Positions 1 to 64,000 of a stretch of DNA of 64,000 nucleotides are shown here, piece after piece. A model generated the notes under the pieces. That model was not told the origin of the DNA. It saw only the letters and a program-made list of their open reading frames with translations, and searched no databases. How positions within the stretch are numbered: position 1 is the first letter of the stretch; each line of letters begins with the position of its first letter. The position numbers were made by a program, and so were the translations under genes. This stretch comes from an uncultured Pelagibacteraceae bacterium (GTDB lineage: Bacteria > Pseudomonadota > Alphaproteobacteria > Pelagibacterales > Pelagibacteraceae). The stretch covers positions 62,001 to 126,000 of the forward strand of contig CACAKN010000001.1 of NCBI GenBank assembly GCA_902533075.1, in the 5' to 3' direction.

Positions 1-2
1 TG

Positions 3-437
3 GGTAAAGAAATCAAAATTGATTTAAACAAGACACCATTCATTAATATTACATGGAAAATTGAAAAAGATTTATCTGGTATAAAAGAAAATACAAAAAA
101 AGGCCATGATTATGCAGCAAGAGTTTTTGTGATAAAAAAGACAGGTGCAACACTGCTTTCAAATAGAGCGATTAATTATGTATTTTCTAGTAACAACGAT
201 GTTGGAGCAAATTTTCCAAGTCCTTACACGAAAAAATCAATAGACAATGTTTTGGCTAGTACGAAAGAAAATTTAAATGAATGGATAACTGTCAAAGCAA
301 ATGTTAAAGAAGATTTTAAGAGATTTCATGACTTAGAGGTTAATGAACTTGATGGATTAGCTATTATGTCAGATACAGACAATTCAAAGATGAAATCTAT
401 CGCTTATTTTCAAAATATTTACTTTTCTTCTCAATAA
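3..437 (+). CDS. DUF3047 family protein, C-terminal part (5' end outside window)
   Basis: The reading frame is open from base 3, so the gene begins upstream of the window; the Met codon at 129 is internal. The stretch TWKIEKDLSGIKENTKKGHD followed by YAARVFVI matches the tryptophan-containing segment and the DDYAARVYVVF-type strand of DUF3047 proteins. The end contains the D-G-L-A-I-M-S-D-T-D core and the final Y-F-x-x-I-Y-F strand typical of the family C-terminus. The function of DUF3047 is unknown; members are usually exported beta-rich proteins, and the signal peptide would lie in the missing part. Confidence 0.7.
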   Translation, partial: GKEIKIDLNKTPFINITWKIEKDLSGIKENTKKGHDYAARVFVIKKTGATLLSNRAINYVFSSNNDVGANFPSPYTKKSIDNVLASTKENLNEWITVKANVKEDFKRFHDLEVNELDGLAIMSDTDNSKMKSIAYFQNIYFSSQ

Positions 438-578
438 TTAAAATTTTAAATACTTTTTTAAAGCTATATTAAACATAGCGAGAATGATCGCTACAATTAC
501 ATCTTCCAAAGGACTAGCTTGCGGATAACCAAAGTTCCATGCAACTACCAATACTAGCCAAATAACAAAAATATTCAT
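438..578 (-). CDS. 46-aa membrane peptide
   Basis: A short ATG-to-TAA frame of 46 residues lies in the gap between the DUF3047 gene and ybgC, on the opposite strand. It encodes one hydrophobic N-terminal segment (MNIFVIWLVLVVAWNFGY) and a second hydrophobic stretch (VIVAIILAMFNIAL) ending in KKYLKF, so it would be a two-helix inner-membrane peptide. The stop abuts the stop of the DUF3047 gene (convergent). I do not recognise a family. Its call rests on composition and on filling the gap neatly. Confidence 0.5.
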   Translation of the reverse strand: MNIFVIWLVLVVAWNFGYPQASPLEDVIVAIILAMFNIALKKYLKF

Positions 579-635
579 AATAATACTTCTACCTTAGTTT
601 ATATAAAAGATTAAATTTTTTGATATAATAAAAAT

Positions 636-1058
636 ATGCACGAAAATTTCTTTCATAAATTAAAAGTTTATTACGAAGACACAGACTCTGGCGGTGTGGT
701 ATATTATGCTAATTATTTAAAGTTTTTAGAGCGCGCAAGAACTGAGGCCCTTAATACAATAGGATATAGCAATAAAAAAGTTAAAGATGAATTTAAGTCT
801 TTAATTATTGTGAAAACTTGTAACATTGAGTACAAAAAACCTTCGTATTTAGAGGACGAGCTAAGCGTGAGATCTTTTGTTAAATCTATCTCAAAAACAT
901 CTTTTTTTATGAACCAAATAATTACCAGAGGTGATGATATAATTGTAGAGGCTCAAGTTCATCTCGTTTTTGTAGATAACAAAAGTAAACCTATAAAAAT
1001 ACCTGAACAAATATATACTAAATTTAAACCTTATTTTTGTGATACTATTAAAATTTAG
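636..1058 (+). CDS. ybgC: YbgC-type acyl-CoA thioesterase (hotdog fold)
   Basis: The 140-residue product has the 4-hydroxybenzoyl-CoA thioesterase/YbgC signature near its start: YYEDTDSGGVVYYANYLKF then LERARTEAL, where the Asp of the DTD/GGVVYYANY motif is the expected catalytic residue. Length fits the family (about 130-140 aa). YbgC proteins hydrolyse acyl-CoA thioesters and are often encoded with tol-pal, but here no tol gene is adjacent. The 3' end overlaps the convergent uracil-DNA glycosylase gene by 11 bases. Function is inferred from the family. Confidence 0.88.
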   Translation: MHENFFHKLKVYYEDTDSGGVVYYANYLKFLERARTEALNTIGYSNKKVKDEFKSLIIVKTCNIEYKKPSYLEDELSVRSFVKSISKTSFFMNQIITRGDDIIVEAQVHLVFVDNKSKPIKIPEQIYTKFKPYFCDTIKI

Positions 1059-1728
1059 CCAAACTTTTAGCTCTTCTAAATAAGTCAACCATCATCTTTT
1101 GAGAAATAAGTTTAGTATTAACATTTCTAGGACTAGGATGATAACTCGATAAAATTATAAGACCATTAGGCAATAATTGAGATTTGCCATGTTTGAAAAT
1201 AAATTTTTGTTTGGTATCAAATTTTTGTTTATATAATTTTACACAATTATCAAAAGCAACTTTACCCAAAGTAACAATTACCTTTAGTCTTTTTAAAGAT
1301 AATATTTCTTTATCAAAAAAATTAGAACAATTAGAAATTTCATTACTTAACGGTTTATCTTCTGGAGGCACACATTTTAGTATATTAGTTATGTAAGTAG
1401 ATTTTAGCTTCAAATTATCATGTAAATTTTTTGAATATGGATAATTTGAAATACCCACTTCATGTAAACATTTAAACAAAAAATCTCCTGATTTATCTCC
1501 TGTAAAAGCTCTCCCAGTTCTTGTGCCACCGTGGGCTGCTGGAGCAAGTCCAATAATTGCCAATTTTGAATTTAAGTCTCCAAAACCAGGGACAGGTTTA
1601 CCCCAATAGATCTCATCTATATTTTGTTTTCTTTTTTGAGTGCTTACTTTGTTAATAAATTTAACTAGCCTTGGACATTTTTTACAATTAACTATTGTTT
1701 TGTTTAAATTATCTAATCTAATATCCAT
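1048..1728 (-). CDS. Uracil-DNA glycosylase, family 5 (UDGb-like)
   Basis: The 226-residue product has motif 1 IIGLAPAAHGGTRTGRAFTG (family 5 has GLAPAAHG in place of the GQDPYH of family 1) and motif 2 YHPSPRNVNT near the C-terminus. An N-terminal CKKCPRL pair and later cysteines fit the [4Fe-4S] cluster of family 4/5 enzymes. It would remove uracil from deaminated DNA in base-excision repair. The start lies only two bases from the divergent histidine phosphatase start, so both promoters must overlap the coding ends. Family 4 is the main alternative, but the APAAHG signature argues for family 5. Confidence 0.85.
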   Translation of the reverse strand: MDIRLDNLNKTIVNCKKCPRLVKFINKVSTQKRKQNIDEIYWGKPVPGFGDLNSKLAIIGLAPAAHGGTRTGRAFTGDKSGDFLFKCLHEVGISNYPYSKNLHDNLKLKSTYITNILKCVPPEDKPLSNEISNCSNFFDKEILSLKRLKVIVTLGKVAFDNCVKLYKQKFDTKQKFIFKHGKSQLLPNGLIILSSYHPSPRNVNTKLISQKMMVDLFRRAKSLAKF

Positions 1729-1730
1729 AA

Positions 1731-2288
1731 ATGAAATTTATAAAATTCTTTATAGTAATATTTATATCTTTAGCTTCATCAGTTAAAGCAGATTTAAATA
1801 AAAATTTAACGAATCAACTTCAAGATGGTAATAAATTAATATTTATAAGACATGCCTACGCACCAGGGAATGGAGATCCAAATAATTTCAATTTAAACGA
1901 TTGTTCTACTCAGAGAAATTTGAGTAAAGAGGGAAGAAAACAGGCTCAAAAAATTGGTGAATTTTTTAAAAAGAATAAATTTAAAATTGAAAAAGTCTTT
2001 TCAAGCGAATGGTGCAGGTGTAAAGAAACTGCTGAGATTGCCTTTAAAGATTATTCAACAAAAAATTTTTTAAATTCTTTTTACAGCTCAAAATATGCAA
2101 AAAATAAAACTAAACAAATTGAACAATTAAATGATTATGTTTCACAAATTAAAAGTAGTACAAATATAGTATTTGTAACCCATTACGTATTAATATCAGA
2201 GGTTTTGAATTATGCTCCATCATCAGGTGAAATAGTTGTATCTGATAAAAATTTTAATATGATAGGAAGTGTTGAAGTAAATTATTAA
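1731..2288 (+). CDS. Exported histidine phosphatase family protein
   Basis: The 185-residue product begins with a signal peptide (hydrophobic FFIVIFISLASSVKA, cleavage likely after VKA). The phosphoglycerate-mutase-like signature LIFIRHAYAPGNGD carries the RH catalytic motif; FSSEWCRCKETAEIAF supplies the second Arg/Glu region and IVFVTHYVLISEVL the second catalytic His. It would therefore be a periplasmic phosphohydrolase; the substrate cannot be read from sequence. It is divergent from the glycosylase gene and followed after 6 bases by a very small basic ORF. Confidence 0.8.
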   Translation: MKFIKFFIVIFISLASSVKADLNKNLTNQLQDGNKLIFIRHAYAPGNGDPNNFNLNDCSTQRNLSKEGRKQAQKIGEFFKKNKFKIEKVFSSEWCRCKETAEIAFKDYSTKNFLNSFYSSKYAKNKTKQIEQLNDYVSQIKSSTNIVFVTHYVLISEVLNYAPSSGEIVVSDKNFNMIGSVEVNY

Positions 2289-2294
2289 ATTACT

Positions 2295-2420
2295 ATGTCC
2301 TCAAAAAGAGCAATGAAACAAGCACAAAAACAAGCTTACGCTAAACATAGAAGTAATATTACCAACAGTCAGTTTGGAACAAAACGAAGAAATTTCAAAA
2401 AAAAAAAGAAAAAAAATTAA
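2295..2420 (+). CDS. 41-aa lysine-rich basic peptide
   Basis: An ATG-to-TAA frame follows the phosphatase stop by six bases. The product starts MSSKRAMKQAQKQAYAKHRS and ends in a run of six lysines before Asn, so it is strongly basic and soluble. It could bind nucleic acid or ribosomes, but no family is recognised. Its last codons overlap the convergent gene at 2417. Being in an operon-like position with no in-frame interruption supports it as real; the simple A-rich tail is a reason for doubt. Confidence 0.45.
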   Translation: MSSKRAMKQAQKQAYAKHRSNITNSQFGTKRRNFKKKKKKN

Positions 2421-2839
2421 CTTTCTTTTTTAAATTTTTCTATTTTTTTACACGTTGAAATTTTTGAAATACCTTCCTCATCATTAAGCACTGTCTTCAA
2501 AAATATTTCTTGTTTTCCTTTCTCAAAAAAAATTTGAGTATAAAATTGAGGATAGCCATGCTTGTGAGTAAAAATTTTTCCATCTGCTTCATAAATATTT
2601 CTTACGTATGAATTAGATTTTTTAACACTTAAATCTGTTATTCTATATTTTTGATACGTTTTTTCCTTATAAACGTAGTTTCTAGTCATCATTAATTCAT
2701 TAAGATTTAGAATGTACTCATTCTTTAAAAATTCATCCTGTTTGTCATCACAGTCACTCATAATGATTATTTCTGAATTTGAATTCTGAAAAGGCAAAAT
2801 TATAAAAAAAAGAAAAACTAGGTATCTAATTTTTCTCAT
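2417..2839 (-). CDS. Exported hypothetical protein
   Basis: The product has a signal peptide (MRKIRYLVFLFFIILPFQNS, then NSEI) and a mature part of about 115 residues with two cysteines, near MSDCDD and ISTCKK, that could form a disulfide. I prefer the Met codon at 2839 over the upstream one at 2851 because it puts positive charges directly before the hydrophobic segment and reduces overlap with the upstream gene. No family recognised. It forms a short minus-strand cluster with the next two genes, all overlapping by a few bases. Confidence 0.6.
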   Translation of the reverse strand: MRKIRYLVFLFFIILPFQNSNSEIIIMSDCDDKQDEFLKNEYILNLNELMMTRNYVYKEKTYQKYRITDLSVKKSNSYVRNIYEADGKIFTHKHGYPQFYTQIFFEKGKQEIFLKTVLNDEEGISKISTCKKIEKFKKES

Positions 2840-2999
2840 TTTTTTCAGCAAAAAATATTCCTATCAAAAGAAGAGCTGTCCAACCCAACCCTAAAAGACC
2901 CTTTAAAATACTTGTATCTGCACTCCAGATTTTAAGAACTATAGCTCCAAAAATAAGCCCTATAATGTAGATAATTATTACTATTGAAGTTTTACTCAT
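2826..2999 (-). CDS. 57-aa two-helix membrane protein
   Basis: The ATG at 2997-2999 lies inside the end of the DUF1289 gene, so the two are translationally coupled. The 57-residue product has a hydrophobic N-terminal helix (SIVIIIYIIGLIFGAIVL) and a second one (LLGLGWTALLLIGIFFA), ending in AEKNEKN. It would be a small inner-membrane protein. Its 3' end overlaps the exported protein gene downstream. No family is recognised, but coupling on both sides and clean hydrophobic periodicity support it. Confidence 0.6.
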   Translation of the reverse strand: MSKTSIVIIIYIIGLIFGAIVLKIWSADTSILKGLLGLGWTALLLIGIFFAEKNEKN

Positions 3000-3243
3000 T
3001 TTTTAAATTTTTTTTAAATAAAGAAATACCATTTTCAATTTTATATGTATAGGACTCTTCAAAACTTTCTAATTGCCAACCTGTTAATCTCTTTTTAATA
3101 ATTTTAAGGTTTTCTTCTTTCCATTCATCAGTTGTATCTTCAATTTTCCAAATTCTTTTTTCTTCATTGCTTCTGCCACAACCGTAGCAATACCCTGTGC
3201 TAGGATCAGTTTTACAGATACTTATACATGGTGAAATAATCAT
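2992..3243 (-). CDS. DUF1289 family protein
   Basis: The 83-residue product starts MIISPCISICKTDPSTGYCYGCGRSNEE, the four-cysteine DUF1289 signature (SPC-x3-C-x-ID/TDP..G.C.GCGR). It is probably a small zinc- or iron-binding protein; its role is unknown. In many proteobacteria the domain occurs in proteins of 60-80 residues, as here. It heads a minus-strand cluster and is divergent from the tRNA-Leu promoter at 3289-3317. Confidence 0.85.
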   Translation of the reverse strand: MIISPCISICKTDPSTGYCYGCGRSNEEKRIWKIEDTTDEWKEENLKIIKKRLTGWQLESFEESYTYKIENGISLFKKNLKNE

Positions 3244-3288
3244 TTTATTATTATAAAGGAAAATTAATATAATTTACAACAATTGTCG

Positions 3289-3317
3289 TTGGACAAATAG
3301 TTTCAATAATATATAAA
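3289..3317 (+). promoter_or_regulatory. sigma70-type promoter of the host tRNA-Leu gene
   Basis: A TTGGAC hexamer at 3289-3294 and a TATAAA hexamer at 3312-3317 are separated by 17 bases. A start near 3324 would lie just upstream of the first tRNA base at 3332. In the uninfected chromosome this promoter would drive tRNA-Leu and probably tig behind it. In the lysogen it points into the prophage and the phage RNA polymerase gene. The assignment is from sequence alone. Confidence 0.7.
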
Positions 3318-3331
3318 ACCTTTTAATTTGT

Positions 3332-3370
3332 GGGGCGATGGCGGAATTGGTAGACGCGTTGGTCTTAGGA
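3332..3370 (+). pseudogene. 5' half of host tRNA-Leu(UAG), interrupted by the prophage
   Basis: Bases 3332-3338 (GGGGCGA) form the 5' acceptor strand, followed by a D-arm with GAATTGGTAGA in its loop. The anticodon stem strand TTGGT and loop CTTAGGA follow. After 3370 the tRNA sequence stops. The missing 3' half is at 40794-40839: its ACCAA pairs perfectly with TTGGT and its TCGCCCT pairs with GGGGCGA (one G-T wobble). The gene is thus cut in its anticodon loop by integration and cannot give a tRNA in this state. Confidence 0.9.
3357..3370 (+). other. attL core of the prophage
   Basis: CGTTGGTCTTAGGA here corresponds to CGTTAGTCTTAGGA at 40780-40793, a 14-base core with one mismatch; GTCTTAGGA (3362-3370) is the exact shared part. 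Left of the core is host tRNA, right of it is phage DNA. The mismatch shows which side of the crossover each copy came from: the host copy pairs properly in the anticodon stem (TTGGT/ACCAA). Confidence 0.85.
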
Positions 3371-3391
3371 GATACCGACACTTCTTCTTCA

Positions 3392-3510
3392 TTGCACAAG
3401 TGACGAATTACTATTGTGTTGCTTGTGTTTTTTTAAAAAATCAATCTTTGCACTTGTGCGATAGTCTTGTATCAAATTGTATCAAAACTACTGTATCCTG
3501 CACTTCTGCA
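3392..3510. promoter_or_regulatory. Cluster of operator-like palindromes at prophage left end
   Basis: Three copies of a CACTTGTG-type palindrome lie between attL and the RNA polymerase gene: TTGCACAAGTG (3392-3402, inverted), TTTGCACTTGTGC (3447-3459) and TGCACTTCTGCA (3499-3510). Spacing is 55 and 52 bases. The best copy in the window, TTTGCACTTGTGCAAA, is at 6170-6185 and a fourth is at 38369-38380. Size and symmetry fit a dimeric winged-helix repressor, but binding is only inferred. Confidence 0.5.
3467..3498. repeat. Tandem TTGTATCAAA repeats, probable integrase arm sites (left)
   Basis: TTGTATCAAA occurs twice in exact tandem (3467-3476 and 3477-3486), followed by CTGTATCC at 3491-3498. 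The reverse complement TTGATACAA and the variant TGGATACAA occur three times beside attR (40695-40735). Short repeats about 100 bases from the core on both sides are what tyrosine integrases of the lambda type use as arm-type sites. Confidence 0.6.
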
Positions 3511-3537
3511 ATAAATAAATGGAGAAATGTTCACTAA

Positions 3538-4506
3538 ATGTCCGATATATTAAATCAACAACAACAAGACCTACAATTACAATTACAAGAACTTGTCAAA
3601 GTAGGCGTGGGTGGCAAGTTTAAAGATAATTCAGATTATACAAAACGTATTCAAGAAGAATTAGAATTTGAAGACGCTATGCTACAAGGTGGTATAGACC
3701 GTTTCAGAAAGACCGTAAAAGACGCTATTACTAAAGGTCAAGAAAGTACAACACTTCACGGTCTAGTTTTACAACAAAAATATATAACTAAACTGTCCTT
3801 ATTAATTAATGGTGATATTAAGACTATGGAAGATGGTGGCGCAGGTAATCGAATGACTGCACTAAAACTATTGTGTCAATGTTTACCAAAATCAGCTTTT
3901 GATAAAGGTGTATTTCTTTCTAAAGAACATACAGTTTGGGATACTTGTTCGTTGATAGTTTTGAAGAATACAATTGATGGTATCAGCAACGAAACTACAA
4001 TGAATAAACTAGCTATAAAGATTGGAACTGGCTTGATGATGGAAGCTAGAATAACGATGTTTAAGGATAGAGATAAAGAAAATTATAATAGGATATATAA
4101 AAGACTTGCAGGAAAGAACATACCTCAGAAGGTAAATAGGTATCAATATAAGCATAAAGTTTGGACTTATATGATTAATAAAAACCAACTGGAGTTTGAC
4201 GATTGGGGCAAGGAAGGGAGACTTCATCTTGGAGTTAAGATGATTGGTTTTCTAGAAAAACTGGGTTTAGTAAAACACCAGAATAGAAAGCTAAATAAAT
4301 TCAAGACAGTCACTTATGTTGAAGCTACTAGAAAAATCATAGACGAGATTAGGAATTTCAATATTAAGAATGAAGCACTTCAACCTAAATACCTTCCAAT
4401 GTTAATGCCACCTAGAAAATGGGAATATAATCCTTTTGTCGGTGGATATTATGGAAGAAAACACAATCACGAAAACAAACCAGATGAGGTTAAAAATGCA
4501 CTATAA
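3538..4506 (+). CDS. T7-like RNA polymerase, N-terminal part (gene split by frame change)
   Basis: The 322-residue product covers the N-terminal domain and part of the thumb side of a single-subunit phage RNA polymerase. Its last homologous segment, LPMLMPPRKW and PFVGGYYG, matches the VVPPKPW...GGGYW region of T7 RNA polymerase; after that the frame gives unrelated residues and stops at 4506. The catalytic part continues in the next frame (see 4436-6166). If one base were skipped in the overlap the whole protein would be 875 residues, against 883 in T7. It is the first prophage gene, downstream of the host tRNA promoter and the palindrome cluster. Confidence 0.85.
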   Translation: MSDILNQQQQDLQLQLQELVKVGVGGKFKDNSDYTKRIQEELEFEDAMLQGGIDRFRKTVKDAITKGQESTTLHGLVLQQKYITKLSLLINGDIKTMEDGGAGNRMTALKLLCQCLPKSAFDKGVFLSKEHTVWDTCSLIVLKNTIDGISNETTMNKLAIKIGTGLMMEARITMFKDRDKENYNRIYKRLAGKNIPQKVNRYQYKHKVWTYMINKNQLEFDDWGKEGRLHLGVKMIGFLEKLGLVKHQNRKLNKFKTVTYVEATRKIIDEIRNFNIKNEALQPKYLPMLMPPRKWEYNPFVGGYYGRKHNHENKPDEVKNAL

Positions 4507-6166
4507 TTTAGTAAAAGCGTCAAACAGAAGATACTTAGAAGAACTTAAAAATAGAGGTCACGAAATGAAAGACCTTTACGATAGCATAAATATTATGCAG
4601 GAAACTGAATGGGTTATAAATAAACCTGTTTTAGATGTCATAGAAACATTAATTAAAAAAGATGTGACTTTGGGAAAGCTACCAGTAAATCCTCAAAGTA
4701 TGGAACTTCCAGTCAAACCAATAGATATAGCCACTAATAAGGAGAGTTTAGTTAGATGGAAAAGAGAAGCGTCTAATATTTACAAAGAACAAGCTAAATC
4801 AAAATCTAAATATATACAGGTAAGGCAAATTCTTGAAGAAGCTAATTTATTAAAAGATAGGTCTTTCTTCTTTCCTCACCAAATAGACTTTAGGTCAAGA
4901 GGTTATCCAAAACCTGCAATGTTATCTCCACAAGGTGCTGACTATTCTAGAGCATTACTTAAATTTAAGTATGGAAAACAAATGAAAGAGAATAGTAGTT
5001 TTGATAGTTTTGCAATTGCAGGTGCAGGATTATTTGGAGAAGTAGATAAAGAAGACATTCAAACAAGATTAGATTGGGTTAAAGATAATATGCAACAGTT
5101 TATAAATTGTGCAAAGAACCCATTAGAAGATACTTATTGGTCACAAGCTGATAAATCATTTTGTTTTCTTGCTTGGTGTTTTGAACTCAAAGACTTTGCA
5201 GAAACAGACTTTGACGCTAGTTTTATTACTACACTACCAATACAATCAGACTGTAGTAATTCTGGTTTACAACATTATTCAGCTATGATGAGAGACGAAA
5301 TAGGTGGTAAAGCTACTAATCTAATTCCATCAAATAAACCTGAAGATGTTTACAGAACTGTATCTGAAAAAGTGATAGAAAAATTAGAAGTAAATCCTGA
5401 CCCACTAGCTAAGAAGTGGTTAGATTATGGTGTAGACAGAAAGCTATGTAAGAAACCTGTAATGTGTTTACCATATTCTTTAACTCAATATTCCTGTAGG
5501 CAATATCTGCAAGACCACGTTGAAAAAGAATTAAAAGAACGTGGAGTACAACATAACTTCGGTAAAGATTTATTTAAAGCTACTAACTTTCTTCAACCAA
5601 TTGTTTGGTCAAGTATTAATGATGTAATAGTTGGTGCAAAAGAGATTATGGATTTTTTGAAAAAAGTATCTCGATTAGTTGCTTCAGAAAACTTACCAGT
5701 GACTTGGACAACACCTTTAGGATTTCCAGTACAAATGATGTGTTATAAAAAAGAAAGCAAAAGAGTGAAGACTAAGATGGGAGACAGTATAATTAAATTA
5801 TCTATACAATCAGATACTGATGTAATTGATAAAAGAAAAACTGCACAATCTATTTGTCCTAACTTTATACACTCTCTTGACGCTAGTGTTTTACATTTAG
5901 CAGTTGTTAAAGCTAAACAAAAAGGAGTGACTAACTTTAGTTTAATTCACGATAGTTTTGGTTGTGTAGCACCTGATGTAGATATGTTGTCAGAAGCTAT
6001 AAGAGAAGCATTTTGTGAAATATATGAAAATGATGTTCTTGCTAACTGGGCGATGGAAATGAGACAAATGCTTTCTTATAAGAATATGAAGAAATTTCCT
6101 AATATTCCTCAAAGAGGAAACTTGGATTTAGCTTTAGTAAAGCAAAGTGTCTTTTTTTGCGTCTAA
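4436..6166 (+). CDS. T7-like RNA polymerase, catalytic C-terminal part
   Basis: The frame encodes up to 576 residues; homology to T7 RNA polymerase begins at about TITKTNQMRLK (T7 LVRTHSKKAL). Palm motif A is DCSNSGLQHYSAMMRDEIGG (Asp 272, T7 D537). The O-helix region has R335, K339 and Y347 in VDRKLCKKPVMCLPYS, matching T7 R627, K631 and Y639. Motif C is LIHDSFG (Asp 506, T7 D812). The C-terminus ends FFCV, close to the T7 FAFA foot. All catalytic residues are present. It may be made by frameshifting from the upstream ORF, by internal initiation (ATG 4451 after GGTGGA), or not at all if the frame change is a mutation. Confidence 0.88.
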   Translation: MSVDIMEENTITKTNQMRLKMHYNLVKASNRRYLEELKNRGHEMKDLYDSINIMQETEWVINKPVLDVIETLIKKDVTLGKLPVNPQSMELPVKPIDIATNKESLVRWKREASNIYKEQAKSKSKYIQVRQILEEANLLKDRSFFFPHQIDFRSRGYPKPAMLSPQGADYSRALLKFKYGKQMKENSSFDSFAIAGAGLFGEVDKEDIQTRLDWVKDNMQQFINCAKNPLEDTYWSQADKSFCFLAWCFELKDFAETDFDASFITTLPIQSDCSNSGLQHYSAMMRDEIGGKATNLIPSNKPEDVYRTVSEKVIEKLEVNPDPLAKKWLDYGVDRKLCKKPVMCLPYSLTQYSCRQYLQDHVEKELKERGVQHNFGKDLFKATNFLQPIVWSSINDVIVGAKEIMDFLKKVSRLVASENLPVTWTTPLGFPVQMMCYKKESKRVKTKMGDSIIKLSIQSDTDVIDKRKTAQSICPNFIHSLDASVLHLAVVKAKQKGVTNFSLIHDSFGCVAPDVDMLSEAIREAFCEIYENDVLANWAMEMRQMLSYKNMKKFPNIPQRGNLDLALVKQSVFFCV

Positions 6167-6169
6167 ACC

Positions 6170-6200
6170 TTTGCACTTGTGCAAATAAAGTTCCACTTAT
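6170..6200. promoter_or_regulatory. Composite regulatory site before the replication genes
   Basis: TTTGCACTTGTGCAAA (6170-6185), a 16-base inverted repeat with a TT centre, directly joins AATAAAGTTCCACTTAT (6184-6200). The first motif recurs at the prophage left end and at 38369. The second recurs at 12964 and 37712. The site lies just after the RNA polymerase stop and 36 bases before the SSB gene. I infer an operator overlapping or abutting a phage promoter. Confidence 0.5.
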
Positions 6201-6236
6201 GGCTACATAAACGAAGCCAAATTATAGGAGTATAAT

Positions 6237-6824
6237 ATGCAACCAACAACAAACATAAGTGTTGTCGGAGAAGCTATTTATCCTCACCTAAATAAACCTG
6301 ATGTTCGTTTTAACGAAGCAGGTGAATATAAGGTGACCTTGAAGGTCGCTAAATCAGACGCAACTGAAATGTTGAAGTTATATACTTCAGCTTTAGATGA
6401 CAGTCTTAAATTAGCTGAACAAAACCATAAAGGTAAAGGGATTAAAAAAGCACCGAAACCTTATACAGAAGAAGGCGATTACGTTTTCTTCAAATTCAAA
6501 ATGAAAGCAACTGGGGTAAACCAGAAGACTAAAGAAAAGTTTTCACAAAAACCCCAATTGTTTGACGCAAAGAAAAACCCAATCCCATTGAGTACTATTA
6601 TTTGGGGTGGTTCTAAAATGCGTGTCGCTTATAATTTAGTATCTTACTATACGCCAATGTTAGGCGCAGGTATTACTGCTAGATTAAAAGCAGTACAAGT
6701 TATCGAACTTGTTGAGGGAAAAGATAGCAACCTTTTTGAAAAAGAAGATGGCTATGAAGCAACACCCAAACCAGAAGTTATCTCAAATGAAACGTCAGAA
6801 GTTCAAGAGAGTAAAGACTTCTAG
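6237..6824 (+). CDS. Single-stranded DNA-binding protein, T7 gp2.5-like
   Basis: The 195-residue product has the gp2.5-type OB-fold pattern: an N-terminal ISVVGEAIYPHLNKPD segment, a central VFFKFKMKA strand, IIWGGSKMRVAYNLVSYYTP and LKAVQVIELVEG. It ends in an acidic tail finishing KDF; in T7 gp2.5 an acidic tail with terminal Phe contacts DNA polymerase and helicase. It would coat single-stranded DNA in phage replication. A Shine-Dalgarno sequence (ATAGGAG) precedes the ATG. The endonuclease gene starts within its last 40 bases. Confidence 0.85.
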   Translation: MQPTTNISVVGEAIYPHLNKPDVRFNEAGEYKVTLKVAKSDATEMLKLYTSALDDSLKLAEQNHKGKGIKKAPKPYTEEGDYVFFKFKMKATGVNQKTKEKFSQKPQLFDAKKNPIPLSTIIWGGSKMRVAYNLVSYYTPMLGAGITARLKAVQVIELVEGKDSNLFEKEDGYEATPKPEVISNETSEVQESKDF

Positions 6825-7218
6825 TGGTGTTGTCCTAAAATCAGGTTTGGAAGAAGAAGTCTTTAATTATCTAACTAAGCAAAAGATTAATTTTACTTAC
6901 GAAGGAATGAAGATTACTTACTTCCAACCTGAAATTAAGAAAACATATACACCTGATTTCCCAATAAAGAATTTTTTTATTATAGAAACTAAAGGTGCTT
7001 TTAATTCTGCAGATAGAAAAAAGATGAAGACTATTAAATTGCAGAACCCAGAATTAGATATTCGATTTATTTTTTCAAACTCAAAAACTAAAATAGGTAA
7101 GAAGTCCAAAACTACTTATGGCAAGTGGTGTGAATTATTTGGATTTCGCTATCACTGTATTCAATCTACAAAACAAACCTTTCCACAAGATTGGTTAATA
7201 GAAATTAAAGGAAAATAA
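6787..7218 (+). CDS. Endonuclease I / Holliday junction resolvase, T7 gp3-like
   Basis: From the ATG at 6787 the product has 143 residues (T7 gp3 has 149). It shows FRSGLE-like KSGLEEEVFNYL, then YTPDFPI...FIIETKG, the catalytic PD-(D/E)XK core, and NPELDIRFIFSNSKTKIGKK, closely following gp3. The frame is open further upstream, but earlier starts would lie deep in the SSB gene and have no gp3 counterpart. It would cut branched DNA and degrade host DNA. It overlaps SSB by 38 bases and is one base from the amidase gene. Confidence 0.85.
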   Translation: MKRQKFKRVKTSSGVVLKSGLEEEVFNYLTKQKINFTYEGMKITYFQPEIKKTYTPDFPIKNFFIIETKGAFNSADRKKMKTIKLQNPELDIRFIFSNSKTKIGKKSKTTYGKWCELFGFRYHCIQSTKQTFPQDWLIEIKGK

Positions 7219-7219
7219 A

Positions 7220-7720
7220 ATGGCAAGACCAGAAACTAAATATATAGTTATCCATTGTTCTCAAACGAGACCAAGTCAGGATATAGGTGCTAAAGATATA
7301 GACAGATGGCATAGAGAAAGAGGTTGGCTTAAAATTGGTTATGGAAAAGTAATCAGAAGAAATGGTGAAGTTGAACAAGGAAGGGAAGACAATGCTATTC
7401 AAGCTCACGTCAAAGGATATAATCACTGCAGTTATGGCTTATGTCTTGTTGGTGGTGCTTTAGAAGAAGATTGGAAAAAACCAGAAGATAATTTTACTGC
7501 TGAACAATGGGAAGCATTAAAGAAAACTTTAGAAGAATTATTATTAAAATACCCAGACGCACAAATAGTCGGTCATTATATGTTGGACGAAGCAAAGACT
7601 TGTCCAAACTTTAACGTAAGAGAATATTTACTTAACGAAGACGTAAAGGGTTATAAGTTCCAAGATGGCTTGACTGATGAAGCTGATTTACAGGAGATGG
7701 AACTTGAAGACCAATCCTGA
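7220..7720 (+). CDS. N-acetylmuramoyl-L-alanine amidase, T7 lysozyme (gp3.5)-like
   Basis: The 166-residue product matches T7 lysozyme along its length: YIVIHCSQTRPSQDIG with the first zinc His, GWLKIGYGKVIRRNGEVEQG with the conserved Tyr, GYNHCSYGLCLVGG, and VGHYMLDEAKTCPNF with the second His, the catalytic Lys and the zinc Cys. It would cleave the peptidoglycan amide bond at lysis. In T7 the same protein binds and inhibits the phage RNA polymerase; whether that holds here depends on the split polymerase. The C-terminal end overlaps the primase gene. Confidence 0.92.
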   Translation: MARPETKYIVIHCSQTRPSQDIGAKDIDRWHRERGWLKIGYGKVIRRNGEVEQGREDNAIQAHVKGYNHCSYGLCLVGGALEEDWKKPEDNFTAEQWEALKKTLEELLLKYPDAQIVGHYMLDEAKTCPNFNVREYLLNEDVKGYKFQDGLTDEADLQEMELEDQS

Positions 7721-9287
7721 AGAAAAGTTTCTTCATCACGCACCTTGTGAAAATTGTGGTAGCCGAGACAATCTCGGAGTTTACGAGAACCATACTTATT
7801 GTTTCGGTTGCCACGATTATCAAAAAACAACTGGTGTTCTACCAGAACAAATTCAAACAAATATTAATACACTTATGATAAATGGAAATTACAATAGATT
7901 AGATAAACGAAATATAGACGAGGAAACTTGTAAAGTATTTGATTATCAGCAAGGCGAATATGATGGAAGACCAGTTCAAATCGCTAATTACTATGACAAG
8001 CATTATAACAAGGTAGCGCAAAAGCTACGATTTCAAGATAAAACTTTTAAGTGGCTTGGTGATACTGATAAAATTACTTTATTCGGTCAGCAAAACTGGC
8101 GTGATGGTGGAAGAACAATAGTTTTAACAGAAGGCGAATTAGATTGTCTTAGTGTATCAAAAGTAAATTCAAATAAATATCCTGTTTGTTCTATACCTTC
8201 AGGAACTGCGTCAGCTAAAAAATATATAAAACAAGAATTAGAATGGTTATCTAAATTTGAAAAGATAATCCTGATGTTTGACACTGATGAAGCAGGAATG
8301 AAAGCTAGTGTTGAATGTGCAAATATTTTACCAGTAAAAAAATGTTTCATTGCTAAACTTCAAGGTAAAGACGCAAGTGAATTATTACAAAAAGGTAAAG
8401 GTAATAAAATTATAGACGCAATCTTTGAAGCTAAACATTACACACCACAAGGTATTATTGAAGGTAATGATACAAAAGATTTATTATTAAAAGATGATTA
8501 TGTTGAAAGTGTTCCATATGTATTCGATGGACTAAACAAAAAACTATCAGGTATCAGACCTAAAGAATTAGTTTTATTATGTGCAGGTTCAGGAACTGGT
8601 AAGTCACAAGTTTGTAGAGAACTAGCTTTTGATTTAATTAATAAAAATAATAAAGTTGGATATATTGCTTTAGAAGAAAGCGTAAAGAGAAGTGTAAGAG
8701 GTTTAGTATCTCTTGCAGTAAACCAACCAATACATATACCAGAAGTTAGAAAAAAGATTTCAGATAAAGATTTAATTTCAGCGTGGGAAAAAATAAAAGA
8801 CAAGGTATGCTTTTATGACCACTTTGGAAGTTCAGACAGTGATGACCTATTAAATAGAATTAGATTTATGGTTCAAGGTCTCAACTGTAAATACATTTTC
8901 TTAGACCATATCTCCATTGTTATATCAGGAATTTCTGAGGGTGATGAGAGACGTAATATCGACAACTTAATGACTAACCTTAGAAAGTTAGTTGAAGAAG
9001 TTAATTGTGGAATGTTTGTTGTTTCACACTTGAAAAGAGTGGACAGTAAAACAGGACACGAAGAAGGTATACAAACGTCACTTTCACACCTCAGGGGTTC
9101 TCATTCACTTGCACAATTATCAGACGCAGTGATTGGTTTTGAAAGAGACCAACAATCGGAAACAGAAAACAATATAATGACTGTAAGAGTTTTAAAAAAT
9201 AGATTTACTGGTGACACTGGTGTTGCTTGTGATTTAATTTGGAACAAAGATACAGGTCGTTTGGTTGAAGGCAACTTCGATGAATGA
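7677..9287 (+). CDS. DNA primase-helicase, T7 gp4-like
   Basis: The product (536 aa from ATG 7677) starts with a zinc-binding domain, CENCGS...YCFGC (Cys 24, 27, 42, 45). It continues with a TOPRIM primase domain (TEGELDCLSV, then MFDTDEAGMKA) and a RecA-like hexameric helicase with Walker A GSGTGKSQ near residue 300 and FLDHISIV. It unwinds and primes DNA at the phage fork. A TTG at 7704 is preceded by AGGAG at a 7-base spacing and may be the true start (527 aa), whereas ATG 7677 has no clear ribosome binding site. Confidence 0.92.
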   Translation: MKLIYRRWNLKTNPEEKFLHHAPCENCGSRDNLGVYENHTYCFGCHDYQKTTGVLPEQIQTNINTLMINGNYNRLDKRNIDEETCKVFDYQQGEYDGRPVQIANYYDKHYNKVAQKLRFQDKTFKWLGDTDKITLFGQQNWRDGGRTIVLTEGELDCLSVSKVNSNKYPVCSIPSGTASAKKYIKQELEWLSKFEKIILMFDTDEAGMKASVECANILPVKKCFIAKLQGKDASELLQKGKGNKIIDAIFEAKHYTPQGIIEGNDTKDLLLKDDYVESVPYVFDGLNKKLSGIRPKELVLLCAGSGTGKSQVCRELAFDLINKNNKVGYIALEESVKRSVRGLVSLAVNQPIHIPEVRKKISDKDLISAWEKIKDKVCFYDHFGSSDSDDLLNRIRFMVQGLNCKYIFLDHISIVISGISEGDERRNIDNLMTNLRKLVEEVNCGMFVVSHLKRVDSKTGHEEGIQTSLSHLRGSHSLAQLSDAVIGFERDQQSETENNIMTVRVLKNRFTGDTGVACDLIWNKDTGRLVEGNFDE

Positions 9288-9549
9288 AGCAACCTTAACT
9301 AAATTTATTTTAAGTTATTTAGTAGATAAACCTGATTACGTAGAGTTAGATACTGAACAACAACAATTAATTTTCCAAACTTGTCGTACAATTATGATGG
9401 CTATTTATAACGCTATTAAATACGACAATGTCCACCCAGTAATTATGTGTGGTGACGCTGAAGCAAGAGCAATAATTAAAAAAGCAATTCAAGGCGTTGG
9501 AGAAATATTACCAAGTACAGAAAAAATTACAGTCCACTTAATACATTAA
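9280..9549 (+). CDS. Small hypothetical phage protein between helicase and polymerase
   Basis: I take the ATG at 9280, which overlaps the helicase stop, rather than an earlier codon inside the helicase gene. The 89-residue product starts MNEATLTKFILSYLVDKPDY and has a helical middle (QQLIFQTCRTIMMAIYNAI). No transmembrane segment or known motif is visible. It lies directly before DNA polymerase with no gap, so it is probably a replication accessory or host takeover protein. No family recognised. Confidence 0.7.
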   Translation: MNEATLTKFILSYLVDKPDYVELDTEQQQLIFQTCRTIMMAIYNAIKYDNVHPVIMCGDAEARAIIKKAIQGVGEILPSTEKITVHLIH

Positions 9550-11313
9550 ATGAAGCTAATAATTGACCTAGAAACTAATGGGTTTCTAGACAAATTAGAT
9601 GTCATTCACTGCATTGTCTGCAAGGATATAGAAACCAATAAGGTATATTCATATAATCCTGACAATCTGAATGATGGTCTAGAGTTGCTAAAGAAAGCAA
9701 CATTATTAATAGGTCATAATATACAAGGTTTTGATTTACCTGCGCTTGATAAAATATTTGGATTTAAATATTCAGGAGAAATTTTAGATACTCTTTTATG
9801 TTCAAGATTAATTTGGACAAATAGACAGGAATTAGATTTTAAAGTCAAAAACCTACCACCAAAACTAATCGGTAGACACTCACTTGAAAGTTGGGGCTAC
9901 CGATTGGGATTACGTAAAGGTGATTATCAAGAACATTCAACATTTGATGTTTGGTCTCTTGAAATGCAAGACTATTGTGAAAGAGACGTAGAAGTCACAC
10001 ACAAATTATACGACCTTATAATTAAAACAAACTATTCTAAAGAAGCTATCCTCTTAGAACATCAATTCGCACACTGGATTAGGCAACAAGAAATGTTCGG
10101 TGTGTGTTTTGATGAGAGTTCTGCTGAGAACCTTTTATCTATCCTAACAAAACGGAGACTAGAGTTAGCTGACCAGTTGGCTCTAGTATTTCCGTCTTGG
10201 GAAGAAGTACAAGGTTATAAAACTTATAAAAGAGATAATAAGAAAAGAGGTATCAGGGCAGGAGTGCCAGTTAAAATTACAAAAACTATCACGTTCAATC
10301 CTAACTCTAGAGACCATATTGCTTCTAGATTAAAAACTTTAGGGTGGAAACCAAAAGACTTTACTGCAGGTGGTAAACCTGAAGTAAGTGAAAAAATATT
10401 AAAATCATTAAATTATCCTGAAGCGAAACTTATTGCAGAATATTTGATGATACAGAAAAGACTTGGACAACTTTCAGAAGGTGACCAAGCATATTTAAAA
10501 CAAATTAAAAAAGGAAAAATTTATGGACAAGTTATTACGAATGGGGCAGTCACTGGCAGGTGTACTCACCACTCACCAAACCTTGCACAAGTTTGTTCAA
10601 GCGATTTACCATATGGTAAAGAACTTCGTTCCTTATTTACTGCTTCTACCGATATGGTTATGTGTGGTGTCGATTTTAGTGGTTTGGAGTTGCGTGTGCT
10701 TTCTCATTACTTGGGTGTATACGACAATGGATATTTTCAAAAACAATTGCTTACAGATGATATACATTCCCAAAATCAAAAATCTCTCGGATTATCCTCA
10801 CGTTCTAAAGCTAAAACTTTTATATATGCTTACATTTATGGTGGGGGAAATAAAAAACTCAGTGAGATACTTAACGTCTCTTATGACGAAGCCAAAAGAA
10901 TAAGAGATACTTTTGAGAAAAAATTACCTGCACTTAAAACTTTAAAAGACGCAGTTGTTTCTAAATATAGAAGAACTGGTTTTGTTAATGGTTTAGATAA
11001 AAGAAAATTAATGTGTAGAGCCGAACATAGTTCTTTAAATACATTAATACAGTCTGCAGGTAGCTTATTAGTAAAACAAGGAACTATATTATTAAATAAA
11101 GAACTAGAAAAAGCAGGATTTGTGTGGGGTAAAGATTATGCGCAGGTCTTGCATATACACGATGAAATACAGTTTGAAGTACATAAAGATAAACTAGAAA
11201 ACTTCAAAACTATAACAAAATCAATATTCAAAAAAACACAAGAGCATTTTAACTTTAGATGTCCATTAGACGGAGAGATTAAGGTTGGACAGAATTGGAG
11301 TGATACACACTAA
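9550..11313 (+). CDS. DNA polymerase, family A, T7 gp5-like with 3'-5' exonuclease
   Basis: The 587-residue product begins with the exonuclease: LIIDLETNG (Exo I, DxE), LIGHNIQGFDLPAL (Exo II) and YCERDVEVTHKLY (Exo III). The polymerase follows with motif A DFSGLELRVLSHY, motif B SRSKAKTFIYAYIYGG and motif C HIHDEIQFEV. T7 gp5 has 704 residues; the shortfall of about 117 is compatible with loss of the thioredoxin-binding insertion, which I infer but cannot align here. It replicates the phage genome with the helicase and SSB encoded just upstream. Confidence 0.93.
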   Translation: MKLIIDLETNGFLDKLDVIHCIVCKDIETNKVYSYNPDNLNDGLELLKKATLLIGHNIQGFDLPALDKIFGFKYSGEILDTLLCSRLIWTNRQELDFKVKNLPPKLIGRHSLESWGYRLGLRKGDYQEHSTFDVWSLEMQDYCERDVEVTHKLYDLIIKTNYSKEAILLEHQFAHWIRQQEMFGVCFDESSAENLLSILTKRRLELADQLALVFPSWEEVQGYKTYKRDNKKRGIRAGVPVKITKTITFNPNSRDHIASRLKTLGWKPKDFTAGGKPEVSEKILKSLNYPEAKLIAEYLMIQKRLGQLSEGDQAYLKQIKKGKIYGQVITNGAVTGRCTHHSPNLAQVCSSDLPYGKELRSLFTASTDMVMCGVDFSGLELRVLSHYLGVYDNGYFQKQLLTDDIHSQNQKSLGLSSRSKAKTFIYAYIYGGGNKKLSEILNVSYDEAKRIRDTFEKKLPALKTLKDAVVSKYRRTGFVNGLDKRKLMCRAEHSSLNTLIQSAGSLLVKQGTILLNKELEKAGFVWGKDYAQVLHIHDEIQFEVHKDKLENFKTITKSIFKKTQEHFNFRCPLDGEIKVGQNWSDTH

Positions 11314-11671
11314 AGCAAGACCTCATTTTGACTTGGATTTAAAATTCGGACAAGAGAAAGAAAACGAACTTCAAGAAATATTTAATAATAAATTAGTAGA
11401 AGTTAAGACAGATAGGGTCTGTCAAAAGACTGGAAATGTCTTTGTTGAAATAGAAGACAACGGAAAACCTTCAGGAATAATGAACACTAAAGCAATCTAT
11501 TTTGCTTTTTGTTTATGGAAAGAGGAACGTAAAGACCAAGTTTGGGTTCTCATTCCAACAAAAATTCTAAAAAAATTAATGAAGAAATTTCCAATTAAAT
11601 CAGGTGGTGATAACTGGGAAAGTAAAGGTCACTGCGTTCCAAAGGAAGCATTACTACAATATGAAATATAA
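11285..11671 (+). CDS. Putative PD-(D/E)XK-like nuclease or hypothetical replication-region protein
   Basis: The frame opens at a TTG (11285) inside the end of the polymerase gene; GTG 11300 is an alternative start and neither has a convincing ribosome site. The product (up to 128 aa) contains FDLDLKFGQEKENEL, KLVEVKTDR and VFVEIEDNGKPSGI, where the E-V-K and later Glu resemble a PD-(D/E)XK nuclease core. Similar short proteins are found beside DNA polymerase in marine podoviruses. The nuclease reading is inference from this motif only. Confidence 0.6.
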   Translation: MDRIGVIHTKARPHFDLDLKFGQEKENELQEIFNNKLVEVKTDRVCQKTGNVFVEIEDNGKPSGIMNTKAIYFAFCLWKEERKDQVWVLIPTKILKKLMKKFPIKSGGDNWESKGHCVPKEALLQYEI

Positions 11672-11921
11672 AAAATATAAAATTGTATTTCTAGACCCAA
11701 CTGCAAATAGTGGTTGGCAATCAGAAAAAGAACTCAAAGAATTTACACCTGAAGAATGTGTAATAGAAGCATACGTTTATTCTAAAGACAAAAAGACAGT
11801 CAAAACTTTTGCTTCGTATTCAATAAACAAGGACGATAAGGAATTTACGTTTGCAGATACTAACGTACTTCCACGTGCCACAATTAAATCAATGAGGAGA
11901 ATATATGAAAAACTTAAATGA
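11661..11921 (+). CDS. Hypothetical phage protein (86 aa)
   Basis: I use the ATG at 11661, which overlaps the end of the preceding ORF; the frame is open further upstream but within that ORF. The product starts MKYKKYKIVFLDPTANSGWQ and is a mixed alpha/beta small soluble protein with no recognised motif and no membrane segment. It is packed between the putative nuclease and the exonuclease genes with short overlaps on both sides, which supports it being translated in the replication operon. Confidence 0.65.
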   Translation: MKYKKYKIVFLDPTANSGWQSEKELKEFTPEECVIEAYVYSKDKKTVKTFASYSINKDDKEFTFADTNVLPRATIKSMRRIYEKLK

Positions 11922-12720
11922 GTTTCACGCTAACAAAAAGAAAACAATGTTAGTTGATGGAGACTTACTTGCTTATAAGATTACTTCTGCTTTAGAAGAA
12001 ACTATTGAGTGGGAAGACGATGTATGGACTTTACATTGTGACTTAGACAAATGTAAGCAATTTTGGAAACAAGCAATTGCTTATTATATGAGACTTACAA
12101 ATTCTGCTATGTGCATTATTGCATTTTCTGATGTTTCTAATTACAGAAAGCAATTAGATTTAGATTATAAGTCTTTTAGAAAAGGTATTAGAAAACCAAT
12201 TACATACAAACCACTAAGACTTTGGATAGAACAAACTCACAAAACATTAAGTTATCCTTTCTTAGAAGGTGATGACACTTTAGGATTACTAGCAACTGGT
12301 GACTACAAAAATAATTGTGTCATTGTTTCTGGTGATAAAGATATGAGAACAATTCCTGCGTGGCATTGTTTTATCATAGACGACAGTATCGAATTTGTAG
12401 ATATGCAAAAAGCTGATTTAAACTTTTGTACTCAGGTTTTGACTGGCGATAAATCAGATGGTTATATTGGGTGTAAAGGTGTCGGTGCAGTCAAGGCAAG
12501 TAGAATACTTGATGGTAAGAAAAATATATCTTTAATGTGGGAAGCAGTACTTCAGGAGTATCAAAGAAATGGATACACAATTGAAGACGCTTATCACCAA
12601 AGTAGACTAGCAAGAATACTTAGAGAAGGTGAATACGATTACAAAAAACAAGAACCTAAATTATGGAGTTATAAATATGAACACTACAGACATTTTGAAG
12701 AAAACCGAGAAGCTAGTTAA
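11905..12720 (+). CDS. 5'-3' exonuclease, T7 gp6-like
   Basis: The 271-residue product belongs to the FEN/5'-3' exonuclease family: MLVDGDLLAYK near the start, FLEGDDTLGLLAT and VIVSGDKDMRTIP in the middle, and TGDKSDGYIGCKGVGAVKA, the D-x-S/D-D and helix-hairpin-helix segment. The acidic residues bind the two metals. In T7 the enzyme degrades host DNA and removes RNA primers. An AGGAG sequence precedes the ATG. Its end overlaps the DUF6378 gene by 44 bases. Confidence 0.9.
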   Translation: MKNLNEFHANKKKTMLVDGDLLAYKITSALEETIEWEDDVWTLHCDLDKCKQFWKQAIAYYMRLTNSAMCIIAFSDVSNYRKQLDLDYKSFRKGIRKPITYKPLRLWIEQTHKTLSYPFLEGDDTLGLLATGDYKNNCVIVSGDKDMRTIPAWHCFIIDDSIEFVDMQKADLNFCTQVLTGDKSDGYIGCKGVGAVKASRILDGKKNISLMWEAVLQEYQRNGYTIEDAYHQSRLARILREGEYDYKKQEPKLWSYKYEHYRHFEENREAS

Positions 12721-13024
12721 TGACAGTCGTGCAAAGACACACGGTGATAAAGTAGCTAATCACGAAAACATTGCTAGATTGTGGTCTTCGTATTTACAGA
12801 ACAAAACAAAACTTATGATAGTTTTGACACCTGAAGACGTTGCTCAACTAATGACTTTGCTAAAAATAGCAAGGACACAAGCAGGTGAACATAACATTGA
12901 TGACTATATAGATGGTTGTGGTTATCAAGCTATTGCAGGACATATAGCAAGTAAAAGGTCTGAAATAAGTTCCACTTTAGGAGTATCTAATGCAAAAAAA
13001 GATAAAAACCCCACTAATAAGTGA
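12677..13024 (+). CDS. DUF6378-type phage protein
   Basis: From the ATG at 12677 the product has 115 residues. The pattern SRAKTHGD...ENIARLWSSYL, LTPEDVAQLMTLLKIARTQ and DDYIDGCGYQAIAGH is that of DUF6378, a small helical family common in tailed phages whose function is unknown. An all-alpha MazG-like fold is possible. Earlier in-frame codons lie inside the exonuclease gene. A copy of the AATAAGTTCCACTT motif lies in its last codons at 12964-12977, possibly as a promoter for the next gene. Confidence 0.75.
   Translation: MNTTDILKKTEKLVNDSRAKTHGDKVANHENIARLWSSYLQNKTKLMIVLTPEDVAQLMTLLKIARTQAGEHNIDDYIDGCGYQAIAGHIASKRSEISSTLGVSNAKKDKNPTNK
12964..12977 (+). promoter_or_regulatory. Possible phage promoter motif before the late genes
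   Basis: AATAAGTTCCACTT is identical to the core at 37712 and differs by one inserted A from that at 6184. It is 13 bases upstream of the start at 12990 and just ahead of the head gene block. It lies in the coding end of the DUF6378 gene, so chance cannot be excluded. Confidence 0.35.
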
Positions 13025-13169
13025 AGAACTTATTAATTATTTAGAACAATTGTTTCCTGACAAATGTGCTGATTTAAAAGATACAGAAAAAGAAGTCTTT
13101 TATAAATCAGGACAAAGGTCAGTCGTAAATCATTTAATCGAACAATTTAAAATACAAGGAGAAAACTAA
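12990..13169 (+). CDS. Small hypothetical phage protein (59 aa)
   Basis: An ATG preceded by TTAGGAG at 12978-12984 opens a 59-residue frame overlapping the end of the DUF6378 gene. The product begins MQKKIKTPLISEELINYLEQ and ends VNHLIEQFKIQGEN, and looks soluble and helical. Its size, spacing and position before the head genes resemble the small gp6.5/6.7 class of T7 proteins, but I see no sequence similarity to them. Confidence 0.65.
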   Translation: MQKKIKTPLISEELINYLEQLFPDKCADLKDTEKEVFYKSGQRSVVNHLIEQFKIQGEN

Positions 13170-13170
13170 T

Positions 13171-13410
13171 ATGTGTGTAAGTGTAAAAGCCCCTGCGCCA
13201 CCACCAGCACCAGAACCAATTCCTGCTACACCACCAAGTGTATCAAGCGCAACAACTAAACAAGTTGCACCTACTTCTGCAGACGCTGAAGGTAGAGACA
13301 CAACTGTTGCTTCAAGAGTAGCAAGAAGAAGGGTCGGTAGAGGAACTTTGAGAATACCTCTAGCAACTTCTGGTCTTACAAAGAGTGGTCTTAATATACC
13401 AAGTGCATAA
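13171..13410 (+). CDS. Small tail/virion assembly protein, T7 gp7.3-like by position
   Basis: The 79-residue product has a proline-rich N-terminus (APAPPPAPEPIPATPP), a middle with GRDTTVASRVARRRVG, and a C-terminus ending SGLTKSGLNIPSA. T7 gp7.3, also directly before the portal gene, likewise ends in a basic Ser/Gly segment with GGGINI. The similarity of the end and the location suggest a tail assembly or host-range protein. The evidence is weak outside the C-terminus. ACAAGGAG precedes its ATG. Confidence 0.6.
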   Translation: MCVSVKAPAPPPAPEPIPATPPSVSSATTKQVAPTSADAEGRDTTVASRVARRRVGRGTLRIPLATSGLTKSGLNIPSA

Positions 13411-15011
13411 TGGAAAGATATGAGTTTGGATTTTCTACTTCCATAGACAGTAAATCTTCTATCGAAAGTCAGTATCAAAAGATGGAGATAGATAGAGAAA
13501 TTTATTTAGAAAGAGCAAGAGAAAGTGCCGAACTAACTATACCATATTTATATCCACCTGCAGGTAGTAATCAGGCAACAACGTATCCAACACCTTATCA
13601 AGCTATCGGTGCAAGAGGTGTAATGAATTTAGCTAGTAAATTAATGTTAGCTTTATTTCCACCACAAGCACCTTTCTTTAGATTAGATGTTGATGATTTA
13701 GTCTACAGACAAATTCAAGGTGACCCACAACAAAAAGCTACAATTGAGCAAGGTTTAGCAAAAATTGAAAAAGCAGTTATGGATAGCATTGAAAGAAACA
13801 ATGACAGGGTTGCAGTATATGAAGCGTTAAAACATTTAATTGTTTCTGGTAATGCTTTATTAAAATTAACAGATACTGGATTAAGAGTTTATAGATTAGA
13901 TAATTATGTAGTTAAGAGAGACCCACAAGGTAAAATTTTAAAAATAATTATTAAAGAAAGTTTATCACCAAACACTTTACCAAAAAAACTATCACAAATT
14001 ATAGGTAATGTTGTTCAGGAAGAACAAAAAATAATTAATTTATTTACTTGTATTAAAAGAGAAAAAAATAATTTTTCAGTAATGCAGGAAGTAAAAGGTA
14101 AGATTGTTAATTCTGCAAAATACGATTTAGATAAACTTCCATATTTAGCATTAAGATTTAATAGAATAGATGGTGCTAACTACGGTAGAGGTCATACTGA
14201 AATGTATCTTGGTGACCTTAAATCTTTAGAAGGTTTATCAAGAGCAATATTAGAAGGTTCATCAGCTTCAGCAAAAATGCTTCTAATGGTAAATCCATCA
14301 GGAACAACTAGAGCAAGTGCAATTGCTAAAGCACCTAATGGCGCAATCATAGAAGGTAGTGCAGGTGACGTTTCAGTTCTTCAAGCTAATAAGTTTGGAG
14401 ATTTTAGAGTGACGTTTGAAGCAATGAATAGAATTGAACAAAGACTTCAGTTTGCTTTTCTTTTAAATGCAAGTGTTCAACGACAAGCAGAAAGAGTGAC
14501 GGCTACAGAAGTACAATTAGTAGCTAACGAATTACAAGACGCTTTAGGTGGCGTTTACGGAATATTAACAACAGAATTTCAGTTGCCTTACATCAACACT
14601 AAATTAGCGATGTTAAGACAACAGAAACTTTTACCAGAACTTCCAAAAGATATTGTGAAAACAAAAATCATTGTTGGAATGGAAGCTCTTGGTAGAGCAA
14701 GTGACAGGTTGAGATTACTTCAATTTATGTCAGACCTAGCAGGTACGCTTGGTGCTGAAACACTTGCAAGACATATTAATCTTGATGACGCTATTAAGAA
14801 ATTTGCAGTAGCAAACGGTATTGATACTCAGGGATTAATTAAATCAAACGAACAAATCCAACAAGAACAACAACAAGCCCAACAACAACAATTTGCACAA
14901 CAGGCACTAGCTGACCCAAGAGTAGCAATAGAAGCAGGAAAGCAACTCGCTAATTCTAATGTCAGACCTCAAATTGATGGTGAAGGGCAAGTATCATTAC
15001 AAGGAGAATAA
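13410..15011 (+). CDS. Head-tail connector (portal) protein, T7 gp8-like
   Basis: The 533-residue product is close to the 536 of T7 gp8. Recognisable stretches are LYPPAGSNQATTYPTPYQAI and GARGVMNLASKLMLALFPP near the N-terminus, YGRGHTEMYLGDLKSLEGLS in the middle and RVTATEVQLVANELQDALGG in the C-terminal part, followed by a Gln-rich tail. Twelve copies would form the ring through which DNA is packaged and ejected. Its ATG overlaps the stop of the preceding gene and the scaffold gene follows after three bases. Confidence 0.93.
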   Translation: MERYEFGFSTSIDSKSSIESQYQKMEIDREIYLERARESAELTIPYLYPPAGSNQATTYPTPYQAIGARGVMNLASKLMLALFPPQAPFFRLDVDDLVYRQIQGDPQQKATIEQGLAKIEKAVMDSIERNNDRVAVYEALKHLIVSGNALLKLTDTGLRVYRLDNYVVKRDPQGKILKIIIKESLSPNTLPKKLSQIIGNVVQEEQKIINLFTCIKREKNNFSVMQEVKGKIVNSAKYDLDKLPYLALRFNRIDGANYGRGHTEMYLGDLKSLEGLSRAILEGSSASAKMLLMVNPSGTTRASAIAKAPNGAIIEGSAGDVSVLQANKFGDFRVTFEAMNRIEQRLQFAFLLNASVQRQAERVTATEVQLVANELQDALGGVYGILTTEFQLPYINTKLAMLRQQKLLPELPKDIVKTKIIVGMEALGRASDRLRLLQFMSDLAGTLGAETLARHINLDDAIKKFAVANGIDTQGLIKSNEQIQQEQQQAQQQQFAQQALADPRVAIEAGKQLANSNVRPQIDGEGQVSLQGE

Positions 15012-15014
15012 TAA

Positions 15015-15812
15015 ATGACTGATAGAGTTGAAATAAACCCAGACAATACAAATAAACCATTAGAACAATCTCAGGAAGATTTAGCTAAACAAGGTATTAA
15101 TGTTAATGAAAGTCAAGTTAATGCAAACGGTGAAAGCATAAATATTTCTGAACCAGATAATAAAGTTCAATCTTCAGAAGATGAAGCGAGACCTAACTGG
15201 TTGCCTGAGAAGTTTGCTTCTGCAGAAGAATTAGCAAAAGCATATGGTGAACTTGAAAAGAAAATGTCTACACCAAAAGAAGAAGTTCCTGAAAGTACTG
15301 AAGAAGCACCTCAGGAAGTTCAACAACTAGACAAGTATTACGAGGAGTATACTGAAAACAATGAACTCTCAGATAAAAGTTATACTGAATTAGAAGGTAT
15401 GGGTTTATCTAGAGATTTAGTTGATGGATATATTGCAGGTCAAAAAGCATTAGCAGATAATGACGTTGCAACAATTCATAATGTTGTAGGTGGACAAGAT
15501 AACTATGCAAACCTTTTAGATTGGTCTGCAAAGAATTTATCGCAATCTGAAAAAGACGCTTTCAATGACACAATAGATAATGGAAGTACTGAACAAGTTA
15601 AACAAGCAGTGACTGGACTTATGGCTCGTGCAGGTATGTCTGCAGATAATCCACAACAATCTTTGTTTGAAGGTGATACAGAAAATGTTGCAACAGATGT
15701 ATTTAAATCTGTAGCACAAGTCACTGAAGCAATGAATGACCCAAGATACAGTAAAGACCCTGCGTTTAGAAAAGAAGTAGAAGATAAACTAGCAAGAAGT
15801 TCTGTAATCTAA
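15015..15812 (+). CDS. Capsid assembly scaffolding protein, T7 gp9-like
   Basis: The 265-residue product is acidic and low in hydrophobic residues, with RPNWLPEKFASAEELAKAY near residue 60, the W-L-P-E-K-F segment seen in podoviral scaffolds, then a Glu/Pro-rich linker. A helical C-terminus ending in RYSKDPAFRKEVEDKLARSS fits the capsid-binding end. It would guide procapsid formation and leave before DNA packaging. Position between portal and capsid supports the call; an AAGGAG precedes the ATG. Confidence 0.88.
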   Translation: MTDRVEINPDNTNKPLEQSQEDLAKQGINVNESQVNANGESINISEPDNKVQSSEDEARPNWLPEKFASAEELAKAYGELEKKMSTPKEEVPESTEEAPQEVQQLDKYYEEYTENNELSDKSYTELEGMGLSRDLVDGYIAGQKALADNDVATIHNVVGGQDNYANLLDWSAKNLSQSEKDAFNDTIDNGSTEQVKQAVTGLMARAGMSADNPQQSLFEGDTENVATDVFKSVAQVTEAMNDPRYSKDPAFRKEVEDKLARSSVI

Positions 15813-16036
15813 TGGAAAGAAATTATAAGCGTGAGTACAAAAACTATCACTCAAAACCAGAACAACGTAAAAATAGGTCTAGTAGAAATATTGCAAGACG
15901 TTTAATGGCTAAGAGACTTGGTAAAGCTAAACTTGCAGGTAAAGATGTAGACCACAAAGATAGCAACCCAAGAAATAACTCACCTTCTAATTTAAGAGTA
16001 TCATCAATAAAAAGGAATAGAGCAAGAAATGCTTAA
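15812..16036 (+). CDS. Small HNH-like endonuclease
   Basis: The 74-residue product is very basic and contains VDHKDSNPRNNSPSNLRV then SSIKRNRARNA, the HNH core with D-H at its start, the N-N-x-P-S-N-L-R segment and a final Asn. It lacks other domains, so it is either a minimal HNH nuclease or a homing-type remnant. HNH genes close to packaging or head genes are common in phages and may help genome cutting. The ATG overlaps the scaffold stop. Confidence 0.7.
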   Translation: MERNYKREYKNYHSKPEQRKNRSSRNIARRLMAKRLGKAKLAGKDVDHKDSNPRNNSPSNLRVSSIKRNRARNA

Positions 16037-16394
16037 TTTTATTTTACCAATTTTGAAAAATCCATTGACTAGAATGATTGGTTCTAAAGTCATAGATGGA
16101 ATAAATCATAAAATGGAGAAAGATAAAATTATTAGAGCAAAAGAAATTGAAGCAGTAAAAACAGTTTCAGTTGAACAAGTAAGACAACAAGAACACTCAA
16201 TTAAAGATGAAATATTAACCATTTTAATTAGTGCTATTTTTATTTTTACTTTTCTACCGTTTTCTCAACCTTATATGACAAAAGGTTTTGAAATACTTAA
16301 ATCAGCACCAACTGAATTTTGGTGGGCAGTTCTAATTGTATTCTCAGGAAGTTTTGGAATGTCTACCTTAAAAAACATAAAGGGGAAAAAATAA
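16029..16394 (+). CDS. Holin-like membrane protein
   Basis: The 121-residue product has an amphipathic N-terminal segment (MLNFILPILKNPLTRMIGSK), a charged linker, then two transmembrane helices (ILTILISAIFIFTFLPF and FWWAVLIVFSGSFGMSTL) and a basic tail. The pattern with EFWWAVLIVFSGSFG resembles three-helix phage and gene-transfer-agent holins. If so it would form the membrane lesion that releases the amidase product. A second candidate holin lies at 32597. It overlaps the HNH gene by 8 bases. Confidence 0.6.
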   Translation: MLNFILPILKNPLTRMIGSKVIDGINHKMEKDKIIRAKEIEAVKTVSVEQVRQQEHSIKDEILTILISAIFIFTFLPFSQPYMTKGFEILKSAPTEFWWAVLIVFSGSFGMSTLKNIKGKK

Positions 16395-16483
16395 TGTACG
16401 GAAAAAAGAAAAACAAAAAAGGCAAGAGCAAAAAGAAAAATGCTATTGCTATGAATAAAAAGAAAAAACTGAAGATGTATTAA
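16394..16483 (+). CDS. 29-aa lysine-rich peptide
   Basis: An ATG overlapping the holin-like gene stop opens a 29-residue frame, MYGKKKNKKGKSKKKNAIAM then NKKKKLKMY. More than half the residues are lysine. AGGGG lies just upstream. It is first in a run of four very small basic proteins before the capsid gene. They may be DNA- or capsid-associated; no homologue is recognised. Small size keeps confidence moderate. Confidence 0.5.
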   Translation: MYGKKKNKKGKSKKKNAIAMNKKKKLKMY

Positions 16484-16484
16484 T

Positions 16485-16634
16485 ATGGCACTTACAGATA
16501 AACAAAAAGCTACCTTAAAAAAACATAGTGTTCATCATTCGAAAAAGCATATGGCTTTGATGAACTCATTAATGAACAAAGGAAAGTCTTTTAAATTTGC
16601 ACACCGACAGGCACTTAAAATTGCAGGAAAGTAG
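16485..16634 (+). CDS. 49-aa basic phage protein
   Basis: The frame begins with ATG one base after the preceding stop and gives MALTDKQKATLKKHSVHHSK then KHMALMNSLMNKGKSFKFAH and RQALKIAGK. The His/Lys-rich sequence with a helical HSKKHMALMNSLM segment is a pattern seen in small proteins of marine phages. Function unknown. It is tightly coupled to its neighbours. Confidence 0.6.
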   Translation: MALTDKQKATLKKHSVHHSKKHMALMNSLMNKGKSFKFAHRQALKIAGK

Positions 16635-16790
16635 GTGGCAAAGAAGAAGAATAGTCTTCTTAATAAGATAGAACACGAAACCAGAAGTAAATTTAAAAAA
16701 ACAAGTCAAAGTACAAGAAGACCTAAATTTTCTTCTATGAATAAAAGTAAAAAGAGAACTTTTAAAAAGAGTAATAGAGGTGGCAATTAA
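16635..16790 (+). CDS. 51-aa basic phage protein (GTG start)
   Basis: The only plausible start is the GTG at 16635, immediately after the previous stop. The product MAKKKNSLLNKIEHETRSKF continues KKTSQSTRRPKFSSMNKSKK and ends in a basic tail with RGG. It has no hydrophobic segment. Direct abutment on both sides argues that it is translated by coupling. Function unknown. Confidence 0.5.
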   Translation: MAKKKNSLLNKIEHETRSKFKKTSQSTRRPKFSSMNKSKKRTFKKSNRGGN

Positions 16791-17046
16791 AGAACCTTTA
16801 AATAAAATTATTAGAGATAATACAGGAAGTAAAAAGTTTAAAGTTTACGTCAAAGACCAATCAACAGGTAATATCAAGACAGTCAGATTTGGTGACCCAA
16901 ATATGAAAATAAAACGAAGTTCAGACAGTAATAGAAAATCTTTTATGGCACGACACGGTGCATTATTAAAAAAAGTAAAAGGTCAAAAAAATCTGTCACC
17001 AGTATATTGGGCTTTGAGGTCTTGGAAACTTGGAACAAAAATATAA
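16780..17046 (+). CDS. Conserved small marine-phage protein (KSFMARH motif)
   Basis: From the GTG at 16780 the product has 88 residues. It contains KFKVYVKDQSTGNIKTVRFG, NMKIKRSSDSNRKSFMARHG and PVYWALRSWK. The order VyVkd-tGnik-VrFGd-RksF.aRH-YW is one I know from hypothetical proteins of marine cyanophages and pelagiphages. Basic residues and position before capsid suggest a virion or DNA-associated role. A GAGGTG start context shows that the ribosome site and start overlap the preceding gene. Confidence 0.7.
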   Translation: MAIKEPLNKIIRDNTGSKKFKVYVKDQSTGNIKTVRFGDPNMKIKRSSDSNRKSFMARHGALLKKVKGQKNLSPVYWALRSWKLGTKI

Positions 17047-17152
17047 AAAGAAATGTAAATGCAAAGAGTGTAAATGCAAAACAAAGAAAAGAAAGAAAAG
17101 ATTAACTGAAGAAGAATTTTGGAAAGTAATGTCCAAAAGATTTAACAAGTGA
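17030..17152 (+). CDS. 40-aa cysteine/lysine-rich protein (TTG start)
   Basis: A TTG at 17030, inside the end of the previous gene, opens a 40-residue frame: MEQKYKKKCKCKECKCKTKK then RKKRLTEEEFWKVMSKRFNK. The C-K-C-K-E-C-K-C cluster of four cysteines in nine residues could bind a metal ion, and the C-terminal LTEEEFWKVMSKRF is an ordinary amphipathic helix. No ATG is usable because the next one is followed by a stop. It is the last gene before the capsid promoter region. Confidence 0.5.
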   Translation: MEQKYKKKCKCKECKCKTKKRKKRLTEEEFWKVMSKRFNK

Positions 17153-17221
17153 ACACCACTTCTCATAAGAGGGGTGTACTTATTAAAATCTAACTTAGCC
17201 ACTTACGAGTGACAACTTAGC
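17153..17221. promoter_or_regulatory. Structured leader before the capsid gene
   Basis: A hairpin at 17153-17177 pairs ACACC with GGTGT and TCTC with GAGG (one T-G pair) around an ATAA loop. It is followed by two direct copies of AACTTAGC (17192-17199 and 17214-17221) flanking the inverted repeat CACTTACGAGTG (17200-17211). T7 has its strongest promoter and an RNA processing site in the corresponding place, so a promoter or processing site is likely. It does not contain the AATAAGTTCCACTT motif. Confidence 0.45.
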
Positions 17222-17272
17222 AATGAAAGTAAATGAGTAGATAATAAATAGTTAAAAAGGAGAAAATAAACT

Positions 17273-18226
17273 ATGGCAAACGCTACACCAACAAGACTAG
17301 GTCAAAACCTAGCAACAGGTGACGCTAACGCTCTCTTTCTTCGTATTTTTTCAGGAGAAGTATTATCTGCTTTTGGTAGAGAAAACCAAATGATGAATAT
17401 GACTACTGTAAGAAATATACAGCAAGGTAAAAGCGCAAGTTTTCCAGTCACTGGAAAAATCACTGCTGATTACCACACTGCAGGAAACGAGATAACAGGG
17501 TCAACTGTTAAACAAACCGAGAAGTTAATTAACATAGATGATATGTTGATTTCTTCAACTTTCGTTGCAGAAGTAGACGAACTTAAAAATCATTTTGACG
17601 TGAGAAGTATATTCTCAAACGAAATGGGTCGTGCTTTAGCAAAAAAAGTAGACAAACACTTACTTCAGTTAATTGTAAAAGCTAGTAGAGCAACTGCAAA
17701 TATCAGTGGCGATACTGGTGCAGGAACTGAAATTGTTGACGCTGACGCTGATACAAATATGACTTCATTAATTGAAAGCGTATTTGAAGGTATTCAGAAG
17801 TTAGACGAAAACGATGTTCCTTCAACTGAAAGATATATGGTTGTGACACCAGATATTTATTACAAACTTGCAAATGTCGATAAACTTGTTTCAAGAGATT
17901 TCTCAGCGAACAATGGTGACTTTGGTAAAGGTTCTGTAGTAGCTATCGGTGGAGTACCAGTAATTAAGTCAAATACTGCAGTTGACGCTTATGTCAACTC
18001 AGCTACTGACAGTGCTACTGGACAAAACAACGATTACTTAGTGAACGCTTCAGACGTTGTTGCGACTATCTTCCAAAGAGGTGCAATAGGAACTGTAAAG
18101 AGAAAAGACTTAACTCTTGAAAGTACTTATGACCCAAGAAGAATGGGAACATTAATGACTGCAAGAATGATGGTTGGACATAACATTCTAAGACCAGAAT
18201 GTGCAGTTTCAATCAATAAATCATAA
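17273..18226 (+). CDS. Major capsid protein, T7 gp10-like
   Basis: The 317-residue product has the T7-type HK97-fold sequence: FSGEVLSAFGRENQMMNM and FPVTGKITADYHTAG near the N-terminus, LINIDDMLISSTFVAEVDEL, then PSTERYMVVTPDIYYKLA. The C-terminal part has GTLMTARMMVGHNILRPEC. It forms the icosahedral shell. An AAAAAGGAG ribosome site, the long structured leader before it and the hairpin after it suggest very strong expression. No slippery site for a minor capsid form is evident. Confidence 0.93.
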   Translation: MANATPTRLGQNLATGDANALFLRIFSGEVLSAFGRENQMMNMTTVRNIQQGKSASFPVTGKITADYHTAGNEITGSTVKQTEKLINIDDMLISSTFVAEVDELKNHFDVRSIFSNEMGRALAKKVDKHLLQLIVKASRATANISGDTGAGTEIVDADADTNMTSLIESVFEGIQKLDENDVPSTERYMVVTPDIYYKLANVDKLVSRDFSANNGDFGKGSVVAIGGVPVIKSNTAVDAYVNSATDSATGQNNDYLVNASDVVATIFQRGAIGTVKRKDLTLESTYDPRRMGTLMTARMMVGHNILRPECAVSINKS

Positions 18227-18236
18227 TAATAAATAA

Positions 18237-18264
18237 CTACTGGCGTGGGAGACTACGCCAGTGG
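18237..18264 (+). terminator. Hairpin after the capsid gene, possible terminator
   Basis: ACTGGCGT (18239-18246) pairs with ACGCCAGT (18255-18262) around an 8-base loop, extendable by two pairs outward. It lies 10 bases after the capsid stop, in the place of the T7 Tphi terminator. It is followed by TCTTATA rather than a full T run, so read-through to the tail genes or an RNA-end-protecting role is likely. Confidence 0.6.
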
Positions 18265-18281
18265 TCTTATAGGAGATAATT

Positions 18282-18359
18282 ATGCCGTGTTGGTTTTGTA
18301 AATTTAGAAGATGGATAGGTAAAAAAATTGACGATTGGTTTGATAGTTTTTTACCGTAA
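18282..18359 (+). CDS. 25-aa peptide after capsid
   Basis: A strong ribosome site (ATAGGAG) precedes an ATG opening a 25-residue frame, MPCWFCKFRRWIGKKIDDWF then DSFLP. The stop overlaps the start of tail tube gene A. It has a CWFC pair and an amphipathic helix with many aromatics, so it may sit at a membrane. Its good ribosome site and coupling support translation; function unknown. Confidence 0.45.
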   Translation: MPCWFCKFRRWIGKKIDDWFDSFLP

Positions 18360-18964
18360 TGACAACAACAACTCGTGGCACTGAACTTGAAAGTGTCAAT
18401 GTAATTCTTAGTACAATTGGGGAAAGTCCATTAAACAGTTTAAGTGGGTCTTTACCAGTAGACGGAACAGTCGCTAAAAATGTTTTATCAGAAATTTCAA
18501 GAGAAGTTCAATCTGCAGGTTGGCACTTCAACACTCATTATAAAAGTACTCTAACAAGAGATACTAATAACAAAATTCCAGTTGCAACTAATGTAGTTAG
18601 AGTAGACTTAGACCCAAATTTAATTTCTAGACGTGACTATGATTTAGTTCAACGTGATGGCTTTCTTTATAATCTTGCAAAGAATACAGATATATTCGAT
18701 AGAGATTTTGAAGATGTAGTTCAAGTTTATTTATTACCTTTTAATGAAATACCTGAACAAGCTAAAAGATATATTACAATAAGAAGTGCTAGAGTTTTCC
18801 ACGATAGAACTTTAGGCGCAAATACTTTACACAAATTTTCACAAGAAGATGAAAGACAAGCGTTATCTATTTTGAGAAGCGCAGAAGCAAATACTGGTGA
18901 CTATTCGATATTTGATACACCAGAACAAACTTACACAATTTCAAGAAGTAATAGGATTTACTAA
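18359..18964 (+). CDS. Tail tubular protein A, T7 gp11-like
   Basis: The 201-residue product (T7 gp11 has 196) begins with TELESVNVILSTIGESPLNS, continues VLSEISREVQSAGWHFNTHY and has the Arg-rich ITIRSARVFHDRTLG segment. These follow the gp11 gatekeeper family closely. It joins portal to tail tube B. It is encoded after the capsid hairpin and overlaps the start of the next gene by one base. Confidence 0.92.
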   Translation: MTTTTRGTELESVNVILSTIGESPLNSLSGSLPVDGTVAKNVLSEISREVQSAGWHFNTHYKSTLTRDTNNKIPVATNVVRVDLDPNLISRRDYDLVQRDGFLYNLAKNTDIFDRDFEDVVQVYLLPFNEIPEQAKRYITIRSARVFHDRTLGANTLHKFSQEDERQALSILRSAEANTGDYSIFDTPEQTYTISRSNRIY

Positions 18965-21321
18965 TGCCTTTAGTTTCTAGAACCATACCAAACTTGGTTC
19001 AAGGAGTAAGTCAACAACCAGAAGTATTAAGATTAAGTTCACAAGCTACAACTCAACTTAATGGTTTTTCTAGTGTTGTTGAAGGTCTCAAAAAAAGACC
19101 ACCAACAAATTATATCGCAAAACTATCATCATCAACTTTTGGTAATGCTTTCTTGCATACCATCAATAGAGACGTAGCTGAAAGATATATTGTTGTAATA
19201 AAAAATGGTTCTATCGAAGCATACGAAACAGATGGAACTCAAAAGACTGTAGTAAATCAAACAGGCGCAACTGCATATTTAACTTCTTCAGACCCAAAGA
19301 ATGATTTTGTTTGTGTGACTGTTGCAGATTTTACTTTTGTATTAAATAAAAATATTCAATGCGAAATGGACACAACAACAAGTCCTGCAAAAGTAGAACA
19401 AGCAGTTTATTCGGTATTACAAGGCGTAGATAGCACACCATACTCAATTACAATTGATGGAACTACGACTACGTTTACTTCATCAAATACAGATACCAAA
19501 GCAATTCGAGACGGATTAAAGAGTGCAATCGGAAGTCCTTCAGGAATTACTTTAGCAAACATTGGAGACAGTAGTTTTTCAATAACTAAATCCTCAGGAA
19601 CTTTAGCTATATCAGCTTCTGATGGTTTTGGTGATGACGCTTCACAAGTGGTAAAAGATAAAGTTCAAAACTTTTCTGATTTACCTCAACCTGCAATAAA
19701 CAATATGGTTGTTGAAGTGACAGGAGACGCTTCTAATAACTTTGATAATTATTATGTAAAATATGACGGAGATTTATGGGAAGAAACTGTTGCACCTTCA
19801 ACTGCTACAACAATTAAAAATACTAAGTTTCCTCATTTATTAATTAGGACTGCAGACGGTAATTTTAGATTTACTCAAATAGACGGAAGTTCCTATACTA
19901 TTTCAGCGACTTCTTATGATGTTCCTTCTTTAGGAACAAGAGTTTGTGGTGATTTAAGTTCTGCACCTGACCCAAGTTTTATAGGTAAAAAATTAAATGA
20001 CATTTTCTTTCATAGAAACAGACTAGGTTTGTTAGCTGATGAAAATGTTATTATGAGTAGAAGTGGAGAGTTCTTTGAGTTCTTTCCTGAAACAGTGACT
20101 TCTACTTTAGATACCGACCCAATTGATGTTGCAAGTACTCACACCAAAGTAAGTATATTAAGACACGCAGTATCTTTTGATGAAGAATTATTAATATTTA
20201 GTGACCAGTCTCAATTTATGGTGACTGGTGGTGCAACATTAACTGCAGGAAATATATCAATCAATGTCACGACTGAGTTCGAAGCAGACAGAAAAGTTAA
20301 ACCAGTTGGTTCAGGTTCTAATGTCTTCTTCACTTTTAATAAAGGAAACTTTACAGGGGTTAGAGAGTTTTTCGTTGCGTCTGATACAGATACGAAAAAA
20401 GCTGACGATATTACGGCTAATGTGCCTAAGTTTATTCCTGCTAATGTTTTTAAACTTGCTACTTCTACAACTGAAAATATCTTAATAGCTTTATCAGGTG
20501 ATGAAGACAATGCTTTATATGTATTTCAATATTACGTAGCACAAAACAAAAGACTTCAATCTGCGTGGCATAAATGGACTTATGGTACTTCTACTTCAGA
20601 TAAAATTTTAAATATTGATTTTATTGAGAATACTTTATTTATTGTAAACGAAAGAAGTGATGGAGTTTATTTAGAAACTATAGATGTTTCTCCTGCACTT
20701 ACAGATACAGGTGAAAGTTATCTTACTCATTTAGATAGAAAAATTAACAACACTCAAATTACAGAAAGCTATAACGCAGGAACAAACCAAACAACTATCA
20801 CGTTGCCATATGCAATAAATAATACAATGAAGGTAGTTGGTCGTTCTGGTGCTTCAAACAAAGCAGGACAAGAAATAGCTACAGTATCACAATCAGGAAC
20901 AAGTATTGTAGTAAGTGGAGATATAACTGCACAAAACTTTTTTATTGGTGAGCAATATGAATTTGAATTTCAATTTTCACAACAATTCTTACAGGTAGCA
21001 GATAGCGTAGGAAGTAGAGTTTCAGTTAAAGAAGGAAGATTACAGATTAGAAACTGGTCTGTAAGTTTTAATGATACAGGATTTTTTACAACAGAAGTCA
21101 CACCAGTAGGACGTACTACCTCAAATTCTACATTTACAGGAACGGTAGTCGGTTCAGGACTAACAGGAACTGTAAATCTAGAAGATGGAGATTTTACTTT
21201 TGCAGTCCAATCTGAAAATGACAAATTAACAGTTAAAATAAAAAACAATAGTCACTTACCTAGCAACTTCATTAATGCAAGTTGGCAAGGTTTTTATGTC
21301 ACTGCAAGTCAAAGAATTTAA
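18964..21321 (+). CDS. Tail tubular protein B, T7 gp12-like
   Basis: The 785-residue product (T7 gp12 has 794) begins VSRTIPNLVQGVSQQPEVLR then LSSQATTQLNGFSSVVEGLK and KRPPTNYIAKL, the conserved N-terminal signature of this nozzle protein. Later segments include FFHRNRLGLLADENVIMSRS and WHKWTYGTS. It forms the lower tail and holds the fibres. The end overlaps the gp13-like gene by 26 bases. Confidence 0.93.
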   Translation: MPLVSRTIPNLVQGVSQQPEVLRLSSQATTQLNGFSSVVEGLKKRPPTNYIAKLSSSTFGNAFLHTINRDVAERYIVVIKNGSIEAYETDGTQKTVVNQTGATAYLTSSDPKNDFVCVTVADFTFVLNKNIQCEMDTTTSPAKVEQAVYSVLQGVDSTPYSITIDGTTTTFTSSNTDTKAIRDGLKSAIGSPSGITLANIGDSSFSITKSSGTLAISASDGFGDDASQVVKDKVQNFSDLPQPAINNMVVEVTGDASNNFDNYYVKYDGDLWEETVAPSTATTIKNTKFPHLLIRTADGNFRFTQIDGSSYTISATSYDVPSLGTRVCGDLSSAPDPSFIGKKLNDIFFHRNRLGLLADENVIMSRSGEFFEFFPETVTSTLDTDPIDVASTHTKVSILRHAVSFDEELLIFSDQSQFMVTGGATLTAGNISINVTTEFEADRKVKPVGSGSNVFFTFNKGNFTGVREFFVASDTDTKKADDITANVPKFIPANVFKLATSTTENILIALSGDEDNALYVFQYYVAQNKRLQSAWHKWTYGTSTSDKILNIDFIENTLFIVNERSDGVYLETIDVSPALTDTGESYLTHLDRKINNTQITESYNAGTNQTTITLPYAINNTMKVVGRSGASNKAGQEIATVSQSGTSIVVSGDITAQNFFIGEQYEFEFQFSQQFLQVADSVGSRVSVKEGRLQIRNWSVSFNDTGFFTTEVTPVGRTTSNSTFTGTVVGSGLTGTVNLEDGDFTFAVQSENDKLTVKIKNNSHLPSNFINASWQGFYVTASQRI

Positions 21322-21778
21322 TGGTTTTCGTTTATCTACTCACGAAGATTGTCATTACTTAAAAGACAAACTTCGATATGCAGATATTCAAGAAATATTA
21401 GCTAATTCAGGTTCAACACCATACAATGTTTTACTAAAAGGGTATGTTGCTTCTGAAGTATGTTTCACAATTGTAGACACTGAAAATATACCAGTAGGTA
21501 TGTTTGGAGTATCTAAAGAAGGTGCTATCTGGTTATTAGCTTCAGACGAAATCTATCGCATAAGATTTAGTTTCTTACGAGAAAGTAGAAAAGTGATAGA
21601 TTTTTTAAATCAAAAGTATCCAACATTATGGAACTACGTAGATTGTAGAAACGAACTACATATACGTTGGCTCAAATGGTGTGGATTTAAATTTTTACGA
21701 AAAATTAACTACGGAGTTTTACAACTACCATTTTATGAGTTTATTAAAATATGTGTGAACCAACAACGGCACTCTTAA
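21296..21778 (+). CDS. Internal virion protein A, T7 gp13-like
   Basis: I use the ATG at 21296, preceded by AAGG, giving 160 residues. The product has VCFTIVDTENIPVGMFGVSK and ELHIRWLKWCGFKFL, a GNAT-like acetyltransferase pattern shared by T7 gp13 relatives. In T7 gp13 helps virion assembly rather than catalysing a known reaction. Its position between tail tube B and the internal core genes supports the call. Confidence 0.82.
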   Translation: MSLQVKEFNGFRLSTHEDCHYLKDKLRYADIQEILANSGSTPYNVLLKGYVASEVCFTIVDTENIPVGMFGVSKEGAIWLLASDEIYRIRFSFLRESRKVIDFLNQKYPTLWNYVDCRNELHIRWLKWCGFKFLRKINYGVLQLPFYEFIKICVNQQRHS

Positions 21779-22326
21779 TTGCTAGTGCAGGGTCGTCTTT
21801 CTTACAATACCAACAGGCGAAAGAAGCTCAAAAGGCACGTTTCGTTGCGCAGAAAAGACAGAATGATATTGCTAAAGCAAATGCAATAAGAAGATATGCA
21901 ACAGAACAATTAAAGATAAGACAAGCAGTTGCAAAAAGTTCTGAAAAAGGTTTTCAAGCAGACATTCGTTCTAAAGTAGCTAGAGCAAAATTCATAGCAG
22001 GTTCTGAAGGTTTAGCTTTATCAGGTTCACAAGAAAGATTAATGGGTGATTATTATAGAGTTCAAGGAAACTATAATAGTTCATTACAAAGAAACTTAGG
22101 AATTAATATTGCTCAATTTGAAAGAAACTTAGAAGCCATACAGTTTGGACAAGAAGCACAATCAACTTATTTACAACCACCTAATCCTGCATTGTTATTT
22201 GCTTCGTCTGCATTGAATGTTGCAAACACTTATTACAGTTTAGAATTTCAAAAAGAGAACGCAGGTCTAATGACCAACAAACAGAAGAACGCACAAACTA
22301 ATTCTGTATCAGGAGTTTGGACATAA
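21751..22326 (+). CDS. Internal virion protein B, T7 gp14-like
   Basis: The 191-residue product starts MCEPTTALLIASAGSSFLQY, the C-E-P/M-hydrophobic start typical of gp14, followed by a long Gln/Ala/Lys-rich helix and GSEGLALSGSQERLMGDYYR. T7 gp14 has 196 residues, is ejected first and forms the outer-membrane part of the ejection channel. It overlaps the gp13-like gene by 28 bases and the next gene by one. Confidence 0.88.
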   Translation: MCEPTTALLIASAGSSFLQYQQAKEAQKARFVAQKRQNDIAKANAIRRYATEQLKIRQAVAKSSEKGFQADIRSKVARAKFIAGSEGLALSGSQERLMGDYYRVQGNYNSSLQRNLGINIAQFERNLEAIQFGQEAQSTYLQPPNPALLFASSALNVANTYYSLEFQKENAGLMTNKQKNAQTNSVSGVWT

Positions 22327-23987
22327 TGGCTAAGAGAAGAATAAAACCAGAATTAAATCTGCAACCAGAATTACCACAAGTATTATCTGAAGACTTTAAT
22401 TTATTTTATAAACCAGACGCAGAACCTGAAATTGCAGGACTTAAAGAATTTACTGCTTCATTAGATAATTTTATATCTGACGCAGGAACTAAAATAGTTT
22501 TATCTAAAGAACTAAAACAAAAAGAAGTTAATTCTGCACAAGCAGAAAAAGACTTTATAGAAAATAAAAATAAATTTAGAGACGCAGTTAAGAATGGAAC
22601 AATAGATAAAACTGCCAATCCTTACTATATAGAAAAATATAAAGAATTAAGTCTAAATGAATTTGCTGATAATTTTATAGATAAATTAGGTAAAGCATAT
22701 AAAGATAAAAATGTAGCTAAAGACACAAGAGACGGTGCATTTAATCAATTCTATAAATCAGAATTAGATAAATTTATTAAAGAAAATGATTTAGGTTTCT
22801 TTTCACCATTAGAATTAGAAAAAGGTTTTTTCAAAGAAACTACTTCTTATAGAAATATATTAGAAAATACTCATAGAAATTCTCAACTACAAGAATTTGA
22901 AAAAGACTTTAATAATAAGGTAGACAATAGAATTTATGGTATATTTGAGAAATTCAAAGATTTTGACCAATCACCATTAGGAGAGTTTGATGATGGTGTT
23001 GATAAGTATTCATTTTTAGCAAGTAAAATACAAAAAGAAGTCACTGAATTATTAGGAGTTGGTTATGACGCTTCAGATATAACTGACAGAATACTTGAAG
23101 GTATTGAGACATATGTCACTACAACTACAGACTTTGAGTATGCAAAAGAGATTATAGAAAACTTACCAGACTTTATTCAAGGTGGAACTGATACCATTGC
23201 AAACATTGGTAAAGTAAAAAAGAAAAAAGAAGAACTTACAAAATTATTATTAGATAACGAAGAAGCTACTTTAAATAACGAAATTAAAATTAGAGAAGTA
23301 AAAGATAAAAAAGAATTTCTACAAACTTATGACTTCTTATCTAACCAAGATGATGAGTTTAATATTATAGAATATAGAAACGATAGTTCTAGAACGAATA
23401 CAGAAATAAAAGCTATTGATACTTTTATTAATGACCAGAAGTTTGATGGCGGAAATAGTGATAGTTCTATAATTATGGTTGAGATTGGTAAACTCTTAGA
23501 AGAAGGTAAATTTGATGAAGCTGAAGAGTTTGCTAGACAAAATTATTATAAAGGAAATATTAGAAAGTCTACATTCACAACAATAATTACTTCTGACATT
23601 CCTAACTATAGAAACTTTAAAGACAAACCTGTATTTGGAAATATTGAATTTACAGAAACTATAAAAGGTTTAGACGCACTTGTAGCCAGTAGTTCTAACT
23701 ACGGAGATAAACTTCAAGCAGGACAAGCAAAGACTTATATCAATACAAGAATGTTAAGATGGTATAAAGAAAATGTTGCAAAGTATACGGTTGATGGTCA
23801 ATTTCAATCAGAAGCATTTGAAACAGCTTTTATAAATCATTTTAGAAACATAATTGAAGTAATGAAGACTGCTAAGAAACCTGATGGTGACTTTGTATTT
23901 AAAGCATTACAATTTAATGAGACCCAATCTAGTGGTGCAGTATTTAACAATTTAGATGAAACCTTAAAGAAGATGAGTGATAAGTAA
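22326..23987 (+). CDS. Internal virion protein C, T7 gp15-like
   Basis: The ATG at 22326 overlaps the preceding stop and gives 553 residues. The sequence is largely helical and charged, with DNFIDKLGKAYKDKNVAKD, a central KVKKKKEELTKLL segment and a C-terminal FINHFRNIIEVMKTAKKPDG. Similarity to T7 gp15 (747 aa) is faint by eye; the call rests mainly on its place between gp14-like and gp16-like genes. It would be part of the ejected core. Confidence 0.75.
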   Translation: MAKRRIKPELNLQPELPQVLSEDFNLFYKPDAEPEIAGLKEFTASLDNFISDAGTKIVLSKELKQKEVNSAQAEKDFIENKNKFRDAVKNGTIDKTANPYYIEKYKELSLNEFADNFIDKLGKAYKDKNVAKDTRDGAFNQFYKSELDKFIKENDLGFFSPLELEKGFFKETTSYRNILENTHRNSQLQEFEKDFNNKVDNRIYGIFEKFKDFDQSPLGEFDDGVDKYSFLASKIQKEVTELLGVGYDASDITDRILEGIETYVTTTTDFEYAKEIIENLPDFIQGGTDTIANIGKVKKKKEELTKLLLDNEEATLNNEIKIREVKDKKEFLQTYDFLSNQDDEFNIIEYRNDSSRTNTEIKAIDTFINDQKFDGGNSDSSIIMVEIGKLLEEGKFDEAEEFARQNYYKGNIRKSTFTTIITSDIPNYRNFKDKPVFGNIEFTETIKGLDALVASSSNYGDKLQAGQAKTYINTRMLRWYKENVAKYTVDGQFQSEAFETAFINHFRNIIEVMKTAKKPDGDFVFKALQFNETQSSGAVFNNLDETLKKMSDK

Positions 23988-26900
23988 TGGCAATAATTAG
24001 AAAAGCACCTAATGGTGAACTTGTTTCATTTCCTGACGGAACTACAGAAGCACAAATTCAAGAAACATTTAATTCAGAACAATACCAATCAGCTAAGACT
24101 ATAGATAAACCTACAGAAGGTGGAGTATTATCTGACTTACCACCTGCATTAAAAAACAACTGGGCGTTTGATACTTTTGCAGTTGCACCTTATGAAGCGT
24201 CAAGAAAAGCAATAAATAGTGCAGTAGGTCTAGTAGAAGATTTAGGTGACACTTTAGGAGACAAGACTACTCTTGGTGGCTTTAGATATGGTAAAGACGC
24301 TAATAATGGATTGATTGAATACATTCCATATAAACAAGCAGTACAAGAAGCAGATAAAGTTCCAACATACGGAATACTTGCACCAATAACAGGCGCTATA
24401 GGTGTCAATGACGCTTTTAATATAAGAGGTTTCTTTTACGACCCAACTAATCCTGACAACGATGACCATACAACAAGTATGTCTGGTAATTTTGTTGAAG
24501 GTATTGGTCAGTTTGTTATCGGATTTAAAGGTGCAGATAAATTATTTAAAATAGCAAAAGCACCAGTAGCTAAATCAACTCTAGGTGCATTTGGTCAAGC
24601 GTCTGCAAAAGGTGCTTTAGCTGACTTTACAGTATTCGATGAAAATTCAGGAAGAATGACAGATTTACTTGCTGAATATGCACCAGAAACAGTTGATAGT
24701 TATTTTGGATATTTAAAGTCTGATGTAAATGACGAATGGTGGGAAGCAAGATTTAAGAACACAATAGAAGGTCTAGGTTTAGGTTCAATAGCAGAAGCAC
24801 TATTTAGAGGTGTTAGATTTGGTAAAGCTATTAGAGATAGAAAAATAGATACTAAAACTGCAAAAGAAGACCAAGCATATTTAGAAAAGACTAATAATGT
24901 TTTTGATGAAGTAGGCGAAAGATTAAATGAAGCGCAGACTATTAGTCAAAAGATGGATATTCTTAATACGGCTTTAGATGAAGCGTTTCCAAAGAAATTC
25001 AAAACAAAACAATTAAATCAGTCTCAAAGAATTAAAATTATAAATGATACTGTTAAATCAGGATTAAAAAATAATTTTGAAAGATGGAATAAAGGTGAAC
25101 TTACTTCAGAAGAAGCATTTAATATTCCTGAAGGATTTATTAATCTAGATACTTTCAAAGCACAAAGAAATCCTAAGACAGGTAAAGTAGAGGGTGGATT
25201 AACAATAGAAGGAGTAAGAACTTTTAAATCTTTCTATGACGCTATTACTGCTACTAATATAAAATTAAGTAAGAGAATGACTGATGAAGCAGTCAAAAGA
25301 AAAGCCATTAATGATTATGGTGGTGATGTAAGCCAAATATTTCAAGATTTTGCTAAGTTTGCAGACAATGTTGATAATACAAACTCATTAATATTTGCAC
25401 ACGAAGTTGCTTATACTTCATTACTAAACGCATTTCCAAAATTCATAAGACAGTACAAAAAAGGAAGCCGTTCTAAAGGTGATATGGAACTTATGATGTT
25501 TATGATTGAGAATATGACAATCAATGCAAAAAGAGTTCGTACTGCAACTGGTAGAAATTTAAGAATATTTAATTTAACTAAAGAAGAATTTTTACAAGCT
25601 AAATATGTAGAAGAAGAATTTATTAACGCAAGAAACGCATACAAAAATTTCGGTGGTGGACAAAAAGGTTTTGATATGTTTCTTGAAAGATTAGGTAGAG
25701 CAGACAATCCAACAGTAGGTAGACAAGTTCTTAACTTTGCTCTTAAAAACAGAATATGGAATGTGGCTAATGAAGTATGGATTAACGCATTGCTATCATC
25801 ACCAAAAACACAATTAGTTAATGCAGTATCTAATGGTGTAATAGGAATGATGAGACCATTAGAAGAAGCTATTGGAAGTAAAATATCAGAATTAATATCA
25901 TTTAATGACCTTGATAAAGCAAAAGCATTTAAATTAAATACAGAAGAAGCAATAGCAAGATATGCAGGTATGACAGAAAGTTTATCTGCTTCTTTAAAAT
26001 ATGCAGGTGTTGCTTTTAGAAATGGTGAATTAGTTTTACAATCAAAAGACGCAGGTGCTTCAAAGTTTGATACTTCTGTCACAAAAGAAGTTCCTGATTA
26101 TTTAGGTGGTGCTATTGTTAGAACACCATCAAGATTTTTAAATGCTACTGATGAATTTTTTAAACAGATTAACTATAGAGGTAAACTTAAAGCACAAGCA
26201 GTTAGAGAAGCTAAAAAATTAGGTTTAACTAAAAAGACAGATATTAAAAAATACGTAGATGAATATATCAAACAAGGATATGACGAAACTGGATTAAGAG
26301 GAGTAAATGAAGAAGCATTAAGATATGCTGAAGAAAATACATTTACTAATGAATTAGTTGGATTTACAGATAAGTTTGCAGATTTAGTAAACTCTCAACC
26401 TTATTTAAAACAATTCTTTCCTTTCGTTAAAACACCTACAAACATTGCAAAAGCAATAGCAGACAGGTCTCCTTTGGCTTTAGCTTATAGAATGGGAGAT
26501 ATACTTGGTAGAAGTGGTGACCCAGTAGCCATTGCAAAAGCAAGAGGTCAATTAGCAGTTGGAAGTATTATTCTAAGTGTAGCTTACATACTTGCACAAC
26601 AAGGCAAACTACAAGGTAGAACTGGTACGGTAGGAGAAAAGAATTTAGATATTTATAAAGACGCTGAAATTATCAGAATGAAAAAATCTGATTTAGGTTT
26701 CAAACCTTATTCATATGTCTTTGATGATGGAAGACAATTACCATTCGGACAACTAGACCCATACGGTGCATTACTAGGAATAATGGTAGACTTCGTCAGT
26801 GTCTATGACCAAATGACTGAAGAAGAAATTGAAAGATTTGGTGCAGATATGCAATTATTGATGTTGCAAAATGGGGGTAAAAATCCATTAGACTTCGGAC

Positions 26901-27745
26901 AGAAAGCACAAATATTTTTAGGTTCAGGTTATGAAGCAGTCAAAAGAAATATTTTTAGCAAAACTTATTTAAGAGGTTTAGCAGATTTAGTTGAAGCATT
27001 TAATACTGAAGATGAAAGAGCAATGCAAAGATACTTTTCTCAAAAGGTAGGAAGTTATGTTCCAAACATTATTTATAAATTTGTTAATGACCCATACTAT
27101 AGAGACGCTACAGGAGTTATTGAACAAGTTAAAAATAGGACAGGAATGGGAACACCTTCTTCTCCTAGATACAATGCACTAGGTGAAGCACACAAAGATA
27201 AAGATAGTGGAATAAAAAGATTTATTAAGAACGCTATTAATCCTTTAGCTACTACACAAAAGCGAAGCGATATTATTGCTGAAGAAATAGTTAGACTAGG
27301 AAAAGGATTACCAGTCTTACCTAAGTTTATGGATTTAGTTGAATATGCTAAATATAAAAAAGGTAAAGTTTCTGCATACGATAGAATGAACCAATTGGTT
27401 TCTACTATTACAATTAATGGAAAGACTTTACGTCAAGCATTAGAAGCAGAAATACAACTTGATAGTTATAAGAATAAATCAGACCCAATAACTATAGGTA
27501 AAGGTATTACTGATAATGGCAGTAAATACGAAAGATTAAGATTTATCCAAAATCAATACATACAAAAAGCAAAAGGTAAATTTGAATTGGAAAAGAAAGA
27601 TTACTTATTTGTAGATAATGAAAAGCTAACTTTGAAAAAAGCTATAGCCAACAATAAAGCAAATAGTGAAACAATCTCTAGAAATAGAGGAAACAATCAA
27701 AATATAAAATTAAAACCGATAATTACTTTCGGACAAAATCAATAG
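23987..27745 (+). CDS. Internal virion protein D, T7 gp16-like
   Basis: The 1252-residue product is the largest in the window (T7 gp16 has 1318). The N-terminus MAIIRKAPNGELVSFPDGTT does not show the lytic transglycosylase domain that T7 gp16 carries. Conserved-looking parts are AVSNGVIGMMRPLEEAIGSK and SQPYLKQFFPFVKTPTNIAK in the second half, typical of podoviral ejection proteins, and one hydrophobic stretch (AVGSIILSVAYILAQQG). It would be ejected to pull the genome into the cell. Confidence 0.85.
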   Translation: MAIIRKAPNGELVSFPDGTTEAQIQETFNSEQYQSAKTIDKPTEGGVLSDLPPALKNNWAFDTFAVAPYEASRKAINSAVGLVEDLGDTLGDKTTLGGFRYGKDANNGLIEYIPYKQAVQEADKVPTYGILAPITGAIGVNDAFNIRGFFYDPTNPDNDDHTTSMSGNFVEGIGQFVIGFKGADKLFKIAKAPVAKSTLGAFGQASAKGALADFTVFDENSGRMTDLLAEYAPETVDSYFGYLKSDVNDEWWEARFKNTIEGLGLGSIAEALFRGVRFGKAIRDRKIDTKTAKEDQAYLEKTNNVFDEVGERLNEAQTISQKMDILNTALDEAFPKKFKTKQLNQSQRIKIINDTVKSGLKNNFERWNKGELTSEEAFNIPEGFINLDTFKAQRNPKTGKVEGGLTIEGVRTFKSFYDAITATNIKLSKRMTDEAVKRKAINDYGGDVSQIFQDFAKFADNVDNTNSLIFAHEVAYTSLLNAFPKFIRQYKKGSRSKGDMELMMFMIENMTINAKRVRTATGRNLRIFNLTKEEFLQAKYVEEEFINARNAYKNFGGGQKGFDMFLERLGRADNPTVGRQVLNFALKNRIWNVANEVWINALLSSPKTQLVNAVSNGVIGMMRPLEEAIGSKISELISFNDLDKAKAFKLNTEEAIARYAGMTESLSASLKYAGVAFRNGELVLQSKDAGASKFDTSVTKEVPDYLGGAIVRTPSRFLNATDEFFKQINYRGKLKAQAVREAKKLGLTKKTDIKKYVDEYIKQGYDETGLRGVNEEALRYAEENTFTNELVGFTDKFADLVNSQPYLKQFFPFVKTPTNIAKAIADRSPLALAYRMGDILGRSGDPVAIAKARGQLAVGSIILSVAYILAQQGKLQGRTGTVGEKNLDIYKDAEIIRMKKSDLGFKPYSYVFDDGRQLPFGQLDPYGALLGIMVDFVSVYDQMTEEEIERFGADMQLLMLQNGGKNPLDFGQKAQIFLGSGYEAVKRNIFSKTYLRGLADLVEAFNTEDERAMQRYFSQKVGSYVPNIIYKFVNDPYYRDATGVIEQVKNRTGMGTPSSPRYNALGEAHKDKDSGIKRFIKNAINPLATTQKRSDIIAEEIVRLGKGLPVLPKFMDLVEYAKYKKGKVSAYDRMNQLVSTITINGKTLRQALEAEIQLDSYKNKSDPITIGKGITDNGSKYERLRFIQNQYIQKAKGKFELEKKDYLFVDNEKLTLKKAIANNKANSETISRNRGNNQNIKLKPIITFGQNQ

Positions 27746-27754
27746 GAATAATAT

Positions 27755-29515
27755 ATGTCGTTTAATGCTAGAGTTAGCTATACTGCTAACGGTTCAAACG
27801 CTACGTTTGCAATTACGTTTGCTTTCTTAGATAGCACTCACGTAAAAGTATTTTTAGATGGAGTAGCAACAACTGCTTTCTCGGTTTCAGGAAGTAATGT
27901 GATTATGAATAGCAATCCTGCAAATGGGGTTGTTGTATTAATTAAAAGAGAAACACCTACAGACGCAAGATTAGTAGACTTTCAAGATGGCTCAGTATTA
28001 ACAGAAAGTGATTTAGATAAATCTGCAGACCAAAACTTTTTTATTGCACAAGAAATAAATGACGAAAGTCAAAGTGCAATGAAGCTAGATAATAGTGATA
28101 GATTTGACGCTTTAAATAAAAGAATTATTAATGTAGCTGACCCAACTTCAGCACAAGACGCAGTCACTAAGAATTATTTAGAAACAGTTTGGTTATCGCC
28201 AAGTGATAAATCTAATATTAATTTAGTTGCAGGTATTTCAGGAATTTCAACTTTAGCTTCCAACAATGCCAATATTAATTTAGTTGCAACAAATATAGCT
28301 AATGTAAATGCAGTGGGTAATGACATTGCAAAAGTTATTGAGACTGCAAATGATTTACAAGAAGCTACTTCAGAAATTGATACCGTTGCTACGAATATTG
28401 CAAATGTAAATATTGTTGGAACTGACATTGCTAACGTAAATTCTGTTGCTAATAATATTTCAGGAGTAAATAGTTTTGCTGAAAGATATAGAGTTCAAGC
28501 AGGAGTACCAAGTTCAAGCAACGATACAGGAGACCTTGTCTTTGATACGACTGCAGGAAAATTAAAAGTATTTGATGGTTCGTCTTACCAACTTGCAGGT
28601 TCTTCAGTAAATGGAACTTCACAAAGATTTAAGTTTGTAGCAACTGCAAGTCAAACTACGTTTTCAGGCGCAGACGCTAACGGAAACACTTTAACTTATG
28701 ACGTTGCTTCAGGAACTGCTTTTGCAGATATTTATTTAAATGGTGTCAAACTTGATACCTCAGATTTTACGGCAACAAACGGTACGTCAATTGTACTTAG
28801 TTCTGGTGCTTCAGTTAATGATATTTTACAAGTCGTAGCTTACGGTACGTTTTCACTTGCTTCCTTTTCGGCAGGTAATTTAACTTCAGGAACTCTACCA
28901 ATAGCTAGAGGTGGTACTGGATTATCTTCAGTATCAGGACAAGCAGGAAAAGCGTTGATAGTAAATTCAGGTGGAACTGCTTTTGAATTAGCTAATGCGT
29001 CTTCTGCAGAAGTTTATGGATTTATAAAAGGATTTACACCATCAACTGTTAATTACACCGTCACTGTTCAAAGTGTTGGTGGACAAAACAAATACTTTAT
29101 TAATGGTGAACAACAAAAAACATTAGAATTATTAGAAGGTAATACTTATATCTTCGATTGGTCTTCAGCAACTTCACACCCTTTCAGATTTTCAACGACT
29201 TCTGACGGTACTCACGGTGGGGGAACTGAATACACAACAGGAGTGACTGTAGACACTGTAAACTACAAGACTACAATTGTCGTAGCAAGTTCAGCACCAA
29301 CGCTTCACTACTACTGTCAATATCATTCTGGTATGGGTGGACAGGCGAATACGCCAGAACCTGCTAATAATACTTTACAAGTTATCACGACCAATCAAGG
29401 TCAAGATAACATAACAAACACTCAGTACAATTCGTTTACGGATACACTGTTTAGTGCAAGTGGATTTACATTTAGCATTGACGGAACTACTGGGAACTTA
29501 ATCGCAACAATATAA
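27755..29515 (+). CDS. Tail fibre protein with T7 gp17-type N-terminus
   Basis: The 586-residue product has the T7 tail-fibre N-terminal domain, with FNARVSYTANGSNATFAITF, LDGVATTAFSVSG and the segment LIKRETPTDARLVDFQDGS. The middle has IANVNAVG/IANVNIVG/IANVNSVA repeats of about ten residues that would make a coiled or triple-stranded shaft. The C-terminal part has THPFRFS, a G-rich loop and HYYCQYHSGMGGQ, resembling the copper-like YHxxMxG motif of phage fibre tips. It binds to tail tube B and recognises the host. Confidence 0.9.
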   Translation: MSFNARVSYTANGSNATFAITFAFLDSTHVKVFLDGVATTAFSVSGSNVIMNSNPANGVVVLIKRETPTDARLVDFQDGSVLTESDLDKSADQNFFIAQEINDESQSAMKLDNSDRFDALNKRIINVADPTSAQDAVTKNYLETVWLSPSDKSNINLVAGISGISTLASNNANINLVATNIANVNAVGNDIAKVIETANDLQEATSEIDTVATNIANVNIVGTDIANVNSVANNISGVNSFAERYRVQAGVPSSSNDTGDLVFDTTAGKLKVFDGSSYQLAGSSVNGTSQRFKFVATASQTTFSGADANGNTLTYDVASGTAFADIYLNGVKLDTSDFTATNGTSIVLSSGASVNDILQVVAYGTFSLASFSAGNLTSGTLPIARGGTGLSSVSGQAGKALIVNSGGTAFELANASSAEVYGFIKGFTPSTVNYTVTVQSVGGQNKYFINGEQQKTLELLEGNTYIFDWSSATSHPFRFSTTSDGTHGGGTEYTTGVTVDTVNYKTTIVVASSAPTLHYYCQYHSGMGGQANTPEPANNTLQVITTNQGQDNITNTQYNSFTDTLFSASGFTFSIDGTTGNLIATI

Positions 29516-29529
29516 GGAGAAATATAATT

Positions 29530-30348
29530 ATGGCGACAATAGATATAGGCAAAATAAAACCTGTATTCAAAGGTACTTACGACAATAGTACTGCCTATGT
29601 TTTAGATGACATAGTTTATTACAACGGCAGTTCTTATGTTGCAAAGACTTCAACAACAGGAAATCTTCCAACTGACACTACGAAATGGAACGTACTCGCT
29701 TCTGGTTCTGGTGGAATTTGGGATAGCACACTTTCAATTGGAAGTGCTTCACAAAAATTACGAGTAAATTCTGGGGGTACGGCTTTAGAATTTTTCACAG
29801 AACCTGCAGTCACTTCTGACTTTGTAAAAATAGCAACAGTAGAAACAACATCTGCCGTAGGTTCAGTAGACATACAAGGTTGTTTTTCTACATCTTACGA
29901 CTTTTATACTATTAGATTTGGTATGTTAAATGGTAGTGGAAACTATTGGTTTGAACCTGCTTGGTTAAAATCAGATAATACTGTTGATACTACTAGGTAT
30001 GACCACAAGCGTCTTGAAGTTTATGGGGATACCACAAGTATAAATAATGGGGCTAATAGACAAAATGATACTGATGGTTGGAGAATAATGAACACTTGGT
30101 ATCAAAATGATAATCAATATTGGGCAGGTGGCGAAATAAATGTATATGACCCTCTTTTAACTCATATGCCAAAACATATGTGGTATGACCAAATGACTTG
30201 GGCGTATGGTAATACTTCTCAAATTGGTGAGTCTCGAGGAATGGGTTATCAAGCTAGTACTTCAGCTCATCACGGAATTAGATTTAGATTTAATGGTGGA
30301 ACTATTCAATCTGGATTTAGAGCAACTGTTTATGGAATGAAAAATTAA
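29530..30348 (+). CDS. Second tail fibre/carbohydrate-binding protein
   Basis: The 272-residue product begins with KPVFKGTYDNSTAYVLDDIV then YYNGSSYVAK, a chitin-binding/fibronectin-like module found in phage fibres (W/Y-D/N-aY-..-Dv-V-yng-.Y). The stretch ASQKLRVNSGGTALEF is a short fibre linker that also resembles the GKALIVNSGGTAFEL segment of the preceding fibre. The C-terminal part is aromatic-rich and likely a receptor-binding domain. It has an AAGGAG ribosome site and is probably attached to the first fibre. Confidence 0.75.
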   Translation: MATIDIGKIKPVFKGTYDNSTAYVLDDIVYYNGSSYVAKTSTTGNLPTDTTKWNVLASGSGGIWDSTLSIGSASQKLRVNSGGTALEFFTEPAVTSDFVKIATVETTSAVGSVDIQGCFSTSYDFYTIRFGMLNGSGNYWFEPAWLKSDNTVDTTRYDHKRLEVYGDTTSINNGANRQNDTDGWRIMNTWYQNDNQYWAGGEINVYDPLLTHMPKHMWYDQMTWAYGNTSQIGESRGMGYQASTSAHHGIRFRFNGGTIQSGFRATVYGMKN

Positions 30349-30358
30349 GGAGAAAAAT

Positions 30359-30646
30359 ATGGCAAAAATAGAAAAACCAATACTTGAAACTGAAGAAGAA
30401 TGTCTTGCAGGATTAGATGAAAGACAAAAACTAATTGTCAATGCACAAACTGGAGAACAAAAATATGTTCCTTTAGATGATGATGATAAAGCGTTTTTTA
30501 CAAAAAGAGCAAAGACAAGAGAAGCTAGTCATAACGCTTTGTTTGATGGTATTAATGCTAGAGAAGATTTAAAAGAAAGTGCAAGAGCAAAATTAGTAGC
30601 AGGTGAAAAACTTACCGAAGAAGAAGCTAAATTAATAGTATTATAA
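30359..30646 (+). CDS. Small acidic protein of the fibre module
   Basis: The 95-residue product starts MAKIEKPILETEEECLAGLD and has charged helical segments up to GEKLTEEEAKLIVL. No transmembrane segment is present. It lies between the fibre gene and the oxygenase gene, so a chaperone or accessory role in fibre assembly is possible, but I recognise no family. AAGGAG precedes the ATG. Confidence 0.7.
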   Translation: MAKIEKPILETEEECLAGLDERQKLIVNAQTGEQKYVPLDDDDKAFFTKRAKTREASHNALFDGINAREDLKESARAKLVAGEKLTEEEAKLIVL

Positions 30647-30650
30647 TACT

Positions 30651-31271
30651 GTGAATAAGCGTGAGTATAAAACTATCACGTTAGGACAAAAGATTTTAAA
30701 ATTTGATGTTCCTAAAGATATAATAGATACAATCAATAATGTTTACGAAAATAATAATTTATTAGAACATAATAATTATTTAGCAGGTAAAATAGTAAAT
30801 CAACATAAAATTACTGAATATTTACCAGATACAGTTAAAGATTATTTTACAGGTTGTTTTCAATTATATTTATTAGAAAATAGTTTTGTTCAATTACCTT
30901 TTAAAGTTAAATTGTTAGACGCTTGGATTAACGAAATGAAAGAGAATGAATATAATCCAATGCACACTCATAGAGGTCTTAGCCATATTGGATTGTCTTC
31001 TGTATTATGTTTAAAAGTTCCTAGTACTTATGGAAACGAATATTCAACAGAACATAATCCTTGTAATGGCGTATTAGATATTATCGGTAATAACGGTGGT
31101 ATGTTTTCTAACAATCAATTTAGACAAAGATTGTCAGTAGGAGATTTATTTGTATTTCCTTATGACATAAATCACGGAGTTTATCCATTCAATAATACTA
31201 AAGAAACTAGACGCACAATGTCTTTCAATTGTGATTTACCAATAGAATTTAAAAATAAATCAAAGGAGTAA
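30651..31271 (+). CDS. Putative 2OG-Fe(II) oxygenase of the fibre module
   Basis: The start is a GTG at 30651. The 206-residue product has LLDAWINEMKENEYNPMHTH, with the H-x-H iron-binding pair. It then shows LSSVLCLKVP, GDLFVFPYDINHGVYPF with the distal His, and ETRRTMSFN with the Arg that binds 2-oxoglutarate. This is the pattern of phage-borne Oxy_5 type enzymes. Such proteins hydroxylate proteins or other substrates; the substrate here is unknown. Its place among fibre genes suggests modification of a virion protein or of the host surface. Confidence 0.8.
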   Translation: MNKREYKTITLGQKILKFDVPKDIIDTINNVYENNNLLEHNNYLAGKIVNQHKITEYLPDTVKDYFTGCFQLYLLENSFVQLPFKVKLLDAWINEMKENEYNPMHTHRGLSHIGLSSVLCLKVPSTYGNEYSTEHNPCNGVLDIIGNNGGMFSNNQFRQRLSVGDLFVFPYDINHGVYPFNNTKETRRTMSFNCDLPIEFKNKSKE

Positions 31272-31277
31272 TAATAA

Positions 31278-32597
31278 ATGTCAAGAAATAGAAATCTTGC
31301 CGATTTAATAAACGGTATAGACGCAAGTAAAATCACTTCAGGCACTTTTGCAGACGCAAGACTAAGTCAATCAAGTGTTCAACAATATGCTAGTACCTTT
31401 GACGATAATAAAATTGTCAATGATATTTCTACATTGGGGTTGAGAGTTCATACACAAGAAAACCTTAACGCTTCAAATACTAACTCGGCTTCCTTTGATG
31501 TATTTCAAGATAGTTCTGGGATTACAAATTTGACTAATTGTGAAAGAAATCAAGGAGAATTTCTGTCTTCTGTTGTTAGTGCAGGATTTGCTATTGATAA
31601 TGCAGGAACATTATTAACAAACTTACATAATGTTCATAATTTCGATAACAATAAAACAGACGATTATCAAGGTAATATGGTTTTAAGTGACAGTGATGTT
31701 GCACCTACTTTTAGTTCATCAATTAAGAAATTTGGAACACACTCAGTTTATTCTGCACAAGACAATCAAGGTTATTCTATGAATTACAATAGCACTGGTC
31801 ATTCTAACTTTGCTTCAAATGAAAGTACATCAATGTCTTGTTGGATTTATCAAACATCAGATAATGCACAATGGAATATGATTTATGACGGAATTTCATC
31901 AACTGGTAATCACGGATTTATTTTTGCAGGTAGGTATCAAAACCAAGATGATACTGGAATTTATGATAATAATGGTTGGGCAAATGGGGGTGGTACTATT
32001 GTCTTAAATCAATGGCACCATATGGTCTTTATGATTTCTACTTCTAAAAAAGAAATGTATTTTGATGGAGTAAGACAAATAAATGCTAGTGGTTCTTTTT
32101 CCTGGCACGGTAGTGATACATCTCATAGACTTTTTAAAAGATATGACAATGGTTCTAATCTTCATTTTAATGGTTATTGCGACCAACTTTGTTTTTGGAA
32201 AAATAAAATATTAAGCACAACTGAAATTGCAGATTTATATAATAGTGGAAATGGTAATGAATTTACAAGTGGAGTAGAAAATGCAACTGGCTCGTTTGAG
32301 AATAATCCAATAACGGCTTCATCAACAAACAAAATGGGTGCAGTTATAACTTATCAAGACAACGCAGGAACTAACGCATTAAATACAGATATTGTTTTAA
32401 AATTATCAGCAGACAATGGTTCAAACTATTCGACTGCAACTCTTACGGCTTTACCTGATTTTGCTACTGGAATTAAAATGGCAAAAGTCAATGACCTTTC
32501 AGTGACTGCAGGTACACAATTAAAATATAAAATAGAATTTGCTAATCAATCAAATAGTAAAAACGCAAGAATTAGAGGAGTTAGTTTACAATACTAA
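31278..32597 (+). CDS. Tail fibre-like protein with LamG/concanavalin A-like domain
   Basis: The 439-residue product starts with NRNLADLINGIDASKITSGT then FADARLS, a short fibre-attachment motif common at the start of marine phage fibres. Residues around 150-330 make a LamG-type jelly roll: HSVYSAQDNQGYSMNY, SMSCWIYQTSD, WHHMVFMISTSKKEMYFDGV and LHFNGYCDQLCFWKNKILST. The C-terminus has a DNGSNYSTATLTAL strand. It is likely a third receptor-binding protein, recognising a sugar. Confidence 0.82.
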   Translation: MSRNRNLADLINGIDASKITSGTFADARLSQSSVQQYASTFDDNKIVNDISTLGLRVHTQENLNASNTNSASFDVFQDSSGITNLTNCERNQGEFLSSVVSAGFAIDNAGTLLTNLHNVHNFDNNKTDDYQGNMVLSDSDVAPTFSSSIKKFGTHSVYSAQDNQGYSMNYNSTGHSNFASNESTSMSCWIYQTSDNAQWNMIYDGISSTGNHGFIFAGRYQNQDDTGIYDNNGWANGGGTIVLNQWHHMVFMISTSKKEMYFDGVRQINASGSFSWHGSDTSHRLFKRYDNGSNLHFNGYCDQLCFWKNKILSTTEIADLYNSGNGNEFTSGVENATGSFENNPITASSTNKMGAVITYQDNAGTNALNTDIVLKLSADNGSNYSTATLTALPDFATGIKMAKVNDLSVTAGTQLKYKIEFANQSNSKNARIRGVSLQY

Positions 32598-32836
32598 TGC
32601 CTAGAAAAAAGATTACTGCTAAAAACTTTGTTGAACAAGCAACAGGAGTAAGACTTTCTGCACACGAAAGAATTTGTGCTGAGAGAATGAAAACTTTGAA
32701 TGATAGTATTAATGAATTAAAGAGAGAAGTTAAATCATTAAGACAAGATGTTTCTAAAGGCAAAGGTGCAGTAGCAGTTCTAGTATTTATTGGAACTCTT
32801 GTAGCTTCAATAATCGGATTTTTAAATTTTAAATGA
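32597..32836 (+). CDS. Putative holin with coiled-coil N-terminus and C-terminal membrane helix
   Basis: The 79-residue product has a charged helical first half (ERMKTLNDSINELKREVKSL) and one transmembrane helix (AVAVLVFIGTLVASIIGFLN) with a short tail. This layout, coiled coil then one C-terminal membrane segment, is like XhlA-type lysis proteins and other phage small membrane proteins. It heads a row of four small membrane or exported genes before terminase, where T7 has its lysis genes 17.5 and 18.5. The stop overlaps the next gene. Confidence 0.6.
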   Translation: MPRKKITAKNFVEQATGVRLSAHERICAERMKTLNDSINELKREVKSLRQDVSKGKGAVAVLVFIGTLVASIIGFLNFK

Positions 32837-33063
32837 AATATGTACTAATCTTGTACGTATGTAGTTTCATAAATCAGGCAAACCCATTCTGTAATGAAAG
32901 TCATATAGTTCCTTTAGAATTTGAAACTTACGAAGAATGTATACTTCAAGGTTATAAATCTTCTCATAATACATTGAAAAAATTGTATGGAGAAAGAATT
33001 GAAGAAGAAAAACTAGCAATCAAATTTTATTGTCAAAAGGTAAAAGTAGGTGAAAATATCTGA
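32833..33063 (+). CDS. Small exported protein in lysis cluster
   Basis: The 76-residue product begins with a hydrophobic segment (YVLILYVCSFINQ) that may be a signal peptide, then contains FETYEECILQGYKSSHNTLK and AIKFYCQKVKVG. Cysteines near C38 and C70 and the end resemble the shorter protein at 33400 (KCIEKK...YICSKVKAE), so the two may be relatives. Such E-C...F-x-C-Q-x small exported proteins are common in marine phages. No lipobox is evident. Function unknown. Confidence 0.6.
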   Translation: MKYVLILYVCSFINQANPFCNESHIVPLEFETYEECILQGYKSSHNTLKKLYGERIEEEKLAIKFYCQKVKVGENI

Positions 33064-33400
33064 TAACACTTCAATAGCAATGCCTATGAGAAATCTCATA
33101 AGTATAGTTGTTGCAGTTGCAGTAGGAGTTTGGGCGTACTTTGGAATAGTAGAAAGAATAAATACTTTAGAAACTTCAAAACAATTGATGGAAGCTGACT
33201 TATTAAAGAAAGCAGAACAAACACCTAAAAATTTAGAAATGCTAATGTTGATTGAAATGAACTCGAAATTATTAGAGAAACATCAAACTCAATTAGACGA
33301 AAATATTCATACTAAGGTTTTATTAACTGAAGCAAATAAGAAGATAGATAAATTACAAGTAGACGTAGAAAAATTAATTAGAAAAAATGGTAATCACTAA
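33050..33400 (+). CDS. Membrane-anchored coiled-coil protein, possible inner spanin
   Basis: The start is GTG 33050, overlapping the preceding gene. The 116-residue product has an N-terminal membrane helix (MRNLISIVVAVAVGVWAYFG) followed by a long predicted coiled coil to the C-terminus. This is the layout of i-spanins such as T7 gp18.5, and the position in front of terminase is the same. No matching lipoprotein o-spanin was recognised; the exported products at 32833 and 33400 are possible partners. Assignment is by architecture only. Confidence 0.5.
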   Translation: MKISDNTSIAMPMRNLISIVVAVAVGVWAYFGIVERINTLETSKQLMEADLLKKAEQTPKNLEMLMLIEMNSKLLEKHQTQLDENIHTKVLLTEANKKIDKLQVDVEKLIRKNGNH

Positions 33401-33600
33401 TGGTAGAAATAATGGCTTTATTAATGTTTGTAGGCACTGAACAAAAACTTACAGAAATGACATATATGCCTTCAGTTCATAAATGTATCGAAAAAAAGCG
33501 TATTGCTACCAGAAATAGTAATGCTCTTTATATATGTTCAAAAGTAAAAGCAGAATTATCAGAAGATATGAAAATTATAAGAATAGAGAGAAATCAATGA
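33400..33600 (+). CDS. Small hydrophobic-start protein in lysis cluster
   Basis: The 66-residue product starts MVEIMALLMFVGTEQKLTEM and contains HKCIEKKRIATRNSNALYIC then SKVKAELSED. It looks like a shortened relative of the exported protein at 32833, with two cysteines spaced about 20 residues apart. The first 12 residues are hydrophobic but too short for a clear membrane helix. It overlaps its neighbours by one to four bases. Confidence 0.55.
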   Translation: MVEIMALLMFVGTEQKLTEMTYMPSVHKCIEKKRIATRNSNALYICSKVKAELSEDMKIIRIERNQ

Positions 33601-33818
33601 GTGATAGTAAATTAAAAGAATTACACGGAGTTTTAGCACAAGAACTATTAAAAAGAGTAAAAGACCCAAAAGCAAAATCTGCAGATTTAAATGTAGCTAG
33701 ACAATTTTTAAGAGACAATGGAATAGACGCAGTTCCAACAGAAGATAATCCACTAGGAAAACTATTAGAAGAACTACCATTCGATGAAAAACGAAAAAAT
33801 CCTGTCAAAAATAACTGA
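33597..33818 (+). CDS. Terminase small subunit-like protein, T7 gp18 position
   Basis: I use the ATG at 33597, which gives 73 residues; the upstream frame lies within the preceding gene. The product starts MSDSKLKELHGVLAQELLKR and contains ADLNVARQFLRDNGIDAVPT, a helical pattern found in small terminase subunits of marine podoviruses (terminase genes with S/A-x-L-N-V-A-R-x-F-L). It would recognise phage DNA ends. It overlaps the large subunit gene by 35 bases. Confidence 0.75.
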   Translation: MSDSKLKELHGVLAQELLKRVKDPKAKSADLNVARQFLRDNGIDAVPTEDNPLGKLLEELPFDEKRKNPVKNN

Positions 33819-35454
33819 CTTTAGGAATTTTCTATACATCACTTGGAAGCATTTAAATTTACCTCAACCTACTAAAGTTCAATACGATATAGCTGACTAT
33901 ATTGCTAATGGAGACAGTAGAATAATTATTAGTGCTTTTAGAGGTGTAGGAAAGAGTTGGATAACTGCAAGTTATGTTTTATGGCGTATCTTACTTAATC
34001 CAAATATTAATATACTTGTTGTATCGGCTTCAAAGAATAGAGCCGATGACTTTAGTACTTTCTGTTTAAGATTACTTCACGAAATGCCATTGCTTCAACA
34101 TCTATATCCTAAAGACGACCAAAGACAGTCAAAGATTAGTTTTGATGTAAATACGGCTTCTGCTTCACAACAACCAACAGTAAAGTCATTAGGTATTACT
34201 TCGCAGATTACAGGTTCACGTGCAGACTTAGTTGTTGCTGATGACGTAGAAACTTCAGGAAATACTCAAACTCAGTTTATGAGAGACAAGTTATCTGAAG
34301 CTATTAAAGAATTTGAAGCAGTAATTAAACCTGACACTTCTAGAATTATATACTTAGGTACACCACAAACAGAACAAAGTATTTATAACAAGTTGCAAGA
34401 GAGAGGTTATAAAATACGTTATTGGACTGCTAGATACCCTAGTGAGAAACAAATAAAGTCTTATGGTTCTAATCTTGCGCCTATAATTAATAATACTTGG
34501 AATATAGATTTAATTGGTAAACCTACAGACCCATCAAGATTTGATGAAAAAGATTTATTAGAAAGAGAAGCTAGTTATGGAAGACTAGGTTTTAATATGC
34601 AGTATCAGCTAGATACTACGTTAAGTGACCTAAACAAGTTTCCATTAAAACTATCAGATTTATCAGTAATGAATTTAAATCCTGAGAACGCACCAGAAAA
34701 AGTTATTTGGGCTAGTTCTCCTGAATTACAACATAACGATTTACCTAACGTAGGACTACAAGGAGACGCTTATTATAGACCTATGGAAGTACAAGGTCAG
34801 TGGTTGCCTTATATATCTACAGTAATGGCAATTGACCCTTCAGGTAAAGGTTCTGATGAAACGGCTTATTGTGTCACTAAATTTTTAAATGGTAATATTT
34901 ATTTAGTAGATATTGGTGGTTTCAATAGTGGTTATTCAGAACATACATTATCTAAATTAGTAGAAGTAGCTAAGAAGAATAAAGTTAATAAGATTTTAAT
35001 AGAAGAAAACTTTGGTCAAGGTATGTTTGAGGCATTATTAAAACCTTATTTAATTAAAGAATATCCTTGTACTACAGAAATGGTTAGACAGACTTCTAAT
35101 AAACATAGAAGGATATTGGATACATTAGAACCTCTAATATCTCAGCATAGAATTATTGTAGATAAAACAGTAATCAAGAAAGACTATGAAGGTACTAATA
35201 TGTTGTATCCTCAGGAAAGCGCATTGAAGTATCAGCTTTTCTACCAAATAAGTAGATTACAAAAAGAAATACATTCATTGCCACACGATGACAGAATTGA
35301 TTGTCTTCAGGTTGCTTGTCATCATTGGGTTCAGCATTTAGCTAAAGACCAAGAACTTTCATATAAACAAAGAAAAGAAGACTTACTTAATGCTGAAATA
35401 GAGAAATATTTTGGAGATAATAAAACAGAAAACAGTTGGATTAAAATAATATGA
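33784..35454 (+). CDS. Terminase large subunit, T7 gp19-like
   Basis: The 556-residue product has Walker A in ISAFRGVGKSWITA near residue 55, the adenine-side VLVVSASKNRADDFSTF region, Walker B LVVADDVET near residue 155 and the coupling motif IIYLGTPQ. A C-terminal RNase H-like nuclease follows (AIDPSGKGSDETAY, ILIEENFGQGMFEALL and HDDRIDCLQVA). It cuts and packages the genome into heads. Length is close to T7 gp19 (586). Confidence 0.95.
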   Translation: MKNEKILSKITDFRNFLYITWKHLNLPQPTKVQYDIADYIANGDSRIIISAFRGVGKSWITASYVLWRILLNPNINILVVSASKNRADDFSTFCLRLLHEMPLLQHLYPKDDQRQSKISFDVNTASASQQPTVKSLGITSQITGSRADLVVADDVETSGNTQTQFMRDKLSEAIKEFEAVIKPDTSRIIYLGTPQTEQSIYNKLQERGYKIRYWTARYPSEKQIKSYGSNLAPIINNTWNIDLIGKPTDPSRFDEKDLLEREASYGRLGFNMQYQLDTTLSDLNKFPLKLSDLSVMNLNPENAPEKVIWASSPELQHNDLPNVGLQGDAYYRPMEVQGQWLPYISTVMAIDPSGKGSDETAYCVTKFLNGNIYLVDIGGFNSGYSEHTLSKLVEVAKKNKVNKILIEENFGQGMFEALLKPYLIKEYPCTTEMVRQTSNKHRRILDTLEPLISQHRIIVDKTVIKKDYEGTNMLYPQESALKYQLFYQISRLQKEIHSLPHDDRIDCLQVACHHWVQHLAKDQELSYKQRKEDLLNAEIEKYFGDNKTENSWIKII

Positions 35455-35624
35455 GTACAGTAAATAAATCAGGTAATTATACCAAACCTACTTTGAGAAA
35501 GCGTATATTCAGTAGAATAATGAATAGCAATTCTTATGGTACACCTAGTGGTAAATGGAGTGCTAGAAAAGCACAAGCACTAGCGAAAGCATATAAAAAA
35601 GCAGGTGGTGGATATAAAAGCTAA
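35451..35624 (+). CDS. 57-aa protein with DUF5872-like KWSARKAQ motif
   Basis: The ATG overlaps the terminase stop (ATGA). The 57-residue product ends SYGTPSGKWSARKAQALAKA then YKKAGGGYKS, the G-K-W-S-A-R-K-A-Q-x-x-A-x-x-Y motif of DUF5872-like domains found in marine viruses. It is basic and probably binds nucleic acid. Start codon of the next gene overlaps its stop. No function is established. Confidence 0.65.
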   Translation: MSTVNKSGNYTKPTLRKRIFSRIMNSNSYGTPSGKWSARKAQALAKAYKKAGGGYKS

Positions 35625-35860
35625 TGTCACTTAAACAACCTCAAAAAGATTTGAAGAACTGGTCGGCTCAAAAATGGAGAACTAAATCAGGTAAAAAATC
35701 TAGTGTCACTGGTGAAAGGTATTTACCAGAAAGCGTAATAAACAGATTGTCCTCTAAAGAGTACGCAAGGACGACTGCAAAGAAAAGAAAAAACAGAACT
35801 AGAGCAAAGTATAGTAAGAAAATAGCTTCTATGGTTAGAAATGCTCTTAAAGTTGTTTGA
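35624..35860 (+). CDS. 78-aa basic protein with WRTKSGKKS motif
   Basis: The 78-residue product contains KDLKNWSAQKWRTKSGKKSS then ERYLPESVINRLSSKEYART and a very basic end. W-R-T-K-S-G-K-x-S and the R-Y-L-P pattern belong to the other half of the DUF5872-type sequence seen in the preceding gene, so the pair may be a split form of one longer protein. A DNA-binding role near packaging is possible. Ends the terminase operon. Confidence 0.65.
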   Translation: MSLKQPQKDLKNWSAQKWRTKSGKKSSVTGERYLPESVINRLSSKEYARTTAKKRKNRTRAKYSKKIASMVRNALKVV

Positions 35861-35897
35861 TTTTGATTTTTTAATTAAGTGCCACTATTAGGATACT

Positions 35898-35919
35898 ACT
35901 ATAGTTAAACTATAGTTAA
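35898..35919. repeat. Two tandem copies of ACTATAGTTAA
   Basis: ACTATAGTTAA is repeated exactly twice, one helical turn apart, and each copy contains the palindrome AACTATAGTT or part of it. It lies in the 126-base gap after the terminase operon, where T7-like phages carry the genome end or a promoter. The ACTATAG part recalls the T7 promoter core, but the rest does not match. Confidence 0.4.
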
Positions 35920-35986
35920 TCTTTATCCTTATATAAGTGCAACCAACAACATCTGACTATGAGTATATCTTATAGTAAATAAAGTT

Positions 35987-36250
35987 ATGAACCACAAAGA
36001 ACCAAAGGTAATCTATCTTAAAGCTCTTTTTTCAAAGAATAAAAGTAAAAAGAATGTAGAGAAAATAATAAAAGAATTTGTAGTACAAGCAGAATTTCCA
36101 AGAAAGAAACTTAAAGTTTCACCAGAAGTTAAATCTAAAATGGCTAGAGAGTTTATACTGAAGTACGCTAATGACTTTTTAGGTTATGCCGTAGAGTACT
36201 CAATGTTTGATAAGTTCTTTGATTTAAAAAGTTTTGACGAAAAAATCTGA
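35987..36250 (+). CDS. Hypothetical phage protein (87 aa)
   Basis: The 87-residue product starts MNHKEPKVIYLKALFSKNKS and has KIIKEFVVQAEFPRKKLKVS with a basic middle and a final FFDLKSFDEKI. It is soluble and helical with no recognised motif. It is separated from terminase by a 126-base gap and from the next gene by 254 bases, so it is probably an independent early gene. No good ribosome site is visible (weak AAAG). Confidence 0.6.
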   Translation: MNHKEPKVIYLKALFSKNKSKKNVEKIIKEFVVQAEFPRKKLKVSPEVKSKMAREFILKYANDFLGYAVEYSMFDKFFDLKSFDEKI

Positions 36251-36308
36251 CAAGTTCACGTATATACACAAAATTTTTTTTACCCCCTCGACCCTATAGC
36301 AAAAATAA

Positions 36309-36350
36309 ACAGGGGTACTACCCTGTATTGTATCCAATATACAATTTTTC
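36309..36350 (+). terminator. Double hairpin with T-run in early-region gap
   Basis: ACAGGG (36309-36314) pairs with CCCTGT (36321-36326) around a 6-base loop. Then ATTGTAT (36327-36333) pairs with ATACAAT (36339-36345), directly followed by TTTT. The second hairpin with the T run fits an intrinsic terminator for the 35987 gene. The rest of the 254-base gap (36251-36504) is T-rich with no gene; it contains TACGTTAGTCTT at 36379-36390, identical to part of the attR core region. Confidence 0.5.
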
Positions 36351-36504
36351 TGCAGGAAACCGAGTGATAGTTTTGATTTACGTTAGTCTTCTAGACTACC
36401 GATGGACTTTTTTGTAGATTTTTTCTTTCAAAAAATTATTTCATATTATCTCTCTCATTATCTGTTTTGAAACTTCAGAAACTTTGTGATACTTACAGTT
36501 CAGT

Positions 36505-37587
36505 ATGGTTAAGTTATTAAAAAAGAAAACATTAAAACAAAAGACTGAAGATAGACAAAAGGATTTAGAGAGAAGACTAGATATATTTCTTGGTAGACCT
36601 ACAGTTAAAATAGATAGCAGTGTAAAGCTAGAGTACCATACGAAACCATTGTCACTTAAAGAGACACACTGGATTGCTACCACTCAAAAGAGAGACAAGA
36701 TGTTTTACTTTGAAGGTAAACTATTGTCTGCAGAAAATGAACAAAGAGTTATCAATTACAAGAAGTCAAACAAGATATACAAGGCGTGGCTAAAGAAACA
36801 ACAAGACGCACTGGATAAATTAAAGAACGCAATCAAACCAAGAGCAATGTTTGAAATGGAACAAGCATACCAGAAACTTGGAGAGCAAATAAGACAACAG
36901 GGTAATCCATTTAATCTGTCAGGTCAGATGATACAGATGGGTAAAGTAAGTGATGAATTATATCCAATGGGTTTGCTTTCTCCGACACCAAGTAAGACTA
37001 AAGTAAAGCAACAGATAAATAGACTGAAGGCGCATTTACAAGGAGAAGATATATCAGTAGCTAATCACGGACTGAATAGTTTCTGCGACAGACACAAGAT
37101 TAAAGACCCAGTAGATATGGTGGTAAAGATGGCTAAGATGAAGAAGGAAGGAAAGCTATATGAAGACTACTTTACTATATCTTATCAGGACGCAGTAGCT
37201 ATAGCAGAAAGCGTTGGTATGCTTCATCAAGAATTACTGGAAAGTGTGATAGATTATATAGCCAAGAGAGCCAAGCATTATAAGACTAATAATAATATAA
37301 TGGCAGGAATTGCAGGTGAAACACTTGTAAACTTATGGCTTAAAGCAGTCGAAGATAAGAAGCCAATGAAACTACCAATGACAATGTTCTTTAATTCTAA
37401 AGCAAGAAAGCAATGGAGTAAACAATATAACTACGATTGGAAGGACTATAAAAGATTTCACGAGCAATTTAAGAAATGGATAAAAATATTTACTGCTAGA
37501 GCAAGAAAGAAAAGTGAAAATGTAGAAGGTGAGTTTGAAACTTATTTAGAATTTTTATCTCAAACAAATTCCAAAGGTTTAATTTAA
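36505..37587 (+). CDS. Hypothetical early phage protein (360 aa)
   Basis: The 360-residue product is basic, helix-rich and has no membrane segment. Distinct parts are KKKTLKQKTEDRQKDLERRL at the N-terminus and a central VANHGLNSFCDRHKIKDPVD. A C-terminal MAGIAGETLVNLWLKAVEDK is followed by RARKKSENVEGEFETYLEFL. I recognise no family. It is the largest unknown gene of the prophage, in the position where T7 encodes early host takeover proteins. It is followed by the paired inverted repeats at 37605-37653. No clear ribosome site precedes its ATG. Confidence 0.75.
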   Translation: MVKLLKKKTLKQKTEDRQKDLERRLDIFLGRPTVKIDSSVKLEYHTKPLSLKETHWIATTQKRDKMFYFEGKLLSAENEQRVINYKKSNKIYKAWLKKQQDALDKLKNAIKPRAMFEMEQAYQKLGEQIRQQGNPFNLSGQMIQMGKVSDELYPMGLLSPTPSKTKVKQQINRLKAHLQGEDISVANHGLNSFCDRHKIKDPVDMVVKMAKMKKEGKLYEDYFTISYQDAVAIAESVGMLHQELLESVIDYIAKRAKHYKTNNNIMAGIAGETLVNLWLKAVEDKKPMKLPMTMFFNSKARKQWSKQYNYDWKDYKRFHEQFKKWIKIFTARARKKSENVEGEFETYLEFLSQTNSKGLI

Positions 37588-37604
37588 GTTTCACGTAGAA
37601 CAAA

Positions 37605-37653
37605 ATCCGAAGTCAGTTCGGATAAAAAACAACAATCCGATTTGTGTTCGGAT
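37605..37653. promoter_or_regulatory. Paired inverted repeats ATCCGAA-N5-TTCGGAT
   Basis: The first repeat pairs ATCCGAA (37605-37611) with TTCGGAT (37617-37623). The second pairs ATCCGA (37635-37640) with TCGGAT (37648-37653). The centres are about 30 bases apart, close to three helical turns. They lie in the 245-base gap before the right-hand gene module and could be twin operator sites or an RNA hairpin pair; neither is followed by a T run. Confidence 0.45.
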
Positions 37654-37711
37654 AATGTTTTATAGGTGTTCTATTGAATAATAAAAATTTTATGATTAGT
37701 TCAACTGCAGG

Positions 37712-37727
37712 AATAAGTTCCACTTAT
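37712..37727 (+). promoter_or_regulatory. AATAAGTTCCACTTAT motif, candidate phage promoter or operator
   Basis: ATAAGT and ACTTAT form an inverted repeat around TCC (37713-37727). The same core occurs at 6184-6200 and 12964-12977. Here it is about 105 bases before the 37833 gene. A further perfect palindrome, ACTTGTTTACAAGT, lies at 37750-37763. Recurrence before separate gene blocks suggests a site read by a phage factor. Confidence 0.45.
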
Positions 37728-37832
37728 TTCGTTGCAATGACGAACTAAGACTTGTTTACAAGTGAGAACCTTTACTTCTTTCTATTCTTTGGAACTATTC
37801 CTTAACCAGAAAGATTAACTGTTAGGAGTGCG

Positions 37833-38081
37833 ATGAAAGCACAAAAAGAAAAGACGGAAACTTTAAAAATTCCTCAGGACTTATGGCAACGTATGTTTGA
37901 TATAAGTATGGAGATTAGTCCTGATAAGAAAAACTTAATCAAGCCATTACCTATACTTGCAATTGCTATAAACCACCTACACGAAACGGCTCATACGAGA
38001 GGTGTTGCTTTTGTTAATCAAAAAGAATTTGATGAAATAAAAGCTGAAGCAAAAGAGAGTGCTAGTAAGCACCTCAACTAA
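37833..38081 (+). CDS. Small hypothetical protein of the lysogeny module (82 aa)
   Basis: The 82-residue product starts MKAQKEKTETLKIPQDLWQR and continues MFDISMEISPDKKNLIKPLP then AIAINHLHETAHTRGVAF. The LKIPQDLWQRM start is reminiscent of ribbon-helix-helix or MetJ/Arc-type strands, so a small DNA-binding protein is possible but unproven. A strong ribosome site (TTAGGAG) precedes the ATG and the operator-like repeats lie upstream. Confidence 0.6.
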   Translation: MKAQKEKTETLKIPQDLWQRMFDISMEISPDKKNLIKPLPILAIAINHLHETAHTRGVAFVNQKEFDEIKAEAKESASKHLN

Positions 38082-38089
38082 GGATAGGA

Positions 38090-38260
38090 ATGATTATACA
38101 AGTAGTCAAAGAACTACCTGAGTTCGGTCATATGCTCGACACACAAGGTAAGGATAAGTTAGCGAAAGCATTATCTCAAACTGTAAGTGAGTTGAGCAAG
38201 AGACCTAAGATAGAACACAAGGTAGTCTTGTATCAAACACCAGAAGACGATTTAGAATAA
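38090..38260 (+). CDS. Small hypothetical protein (56 aa)
   Basis: An ATG with GGATAGG upstream opens a 56-residue frame 8 bases after the preceding stop: MIIQVVKELPEFGHMLDTQG then KDKLAKALSQTVSELSKRPK and an acidic end. It is soluble, with one amphipathic helix. It is probably co-transcribed with the 37833 gene. No family recognised. Confidence 0.6.
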   Translation: MIIQVVKELPEFGHMLDTQGKDKLAKALSQTVSELSKRPKIEHKVVLYQTPEDDLE

Positions 38261-38368
38261 TCGCTTTTTGGTTGTGACGAACAATAGGTAGAAAGCCGAG
38301 ATTTCTTTTTATCTATTTTTACGCAGTTTATATTGAGTCTAAATTGCAATTAATCCACAAGTTGAAAG

Positions 38369-38380
38369 TTTGCACTTGTG
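38369..38380. promoter_or_regulatory. Operator-like site TTTGCACTTGTG before the regulator genes
   Basis: This 12-base copy matches the first three quarters of TTTGCACTTGTGCAAA at 6170 and the sites at 3392-3510. It lies 35 bases upstream of the 38415 gene, in a 154-base gap that otherwise shows only a weak AGAAA/TTTCT hairpin near 38292. The location suits autoregulation of a repressor operon. Confidence 0.45.
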
Positions 38381-38414
38381 AAAAGCAAACGAATAACATA
38401 ATAATAGGAGAAGT

Positions 38415-38885
38415 ATGGTTATAAATAAAAAAAGTAAACTTTCGACTAGGTGCGTTATGAATGTAAGTAGCGTAGTCTGCAAAGTGTGGAAGGTCGTAAG
38501 ATGTAAGTTGTGGAGAGATATAGATGATTTTGATTATTATATTTCAGACTTACGTTCCCAATATCCTAACTCTTTAGTTTATACTGAAGCAGTTAGAGAC
38601 CTACCTTACTACTGCAAAACCGTAGAAGTTGATGATGAGTATGAAAGGACTTCATCAATTAAAATAGGTGACGCAGTTATCCAATACACTTTCAATAAAC
38701 TAAGACGACAAGGTCTAATAGAAGACAGTGAAGTAATTCCATTGTTTGAACATTACGACCCATATAAGTCTACGATTGAAAATGTGATAGCGCAGACAAA
38801 ACTCTCTCATAACCGACCTGATAAGTTGAAGGTTATAAAGTTAAATCGAAAGGAGAATAATGTCTTACAGTTGCACAACAAGTAA
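38415..38885 (+). CDS. Hypothetical protein upstream of the winged-helix gene (156 aa)
   Basis: The 156-residue product has a cysteine-containing N-terminus (MNVSSVVCKVWKVVRCKLWR) and a middle with DDFDYYISDLRSQYPNSLVY. A part with IGDAVIQYTFNKLRRQGLIE follows, which could be a recognition-helix-like segment. It is co-transcribed with and overlaps the winged-helix gene and integrase. A strong AATAGGAG ribosome site is present. It may be a regulator or a partner of one; I recognise no family. Confidence 0.6.
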   Translation: MVINKKSKLSTRCVMNVSSVVCKVWKVVRCKLWRDIDDFDYYISDLRSQYPNSLVYTEAVRDLPYYCKTVEVDDEYERTSSIKIGDAVIQYTFNKLRRQGLIEDSEVIPLFEHYDPYKSTIENVIAQTKLSHNRPDKLKVIKLNRKENNVLQLHNK

Positions 38886-39288
38886 TATTCACTTTGATAA
38901 AGTGTTTATGCAAGAAGTAGCAAAGTCTAAGGCGAAGACTTTTGGTAATGGTATTCCATTACAATTGGTCTTAACATTTAAGACACTCTCTTGTTTACCT
39001 GATGGTCAAGAATTAAACACTCAGGTTATAAGAGAATGGTATCACAAGTTTTTTGGAGTTGTGATTTCCTTGTCTTCAATATCTCGAAATGTAAGTGATT
39101 TACATACTCTAGGTTTCGTTGAAAGAGTAGTAAATCCATTCGAGAATAGAAGATTAAGTTGGATTAAATTAACACCAACAGGAAGAAGACTTCAAAAACT
39201 CTTTATTGGAACTACGTCAGATTGGAAAGATGTGCCGAAGTTGAAGATAGAGAACCAAGTAAAAACTGCAAGGAGTATAAAAATATGA
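38860..39288 (+). CDS. Winged-helix (MarR-like) DNA-binding protein, candidate phage repressor
   Basis: The 142-residue product has a winged-helix layout: QLVLTFKTLSCLPDGQELNT, then SSISRNVSDLHTLGFVERVV as recognition helix and following strand, and NRRLSWIKLTPTGRRLQKLF as wing and last helix. The S-x-S-R-N-V-x-x-L-x-x-x-G-F-V-E-R pattern is that of MarR/PadR-type regulators. It overlaps the gene before and shares an ATGA with the integrase. It is the best candidate to bind the CACTTGTG palindromes and maintain lysogeny; this is inference. Confidence 0.65.
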   Translation: MSYSCTTSNIHFDKVFMQEVAKSKAKTFGNGIPLQLVLTFKTLSCLPDGQELNTQVIREWYHKFFGVVISLSSISRNVSDLHTLGFVERVVNPFENRRLSWIKLTPTGRRLQKLFIGTTSDWKDVPKLKIENQVKTARSIKI

Positions 39289-40562
39289 GACAAGCAGTAA
39301 AAGCAAAAATCCTTGAAGCATTACCGAAAGGTATAACTTTAAGGCGTGATAATTCTTTATGGGTATCTAAGTATAAAGAGTACCACGTAAACGGTGAGAA
39401 GAAGTCGAAGCGTATGACTGAAACCGTAAAGTTAGATATTGATAATACAATGTCTGACGCTAAACAGTTGGAGAAGTTTGAGGAAGCACTTGGTAAAGCA
39501 ATCAAGGTGAAGTCTCAAATGAAAGACCGTTTAGCAAACAGAAGTTTCCTTCTGACTGATAATGTAAAGATTAAGGGTGAAGCATATATCAATAATCTTT
39601 ATCAAGACCTAGTTAGATTGGATACTTGGAAAGGAAAGCACGGTGAAACTGTTGCTAGTTATGCTAAAGATATATTGGCTTTCTTTAAGGACAGGGAAAA
39701 CTTAAATCCTAAACTTAAAGATTTTCACGATGTATTTACTTTAGCTGACTTCAAGAAATGGGCGATTGTTCATTCAGCACAAAAGAGAATGAATAATTAT
39801 AATTCTTGTAGCACTAATACCGTGAACAAACGATTAGGTTTGTTAAGGCAACTAACTCAATTTGCAATTAAACAAAGACTGTTTAGTCTTGATGATTGTA
39901 TTGACCCAAGTGCAAAAAACTATGGGATACAAGATGAGAGACGTGCTGAGAGTAAACCTAAACCTGCCTTATCAATTGCAGAAGAACAAACATTATTAAA
40001 AACCATTCAGAAGTACGAAGATGGTTATTTTTATGATGTGATAGTTTTTGCACTAGATACAGGTGTACGTCACGATGGAGAACTAAATAGAATAACACCA
40101 GAACAAATTGATTTTGGTAAAAAACATTTAGTCTTCAAAAGACCTAAAACTGGTAAATGGTCTACTATACCTTTGACTGAAAGATGTATGGAGATATTAA
40201 AAAGAAGACGTGAAGTTGCTATGAAGAATGTAGGCAACCGTTTCTTTCCTATATCTAAATCTTCTTTAAGACATAACTGGTATAAGTATATCAAAGTATC
40301 AGGATTAAATAATGAGTATACACCTTACTCAACAAGACACACTTTTATTACTAGGTTAGTAGAAGCTGATGTAAGTCCAAAAGCAGTTCAGCATTTAGCA
40401 GGACATAAGTCTATTGAGACTACACTTCAGTACTACACGCATAGTACAAATGAGGTGCTTGAAACTGCTATAACTAAATTAGAGGAATACAAGAAAGTTA
40501 AAGCTAAAAAAGCTGAAGTATCACCTTTGATTGGTCACAATAGTAGAAAGGTGTTGAAGTAA
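39285..40562 (+). CDS. int: Tyrosine-family integrase
   Basis: I use the ATG at 39285, preceded by AAGGAG and overlapping the upstream stop, which gives 425 residues. The catalytic set is visible: Arg 262 in DTGVRHDGEL, a Lys in KRPKTGKWSTIPLT, TPYSTRHTFITRL with Arg 351 (the usual first His of this box is Tyr), HLAGHKSIETTLQYYTH with His 374 and the nucleophile Tyr 384. The N-terminal region has the arm-binding and core-binding parts. It would recombine attP with the tRNA-Leu core. It lies directly before the phage tRNA-Leu and attR. Confidence 0.93.
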   Translation: MRQAVKAKILEALPKGITLRRDNSLWVSKYKEYHVNGEKKSKRMTETVKLDIDNTMSDAKQLEKFEEALGKAIKVKSQMKDRLANRSFLLTDNVKIKGEAYINNLYQDLVRLDTWKGKHGETVASYAKDILAFFKDRENLNPKLKDFHDVFTLADFKKWAIVHSAQKRMNNYNSCSTNTVNKRLGLLRQLTQFAIKQRLFSLDDCIDPSAKNYGIQDERRAESKPKPALSIAEEQTLLKTIQKYEDGYFYDVIVFALDTGVRHDGELNRITPEQIDFGKKHLVFKRPKTGKWSTIPLTERCMEILKRRREVAMKNVGNRFFPISKSSLRHNWYKYIKVSGLNNEYTPYSTRHTFITRLVEADVSPKAVQHLAGHKSIETTLQYYTHSTNEVLETAITKLEEYKKVKAKKAEVSPLIGHNSRKVLK

Positions 40563-40581
40563 AGAGAATGATGAGTATAAC
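40554..40581 (+). promoter_or_regulatory. Promoter of the phage tRNA-Leu
   Basis: TTGAAG (40554-40559), in the last codons of int, and TATAAC (40576-40581) are separated by 16 bases. A start near 40588 would be about 11 bases before the tRNA. No terminator is visible between the tRNA and tig, so it may also transcribe tig in the lysogen. Confidence 0.5.
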
Positions 40582-40598
40582 TTCCATGTCAATGTTCT

Positions 40599-40682
40599 GG
40601 GCGAGTGGTGGAACGGTAGACACGCCAGTCTTAGGAACTGGTCTCGAAAGAGGTGGAAGTTCGAGTCTTCTCTCGCCTACCA
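40599..40682 (+). tRNA. Phage-borne tRNA-Leu(UAG)
   Basis: The 84-base gene has the acceptor stem GGGCGAG/CTCGCCT with a G-T first pair and an encoded CCA. The D-arm contains AACGGTAGA. The anticodon stem CCAGT/ACTGG closes the loop CTTAGGA with anticodon TAG at 40632-40634. The long variable arm TCTCGAAAGAGG marks a class II Leu tRNA. It differs from the interrupted host gene in stems, so it is not a copy of it, but has the same anticodon and loop. It most likely replaces the host tRNA lost by integration. Confidence 0.92.
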
Positions 40683-40694
40683 TTGGTCAAAGAA

Positions 40695-40735
40695 TGGATA
40701 CAATGATGGATACAAAACTGTATTCATTGATACAA
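40695..40735. repeat. TGGATACAA/TTGATACAA repeats, probable integrase arm sites (right)
   Basis: TGGATACAA occurs at 40695-40703 and 40707-40715, and TTGATACAA at 40727-40735. The last is the exact reverse complement of the TTGTATCAA units at 3467-3486. They lie 45-98 bases from the attR core, between it and the phage tRNA. Confidence 0.6.
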
Positions 40736-40779
40736 TGGGTGAAGAAAGGAGTGTTGGTAGTTAAAGATTTTGTAAGATA

Positions 40780-40793
40780 CGTTAGTCTTAGGA
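40780..40793 (+). other. attR core of the prophage
   Basis: CGTTAGTCTTAGGA matches the attL core at 3357-3370 with one mismatch. Sequence to its left is phage, to its right is host tRNA. From the two junctions attP can be read as GATACGTTAGTCTTAGGAGA and attB as CGCGTTGGTCTTAGGAACCA. Confidence 0.85.
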
Positions 40794-40839
40794 ACCAATA
40801 TGGCAACATGTGAAGGTTCGAGTCCTTTTCGCCCTACCA
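40785..40839 (+). pseudogene. 3' half of host tRNA-Leu(UAG)
   Basis: After the loop sequence, ACCAA would close the anticodon stem with TTGGT of the 5' half at 3359. A variable arm ATGGCAACAT, a T-arm with TTCGAGT and the acceptor strand TCGCCCT plus ACCA follow, ending at 40839. With 3332-3370 it makes a complete class II tRNA-Leu. The base preceding the shared core here (A, from phage) would mispair in the stem. tig begins 13 bases after the end. Confidence 0.9.
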
Positions 40840-40852
40840 TTTAAAAAAATTT

Positions 40853-42286
40853 ATGAAAGTTACGGTAGAAAACAAAAAAGGTTTAAATAAAGATCTTAAG
40901 ATATTCATAGATAAAAAAACTATGAACTCTTATTTAGATGAAAAATACGAGGAAATTAAAGGTACGGTAAACTTAAAAGGTTTTAGACCAGGAAAAGTTC
41001 CTAGGGAAATATTAAAAAGACAATTTGGGCAAGCAGTATTTAACGAAGTGCTGGATAAAGTTTTAAAAGATACAACTGCAAAAGCTTTAGAAGAAAATAA
41101 AATTAAGCCAGCAGGTCAACCAAAGTTAGATCTTAAAACTTATGGTGAAAATAAAGATTTAGAGTACATAATTTCAGTTACTGAATTACCTAAAGTAGAA
41201 ATTAAATCACTTGAAAATATAAAATTTGATGAATATTTAGTTAAGATAGATGAAAAAGAAACTGAAAAAAGAATTAATGAAATTGCAAAGAATCAACCAA
41301 GTTTTAAAGAGGCACCAGATGATAGCAAAGCAAAAAACGGAGATCTTGTAGTTTTTGATTATACAGCGACAGTAGATGAAAAAAATTTTAAAGGTAGTGA
41401 AGGAAAAAATACTCAATTAACTTTAGGAAAAGATTTATTTTTAAAAGGTTTTGACAAACAATTAATTGATGTAAAAAAAGGTGAGGAAAGAACAGTAGAA
41501 GCGACTTTACCTGATAATTTTCCTGAAAAAGATTTTATAAATAAAAAAGCTAAATTCAAATGTAAAATTATATCAGTTAAAAATCCTGAAACAGTTAAAG
41601 TTAACGATGAATTTGCAAAAAATTTAGGAGCCAAAGATTTAAATAACCTGAAAATTTTAATATCTAAACAAATAAACGATGAGTATAAAAATTCATTAGA
41701 TAGACTTTCTAAAAATCAAATTTTAAAGGAACTTGAAAAAATTAAAATAAATGAAATTCCTGAAAATCTAATTGAAGAAGAAGTGAAAATACTTTCACAA
41801 GGCATGTCTGAAGAAGATGCAAAAAAAAGCCGAAAAAATTTTGAGGAAGTAGCAAAAAAAAGAATAAAAGTAGGTTTAATATTAAATGAATTTGGTGAAC
41901 AAAATAAAATTAAAGTCACAGAACAAGAACTTCAAGCTGAGGTTCAAAAACAATTAAGAATGATGCCAGGACAAGAAAAAATGGTTATGGACTTTTACCA
42001 AAAAAATCAATCTGCGTTAGCTAGTTTAAGAGGAACTGTTTATGAAGAAAAAATTATGAATTTAATAAAGGAAAAAGGTAAATCAAATAAAAAAGAAATA
42101 TCAAAAGAAGAAGCTGAAAAAATATTAAAACAATCACAAAAACAAGAGCTTGATCAAGAACTTAAAGATCAAAGGAAATCTGAAAAAAAGGTTGAAGTAA
42201 AAAAATCTTCAGAGAACAAAACTAAGACAAAACCGACAAAAACTAAATCAGCCGACAAAAAATCAAAAAAAGTTAGCAAAAAGTAA
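40853..42286 (+). CDS. tig: Trigger factor, ribosome-associated chaperone
   Basis: The 477-residue product has the ribosome-binding tail region [17 protein letters not shown] (with the F-R-x-G-K signature), a central FKBP-type domain ([32 protein letters not shown]) and a long helical C-terminal domain. It ends with a Lys-rich tail rich in [13 protein letters not shown] repeats, longer than usual. It folds nascent chains and is followed by clpP and clpX, as in many alphaproteobacteria. No strong promoter of its own is visible in the 13 bases after the tRNA. Confidence 0.95.
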
Positions 42287-42318
42287 TCCCAAGTTGTATA
42301 AATAAAACGAATCAACTT

Positions 42319-42930
42319 ATGACAAATAAAATTTCTGAACATATGAGTAACCTGGTTCCAATGGTAGTTGAGCAATCAAGTAAAGGTGAACGTGCTTATG
42401 ATATTTACTCAAGATTATTAAAGGAAAGAATTATTTTTTTAACTGGTCAGATAAACGATAATGTTGCATCATTAGTAACTGCACAACTTTTATTTTTAGA
42501 AGCTGAGGATCCTAAAAAAGAAATTTATCTATATATTAATAGTCCTGGTGGTTTAGTTACAGCAGGTTTAGGAATTTACGATACTATTCAGTATGTTAAA
42601 CCTGATATTTCTACTTTATGTATTGGACAAGCGGCTTCGATGGGATCTTTTTTACTTGCTGCAGGTACTAAAGGCAAAAGATTTTCATTACCAAATTCTA
42701 GAATTATGGTTCATCAACCTTCTGCAGGGTTTCAGGGTCAAGCAACTGATATTGAAATTCATGCAAATGAGGTTTTATCTTTGAAAGAGAGATTAAATGA
42801 AATCTATTCTAAACACACAGGTAAAACTGTTGATGAAATCAAATCAGCATTAGAGAGAGATAATTTTATGACTGCAGAAACAGCAAAGTCATTTGGTTTA
42901 ATAGACGAAGTAGTAGAAAAAAGATCTTAA
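42319..42930 (+). CDS. clpP: ATP-dependent Clp protease proteolytic subunit
   Basis: The 203-residue product has the full catalytic triad context: [17 protein letters not shown] with the nucleophile Ser, [20 protein letters not shown] with the catalytic His, and the Asp in the [19 protein letters not shown] region. The N-terminal [20 protein letters not shown] is the usual start. Fourteen subunits form the chamber that degrades proteins fed by ClpX, encoded next. The gap to tig is 32 bases. Confidence 0.97.
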
Positions 42931-43019
42931 AACACAATATATTGAAACGAGTATATTCGAAACTTGATTAGTAGGAGTTATCTATATTAAAGTATTAAAA
43001 TTGATTCGTTATAAAACTT

Positions 43020-44288
43020 ATGAATACAAATAATAAAAATATTCTTTACTGTTCTTTCTGTGGAAAAAGTCAACATGAAGTTAGAAAACTTATAGCTGGT
43101 CCGACAGTGTTTATATGTGATGAGTGTGTAGAACTTTGTATGGATATTATTAAAGAAGAGAGTAAAGATACATTTGTAAAACATCAAGATGGTCTACCCT
43201 CACCAAAAGAAATTTGTTCAGTTTTAGACGATTATGTAATTGGACAAACCCATGCAAAAAAAGTTTTATCTGTTGCGGTTCATAATCATTATAAAAGATT
43301 AAATTACGAAAATAAAACTAGTAAGAATGTTGAACTTGCAAAATCAAACATTTTATTAGTAGGTCCTACAGGTTGTGGTAAAACTTTGTTGGCACAAACT
43401 TTAGCTAGAATTTTGGATGTACCATTTACTATGGCTGATGCTACCACTTTAACTGAAGCTGGCTATGTTGGGGAAGATGTTGAAAATATTATTTTAAAAT
43501 TATTACAATCAGCAGACTACAATGTAGAAAAAGCTCAAAGGGGAATAGTTTATATTGACGAAGTTGATAAGATTAGTAGAAAATCAGAAAATCCATCAAT
43601 TACGCGAGACGTTTCTGGAGAGGGAGTTCAGCAAGCATTGTTAAAAATTATGGAAGGTACAATAGCTAGCGTTCCGCCCCAAGGTGGAAGAAAACATCCT
43701 CAACAAGAATTTTTACAAGTAGATACAACAAATATACTATTTATTTGTGGAGGCGCTTTTGCTGGACTTGATAAAATTATTTCTCAAAGAGACAAGGGAA
43801 CATCAATTGGTTTTGGAGCCGATGTAAAAAATACACAAGATAAAAAAACTGGTGAATGGATGAAAGGCTTGGAACCTGAAGATTTATTGAAATATGGATT
43901 AATTCCAGAATTCATTGGGAGATTGCCAATCATTGCTACATTAGAAGATTTAGATGAAAAATCTTTAATAAAGATTCTTCAAGAACCAAAAAATTCACTT
44001 ACAAAACAATACCAAGAATTATTTAAGTTAGATGGTGCTAAACTTACATTTAAAGAACAAGCTTTGAAGGAAATTGCCTTAAAAGCTATACAGAAAAAAA
44101 CTGGTGCAAGGGGTTTGAGATCAATATTAGAAAATATATTACTTAAAACAATGTATGATCTTCCCAGCAAAGAAAATATTGAAGAAGTAATAGTGGATGC
44201 GTCATCTGTAAAAGGACAGTCACAACCTATCATAGTTCATTCAAAAACTGATAGTAAAGCTAAATCAAACAAGACATCAGCGGCTTAA
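43020..44288 (+). CDS. clpX: Clp protease ATP-binding subunit ClpX
   Basis: The 422-residue product starts with the zinc-binding domain [20 protein letters not shown] then CDECVELC. The AAA+ core follows with Walker [16 protein letters not shown], Walker [12 protein letters not shown], the pore-1 loop [10 protein letters not shown] and sensor regions near [15 protein letters not shown]. It unfolds substrates for ClpP. An 89-base gap after clpP contains no clear terminator; the ATG here has only a weak ribosome site. Confidence 0.97.
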
Positions 44289-44348
44289 TAACCTTAATAA
44301 TTTGCAAAAAGGTATTGCATTATTGAATATAATATCCATATTTAAAGC

Positions 44349-46727
44349 ATGGACGTTAAATTATCATTACCGCTTCTTCCGCTAAGAGACATAGTAGTAT
44401 TTCCAAGTATGGTTATTCCTTTGTTTGTAGGTAGAGATAAATCTATTTTAGCTTTGAATGAAGTAATGAAAAAAGATAAAAAAATTATTTTAGTCACTCA
44501 AAAAAATTCAGAAATCGACGATCCAAAAAAAACAGACATTTTTATGTATGGTTGTGAAGGAAGTATTCTGCAGCTCTTAAAACTTCCTGATGGGACCGTT
44601 AAAGTTTTAGTTGAGGGAATTAAAAGAGTAAAAATACTGGATTTTAAGGATAATGAAAAATTTATTGTATGTGATTTTACTTCCTATAGTGATGTAAATA
44701 GTGACAACGAAGATTTGTATCCATTAGCTGTTACTGCTGTTAGAAGATTAGAAAAACTTACTTCAATAAATAAAAAAATCTCATCAGAAACAATTAACGC
44801 AATTAAACAATTTAAAGACCCTTCCCAAATTGCAGATAATATTGCCTCTCATATCACGGCAACAATTTCAGAAAAACAACAAATATTTGAAACAGTGGAT
44901 GTTAAAAAGAGGTTAAATGCAATAATAAAAATAATGGAAAATGAAACTAGCATTATTGGTGTAGAAAAAAGAATTAGAGGCAGAGTCAAAACTCAAATGG
45001 AAAAAACTCAAAGAGAGTACTATTTAAACGAACAACTTAAAGCTATTCAAAAAGAATTGGGAGAAATTGAGGATGGTAAGGATGAAAGTACTAGTCTTAA
45101 TAAAGCGATTCTTAAATCAAAGATGCCCAAAGAAGTCGAAAAAAAATGTTTACAAGAACTTAAAAAATTAAAAAATATGAGTCCAATGTCAGCAGAAGCA
45201 ACTGTAGTGAGAAATTATTTAGATTGGATGATTGATCTTCCTTGGTACAAAAAAAGTGAAGTAGATATAGATTTAACAAAAGCATTAAATGTGTTAGATA
45301 AAGATCATTTTGGCTTAGAGAAAGTAAAAGAGAGAATTATCGAATTTTTAGCTGTCCAAAAAAGAATGGAAAAAATCAAAGGACCAATTTTATGCTTGGT
45401 TGGACCACCAGGCGTTGGAAAAACATCTTTAGGTAAATCTATTGCAAAAGCAACTAATAGAGAGTTTGTGAGAATGTCAGTTGGTGGAATGCGTGATGAG
45501 GCTGAAATAAGAGGTCACAGAAGAACTTACATTGGATCGTTACCTGGAAAAATAATTCAAATGATGAAAAAAGCTGGAACAAAAAATCCACTTATTTTGT
45601 TAGATGAGATAGATAAAATTGGAAATGACTACAGAGGTGATCCATCATCTGCATTACTTGAGGCTTTAGATCCAGAACAAAACACAAATTTTAATGATCA
45701 TTATTTAGAAGTTGATTATGATTTATCTGATGTAATGTTCGTTACCACAGCAAATACTCTCAATATTTTACCTCCACTTTTAGATAGAATGGAAATAATT
45801 AGATTAGCTGGTTACACAGAAGATGAAAAGATTAATATTGCAAATAAATATTTACTCCCAAAACAGATAAAAGATAACGGTGTAAAAGAAAAAGAAATGA
45901 AATTAGGAGATGATATAATCAGAGAAATAATTAGAAGTTACACCAAAGAGTCAGGGGTACGAAATCTTGAAAGAGAAATTTCTAAAGTTGCAAGAAAAGT
46001 TGTTAAAAAAGTTGTTTCTGGTGAAGAAAAAGAAGTTAATATTAATACCAATAACTTATCTGATTTTCTTGGTGTTCCTAAATTTAAATTTGGAGAATTA
46101 GAAAGTGAAAATAGAGTTGGTATAGTCACAGGTTTAGCTTGGACAGAATATGGAGGTGAAATTTTAAAAATTGAAACAGTCACCATGCCGGGAAAAGGCA
46201 GGATGCAAATAACTGGTAAATTAGGTGATGTGATGCAAGAATCAGTAAAAGCTGCAAAATCATTTGTTAGATCGAAATGTTTAGAATATGGAATAATTCC
46301 TCCTTTATTTGAAAAAAAGGATTTTCATATTCATGTACCAGAAGGTGCTACGCCTAAAGATGGTCCTTCTGCTGGTATAGGAATGGTTACTTCAATTGTT
46401 TCCTCTATAACAAGTATCCCTGTAAGAAGAGATATAGCTATGACAGGTGAGGTAACATTGACAGGTCAAGTTTTGCCAATAGGTGGTTTAAAAGAAAAAT
46501 TACTTGCAGCTCATAGAGCTGGTATTAAAGAAGTCTTAATACCAAAAGAAAATGTTAAAGATTTAGTTGATATGCCAAAAAAAATTATTGATGAAATAAA
46601 AATAACCCCAGTTGAATTTGCAGACGAAGTTTTAAAAATTGCATTAACTAAAGAACTTAAAAAGACAGAATGGGTTGAGGTTGATATATCAAAAAAAGAT
46701 GACAAATCTCAAGCTAGTATTCAATAA
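44349..46727 (+). CDS. lon: ATP-dependent Lon protease
   Basis: The 792-residue product has the N-terminal substrate domain (LPLLPLRDIVVFPSMVIPLF), Walker A CLVGPPGVGKTSLGKS, Walker B ILLDEIDKIG, and the Ser-Lys protease with DGPSAGIGM (Ser) and GGLKEKLLAAHRAG (Lys). It degrades misfolded and regulatory proteins. A TATAAT at 44328-44333 in the 60-base gap may be its own -10 element, without a well spaced -35. It completes the tig-clp-lon protein quality cluster. Confidence 0.97.
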   Translation: MDVKLSLPLLPLRDIVVFPSMVIPLFVGRDKSILALNEVMKKDKKIILVTQKNSEIDDPKKTDIFMYGCEGSILQLLKLPDGTVKVLVEGIKRVKILDFKDNEKFIVCDFTSYSDVNSDNEDLYPLAVTAVRRLEKLTSINKKISSETINAIKQFKDPSQIADNIASHITATISEKQQIFETVDVKKRLNAIIKIMENETSIIGVEKRIRGRVKTQMEKTQREYYLNEQLKAIQKELGEIEDGKDESTSLNKAILKSKMPKEVEKKCLQELKKLKNMSPMSAEATVVRNYLDWMIDLPWYKKSEVDIDLTKALNVLDKDHFGLEKVKERIIEFLAVQKRMEKIKGPILCLVGPPGVGKTSLGKSIAKATNREFVRMSVGGMRDEAEIRGHRRTYIGSLPGKIIQMMKKAGTKNPLILLDEIDKIGNDYRGDPSSALLEALDPEQNTNFNDHYLEVDYDLSDVMFVTTANTLNILPPLLDRMEIIRLAGYTEDEKINIANKYLLPKQIKDNGVKEKEMKLGDDIIREIIRSYTKESGVRNLEREISKVARKVVKKVVSGEEKEVNINTNNLSDFLGVPKFKFGELESENRVGIVTGLAWTEYGGEILKIETVTMPGKGRMQITGKLGDVMQESVKAAKSFVRSKCLEYGIIPPLFEKKDFHIHVPEGATPKDGPSAGIGMVTSIVSSITSIPVRRDIAMTGEVTLTGQVLPIGGLKEKLLAAHRAGIKEVLIPKENVKDLVDMPKKIIDEIKITPVEFADEVLKIALTKELKKTEWVEVDISKKDDKSQASIQ

Positions 46728-46776
46728 TAATTAATTTACATTATCGAAACGTTGATGTATTAGTAAACATCATTTT

Positions 46777-46852
46777 GGGCGGTTAGCTCAGTTGGTAGAG
46801 CATCTCGTTTACACCGAGGGGGTCAAAGGTTCGAGTCCTTTACTGCCCACCA
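46777..46852 (+). tRNA. tRNA-Val(UAC)
   Basis: The 76-base gene has the acceptor GGGCGGT/ACTGCCC, the D-loop AGCTCAGTTGGTAGAGC, the anticodon loop TTTACAC with anticodon TAC, T-arm GGTTCGAGTCC and encoded CCA. It lies 49 bases after lon and 15 bases before tRNA-Asp, probably in one transcript. Confidence 0.95.
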
Positions 46853-46867
46853 AAATGAGTCAAAAGT

Positions 46868-46944
46868 GGGGGTGTAGCTCAGTTGGTTAGAGCGATCGCC
46901 TGTCACGCGATAGGTCGAGGGTTCGAGTCCCTTCACTCCCGCCA
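46868..46944 (+). tRNA. tRNA-Asp(GUC)
   Basis: The 77-base gene has acceptor GGGGGTG/CACTCCC, a G discriminator base, D-loop AGCTCAGTTGGTTAGAGC, anticodon stem ATCGC/GCGAT enclosing CTGTCAC with anticodon GTC, T-arm GGGTTCGAGTCCC and encoded CCA. It directly follows tRNA-Val and precedes the nuo operon leader. Confidence 0.95.
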
Positions 46945-46976
46945 CTTTTAAAGTTTATCAATAAATTATTACGTTT

Positions 46977-46995
46977 AGTAATGATAATCGTTATC
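46977..46995. promoter_or_regulatory. Fur-box-like site upstream of nuoA
   Basis: AGTAATGATAATCGTTATC matches the 19-base Fur consensus GATAATGATAATCATTATC at 16 positions and contains the palindrome TGATAATCGTTATCA. It lies 76 bases before nuoA in a 126-base gap. It may couple complex I expression to iron. Whether this organism's Fur-family protein uses this consensus is not known from the sequence. Confidence 0.5.
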
Positions 46996-47070
46996 AATTA
47001 TAGTGTATATTTTGAATAATGTGACCTATCTACACTTCATCAACCTTTAAAAAATGATATATATTCGATC

Positions 47071-47439
47071 ATGACTGCGGAATTTTTAAAAGATTATTTG
47101 CCTATAATTTTGTTCCTAATAATAGCTTTAGGATTAAGTTGTGCATTTATTGCAATTAATTTTATTCTTTCTCCAAAACATCCAGATCCAGAGAAACTTT
47201 CTGCTTATGAATGTGGATTTGAACCATTTCAAGATTCAAGAATGGAATTTGATGTTAGATTTTATTTAGTTGCAATTTTATTTATAATTTTTGATTTAGA
47301 GATAGCGTTTTTATTCCCTTGGGCAATATCATTGGGAAATATTGGAATTCTTGGTTTTACATCAATGATGATTTTTTTATTCATACTCACAATCGGATTT
47401 ATATATGAATGGAAAAAAGGTGCTTTAGACTGGGAATAG
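47071..47439 (+). CDS. nuoA: NADH-quinone oxidoreductase subunit A
   Basis: The 122-residue membrane protein has three transmembrane helices and the conserved loop [20 protein letters not shown] then [20 protein letters not shown] with PWA after it. It belongs to the membrane arm near the quinone site. It is first of the nuoA-N operon, behind the Fur-like site; nuoB follows after 12 bases. Confidence 0.96.
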
Positions 47440-47451
47440 TAATTAATTTAA

Positions 47452-47967
47452 ATGAATAATAAGTTAGATCAAATACCTAATGAGTTTAAACAGTTAGCCG
47501 AGGACTTCGGTAAAAACGGTTTTATTACAACTTCTTTAGATAATTTAGTTAATTGGTCAAGATCTGGCTCCTTACATTGGATGACTTTTGGTCTTGCATG
47601 TTGTGCTGTTGAAATGATGCAAACTGCAATGCCCAGGTATGATTTAGAAAGATTTGGTGCTGCACCAAGAGGATCACCTAGACAATCTGATGTAATGATA
47701 GTTGCTGGAACTTTAACTAATAAAATGGCTCCAGCTTTAAGAAAAGTATACGACCAAATGCCAGAACCTAGATACGTTATATCAATGGGTAGTTGTGCCA
47801 ATGGAGGAGGATACTACCACTATTCTTATTCTGTTGTGAGAGGATGCGATCGCATAGTTCCTGTAGATATATATGTTCCTGGATGTCCTCCTTCTGCGGA
47901 AGCATTGCTATATGGAATAATGCAACTTCAAAAAAAAATTAGAAATAAAGGTTCATTGAACAGATAA
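47452..47967 (+). CDS. nuoB: NADH-quinone oxidoreductase subunit B
   Basis: The 171-residue product binds cluster N2: the cysteines are in [26 protein letters not shown] and [15 protein letters not shown], and [20 protein letters not shown] is the conserved quinone-side loop. It passes electrons to ubiquinone. Length is usual. One base separates it from nuoC. Confidence 0.97.
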
Positions 47968-47968
47968 A

Positions 47969-48574
47969 ATGATAAATTTATTAGATTTAGAAAAAAAAAT
48001 TAATTCAGAACTAAACACCAAAATAAAAAAAACTGAAATTAAACACAATCAATTATACATGGAAATTGATAAAGATGATTTAATTGACGTTACGTTATTC
48101 ATTAAAACAAATAAAAACACAAAATTTAGGCAACTCATAGATATTACAGTTGTAGATTATCCAGAACAAACTCAGAGATTTAAAATGGTATATTTATTTT
48201 TAAGTCATGAATTTAATCAAAGAATTATTCTAAATTATTTTATAAATGAAAATGAAGTTATCTCTTCTTTAACTTCGATTTTTCCATCGGCAAATTGGAT
48301 GGAGAGAGAAGTTTTTGATATGTATGGTGTTAATTTCAAAGACCACCCTGATTTAAGAAGAATTCTTACAGATTATGGTTTTGAGGGACATCCTTTAAGA
48401 AAAGATTTTCCTTTGACTGGCAATTTAGAAGTTAGATATAGCGAAGAGCAGAAGAAAGTTATTAGTGAACCTGTAAAATTAGAGCAAAATTATAGAAATT
48501 TTGATTACGAAAGTCCTTGGGAGGGCACAAAATACATTAAAGAACAATCAGACAACAATGACAAAAAAAATTAA
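47969..48574 (+). CDS. nuoC: NADH-quinone oxidoreductase subunit C
   Basis: The 201-residue product has the 30-kDa subunit signature [20 protein letters not shown] then [20 protein letters not shown], followed by the C-terminal [12 protein letters not shown]. It is a structural subunit of the peripheral arm. Separate nuoC and nuoD genes, as here, are normal in alphaproteobacteria. Its end overlaps nuoD by 17 bases. Confidence 0.96.
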
Positions 48575-49733
48575 AAATTTAAACTTAAACTTTGGTCCGC
48601 AACATCCAGCAGCACATGGTGTGTTAAGATTAATTTTAGAACTAGATGGAGAAGTAGTTGAAAAAGCTGATCCACATATAGGTTTGTTGCATAGAGGAAC
48701 AGAAAAGTTAATAGAGAATAAAACATACATGCAAGCAGTTCCATATTTTGATCGTCTTGATTATGTTGCACCCATGAATCAAGAACATGCTTTTGCTTTA
48801 GCAATTGAAAAAGTATTGAACATAGAAGTTCCAATTAGAGCACAATTTATTAGAGTAATGTTTTGTGAGATTGGAAGGATTCTCAGCCATATTTTAAATG
48901 TAACAACTCAAGCATTAGACGTTGGAGCTTTAACTCCTTCATTATGGGGATTTGAAGAAAGAGAAACATTAATGACTTTTTACGAAAGGGCATCAGGCTC
49001 AAGATTACATGCAAATTATTTTAGGACGGGTGGTGTTCATCAAGATTTACCAGCAGATTTAGAAAAAGATATCTTAAAATTTTGTGAAACATTTCCAAAA
49101 ATTTTAGATGATTTAGAAAATTTATTGACAGATAACAGAATATTTAAACAAAGAAATGTAGATATTGGAATTGTAACTAAAGAAGATGCTCTAAATTATT
49201 CTTTTAGTGGTGTAATGTTAAGAGGTTCTGGTGTTGCCTGGGATTTAAGAAAATCACAACCTTATGATTGTTATGAGCAATTAGAATTTAAGGTACCAAT
49301 AGGTAAAAATGGTGATTGTTATGATCGATACTTGTGTAGAATTGAAGAAATGAAAGAAAGTGTCTTAATAATTAAACAATGTTTGGCTAAAATGGAAAAA
49401 GGTCCAATCAAATCATTTGATGGTAAAATTTCTCCGCCGTCTAAAAAAGAGATAAAACAATCAATGGAAGCTTTAATTCATCACTTTAAATTATTCACTG
49501 AAGGCTACAGGGTTCCTAAAGATGAAATATACACTGCAGTAGAAGCACCTAAAGGAGAGTTTGGAGTTTATTTGATTTCGGATGGTTCAAGCAAACCATA
49601 CAAATGTAAAATTAGAGCCCCGGGTTTTTCTCACTTACAGTCTATGGATTATTTAATAAAAGGTCATATGTTAGCAGATGTTCCTGCTGTTCTAGGGTCT
49701 CTCGATATTGTTTTCGGTGAGGTAGATAGATGA
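48558..49733 (+). CDS. nuoD: NADH-quinone oxidoreductase subunit D
   Basis: I take the ATG at 48558 (391 residues), which gives the canonical start [20 protein letters not shown]; the frame is open upstream only inside nuoC. Quinone-site residues are in GPQHPAAHG and [16 protein letters not shown]. The C-terminus has [12 protein letters not shown], ending in VFGEVDR. It forms the ubiquinone pocket with NuoB. Confidence 0.96.
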
Positions 49734-50338
49734 GTTTAAGAAGACCAGCAAAAGATCAACCGGAGACCTTTGAATTTAGTTCCTCTTCACTAGAGGCAGC
49801 AAATTCTATTATTTCTAAATATCCCAATGGTAAACAACAAAGTGCAGTTATGGCATTATTATATATTGCTCAAAGACAAAATAATAATTGGATACCATTG
49901 GCTGCCATGAAGTACATCGCTAAATTTTTAGATATGCCATATATAAAAGTTTACGAAGTAGCAACTTTTTATTCTATGTACAATTTATCACCAGTAGGAA
50001 AATATTTTATTCAAGTTTGTACCACTACTCCATGCATGATTAGAGGTGCCAATAAATTAGTTGAAGCATGTAAAGAAAAAATATCAGAAAAAGAAACTGA
50101 ATTATCAAGTGATAAAAATTGCTCTTGGATGGAAGTAGAATGTTTAGGTGCCTGTGTAAATGCTCCTATGATGCAAATAAATGATGATTATTATGAAGAT
50201 CTAAATAAAGAAAAAACCCTAGAAATTTTAGATAAAATTTTAAAAGGTGAAACACCTAAGCCTGGTTCATATAGAGGAAGGGTTAATAATGAACCTGAAA
50301 ACAATAGAAAAACACTTATGGATTTAAAAAATGCTTAA
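49730..50338 (+). CDS. nuoE: NADH-quinone oxidoreductase subunit E
   Basis: The 202-residue product carries the N1a [2Fe-2S] cluster cysteines in [14 protein letters not shown] and [17 protein letters not shown], after a helical [14 protein letters not shown] segment and [11 protein letters not shown]. It works with NuoF and NuoG in NADH oxidation. The ATG overlaps the nuoD stop; the end overlaps nuoF by 8 bases. Confidence 0.96.
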
Positions 50339-51659
50339 AGATAAAGATAGAATTTTTCAAAACTTATATAATGATTTAGGATCAGACATTTCTTCATCTC
50401 AAAGAAGGGGTGACTGGGTTAATACTAAAGAAATAATGGATAAAGGTAGAGATTGGATAATAAATGAAATAAAAGAATCTCAACTAAGAGGTAGAGGTGG
50501 TGCTGGTTTTCCTACAGGATTAAAATGGTCCTTTGCACCAAAAGAAGTTGGAGCAAGACCCCATTATTTAGTTATAAATGGTGACGAGTCAGAGCCAGGC
50601 ACTTGTAAGGATCGAGATATATTAAGATTTGAACCCCATAAATTAATAGAAGGATGTTTATTAGCTTCTTATGCTGTTCAAGCTCATGTTTGTTATATTT
50701 ATATCAGAGGTGAGTATTTTATTGATGGAGAAAAACTTCAAAAAGCAATTGATGAAGCTTATGAAAAAAATTTGATTGGTAAAAATGCAGCTGGTACTGG
50801 ATGGGATTTAGATATTTATATTCATTATGGTGCTGGAGCATATATTTGTGGTGAAGAGACAGCTTTACTTGAAAGTATAGAAGGCAAAAAAGGACAACCA
50901 AGACTGAAGCCACCATTTCCTGCGTTAATTGGGCTTTATGGATGTCCTACAATAATTAACAATGTTGAAACTATAGCTGTGGTTCCAACTATTCTAAAAA
51001 GAGGTGGAAAATGGTTTGCCTCTTTAGGAAGAGATAAAAATACAGGTACTAAAATTTTCTGTATATCAGGAAACGTAAACACCCCATGTAATGTCGAAGA
51101 AGAAATGAATATACCTTTAAAAGAATTAATCGAAGTTCATGCAGGTGGAGTAATAGGAGGTTGGGGAAATTTACAAGCTGTAATACCTGGTGGATCATCA
51201 ATGCCATTAATTCCTAAAGAAAAATGTGAGACATTGACAATGGACTTTGACTCTTTAGTAGCAGAAAAAAGTGGATTAGGAACAGCTGGAGTGGTCGTAA
51301 TAAATAAAGACCAAGATATAATTAAATGTATGGCAAGAATTGCAAGATTTTATAAACACGAAAGCTGTGGACAATGCACACCGTGTAGAGAAGGTTCAGG
51401 TTGGATGTGGAGAATGCTTGAAAGAATGGCTAGAGGAGAAGCATCAAAAGATGAAGTTGACATGTTGGGTGATGTAACCAAACAAATTGAAGGTCATACT
51501 ATCTGTGCTTTTGGTGAAGGATCTTCTTGGCCAGTTCAAGGTTTATTAAGACATTTTAAGGATGAAATAAAAAAAAGAAATAAATTTGATCCAATTGTAA
51601 AAGAAAATAAAAATATTCCTTACTTAGTAGATCAACACTTATTGGATAAAAATGCTTAA
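50331..51659 (+). CDS. nuoF: NADH-quinone oxidoreductase subunit F
   Basis: The 442-residue product has the NADH/FMN site [15 protein letters not shown] and [16 protein letters not shown], the [19 protein letters not shown] segment, and the N3 cluster cysteines in [12 protein letters not shown] plus a later Cys in HTICAFG. It accepts electrons from NADH. It overlaps nuoE and nuoG by 8 bases each, indicating coupling. Confidence 0.97.
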
Positions 51660-53685
51660 ATTAAGAGTAAATGATACAGAGGTTGAAGTCGAAGAAGGTC
51701 TAACAGTTCTTCAAGCTTGTGAAAAAGCTGGAGTTGAAATCCCAAGATTTTGTTATCATGAAAAATTATCTATAGCTGGAAATTGTAGAATGTGCTTAGT
51801 GGAAATGGAAAAATCTCCCAAACCTATTGCTTCATGTGCGATGCCTGCAGCTGAAGGCATGGTAATAAAAACAAATACTTCAAAAATTGAAAAATCAAGA
51901 AAAGGTGTAATGGAATTTTTACTAGCAAATCATCCTTTAGACTGCCCAGTCTGTGACCAAGGAGGAGAATGTGATCTCCAAGATCAGTCAATGTTTTATG
52001 GAATTGATAAGTCTAGATTTAAAGAAAACAAAAGAGCTGTACCAGATAAATATATGGGACCTTTAATTAAAACCCAAATGACAAGATGTATACATTGTAC
52101 AAGATGTGTGAGATTTGCAACAGAGATAGCAGGTGTGCCTGAATTAGGTGCTATAGGAAGAGGTGAAGACATGCAAATTACAACTTACTTAGAACAATCA
52201 ATACAGTCTGAGCTGTCAGGAAATGTAATTGATCTTTGTCCTGTAGGAGCCCTTACTTCTAAACCTTATGTTTTTGAAGCGAGACCATGGGAATTAAAAA
52301 AAACAGAAACTATAGATATAATGGATGCTGTTGGTTCAAATATTAGAGTAGATACTTACGACTGGGAAGTAAAAAGAGTTTTACCAATAATAAACGAAGA
52401 CATAAATGAAGAGTGGATTTCTGATAAAACTAGATATGCTTGCGACGGTCTATTAAGTCAAAGATTAGATACACCTTATATAAAATATAATAATAAATTT
52501 GAAAAAGCTTCATGGGATGAAGTTTTTAAAATTATAAAATCAAAAATACAAAATACTGATAAAGATAAAATAGCCGGATTTGTTGGTGATCTGATAAATA
52601 TGGAAGCTAGCTATATATTTAAGGAATTTTTAGAAAGAACTATAGATACAAAAAATTATGAGTCTAGATCATCTGATATGTTTATTGATAGCTCTAAAAG
52701 AGAAAACTATTTATTTAATTCAACAATTAATGGTATTGAGGAGTCAGATTTAATTCTCTTAATTGGAACTAATCCAAGATTTGAAGCCACTATGCTAAAT
52801 GCAAGAATTCGAAAGGCTTATTTAAAAAATAAAGTCAAAATTGTTTCTTTAAATGATATAGGTGATTTAACCTATCCTTATAAAAGCCTTGATGGAAAAA
52901 CTCAAACAATCAAAGATATTTTTGAAAATAAAAATGAACTTACAAAAGAAATTATTGAAGCTCAAAAACCAATGATCATATTTGGAGAGTCATTTCTAAA
53001 ATCTAAGTCAGCTAAATTTTTATTTAGTTCTTTTAAAAAGTTTTTGTTGAGTAACAATAAATTTACTGATGATTGGAGTCCTCTAAATTTTTTACCTTCC
53101 GATGCAGCTTCAGTTGGAAGTTTAGATCTTGATATAATTGATAAAAAAGATGAATTAATAAAGAAACTGAATGAAAATAAATTTGATTTAGTTTTTTTAA
53201 TGGGTCAGGATAATTTTAAATTTAATAAAAAAAATGAGTTTATAATATATGTAGGAAGTCATGGTGATAATGGTGCAGAACTAGCAGATATTATTTTACC
53301 AGGAGCAGCTTACACAGAGCAATCAGGTCATTATACTAATTTAGAAGGTAAAGTACAAAAAGCTTATAAAGCATCATATCCACCAGGAGATGCTAAAGAA
53401 GATTGGGAAATTATAAATAATCTTGCTGAATTTATGAATAATAGAAAACTTTTTAATGATAGAGATGAATTAGAGAGCAGTATGTTCAACTATATAAATT
53501 TAAAAAAAGAAAAACAAGAAAGCCCCTCTAACACTAAAATAGACTTAAGTGATTTTGAGGACGAAACCCTTAAAATAACATACAAGGATTATTATTTTTC
53601 AAATGTAATTGCACGATCATCAAAAACGATGTTGAATTGTAATAATTCTAAATTAGAAGTTAAACGAACTGGCACCGAAGGGTAA
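51652..53685 (+). CDS. nuoG: NADH-quinone oxidoreductase subunit G
   Basis: The 677-residue product has an N-terminal ferredoxin-like part with [20 protein letters not shown], the [18 protein letters not shown] cluster site and [15 protein letters not shown] molybdopterin-oxidoreductase-like domain without cofactor follows, with an [19 protein letters not shown] segment. It holds several iron-sulfur clusters of the electron wire. It ends three bases before nuoH. Confidence 0.96.
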
Positions 53686-53688
53686 ATA

Positions 53689-54687
53689 ATGGAATACGTA
53701 AATTTAGTTTTTGAAGAAGTCTACAAAATCCTTTTTCTTCTTGTCCCAGTTTTAGTTTCTGTTGCCATGATTGTTTGGTTAGATAGAAGAGTTTGGGCTT
53801 TTGTTCAAAAAAGACAGGGCCCTAATGTTGTTGGCCCCTTTGGTTTATTACAATCATTAGCTGATGCATTAAAATATATTTTTAAAGAAATTATAATTCC
53901 AGCAAGCTCTAATAAGATTATTTTTATTTTGGCTCCTATTATTACAATGACTTTAGCTTTAATAGCATGGGCAGTTATACCCTTCGGAGAAGATCAGGTT
54001 TTAGCCAATATAAATGTTGGGATTCTTTATATTTTTGCTGTCTCATCTCTTGGAGTTTATGGAATTATAATGGGAGGCTGGGCGTCAAATTCCAAATACC
54101 CTTTTTTAGGTGCAATAAGATCTGCTGCTCAAATGGTTTCTTACGAGGTTTCAATTGGTATAATCATTATTAATGTTCTTTTGTGTGTAGGATCATTAAA
54201 TTTAAGTGATATCGTTTTAGCTCAACAAAACATCTGGTTCATAATTCCGTTATTTCCAATGTTTGTAATATTTTTTATATCCGCATTAGCAGAAACAAAT
54301 CGACCACCTTTTGATTTACCTGAAGCAGAAGCAGAATTAGTTGCTGGGTATCAAACTGAATATTCTGGCATGATGTACGCAATGTTTTGGTTAGGAGAGT
54401 ACGCAAATATTTTATTAATGTGTGCTTTAGGATCGATTTTATTCTTAGGAGGCTGGCTTTCACCTATTAATTTATATCCATTTAATTTGATTCCAGGAGC
54501 TATTTGGTTAATTTTAAAGATATTACTTTTATTTGTTTTATTTGCATTAGTTAAAGCAGTTGTACCAAGATATAGATATGATCAATTAATGAGACTAGGT
54601 TGGAAAATATTTCTTCCCTTGTCTCTTACTTATGTCGTTTTGACTGCAAGTTATTTATTTTATTTTAATCTTTTACCCACACATTAG
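53689..54687 (+). CDS. nuoH: NADH-quinone oxidoreductase subunit H
   Basis: The 332-residue protein has about eight transmembrane helices. Family signatures are [20 protein letters not shown] near the N-terminus and [20 protein letters not shown] then [18 protein letters not shown] in the middle. It lies at the junction of the arms and helps to form the quinone channel. nuoI starts at the next base after its stop. Confidence 0.97.
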
Positions 54688-55173
54688 ATGAAAATTACAA
54701 GATTTTTAAAAACAATATTTATGGTTGATTTTATAACTGGGTTATTAATTGCCTTAAGAGAAATGTTTAAAACAAAAAAAACAATAAATTATCCTTTTGA
54801 GAAAGGAAAAATTAGCCCAAGATTTAGAGGAGAGCATGCACTTAGAAGATATCCAAATGGTGAAGAACGATGTATCGCATGTAAACTATGTGAAGCTGTA
54901 TGTCCTGCACAAGCAATTACAATCGAGTCAGCCGAAAGATCTGATGGGAGTAGAAAAACTACTCGTTACGATATTGATATGATGAAATGTATTTATTGTG
55001 GTCTATGTGAGGAGTCATGCCCTGTAGATGCAATAGTGCAAGGTCCTAATTTTGAGTTTTCGACGGAAACGAGAGAAGAACTTTATTACACTAAAGAAAA
55101 ATTATTAGACAATGGTGATAGATGGGAAAATGTTTTAGCGGCAAATATAAAATCAGATAATCCTTATAGATAA
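54688..55173 (+). CDS. nuoI: NADH-quinone oxidoreductase subunit I
   Basis: The 161-residue product has two ferredoxin motifs, [14 protein letters not shown] and [15 protein letters not shown], binding clusters N6a and N6b, after an N-terminal amphipathic membrane-contact segment and [19 protein letters not shown]. It links NuoG to NuoB. Length and order are usual. Confidence 0.97.
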
Positions 55174-55177
55174 ATTT

Positions 55178-55810
55178 ATGATAGCTCATGCAATATTTTT
55201 TTATGTATTTTCAATTATTGCAGTCATTTCAGCGATCATGGTCACTGTTTCAAAAAATACCGTACACTCAGTTTTTTTTTTAATATTAGATTTTATTAGT
55301 ATTTCATGTCTTTTTATAATGATTGGGGCAGAGTTTTTAGGGATGATAATGTTAATAGTATATGTTGGTGCTGTAGCTGTTTTATTCTTATTTGTTGTAA
55401 TGATGTTGAATGTTGCTCAACAAAAAAATCAATGGTTCTATTCTGAAGCAACTTCTAGTCATATTCCAATCGGTTTAATTATAAGCGCAATTATTTTTCT
55501 TGAATTAATTATTGTTGTAGGTGGTTGGAAATATAAACCTGAATTGTTAAATCCAAATACTACAAAAATTTCTAATGAAATAAGTAATACACACTCATTA
55601 GGTCAAATCCTGTATACAGATTATATACATGTTTTTCAAATAAGTGGAATGATTTTATTAATTGCGATGATAGGTGCAATCGTTCTTACTTTTAGACAAA
55701 GAGAAGGTGTTAAAACACAAAGTTATTTGAAACAAATTTCTAGAGAGAGATCTGAAGGTGTTAATGTTTTAGAGGTTCCATCAAATAAAGGAGTTAAGAT
55801 AGATGACTGA
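55178..55810 (+). CDS. nuoJ: NADH-quinone oxidoreductase subunit J
   Basis: The 210-residue protein has five transmembrane helices. The family core is [20 protein letters not shown] then [20 protein letters not shown] and [10 protein letters not shown]. It is a membrane-arm subunit that helps proton pumping. The end overlaps nuoK by 8 bases. Confidence 0.95.
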
Positions 55811-56114
55811 AATAGGTTTAGGACATTATCTTACTTTAGGAGCGGTTATTTTTAGTATTGGCGTTATTGGAATCTTTTTAAATCGAAAAAATATTATTGT
55901 GATTTTGATGAGTATTGAACTGATATTGTTAGCTGTAAACATTAATTTAGTATCTTTTTCTATTTATCTTGATGATTTGACTGGTCAAGTTTTTACATTA
56001 TTTATCTTAACCGTTGCTGCTGCTGAGGCCGCAATTGGTCTAGCAATAATAGTAGTCTATTACCGAAACGCAGGAACTATACGGGTTGAAGAAATAGATA
56101 AATTAAAGGGATAA
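55803..56114 (+). CDS. nuoK: NADH-quinone oxidoreductase subunit K
   Basis: The 103-residue protein has three helices with the conserved acidic residues in [20 protein letters not shown] and the segment [20 protein letters not shown]. It is homologous to MnhC-type antiporter subunits and takes part in proton transfer. One base separates its stop from nuoL. Confidence 0.96.
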
Positions 56115-56115
56115 A

Positions 56116-58029
56116 ATGGAAATTTCAATTTTAGCATTACCATTAATTGCTTCAATAATATCAGGATTTTTTGGTAAATTTATAGGCGATAGAAATTCTG
56201 AGATAGTTACAAGTTTATTAGTATCTATATCAGCTGTTCTTTCAGCAATTGTATTTTACGAAGTAATTTTTAATCAATACGAGGAAAATATTAAAATTGC
56301 TACATGGATTAATTCTGGATCCCTAGAGGTAAACTGGTCAATGAAAATTGATGCATTGTCATCAGTAATGTTAGTAGTCGTAACTTTTATTTCTGCGTTG
56401 GTACATATCTACTCAATTGGATACATGTCCCATGATCCTCATAAATCAAGATTTATGGCCTACTTATCGCTATTTACATTTGCTATGTTAATGTTGGTAA
56501 CAGCCGACAATTTTATTCAATTATTTTTTGGTTGGGAGGGGGTAGGTCTTTGCTCGTACTTTTTAATTGGTTTTTGGTTTAAAAAGGAATCTGCGAATAA
56601 AGCAGCAATCAAAGCATTTGTTGTAAACAGAGTAGGAGATTTTGGCTTTGCTCTAGGTATATTTTTAATTTTTTATTTGTTTGGTACAGTAAACTACACA
56701 GAAGTTTTTGACCAAATCTCAACAGTTGTAGATGAAAAACTTAATTTTTTAGGTATTCAAATTTATGCTATAGATTTAATTTGTATACTATTATTCATTG
56801 GTGCTATGGGTAAATCGGCTCAAATCTTTTTACATACCTGGTTACCAGATGCAATGGAGGGTCCAACACCTGTTTCAGCTTTGATCCATGCAGCCACTAT
56901 GGTTACCGCTGGAGTTTTTTTAGTCGTTAGATGTTCACCGATATATGAATATTCAGAGTTGGCTTTAAACATCGTTACAATAATCGGTATGAGCACTGCT
57001 TTTTTTGCAGCAAGTGTAGCTTTAGTTCAAACAGATATAAAAAAAATCATTGCTTATTCAACATGTAGCCAATTAGGTTATATGTTTTTTGCAGCTGGCG
57101 TAGGTGCATATAATGTTGCAATGTTTCATTTATTCACTCATGCATTTTTTAAAGCATTATTATTTCTAGGTTCAGGGTCTGTTATTCATGCTTTTAAAGA
57201 TGAACAAAATATAAATAATATGGGAGGAGTATGTAGAAAATTACCTTACACTTACGCTTTAATGATTATAGGAACTTTAGCATTAACAGGCTTTCCTTTG
57301 CTATCAGGTTTTTATTCTAAGGATGCAATCATTGAATTTGCATACTTAAGTGGTACTACTACTGGCTACTATGCAGCTGGAATAGGTATATTTACAGCCT
57401 TATTAACCTCAATCTATTCTTGGAGACTGATATTTAAAACTTTTCACGGACAATATAACAACAAAGAAATTAAAATTGAGGAGACACATGAGTCACCATT
57501 AATTATGTTAATACCTTTGATAATATTATCTATAGGAGCGATATTTGCTGGATTTATTTTTAAAGATTTATTTTTAGGTTATAAAGGAATTAATAATTTT
57601 TGGAATGAGTCGATTTTCTTCTTAGAACCTCTAAGCACTGATCATCCACCATTATGGTTCTTAATTTTAACTCCAACGTTAGTTACTATATCAATACCAT
57701 TAGCTTATTATTTATTTGTAAAAAATAAAAATTTTGCAACTCAACTAGTAAATATAAATAAACCATTATATGAATTTTTGTTTAATAAATGGTATTTCGA
57801 TGAAATTTACGACATCTTGTTTGTTAAATCTTCGAAAAGATTTGGGTTATTTTTGTGGAAATTTTTTGATATTAAAGTTATCGATGGCTTTGGACCTGAT
57901 GGAATTTCAGAGTTAATTAAAAAATTTTCTATCAAAGCTAATAAATTTCAAAGTGGTTATATTTATCAATATGCATTTGTAATGCTACTTGGTTTTTCCG
58001 CTTTTTTAACCTTCTTAATTGTTAAATAA
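56116..58029 (+). CDS. nuoL: NADH-quinone oxidoreductase subunit L
   Basis: The 637-residue antiporter-like subunit has about sixteen helices. Recognisable are FFGWEGVGLCSYFLIGFWF, HTWLPDAMEGPTPVSALIHA then ATMVTAGVFLVVR, and CSQLGYMFFAAGVGAYNVAM. The conserved Glu and Lys residues of the pumping channel are present. The final helix region has the long lateral helix typical of NuoL. Its stop overlaps nuoM by one base. Confidence 0.97.
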   Translation: MEISILALPLIASIISGFFGKFIGDRNSEIVTSLLVSISAVLSAIVFYEVIFNQYEENIKIATWINSGSLEVNWSMKIDALSSVMLVVVTFISALVHIYSIGYMSHDPHKSRFMAYLSLFTFAMLMLVTADNFIQLFFGWEGVGLCSYFLIGFWFKKESANKAAIKAFVVNRVGDFGFALGIFLIFYLFGTVNYTEVFDQISTVVDEKLNFLGIQIYAIDLICILLFIGAMGKSAQIFLHTWLPDAMEGPTPVSALIHAATMVTAGVFLVVRCSPIYEYSELALNIVTIIGMSTAFFAASVALVQTDIKKIIAYSTCSQLGYMFFAAGVGAYNVAMFHLFTHAFFKALLFLGSGSVIHAFKDEQNINNMGGVCRKLPYTYALMIIGTLALTGFPLLSGFYSKDAIIEFAYLSGTTTGYYAAGIGIFTALLTSIYSWRLIFKTFHGQYNNKEIKIEETHESPLIMLIPLIILSIGAIFAGFIFKDLFLGYKGINNFWNESIFFLEPLSTDHPPLWFLILTPTLVTISIPLAYYLFVKNKNFATQLVNINKPLYEFLFNKWYFDEIYDILFVKSSKRFGLFLWKFFDIKVIDGFGPDGISELIKKFSIKANKFQSGYIYQYAFVMLLGFSAFLTFLIVK

Positions 58030-59510
58030 TGAACTTTCCTATTCTTTCTTCATTAATACTTTTGCCTTCCATTGGAGCACTCTTTTTATTTTTCACAAGA
58101 AGTAAAAGTGAAAATAAAATTACTGTAAAATATGTTGCATTATTTACGACACTAGTAAACTTTTTTTTGTCTATCTATTTGTGGTTTTTATTTGATCAAA
58201 CAACATCAGCATTTCAATTTGTTGAAGATAGAATTTGGATTGAAGGTTTAATTAATTATAAAGTAGGTGTTGATGGAATATCAATACTTTTTATAATTCT
58301 TACAACATTTATTACACCTCTATGCATAATATCAGTTAATAATTCAGTTACAGAAAGATTAAATGAATTTTTAATAGCCATTCTTGTTATGGAAACTTTC
58401 ATGATAGGAGTTTTTTGTTCTCTAGATCTTGTAGTTTTTTACTTATTTTTTGAGGCCGGATTAATCCCAATGTTTTTAATTATTGGAATATGGGGTGGGG
58501 CTAGAAGAGTTTATTCTGCTTTTAAGTTTTTTTTATTCACTCTTTTAGGTTCAGTTCTAATGTTAGTGGCGATAATTTCAATTTATTGGATCACAGGCAC
58601 TACAGATATTGTTCAACTTTATGAATTAGGTATAGACACTAAATATCAAAATTTATTGTGGCTAGCTTTTTTTAGTTCATTTGCTGTAAAAACTCCAATG
58701 TGGCCAGTTCATACTTGGCTTCCAGATGCACACGTTGAAGCTCCAACGGCAGGATCAGTTTTGCTAGCAGCAATTCTACTTAAAATGGCAGGATATGGAT
58801 TTATAAGATTTTCTCTCGGACTTTTCCCATCTGCCTCAGAGTTGTTTACTCCTTTAATTTATGCATTAAGTGTTATAGCAATTATTTTCACCTCATTAAT
58901 TGCTTTAATGCAAGAGGATATGAAAAAATTAATCGCATACTCCTCAGTAGCTCATATGGGATTTGTTACTTTAGGAATTTTTACAATTCAACAACAAGGA
59001 ATTGAAGGAAGTATAATTCAGATGATTAGCCATGGTCTAGTTTCTGCTGCCTTATTTTTATGTGTTGGTGTTGTTTATGATCGAATGCATTCAAGATTGA
59101 TCAATACTTACGGAGGTATCGTAACTATCATACCTAAATATGCAGTTTTATTCATGGTATTTACTTTAGCTGCCTTAGGATTACCTGGTACAAGTGGTTT
59201 TGTTGGTGAGTTTTTAATTCTTATGGCCGCATTTAAAGATAATTTTTTAGTAGCAGTATTAGCTAGTTTAGGAGTAATTATTGGAGCAGCATATATGCTT
59301 TGGTTATATAAAAGAGTTATCTTTGGAAAGTTAATTAACTCAGAATTAAAAAAGATGATTGATTTAAATAAATCAGAAACATTCACTCTTACTTGTTTAG
59401 CTATTCCAACTTTATACTTTGGTTTTTATCCAGAGCCATTAATAAACACTATTGAAGTTTCAATAAGTGATTTAATCAACACATATAACTATAGTGTAGC
59501 AAGTAAATGA
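58029..59510 (+). CDS. nuoM: NADH-quinone oxidoreductase subunit M
   Basis: The 493-residue antiporter-like subunit has the family segments FFEAGLIPMFLIIGIWGGAR, TPMWPVHTWLPDAHVEAPTA then GSVLLAAILLKMAGYGFIRF, and AYSSVAHMGFVTLGIF. About fourteen helices are visible. It pumps protons with NuoL and NuoN. It overlaps nuoN by four bases. Confidence 0.97.
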   Translation: MNFPILSSLILLPSIGALFLFFTRSKSENKITVKYVALFTTLVNFFLSIYLWFLFDQTTSAFQFVEDRIWIEGLINYKVGVDGISILFIILTTFITPLCIISVNNSVTERLNEFLIAILVMETFMIGVFCSLDLVVFYLFFEAGLIPMFLIIGIWGGARRVYSAFKFFLFTLLGSVLMLVAIISIYWITGTTDIVQLYELGIDTKYQNLLWLAFFSSFAVKTPMWPVHTWLPDAHVEAPTAGSVLLAAILLKMAGYGFIRFSLGLFPSASELFTPLIYALSVIAIIFTSLIALMQEDMKKLIAYSSVAHMGFVTLGIFTIQQQGIEGSIIQMISHGLVSAALFLCVGVVYDRMHSRLINTYGGIVTIIPKYAVLFMVFTLAALGLPGTSGFVGEFLILMAAFKDNFLVAVLASLGVIIGAAYMLWLYKRVIFGKLINSELKKMIDLNKSETFTLTCLAIPTLYFGFYPEPLINTIEVSISDLINTYNYSVASK

Positions 59511-60928
59511 TGAATAATATTGAATTAATATTTCCAGAAATTTTTATTTCATTATCTATAATGTTTTTACTAATTTTAGGAGTTTTCAAAAAAAATAGTT
59601 CAAAAATAATTCATAATATTTCATTGTTAGTTTTATTGATTACTGCAGTAATTACTTTCAATGAAACAATCAGTATAAATAGATCAACTCTTTTTAATAA
59701 AAGTATTGTTGTAGATTATTTGTCATCATTTATGAAAATTATTACTTTATTAGCTGCATTTGTAGTTTTATTGATTTCATCAAATTATTTAAGAACTTTT
59801 AAAATTTTTAAAATTGAATATCCAATTTTGATACTAAGCTCTGTATTAGGTATGATGATTATGATCAGCTCAAATGATTTAATAGTTTTCTATATGGGTT
59901 TAGAGCTACAGTCATTAGCTTTATACGTTTTGGCAACATTTAATCGAGATCAATTAAAATCATCAGAAGCAGGATTAAAATATTTTGTTTTAAGTGCATT
60001 ATCTTCAGGTTTGTTATTATACGGTTGTTCTTTAATCTATGGTTTTACAGGCTCAACAAATTTTAATGTTATTGCAACTCAATTCAATACAAATGAATAT
60101 GCCCTTACTTTTGGAATAGTGTTTATTTTAGTAGGTCTAGCTTTCAAAATTTCTGCTGTACCCTTTCATATGTGGGCTCCAGATGTATATGAAGGTTCAC
60201 CAACATCTGTAACATTATTTTTTACAATGGTTCCTAAAATCGCAGCATTAACTGTGTTTATAAGATTTTTGTATGTTCCTTTTTTAAATTTAATTGATCA
60301 GTGGCAAATGATTTTAGTTTTTCTATCAATCGCATCTATGCTTTTTGGTGCGATAGCGGCGATAGGTCAAAAAAATCTTAAGCGGCTAATAGCTTATAGC
60401 TCGATAAGTCATATTGGATATGCTTTAGCCGGTTTGGCAACAGGTTCAAATGATGGGATACAAAGTTCAGTAATTTATATTACTATTTATATTATTATGA
60501 ACTTAGGTTTTTTTTCATGCCTATTAATGATGAAAAGAAACAATATTTATTATGAGCAAATAGATGATTTATCAGGATTATCAAAAAATCATCCATTACT
60601 TTCAATTTCACTATTGATAATTTTATTTTCTCTAGCTGGAATTCCGCCACTTGCAGGTTTTTTTGCAAAATTTTATATTTTTAAATCTGTTATTGAACAG
60701 TCAATGTATTTTCTAGCTATTGTTGGACTATTATCAACAGTTGTAGCAGCGTTTTATTATTTGCGAATTATTAAGATAATGTATTTCGATAAGGAAAAAG
60801 ATAGTTACGATAAAGATCATAGCCTTTGGTTGAAGTTATCTTTAACAGTCTCTACAGTGCTGATTTTAATGTATTTTATTTTCCCAAGTGAATTGATCGA
60901 TGCAGTTTCAAAAATCAATATAATTTAA
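59507..60928 (+). CDS. nuoN: NADH-quinone oxidoreductase subunit N
   Basis: The 473-residue antiporter-like subunit shows FYMGLELQSLALYVLATFNR, KISAVPFHMWAPDVYEGSPT then SVTLFFTMVPKIAALTVFIR, and AYSSISHIGYALAGLATGSN. It completes the 14-gene complex I set, with no gene missing. Its stop overlaps the ATG of birA by one base, so birA and coaX are likely in the same transcript. Confidence 0.97.
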   Translation: MMNNIELIFPEIFISLSIMFLLILGVFKKNSSKIIHNISLLVLLITAVITFNETISINRSTLFNKSIVVDYLSSFMKIITLLAAFVVLLISSNYLRTFKIFKIEYPILILSSVLGMMIMISSNDLIVFYMGLELQSLALYVLATFNRDQLKSSEAGLKYFVLSALSSGLLLYGCSLIYGFTGSTNFNVIATQFNTNEYALTFGIVFILVGLAFKISAVPFHMWAPDVYEGSPTSVTLFFTMVPKIAALTVFIRFLYVPFLNLIDQWQMILVFLSIASMLFGAIAAIGQKNLKRLIAYSSISHIGYALAGLATGSNDGIQSSVIYITIYIIMNLGFFSCLLMMKRNNIYYEQIDDLSGLSKNHPLLSISLLIILFSLAGIPPLAGFFAKFYIFKSVIEQSMYFLAIVGLLSTVVAAFYYLRIIKIMYFDKEKDSYDKDHSLWLKLSLTVSTVLILMYFIFPSELIDAVSKINII

Positions 60929-61467
60929 TGAAGTTTAAAATATTTAGATTTAATAAAGTAAAAAGCACTAATAAAACTGCCATAAGAATAATCAAAAACT
61001 ACAATTATGATTTTGGTATGATCTTATCTGATTTGCAAGTCAATGGTAGAGGACAATATGGAAAAAAATGGGTTTCCTATAAAGGAAATTTATTCGTTAG
61101 TTTTTTTTATAATCTAAAAAACTTTAAAATATCTTTAAACAAATTAACTAAAATTAATTGTTTAATGGTTAAAAAATGTATTTCACAATATTATAAAAAA
61201 AAAATTTATTTCAAAAAACCTAATGATCTTTTAATCCAAAAAAAAAAGATATGTGGAATTTTGCAAGAAAAAGTAAATAAATTTAATCATACTTATTTGA
61301 TTGTTGGTATTGGTGTAAATTTAATAAAAAGTCCCTTTATAAAAAATTGCCCTACCACCCATCTTAGGGAGCTTGTAAATAAAGATATTTCAAAAAAAAA
61401 ATTTGAATTAAAACTAAAGAAGATATTTGAAAATAATTTAAAGAGATTAATGAAAAAAAGAGTATAA
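60928..61467 (+). CDS. birA: Biotin--protein ligase, short catalytic form
   Basis: The 179-residue product has the biotin ligase core: KVKSTNKTAIRIIK, then LSDLQVNGRGQYGKKWVSYK (the GRGRxGR-type ATP/biotin loop) and KKPNDLLIQKKKICGILQEK (K-W/P-N-D-L and the K-G-I-L strand) with VGIGVNLI. It lacks the N-terminal DNA-binding domain of E. coli BirA and most of the C-terminal domain. It would biotinylate acyl-CoA carboxylase subunits. It is very AT- and Lys-rich. Confidence 0.88.
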   Translation: MKFKIFRFNKVKSTNKTAIRIIKNYNYDFGMILSDLQVNGRGQYGKKWVSYKGNLFVSFFYNLKNFKISLNKLTKINCLMVKKCISQYYKKKIYFKKPNDLLIQKKKICGILQEKVNKFNHTYLIVGIGVNLIKSPFIKNCPTTHLRELVNKDISKKKFELKLKKIFENNLKRLMKKRV

Positions 61468-61475
61468 ATATAGAT

Positions 61476-62222
61476 ATGTTAATTTTAGGAGATATTGGAA
61501 ATTCGGTAACTAAATTATTTTTAGTAAACTCTAAAGATAAGATTTTAAAAAAAATAAGTTTACCATCAAAATTAATAACTTACTCAATTCTTAATAGAAA
61601 ATTTAGAATTTTAACAAAAGATTTTAAAAATATTGAAAAGATATTATTTTGTAGTGTTGTCCCAAAAACTTTTAGTTCTATTAAAAGATTTATATCAAAA
61701 AAAACTAATGTTAAGTGTTATGAAATAAAAGATCTCAATTTAAAATCTATTTTGAATATAAAAGCAAATTTTAAACAAGTTGGTTCTGATAGACTAGCAA
61801 ATGCAATAAGTTTAATTACTCCCAAGAAAAATTTTATTATTTTAGATTTTGGCACAGCTACAACGTTCGATGTATTAGCAAACAATACTTACAGAGGAGG
61901 TGTTATTGCTCCTGGTGTAAGTATTTCATTAAATACTTTAACTGATAAGGCTTCTTTGATACCAAAAATTAATCTTAAAAAAATTAAAAAGGTAGTCGGT
62001 ATTGATACAAATTCAGCTGTTAGATCAGGATTCTTCTGGGGCTATGCAGGCTTAATTGACAATATTATTAATTTGATTAAGAAAGAAACAAGAAAATCTT
62101 ATAAGGTTATTATTACTGGTGGCTTTTCTGATTTATTCAAAAATTCAATAAAAACAAAAGTTATTGAAAATAAAAATATCACTGTTAAGGGTCTTATAAA
62201 AATTTCAAAATTAATTAAATAA
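61476..62222 (+). CDS. coaX: Type III pantothenate kinase
   Basis: The 248-residue product has the ASKHA phosphate-1 motif LGDIGNSVTKLFLV at the N-terminus. GSDRLANAI and ILDFGTATTFDVLANNTYRG then GVIAPGVSISLNTL follow, with VIITGGFSDLF near the end. It phosphorylates pantothenate, the first step to coenzyme A. The 8-base gap from birA and adjacency to rnj are common in alphaproteobacteria after nuoN-birA. Confidence 0.93.
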   Translation: MLILGDIGNSVTKLFLVNSKDKILKKISLPSKLITYSILNRKFRILTKDFKNIEKILFCSVVPKTFSSIKRFISKKTNVKCYEIKDLNLKSILNIKANFKQVGSDRLANAISLITPKKNFIILDFGTATTFDVLANNTYRGGVIAPGVSISLNTLTDKASLIPKINLKKIKKVVGIDTNSAVRSGFFWGYAGLIDNIINLIKKETRKSYKVIITGGFSDLFKNSIKTKVIENKNITVKGLIKISKLIK

Positions 62223-63881
62223 ATGAGAGAAGAATTATTATTTTGTCCACTAGGTGGATCTGGTGAAATTGGGATGAACATGAATTTGTTTGGCTATGGT
62301 TTACCAGGGGACCACAAATGGATTATGGTTGATATTGGTGTTACTTTTGCAGATGATACAGTTCCAGGAATTGATTTAATTTATCCGGATCCAGGTTTTA
62401 TTGTGGAAAAGAAAGATAATTTATTAGGTATAGTTCTCACTCATGCTCATGAAGATCACATTGGTGCTATTGCTCATTTATGGCCAAAACTTCAATGCAA
62501 GATATACGCAACGCCTTTTACCGCTGTTTTAATAAAGGAAAAATTTAAAGAAAAGCATATTGATATTACTAAAGATCTTAAAATTGTTGAATTAAATGGA
62601 AATATTTCATTAGAAAAATTTGAGATCGAATACATCACTTTGACTCACTCAATACTAGAACCAAATGGTTTGAGAATTAAAACCCCAGCTGGAGTAATTT
62701 TACATACGGGAGATTGGAAAGTTGATCCAAATCCATTAATTGGTGACGAAATTAATTCTAAAAGATTAAAAGAAATAGGTGATGAAGGTGTTTTAGCCAT
62801 GATTTGTGACTCTACAAATGTTTTTAGTGCTGGAAGATCAGGATCAGAATTAGATGTTAGGAAAAATTTACTAAATATAGTTAATCGATTAAAAAAAAGA
62901 GTCATCATTTCTTCTTTCGCATCTAATGTTGCAAGAATGGAAACAGCTTTTTACTGTGCTGAAAAATCTGGAAGACAGATATCTTTAGTTGGAAGATCAA
63001 TGCATAGAATTTATAAGGCTGCGAGACAATGTGGTTATTTAAAAAATACTATTGAACCTATTGATCCTAGAGATGCAAAAAATTTCTCTAGAGAAAAAAT
63101 TCTTTATTTATGTACAGGTAGCCAAGGTGAACCAATGGGAGCAATGATGAGAATTGCGAATTATACTCATCCAGATGTATTTATTGAAAAAGATGACACT
63201 GTTATTTTTTCATCAAAAATCATCCCAGGTAATGAAAAAAAACTTTATAAACTTCATAATCAACTAGTAAAAGATGGTATTGAGGTGATCTCTGAAGAAA
63301 CAGAGTTTATTCATGTATCAGGGCATCCAAATCGAGAAGATCTAAAAGACATGTATCAATGGGTAAAACCACAATGTGTTATCCCAGTTCATGGAGAACA
63401 TAGACATATGATAGAACATATCAATTTTGCAAAAGAAATGCAGGTTCCTCACCCTGTTCAAGTTGAAAATGGAGATATTGTAAAATTATCTCCTGGAGAT
63501 AAACCAGAAGTTTATGATAAAGCACCAAGTGGGAGATTGTATTTGGATGGGAATGTTAGTGTTGAAGAGGACTCTCAGTCTATAAAAGATAGAAGAAATT
63601 TGAGTAGTAATGGTTATTTGGAAATAACAATTTTAATTACTCCAAAGGGAAATATCCACAATAGTCCTATAATCACCTTCAGAGGATTGCCCGTTTACGA
63701 AAAAGAGGAGTTTTTGTATGGATTAGAAGATGAAATTGAAAAAACAACAAGAACATTTAAACTTGGCAATAAACAGCAAGAACAGAATTTAATAGATGCA
63801 CTTAAAATTGCGTGCCGTAAATTTACAAAAGAAAAAACTGGAAAAAAACCTTTTGCAAATATTAACTTGGTAAAGATTTAA
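62223..63881 (+). CDS. rnj: Ribonuclease J
   Basis: The 552-residue product starts with a metallo-beta-lactamase fold (FCPLGGSGEIGMNMNLFGYG) with the metal motif VLTHAHEDHIGAIAHLW. ILHTGDWKVDP, DSTNVFSAGRSGSE and the beta-CASP segments FASNVARME and FIHVSGHPNREDLKDMY with VIPVHGEHRHM follow. It is a 5'-3' exo/endoribonuclease in rRNA and mRNA processing. The start follows the coaX stop directly. Confidence 0.95.
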   Translation: MREELLFCPLGGSGEIGMNMNLFGYGLPGDHKWIMVDIGVTFADDTVPGIDLIYPDPGFIVEKKDNLLGIVLTHAHEDHIGAIAHLWPKLQCKIYATPFTAVLIKEKFKEKHIDITKDLKIVELNGNISLEKFEIEYITLTHSILEPNGLRIKTPAGVILHTGDWKVDPNPLIGDEINSKRLKEIGDEGVLAMICDSTNVFSAGRSGSELDVRKNLLNIVNRLKKRVIISSFASNVARMETAFYCAEKSGRQISLVGRSMHRIYKAARQCGYLKNTIEPIDPRDAKNFSREKILYLCTGSQGEPMGAMMRIANYTHPDVFIEKDDTVIFSSKIIPGNEKKLYKLHNQLVKDGIEVISEETEFIHVSGHPNREDLKDMYQWVKPQCVIPVHGEHRHMIEHINFAKEMQVPHPVQVENGDIVKLSPGDKPEVYDKAPSGRLYLDGNVSVEEDSQSIKDRRNLSSNGYLEITILITPKGNIHNSPIITFRGLPVYEKEEFLYGLEDEIEKTTRTFKLGNKQQEQNLIDALKIACRKFTKEKTGKKPFANINLVKI

Positions 63882-64000
63882 TGAGCCCTACAGGATTAGC
63901 AATAATCTATATAATCATTTGGTGGATAATTTTTTTTGCAATTTTACCGATCGATGTAGAAAGAAAAAAATCAGTAAAAATAGAAGGTGAGGATCCTGGA
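63881..64000 (+). CDS. DUF1467 family membrane protein, N-terminal part (runs off window)
   Basis: The ATG overlaps the rnj stop. The 40 codons present give MSPTGLAIIYIIIWWIIFFA then ILPIDVERKKSVKIEGEDPG, which matches the DUF1467 start: a first membrane helix, the F-x-x-L-P-I/F segment and the G-x-D-P-G loop. The family is usually about 90 residues with two helices. Function unknown. The end is outside the window. Confidence 0.8.
   Translation, partial: MSPTGLAIIYIIIWWIIFFAILPIDVERKKSVKIEGEDPG

Follow-up and report, generated by a model that had tools for sequence, protein, structure and literature searches.

Candidate T7-class promoters of a temperate SAR11 prophage with a two-gene RNA polymerase

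The prophage and its two polymerase genes

The window, a stretch of 64,000 nucleotides from an uncultured Pelagibacteraceae genome, contains a temperate T7-like SAR11 prophage of the Stopavirus/Fussvirus group that extends from about 3362 to 40636 and is bounded by one truncated and one intact tRNA-Leu, both of which carry GTCTTAGGA (at 3362 and 40628). This sequence, at 3362-3370 and 40628-40636 in the anticodon region, is the likely attachment core, and the right-hand tRNA-Leu is the intact copy. The genes and sites discussed below are collected in Table 1. Judged by the polymerase, the closest isolates are HTVC041P, HTVC025P, Eyrgjafa, MedDCM S30-C28 and HTVC011P, at 63-72% identity, and several SAR11 single-cell genomes carry polymerase genes 99-100% identical to those of the prophage.

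Table 1. Features of the prophage, in window coordinates
Feature	Position	Strand	Basis or remark
T7-like RNA polymerase, N-terminal part, 322 aa	3538..4506	+	phrog_414 and RPOL_N matches
T7-like RNA polymerase, catalytic part, 556 aa, MHYN start	4496..6166	+	RNA_pol match
Palindrome TTTGCACTTGTGCAAA, candidate repressor operator	6170..6185	.	same arrangement in most relatives
Predicted promoter P1, AATAAAGTTCCACTTAT/GG	6184..6202	+	matrix score 28.8
Hairpin at 5' end of predicted P1 transcript (GGCT...AGCC)	6201..6218	+	ViennaRNA fold
SSB (gp2.5-like), first gene downstream of P1	6237..6824	+	phrog_112
Predicted promoter P2, AAATAAGTTCCACTTTA/GG	12963..12981	+	matrix score 26.6
Head-tail connector, block downstream of P2	13410..15011	+	phrog_449
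Terminase large subunit, 5' of P3	33784..35454	+	phrog_38
Predicted promoter P3, AATTAAGTGCCACTATT/AGG	35873..35892	+	matrix score 26.6
Hairpin at 5' end of predicted P3 transcript	35890..35929	+	ViennaRNA fold
Third site of the preliminary description, GAATAAGTTCCACTTAT/TT; doubtful	37711..37729	+	score 13.2
Winged-helix-like protein directly 5' of integrase; candidate lysogeny repressor	38860..39288	+	HTH_34, E 0.0018, below Pfam cut-off
Tyrosine integrase, adjoins right prophage end	39222..40562	+	PF00589, E 8.8e-23

The two polymerase genes (3538-6166) overlap, and the split falls near the end of the N-terminal domain. A preliminary description of this DNA had implied a broken polymerase, a notion that does not survive comparison with the relatives checked, all of which except HTVC011P have the enzyme divided between two coupled genes. 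The halves are separate genes in HTVC041P, HTVC025P, S30-C28, Eyrgjafa and KM23-C739, and fused in HTVC011P. In HTVC025P a gap of 500 bp that contains two small genes separates them, an arrangement that excludes a frameshift product and, together with conservation of the split, led us to drop the possibility of a pseudogene. The catalytic part begins with MHYN in every split case, and all residues aligned with T7 D537, R627, K631, Y639, H811 and D812 are present in it. Fragmentation of the polymerase in this phage group, HTVC011P excepted, was reported in 2019 (PMC6811365).

Promoter-like sites and their conservation

The preliminary description had also drawn attention to a motif recurring at three sites in one orientation, and its coordinates and sequences prove right to within a base: the window has exactly three copies of GTTCCACTT, at 6190, 12969 and 37717, each on the + strand. 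Repetition alone is not significant, as 11-mers with at least three copies are expected about 70 times in random prophage-like sequence, and the count in the window of motif copies allowing one mismatch is at chance level. The significance of the motif therefore comes from comparison with relatives rather than from counting repeats. A scoring matrix built from sites in other phages picks out four places in the prophage, namely P1, P2, P3 and the site at 37711 (Table 1), where shuffling leads one to expect 0.06 sites above a score of 16 and 0.20 above 13, and the best score in the host DNA of the window is 8.6. The family pattern WAAGTNCCMCTNNNRG has three matches in the 970-kb assembly, all on one strand and at window positions 6187, 12966 and 35876, that is, P1-P3; this is a consistency check, because the pattern was written with the family already in view. 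Both matrix and pattern were refined with the sites known, and a few of the loci used in building them recur in the tests.

A more independent test for P2 and P3 is provided by loci fetched via other genes. P2 is found 5' of the connector in 62 of 77 loci of relatives and P3 is found 3' of the terminase in 59 of 72, with no site on the reverse strand in either case, and no above-threshold site occurs inside the connector gene of the relatives' loci, which served as a control. Almost every relative read has P1 3' of the RNA polymerase. From the polymerase stop to the SSB start, both length and sequence are divergent among HTVC041P, HTVC025P, S30-C28, Eyrgjafa, HTVC011P and viral contigs fetched by their polymerase, and within this divergent stretch an island, [A/G]GTNCC[A/C]C[T/C]-N3-[G/A][G/A], is kept. 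The few contigs of the L006 group have a different sequence after the polymerase, with no P1 site in the stretch read. The family consensus is AATTAAGT[G/T]CCACT-N3-[G/A]G, and across 62 distinct sites C-7 and C-5 are invariant, A-6 is present in 53 and T-4 in 56, while position +1 is always a purine (G in 47, A in 15). The sites thus far described occur in multiple copies, on a single strand, and 5' of the replication and virion blocks, as is characteristic of T7-class promoters.

P1 lies between the RNA polymerase genes and SSB, with a predicted +1 at 6201 (G), and is predicted to drive SSB and the replication block. P2, 5' of the head block, has a predicted +1 at 12980 (G) and shares sequence with the final ~20 codons of the gene before it; the GGAG at its +1 doubles as the ribosome site of the next gene, so that the predicted transcript (12980-12992) would open with ribosome-binding GGAG and have a leader of only ~10 bases. 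P3 (AATTAAGTGCCACTATTAGG) lies 3' of the terminase with a predicted +1 at 35890 (A). The corresponding starts are predicted at 6839, 13732 and 37566 in HTVC041P and at 6965, 13813, 36478 and 36527 in HTVC025P. In more distant relatives the P2 site (L210-L215, L220-L222, L230, L232) or the P3 site (L103, L104, L130-L132, L134, L135) is not recognisable, and these phages may use a variant motif. GGTGACACTTTAGG also has matches in relatives, within or close to the gene for the internal virion protein; these were discounted as coding sequence.

When P1 transcripts are folded from the predicted +1, 20 of 25 loci give a hairpin with +1 or +2 as the first base of its stem, and the stems vary in sequence, for example GGCTAC/GTAGC- and GACTAGA/TCTGGTC. 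In an unbiased search, the start of the strongest local hairpin is scattered between -25 and +1, falling within -3 to +1 in 12 of 23 leaders; because this outcome is diffuse, the leader hairpins count as support for the predicted starts and not as proof.

The site at 37711 stands apart. It contains a perfect 7-bp inverted repeat, AATAAGT-TCC-ACTTATT, and its core is right, but +1 and +2 are both T in place of a purine start. Only close relatives of this neighbourhood were found, and the motif drifts among them: position -12 is changed in three, and -6 in one of those (L085 being read on the other strand). Its membership in the conserved promoter set is doubtful. Thus, of the three sites that had been presented as one set, those at 6184 and 12963 hold up as conserved, 37711 scores near background, and P3 at 35873 had been overlooked. 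Upstream of the 37711 site, at 36505-37587, is a 360-aa gene that has no family match and for which one relative was found in viral contigs.

Could 37711 nevertheless function, if weakly, as a left-end promoter of the phage genome, corresponding to T7 phiOL? It has 14 bases in common with P2, a hairpin is possible just 3' of its predicted start, in MedDCM S30-C28 the interval from terminase to the early genes contains a strong site (at 33036 on the reverse complement), and HTVC019P carries a site at 336. Set against this are a score at which 0.20 sites are expected by chance, the T residues at the start, the altered -12 and -6, and the failure to find an equivalent in the more distant relatives L048 and L015, and we think such a role rather unlikely.

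Promoter, operator or other signal

The T7 promoters, which read TAATACGACTCACTATAGGG, share with the prophage set their length, a CACTATAGGG or CACTATTAGG core and a placement on the + strand only. Some relatives carry AATTAAGTGCCACTATAGGG, among them HTVC041P at 37549; this sequence agrees with T7 at 14 of 20 positions, including all 10 between -7 and +3 (shuffle p 7e-5). The genomic positions also correspond: T7 phi2.5 lies 5' of SSB, like P1; phi6.5 lies 3' of the exonuclease and 5' of the head block, like P2; and phiOR lies 3' of the terminase, like P3. The stretch from -7 to +3 of phi2.5 is CACTATTAGG, identical in P3 of the window, and both start on A. Differences are found at positions -11 to -8, which are GACT in T7 and GT[G/T]C in the prophage, in number, with 17 annotated promoters in T7 as against three strong sites, and in the phage itself, which unlike T7 is temperate and has a polymerase made of two polypeptides. 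RNA polymerase II of phage N4 is likewise a T7-like enzyme of two polypeptides, although N4 promoters and accessory factors differ.

A temperate T7-like phage of Pseudomonas, LUZ100, has had its promoters mapped experimentally by ONT-cappable-seq (PMC10134795), and its phi2/phi3, phi6 and phi8 occupy the same three places as P1, P2 and P3, being located 5' of SSB, 5' of the structural block and 3' of the terminase (PMC10134795). Several LUZ100 promoters open with TATGGA, and P1 has TATGG; the specificity bases differ from those of the prophage (ACCACACAG), and LUZ100 also has a promoter directly 5' of the polymerase gene, where none was found in the prophage. In the Pelagivirus HTVC019P, a candidate promoter, TAAAGTTACACTATTAG, lies between polymerase and SSB beside a similar palindrome, with A at -8 where the prophage has C; its polymerase is more distant, unsplit and has a different specificity loop. 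This phage carries what appears to be a sister promoter family, with sites at 336, 7343, 17070, 21413 and 31032, all on the + strand, where 0.58 would be expected. HTVC031P has a candidate promoter, TTAAAGTACCCATAGTAG, both 5' of the polymerase and 5' of SSB (2714 and 5225).

The specificity loop of the polymerase, YKKESKRVKT-MGDSIIKLS, is common to five phages of the group except at one variable position, and that of HTVC011P is close to it. In the Chosvirus KM23-C739 the loop differs and promoter sites of this kind are absent. Loop and motif are both conserved within the group and both different in HTVC019P, KM23-C739 and LUZ100, the loop alignment being gapped. The position aligned with T7 Q758, which, like other such T7 residues, we take to contact the promoter, is K in the prophage (-8 is C) and A in HTVC019P (-8 of the candidate promoter is A), a change that, so far as gapped alignments can be trusted, fits an altered promoter specificity.

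With high probability, the motif is the promoter that the T7-like RNA polymerase of the prophage itself recognises, and P1, P2 and P3 very probably belong to the T7 class and serve that enzyme. The preliminary description had suggested a promoter for a single-subunit phage RNA polymerase, and the suggestion is supported at 6184 and 12963, which are T7-like in sequence, at T7 positions, on one strand and with a purine at +1, in dozens of relatives. Its other suggestion, an operator, would make the motif a dyad (AAGT-NCC-ACTT) bound by a repressor and not a promoter. The motif does have an inverted symmetry, which at 37711 extends without a mismatch over 7 bp, and the prophage encodes an integrase and a winged-helix-like gene, but in the 62 distinct sites the left half of the motif is nearly frozen and the right half variable, the pairs -10/-6, -12/-4 and -13/-3 are broken in 9, 7 and 23 sites respectively, and no change at -10/-6, -11/-5 or -12/-4 has its counterpart in the other half. 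Since no matched changes maintain the dyad, this reading fails, and the symmetry around TCC on which it was built is, as judged from the aligned sites, incidental in the family. The single orientation, the purine start that follows and the T7 promoter positions are further points against an operator, as is a different palindrome beside P1 that resembles one; we consider the dyad operator very improbable.

A host-read signal, such as a sigma-70 promoter, might be entertained on the grounds that early genes of T7-like phages use host promoters. However, a scan of P1 and P2 revealed no sigma-70-like site (-35/-10 hexamers, 16-18 bp apart) on the + strand in the polymerase-SSB gap or at P2, and the family pattern is absent elsewhere in the host assembly, so that we regard this reading as almost certainly wrong. 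P2 might also be conserved solely because it encodes the C-terminal end of the preceding protein and supplies the following gene with its ribosome site; in most relatives checked, an open frame that reads S-x-T-L-G does run through the motif. This is very improbable, because P2 is noncoding in HTVC025P, where the upstream gene has already ended and the motif is still present, and because in the NCC codon the first base varies (T, A, G or C) while degenerate third positions are fixed. The kind of promoter is known from phages, since T7 has such signals at the same three genome positions; the P1-P3 set is new, with no published promoter set for this pelagiphage group found in the literature searched.

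A model of transcription and its control

With P1-P3 as promoters of the prophage polymerase, a course of transcription can be proposed in which recognition by that enzyme, the precise base of each start and the succession of gene expression are all deduced from sequence. First, the host polymerase would read the early genes, the lysogeny genes and both genes of the phage RNA polymerase. This phage enzyme would then bind an element reaching from -17 to about +3, composed of an AT-rich part (-17 to -13), the specificity bases GT[G/T]C (-11 to -8) and CACT (-7 to -4), and start rightward transcription on the purine at +1. P1 (6201) would serve the replication genes, P2 (12980) the head and tail genes, and P3 (35890) the right end of the phage genome, as does phiOR in T7.

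The palindrome TTTGCACTTGTGCAAA touches the upstream edge of P1 and is a better operator candidate than the motif. Copies similar to the P1-abutting palindrome TTTGCACNNGTGCAAA are found 5' of the polymerase genes (3392 and 3448) and in the early region (38370), and these are likely to be repressor operators. A possible protein partner is the winged-helix-like candidate lysogeny repressor of Table 1; its gene lies just 5' of the integrase gene, the place that MarR-like proteins have in LUZ100 (PMC10134795). Repression of P1 through the palindrome is our own inference. In its full form, which we put forward tentatively and would rate somewhat below an even chance, the operator TTTGCACNNGTGCAAA of a lysogeny regulator lies directly against a promoter of the T7 class whose polymerase is naturally in two parts, and the repressor would directly block the phage polymerase at P1 and act on the similar copies 5' of the polymerase genes. 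If true, ocean prophages would possess a switch for T7-type transcription in which promoter and operator are combined.

The promoter set yields predicted start points for lytic transcription in a group of temperate phages widespread in the ocean, and would provide a promoter-polymerase pair with a specificity of its own. It also suggests that the T7 promoter layout has been retained in a distant relative whose polymerase is divided. Finally, the repressor-like site beside P1 makes the lysis-lysogeny decision in SAR11 open to test.
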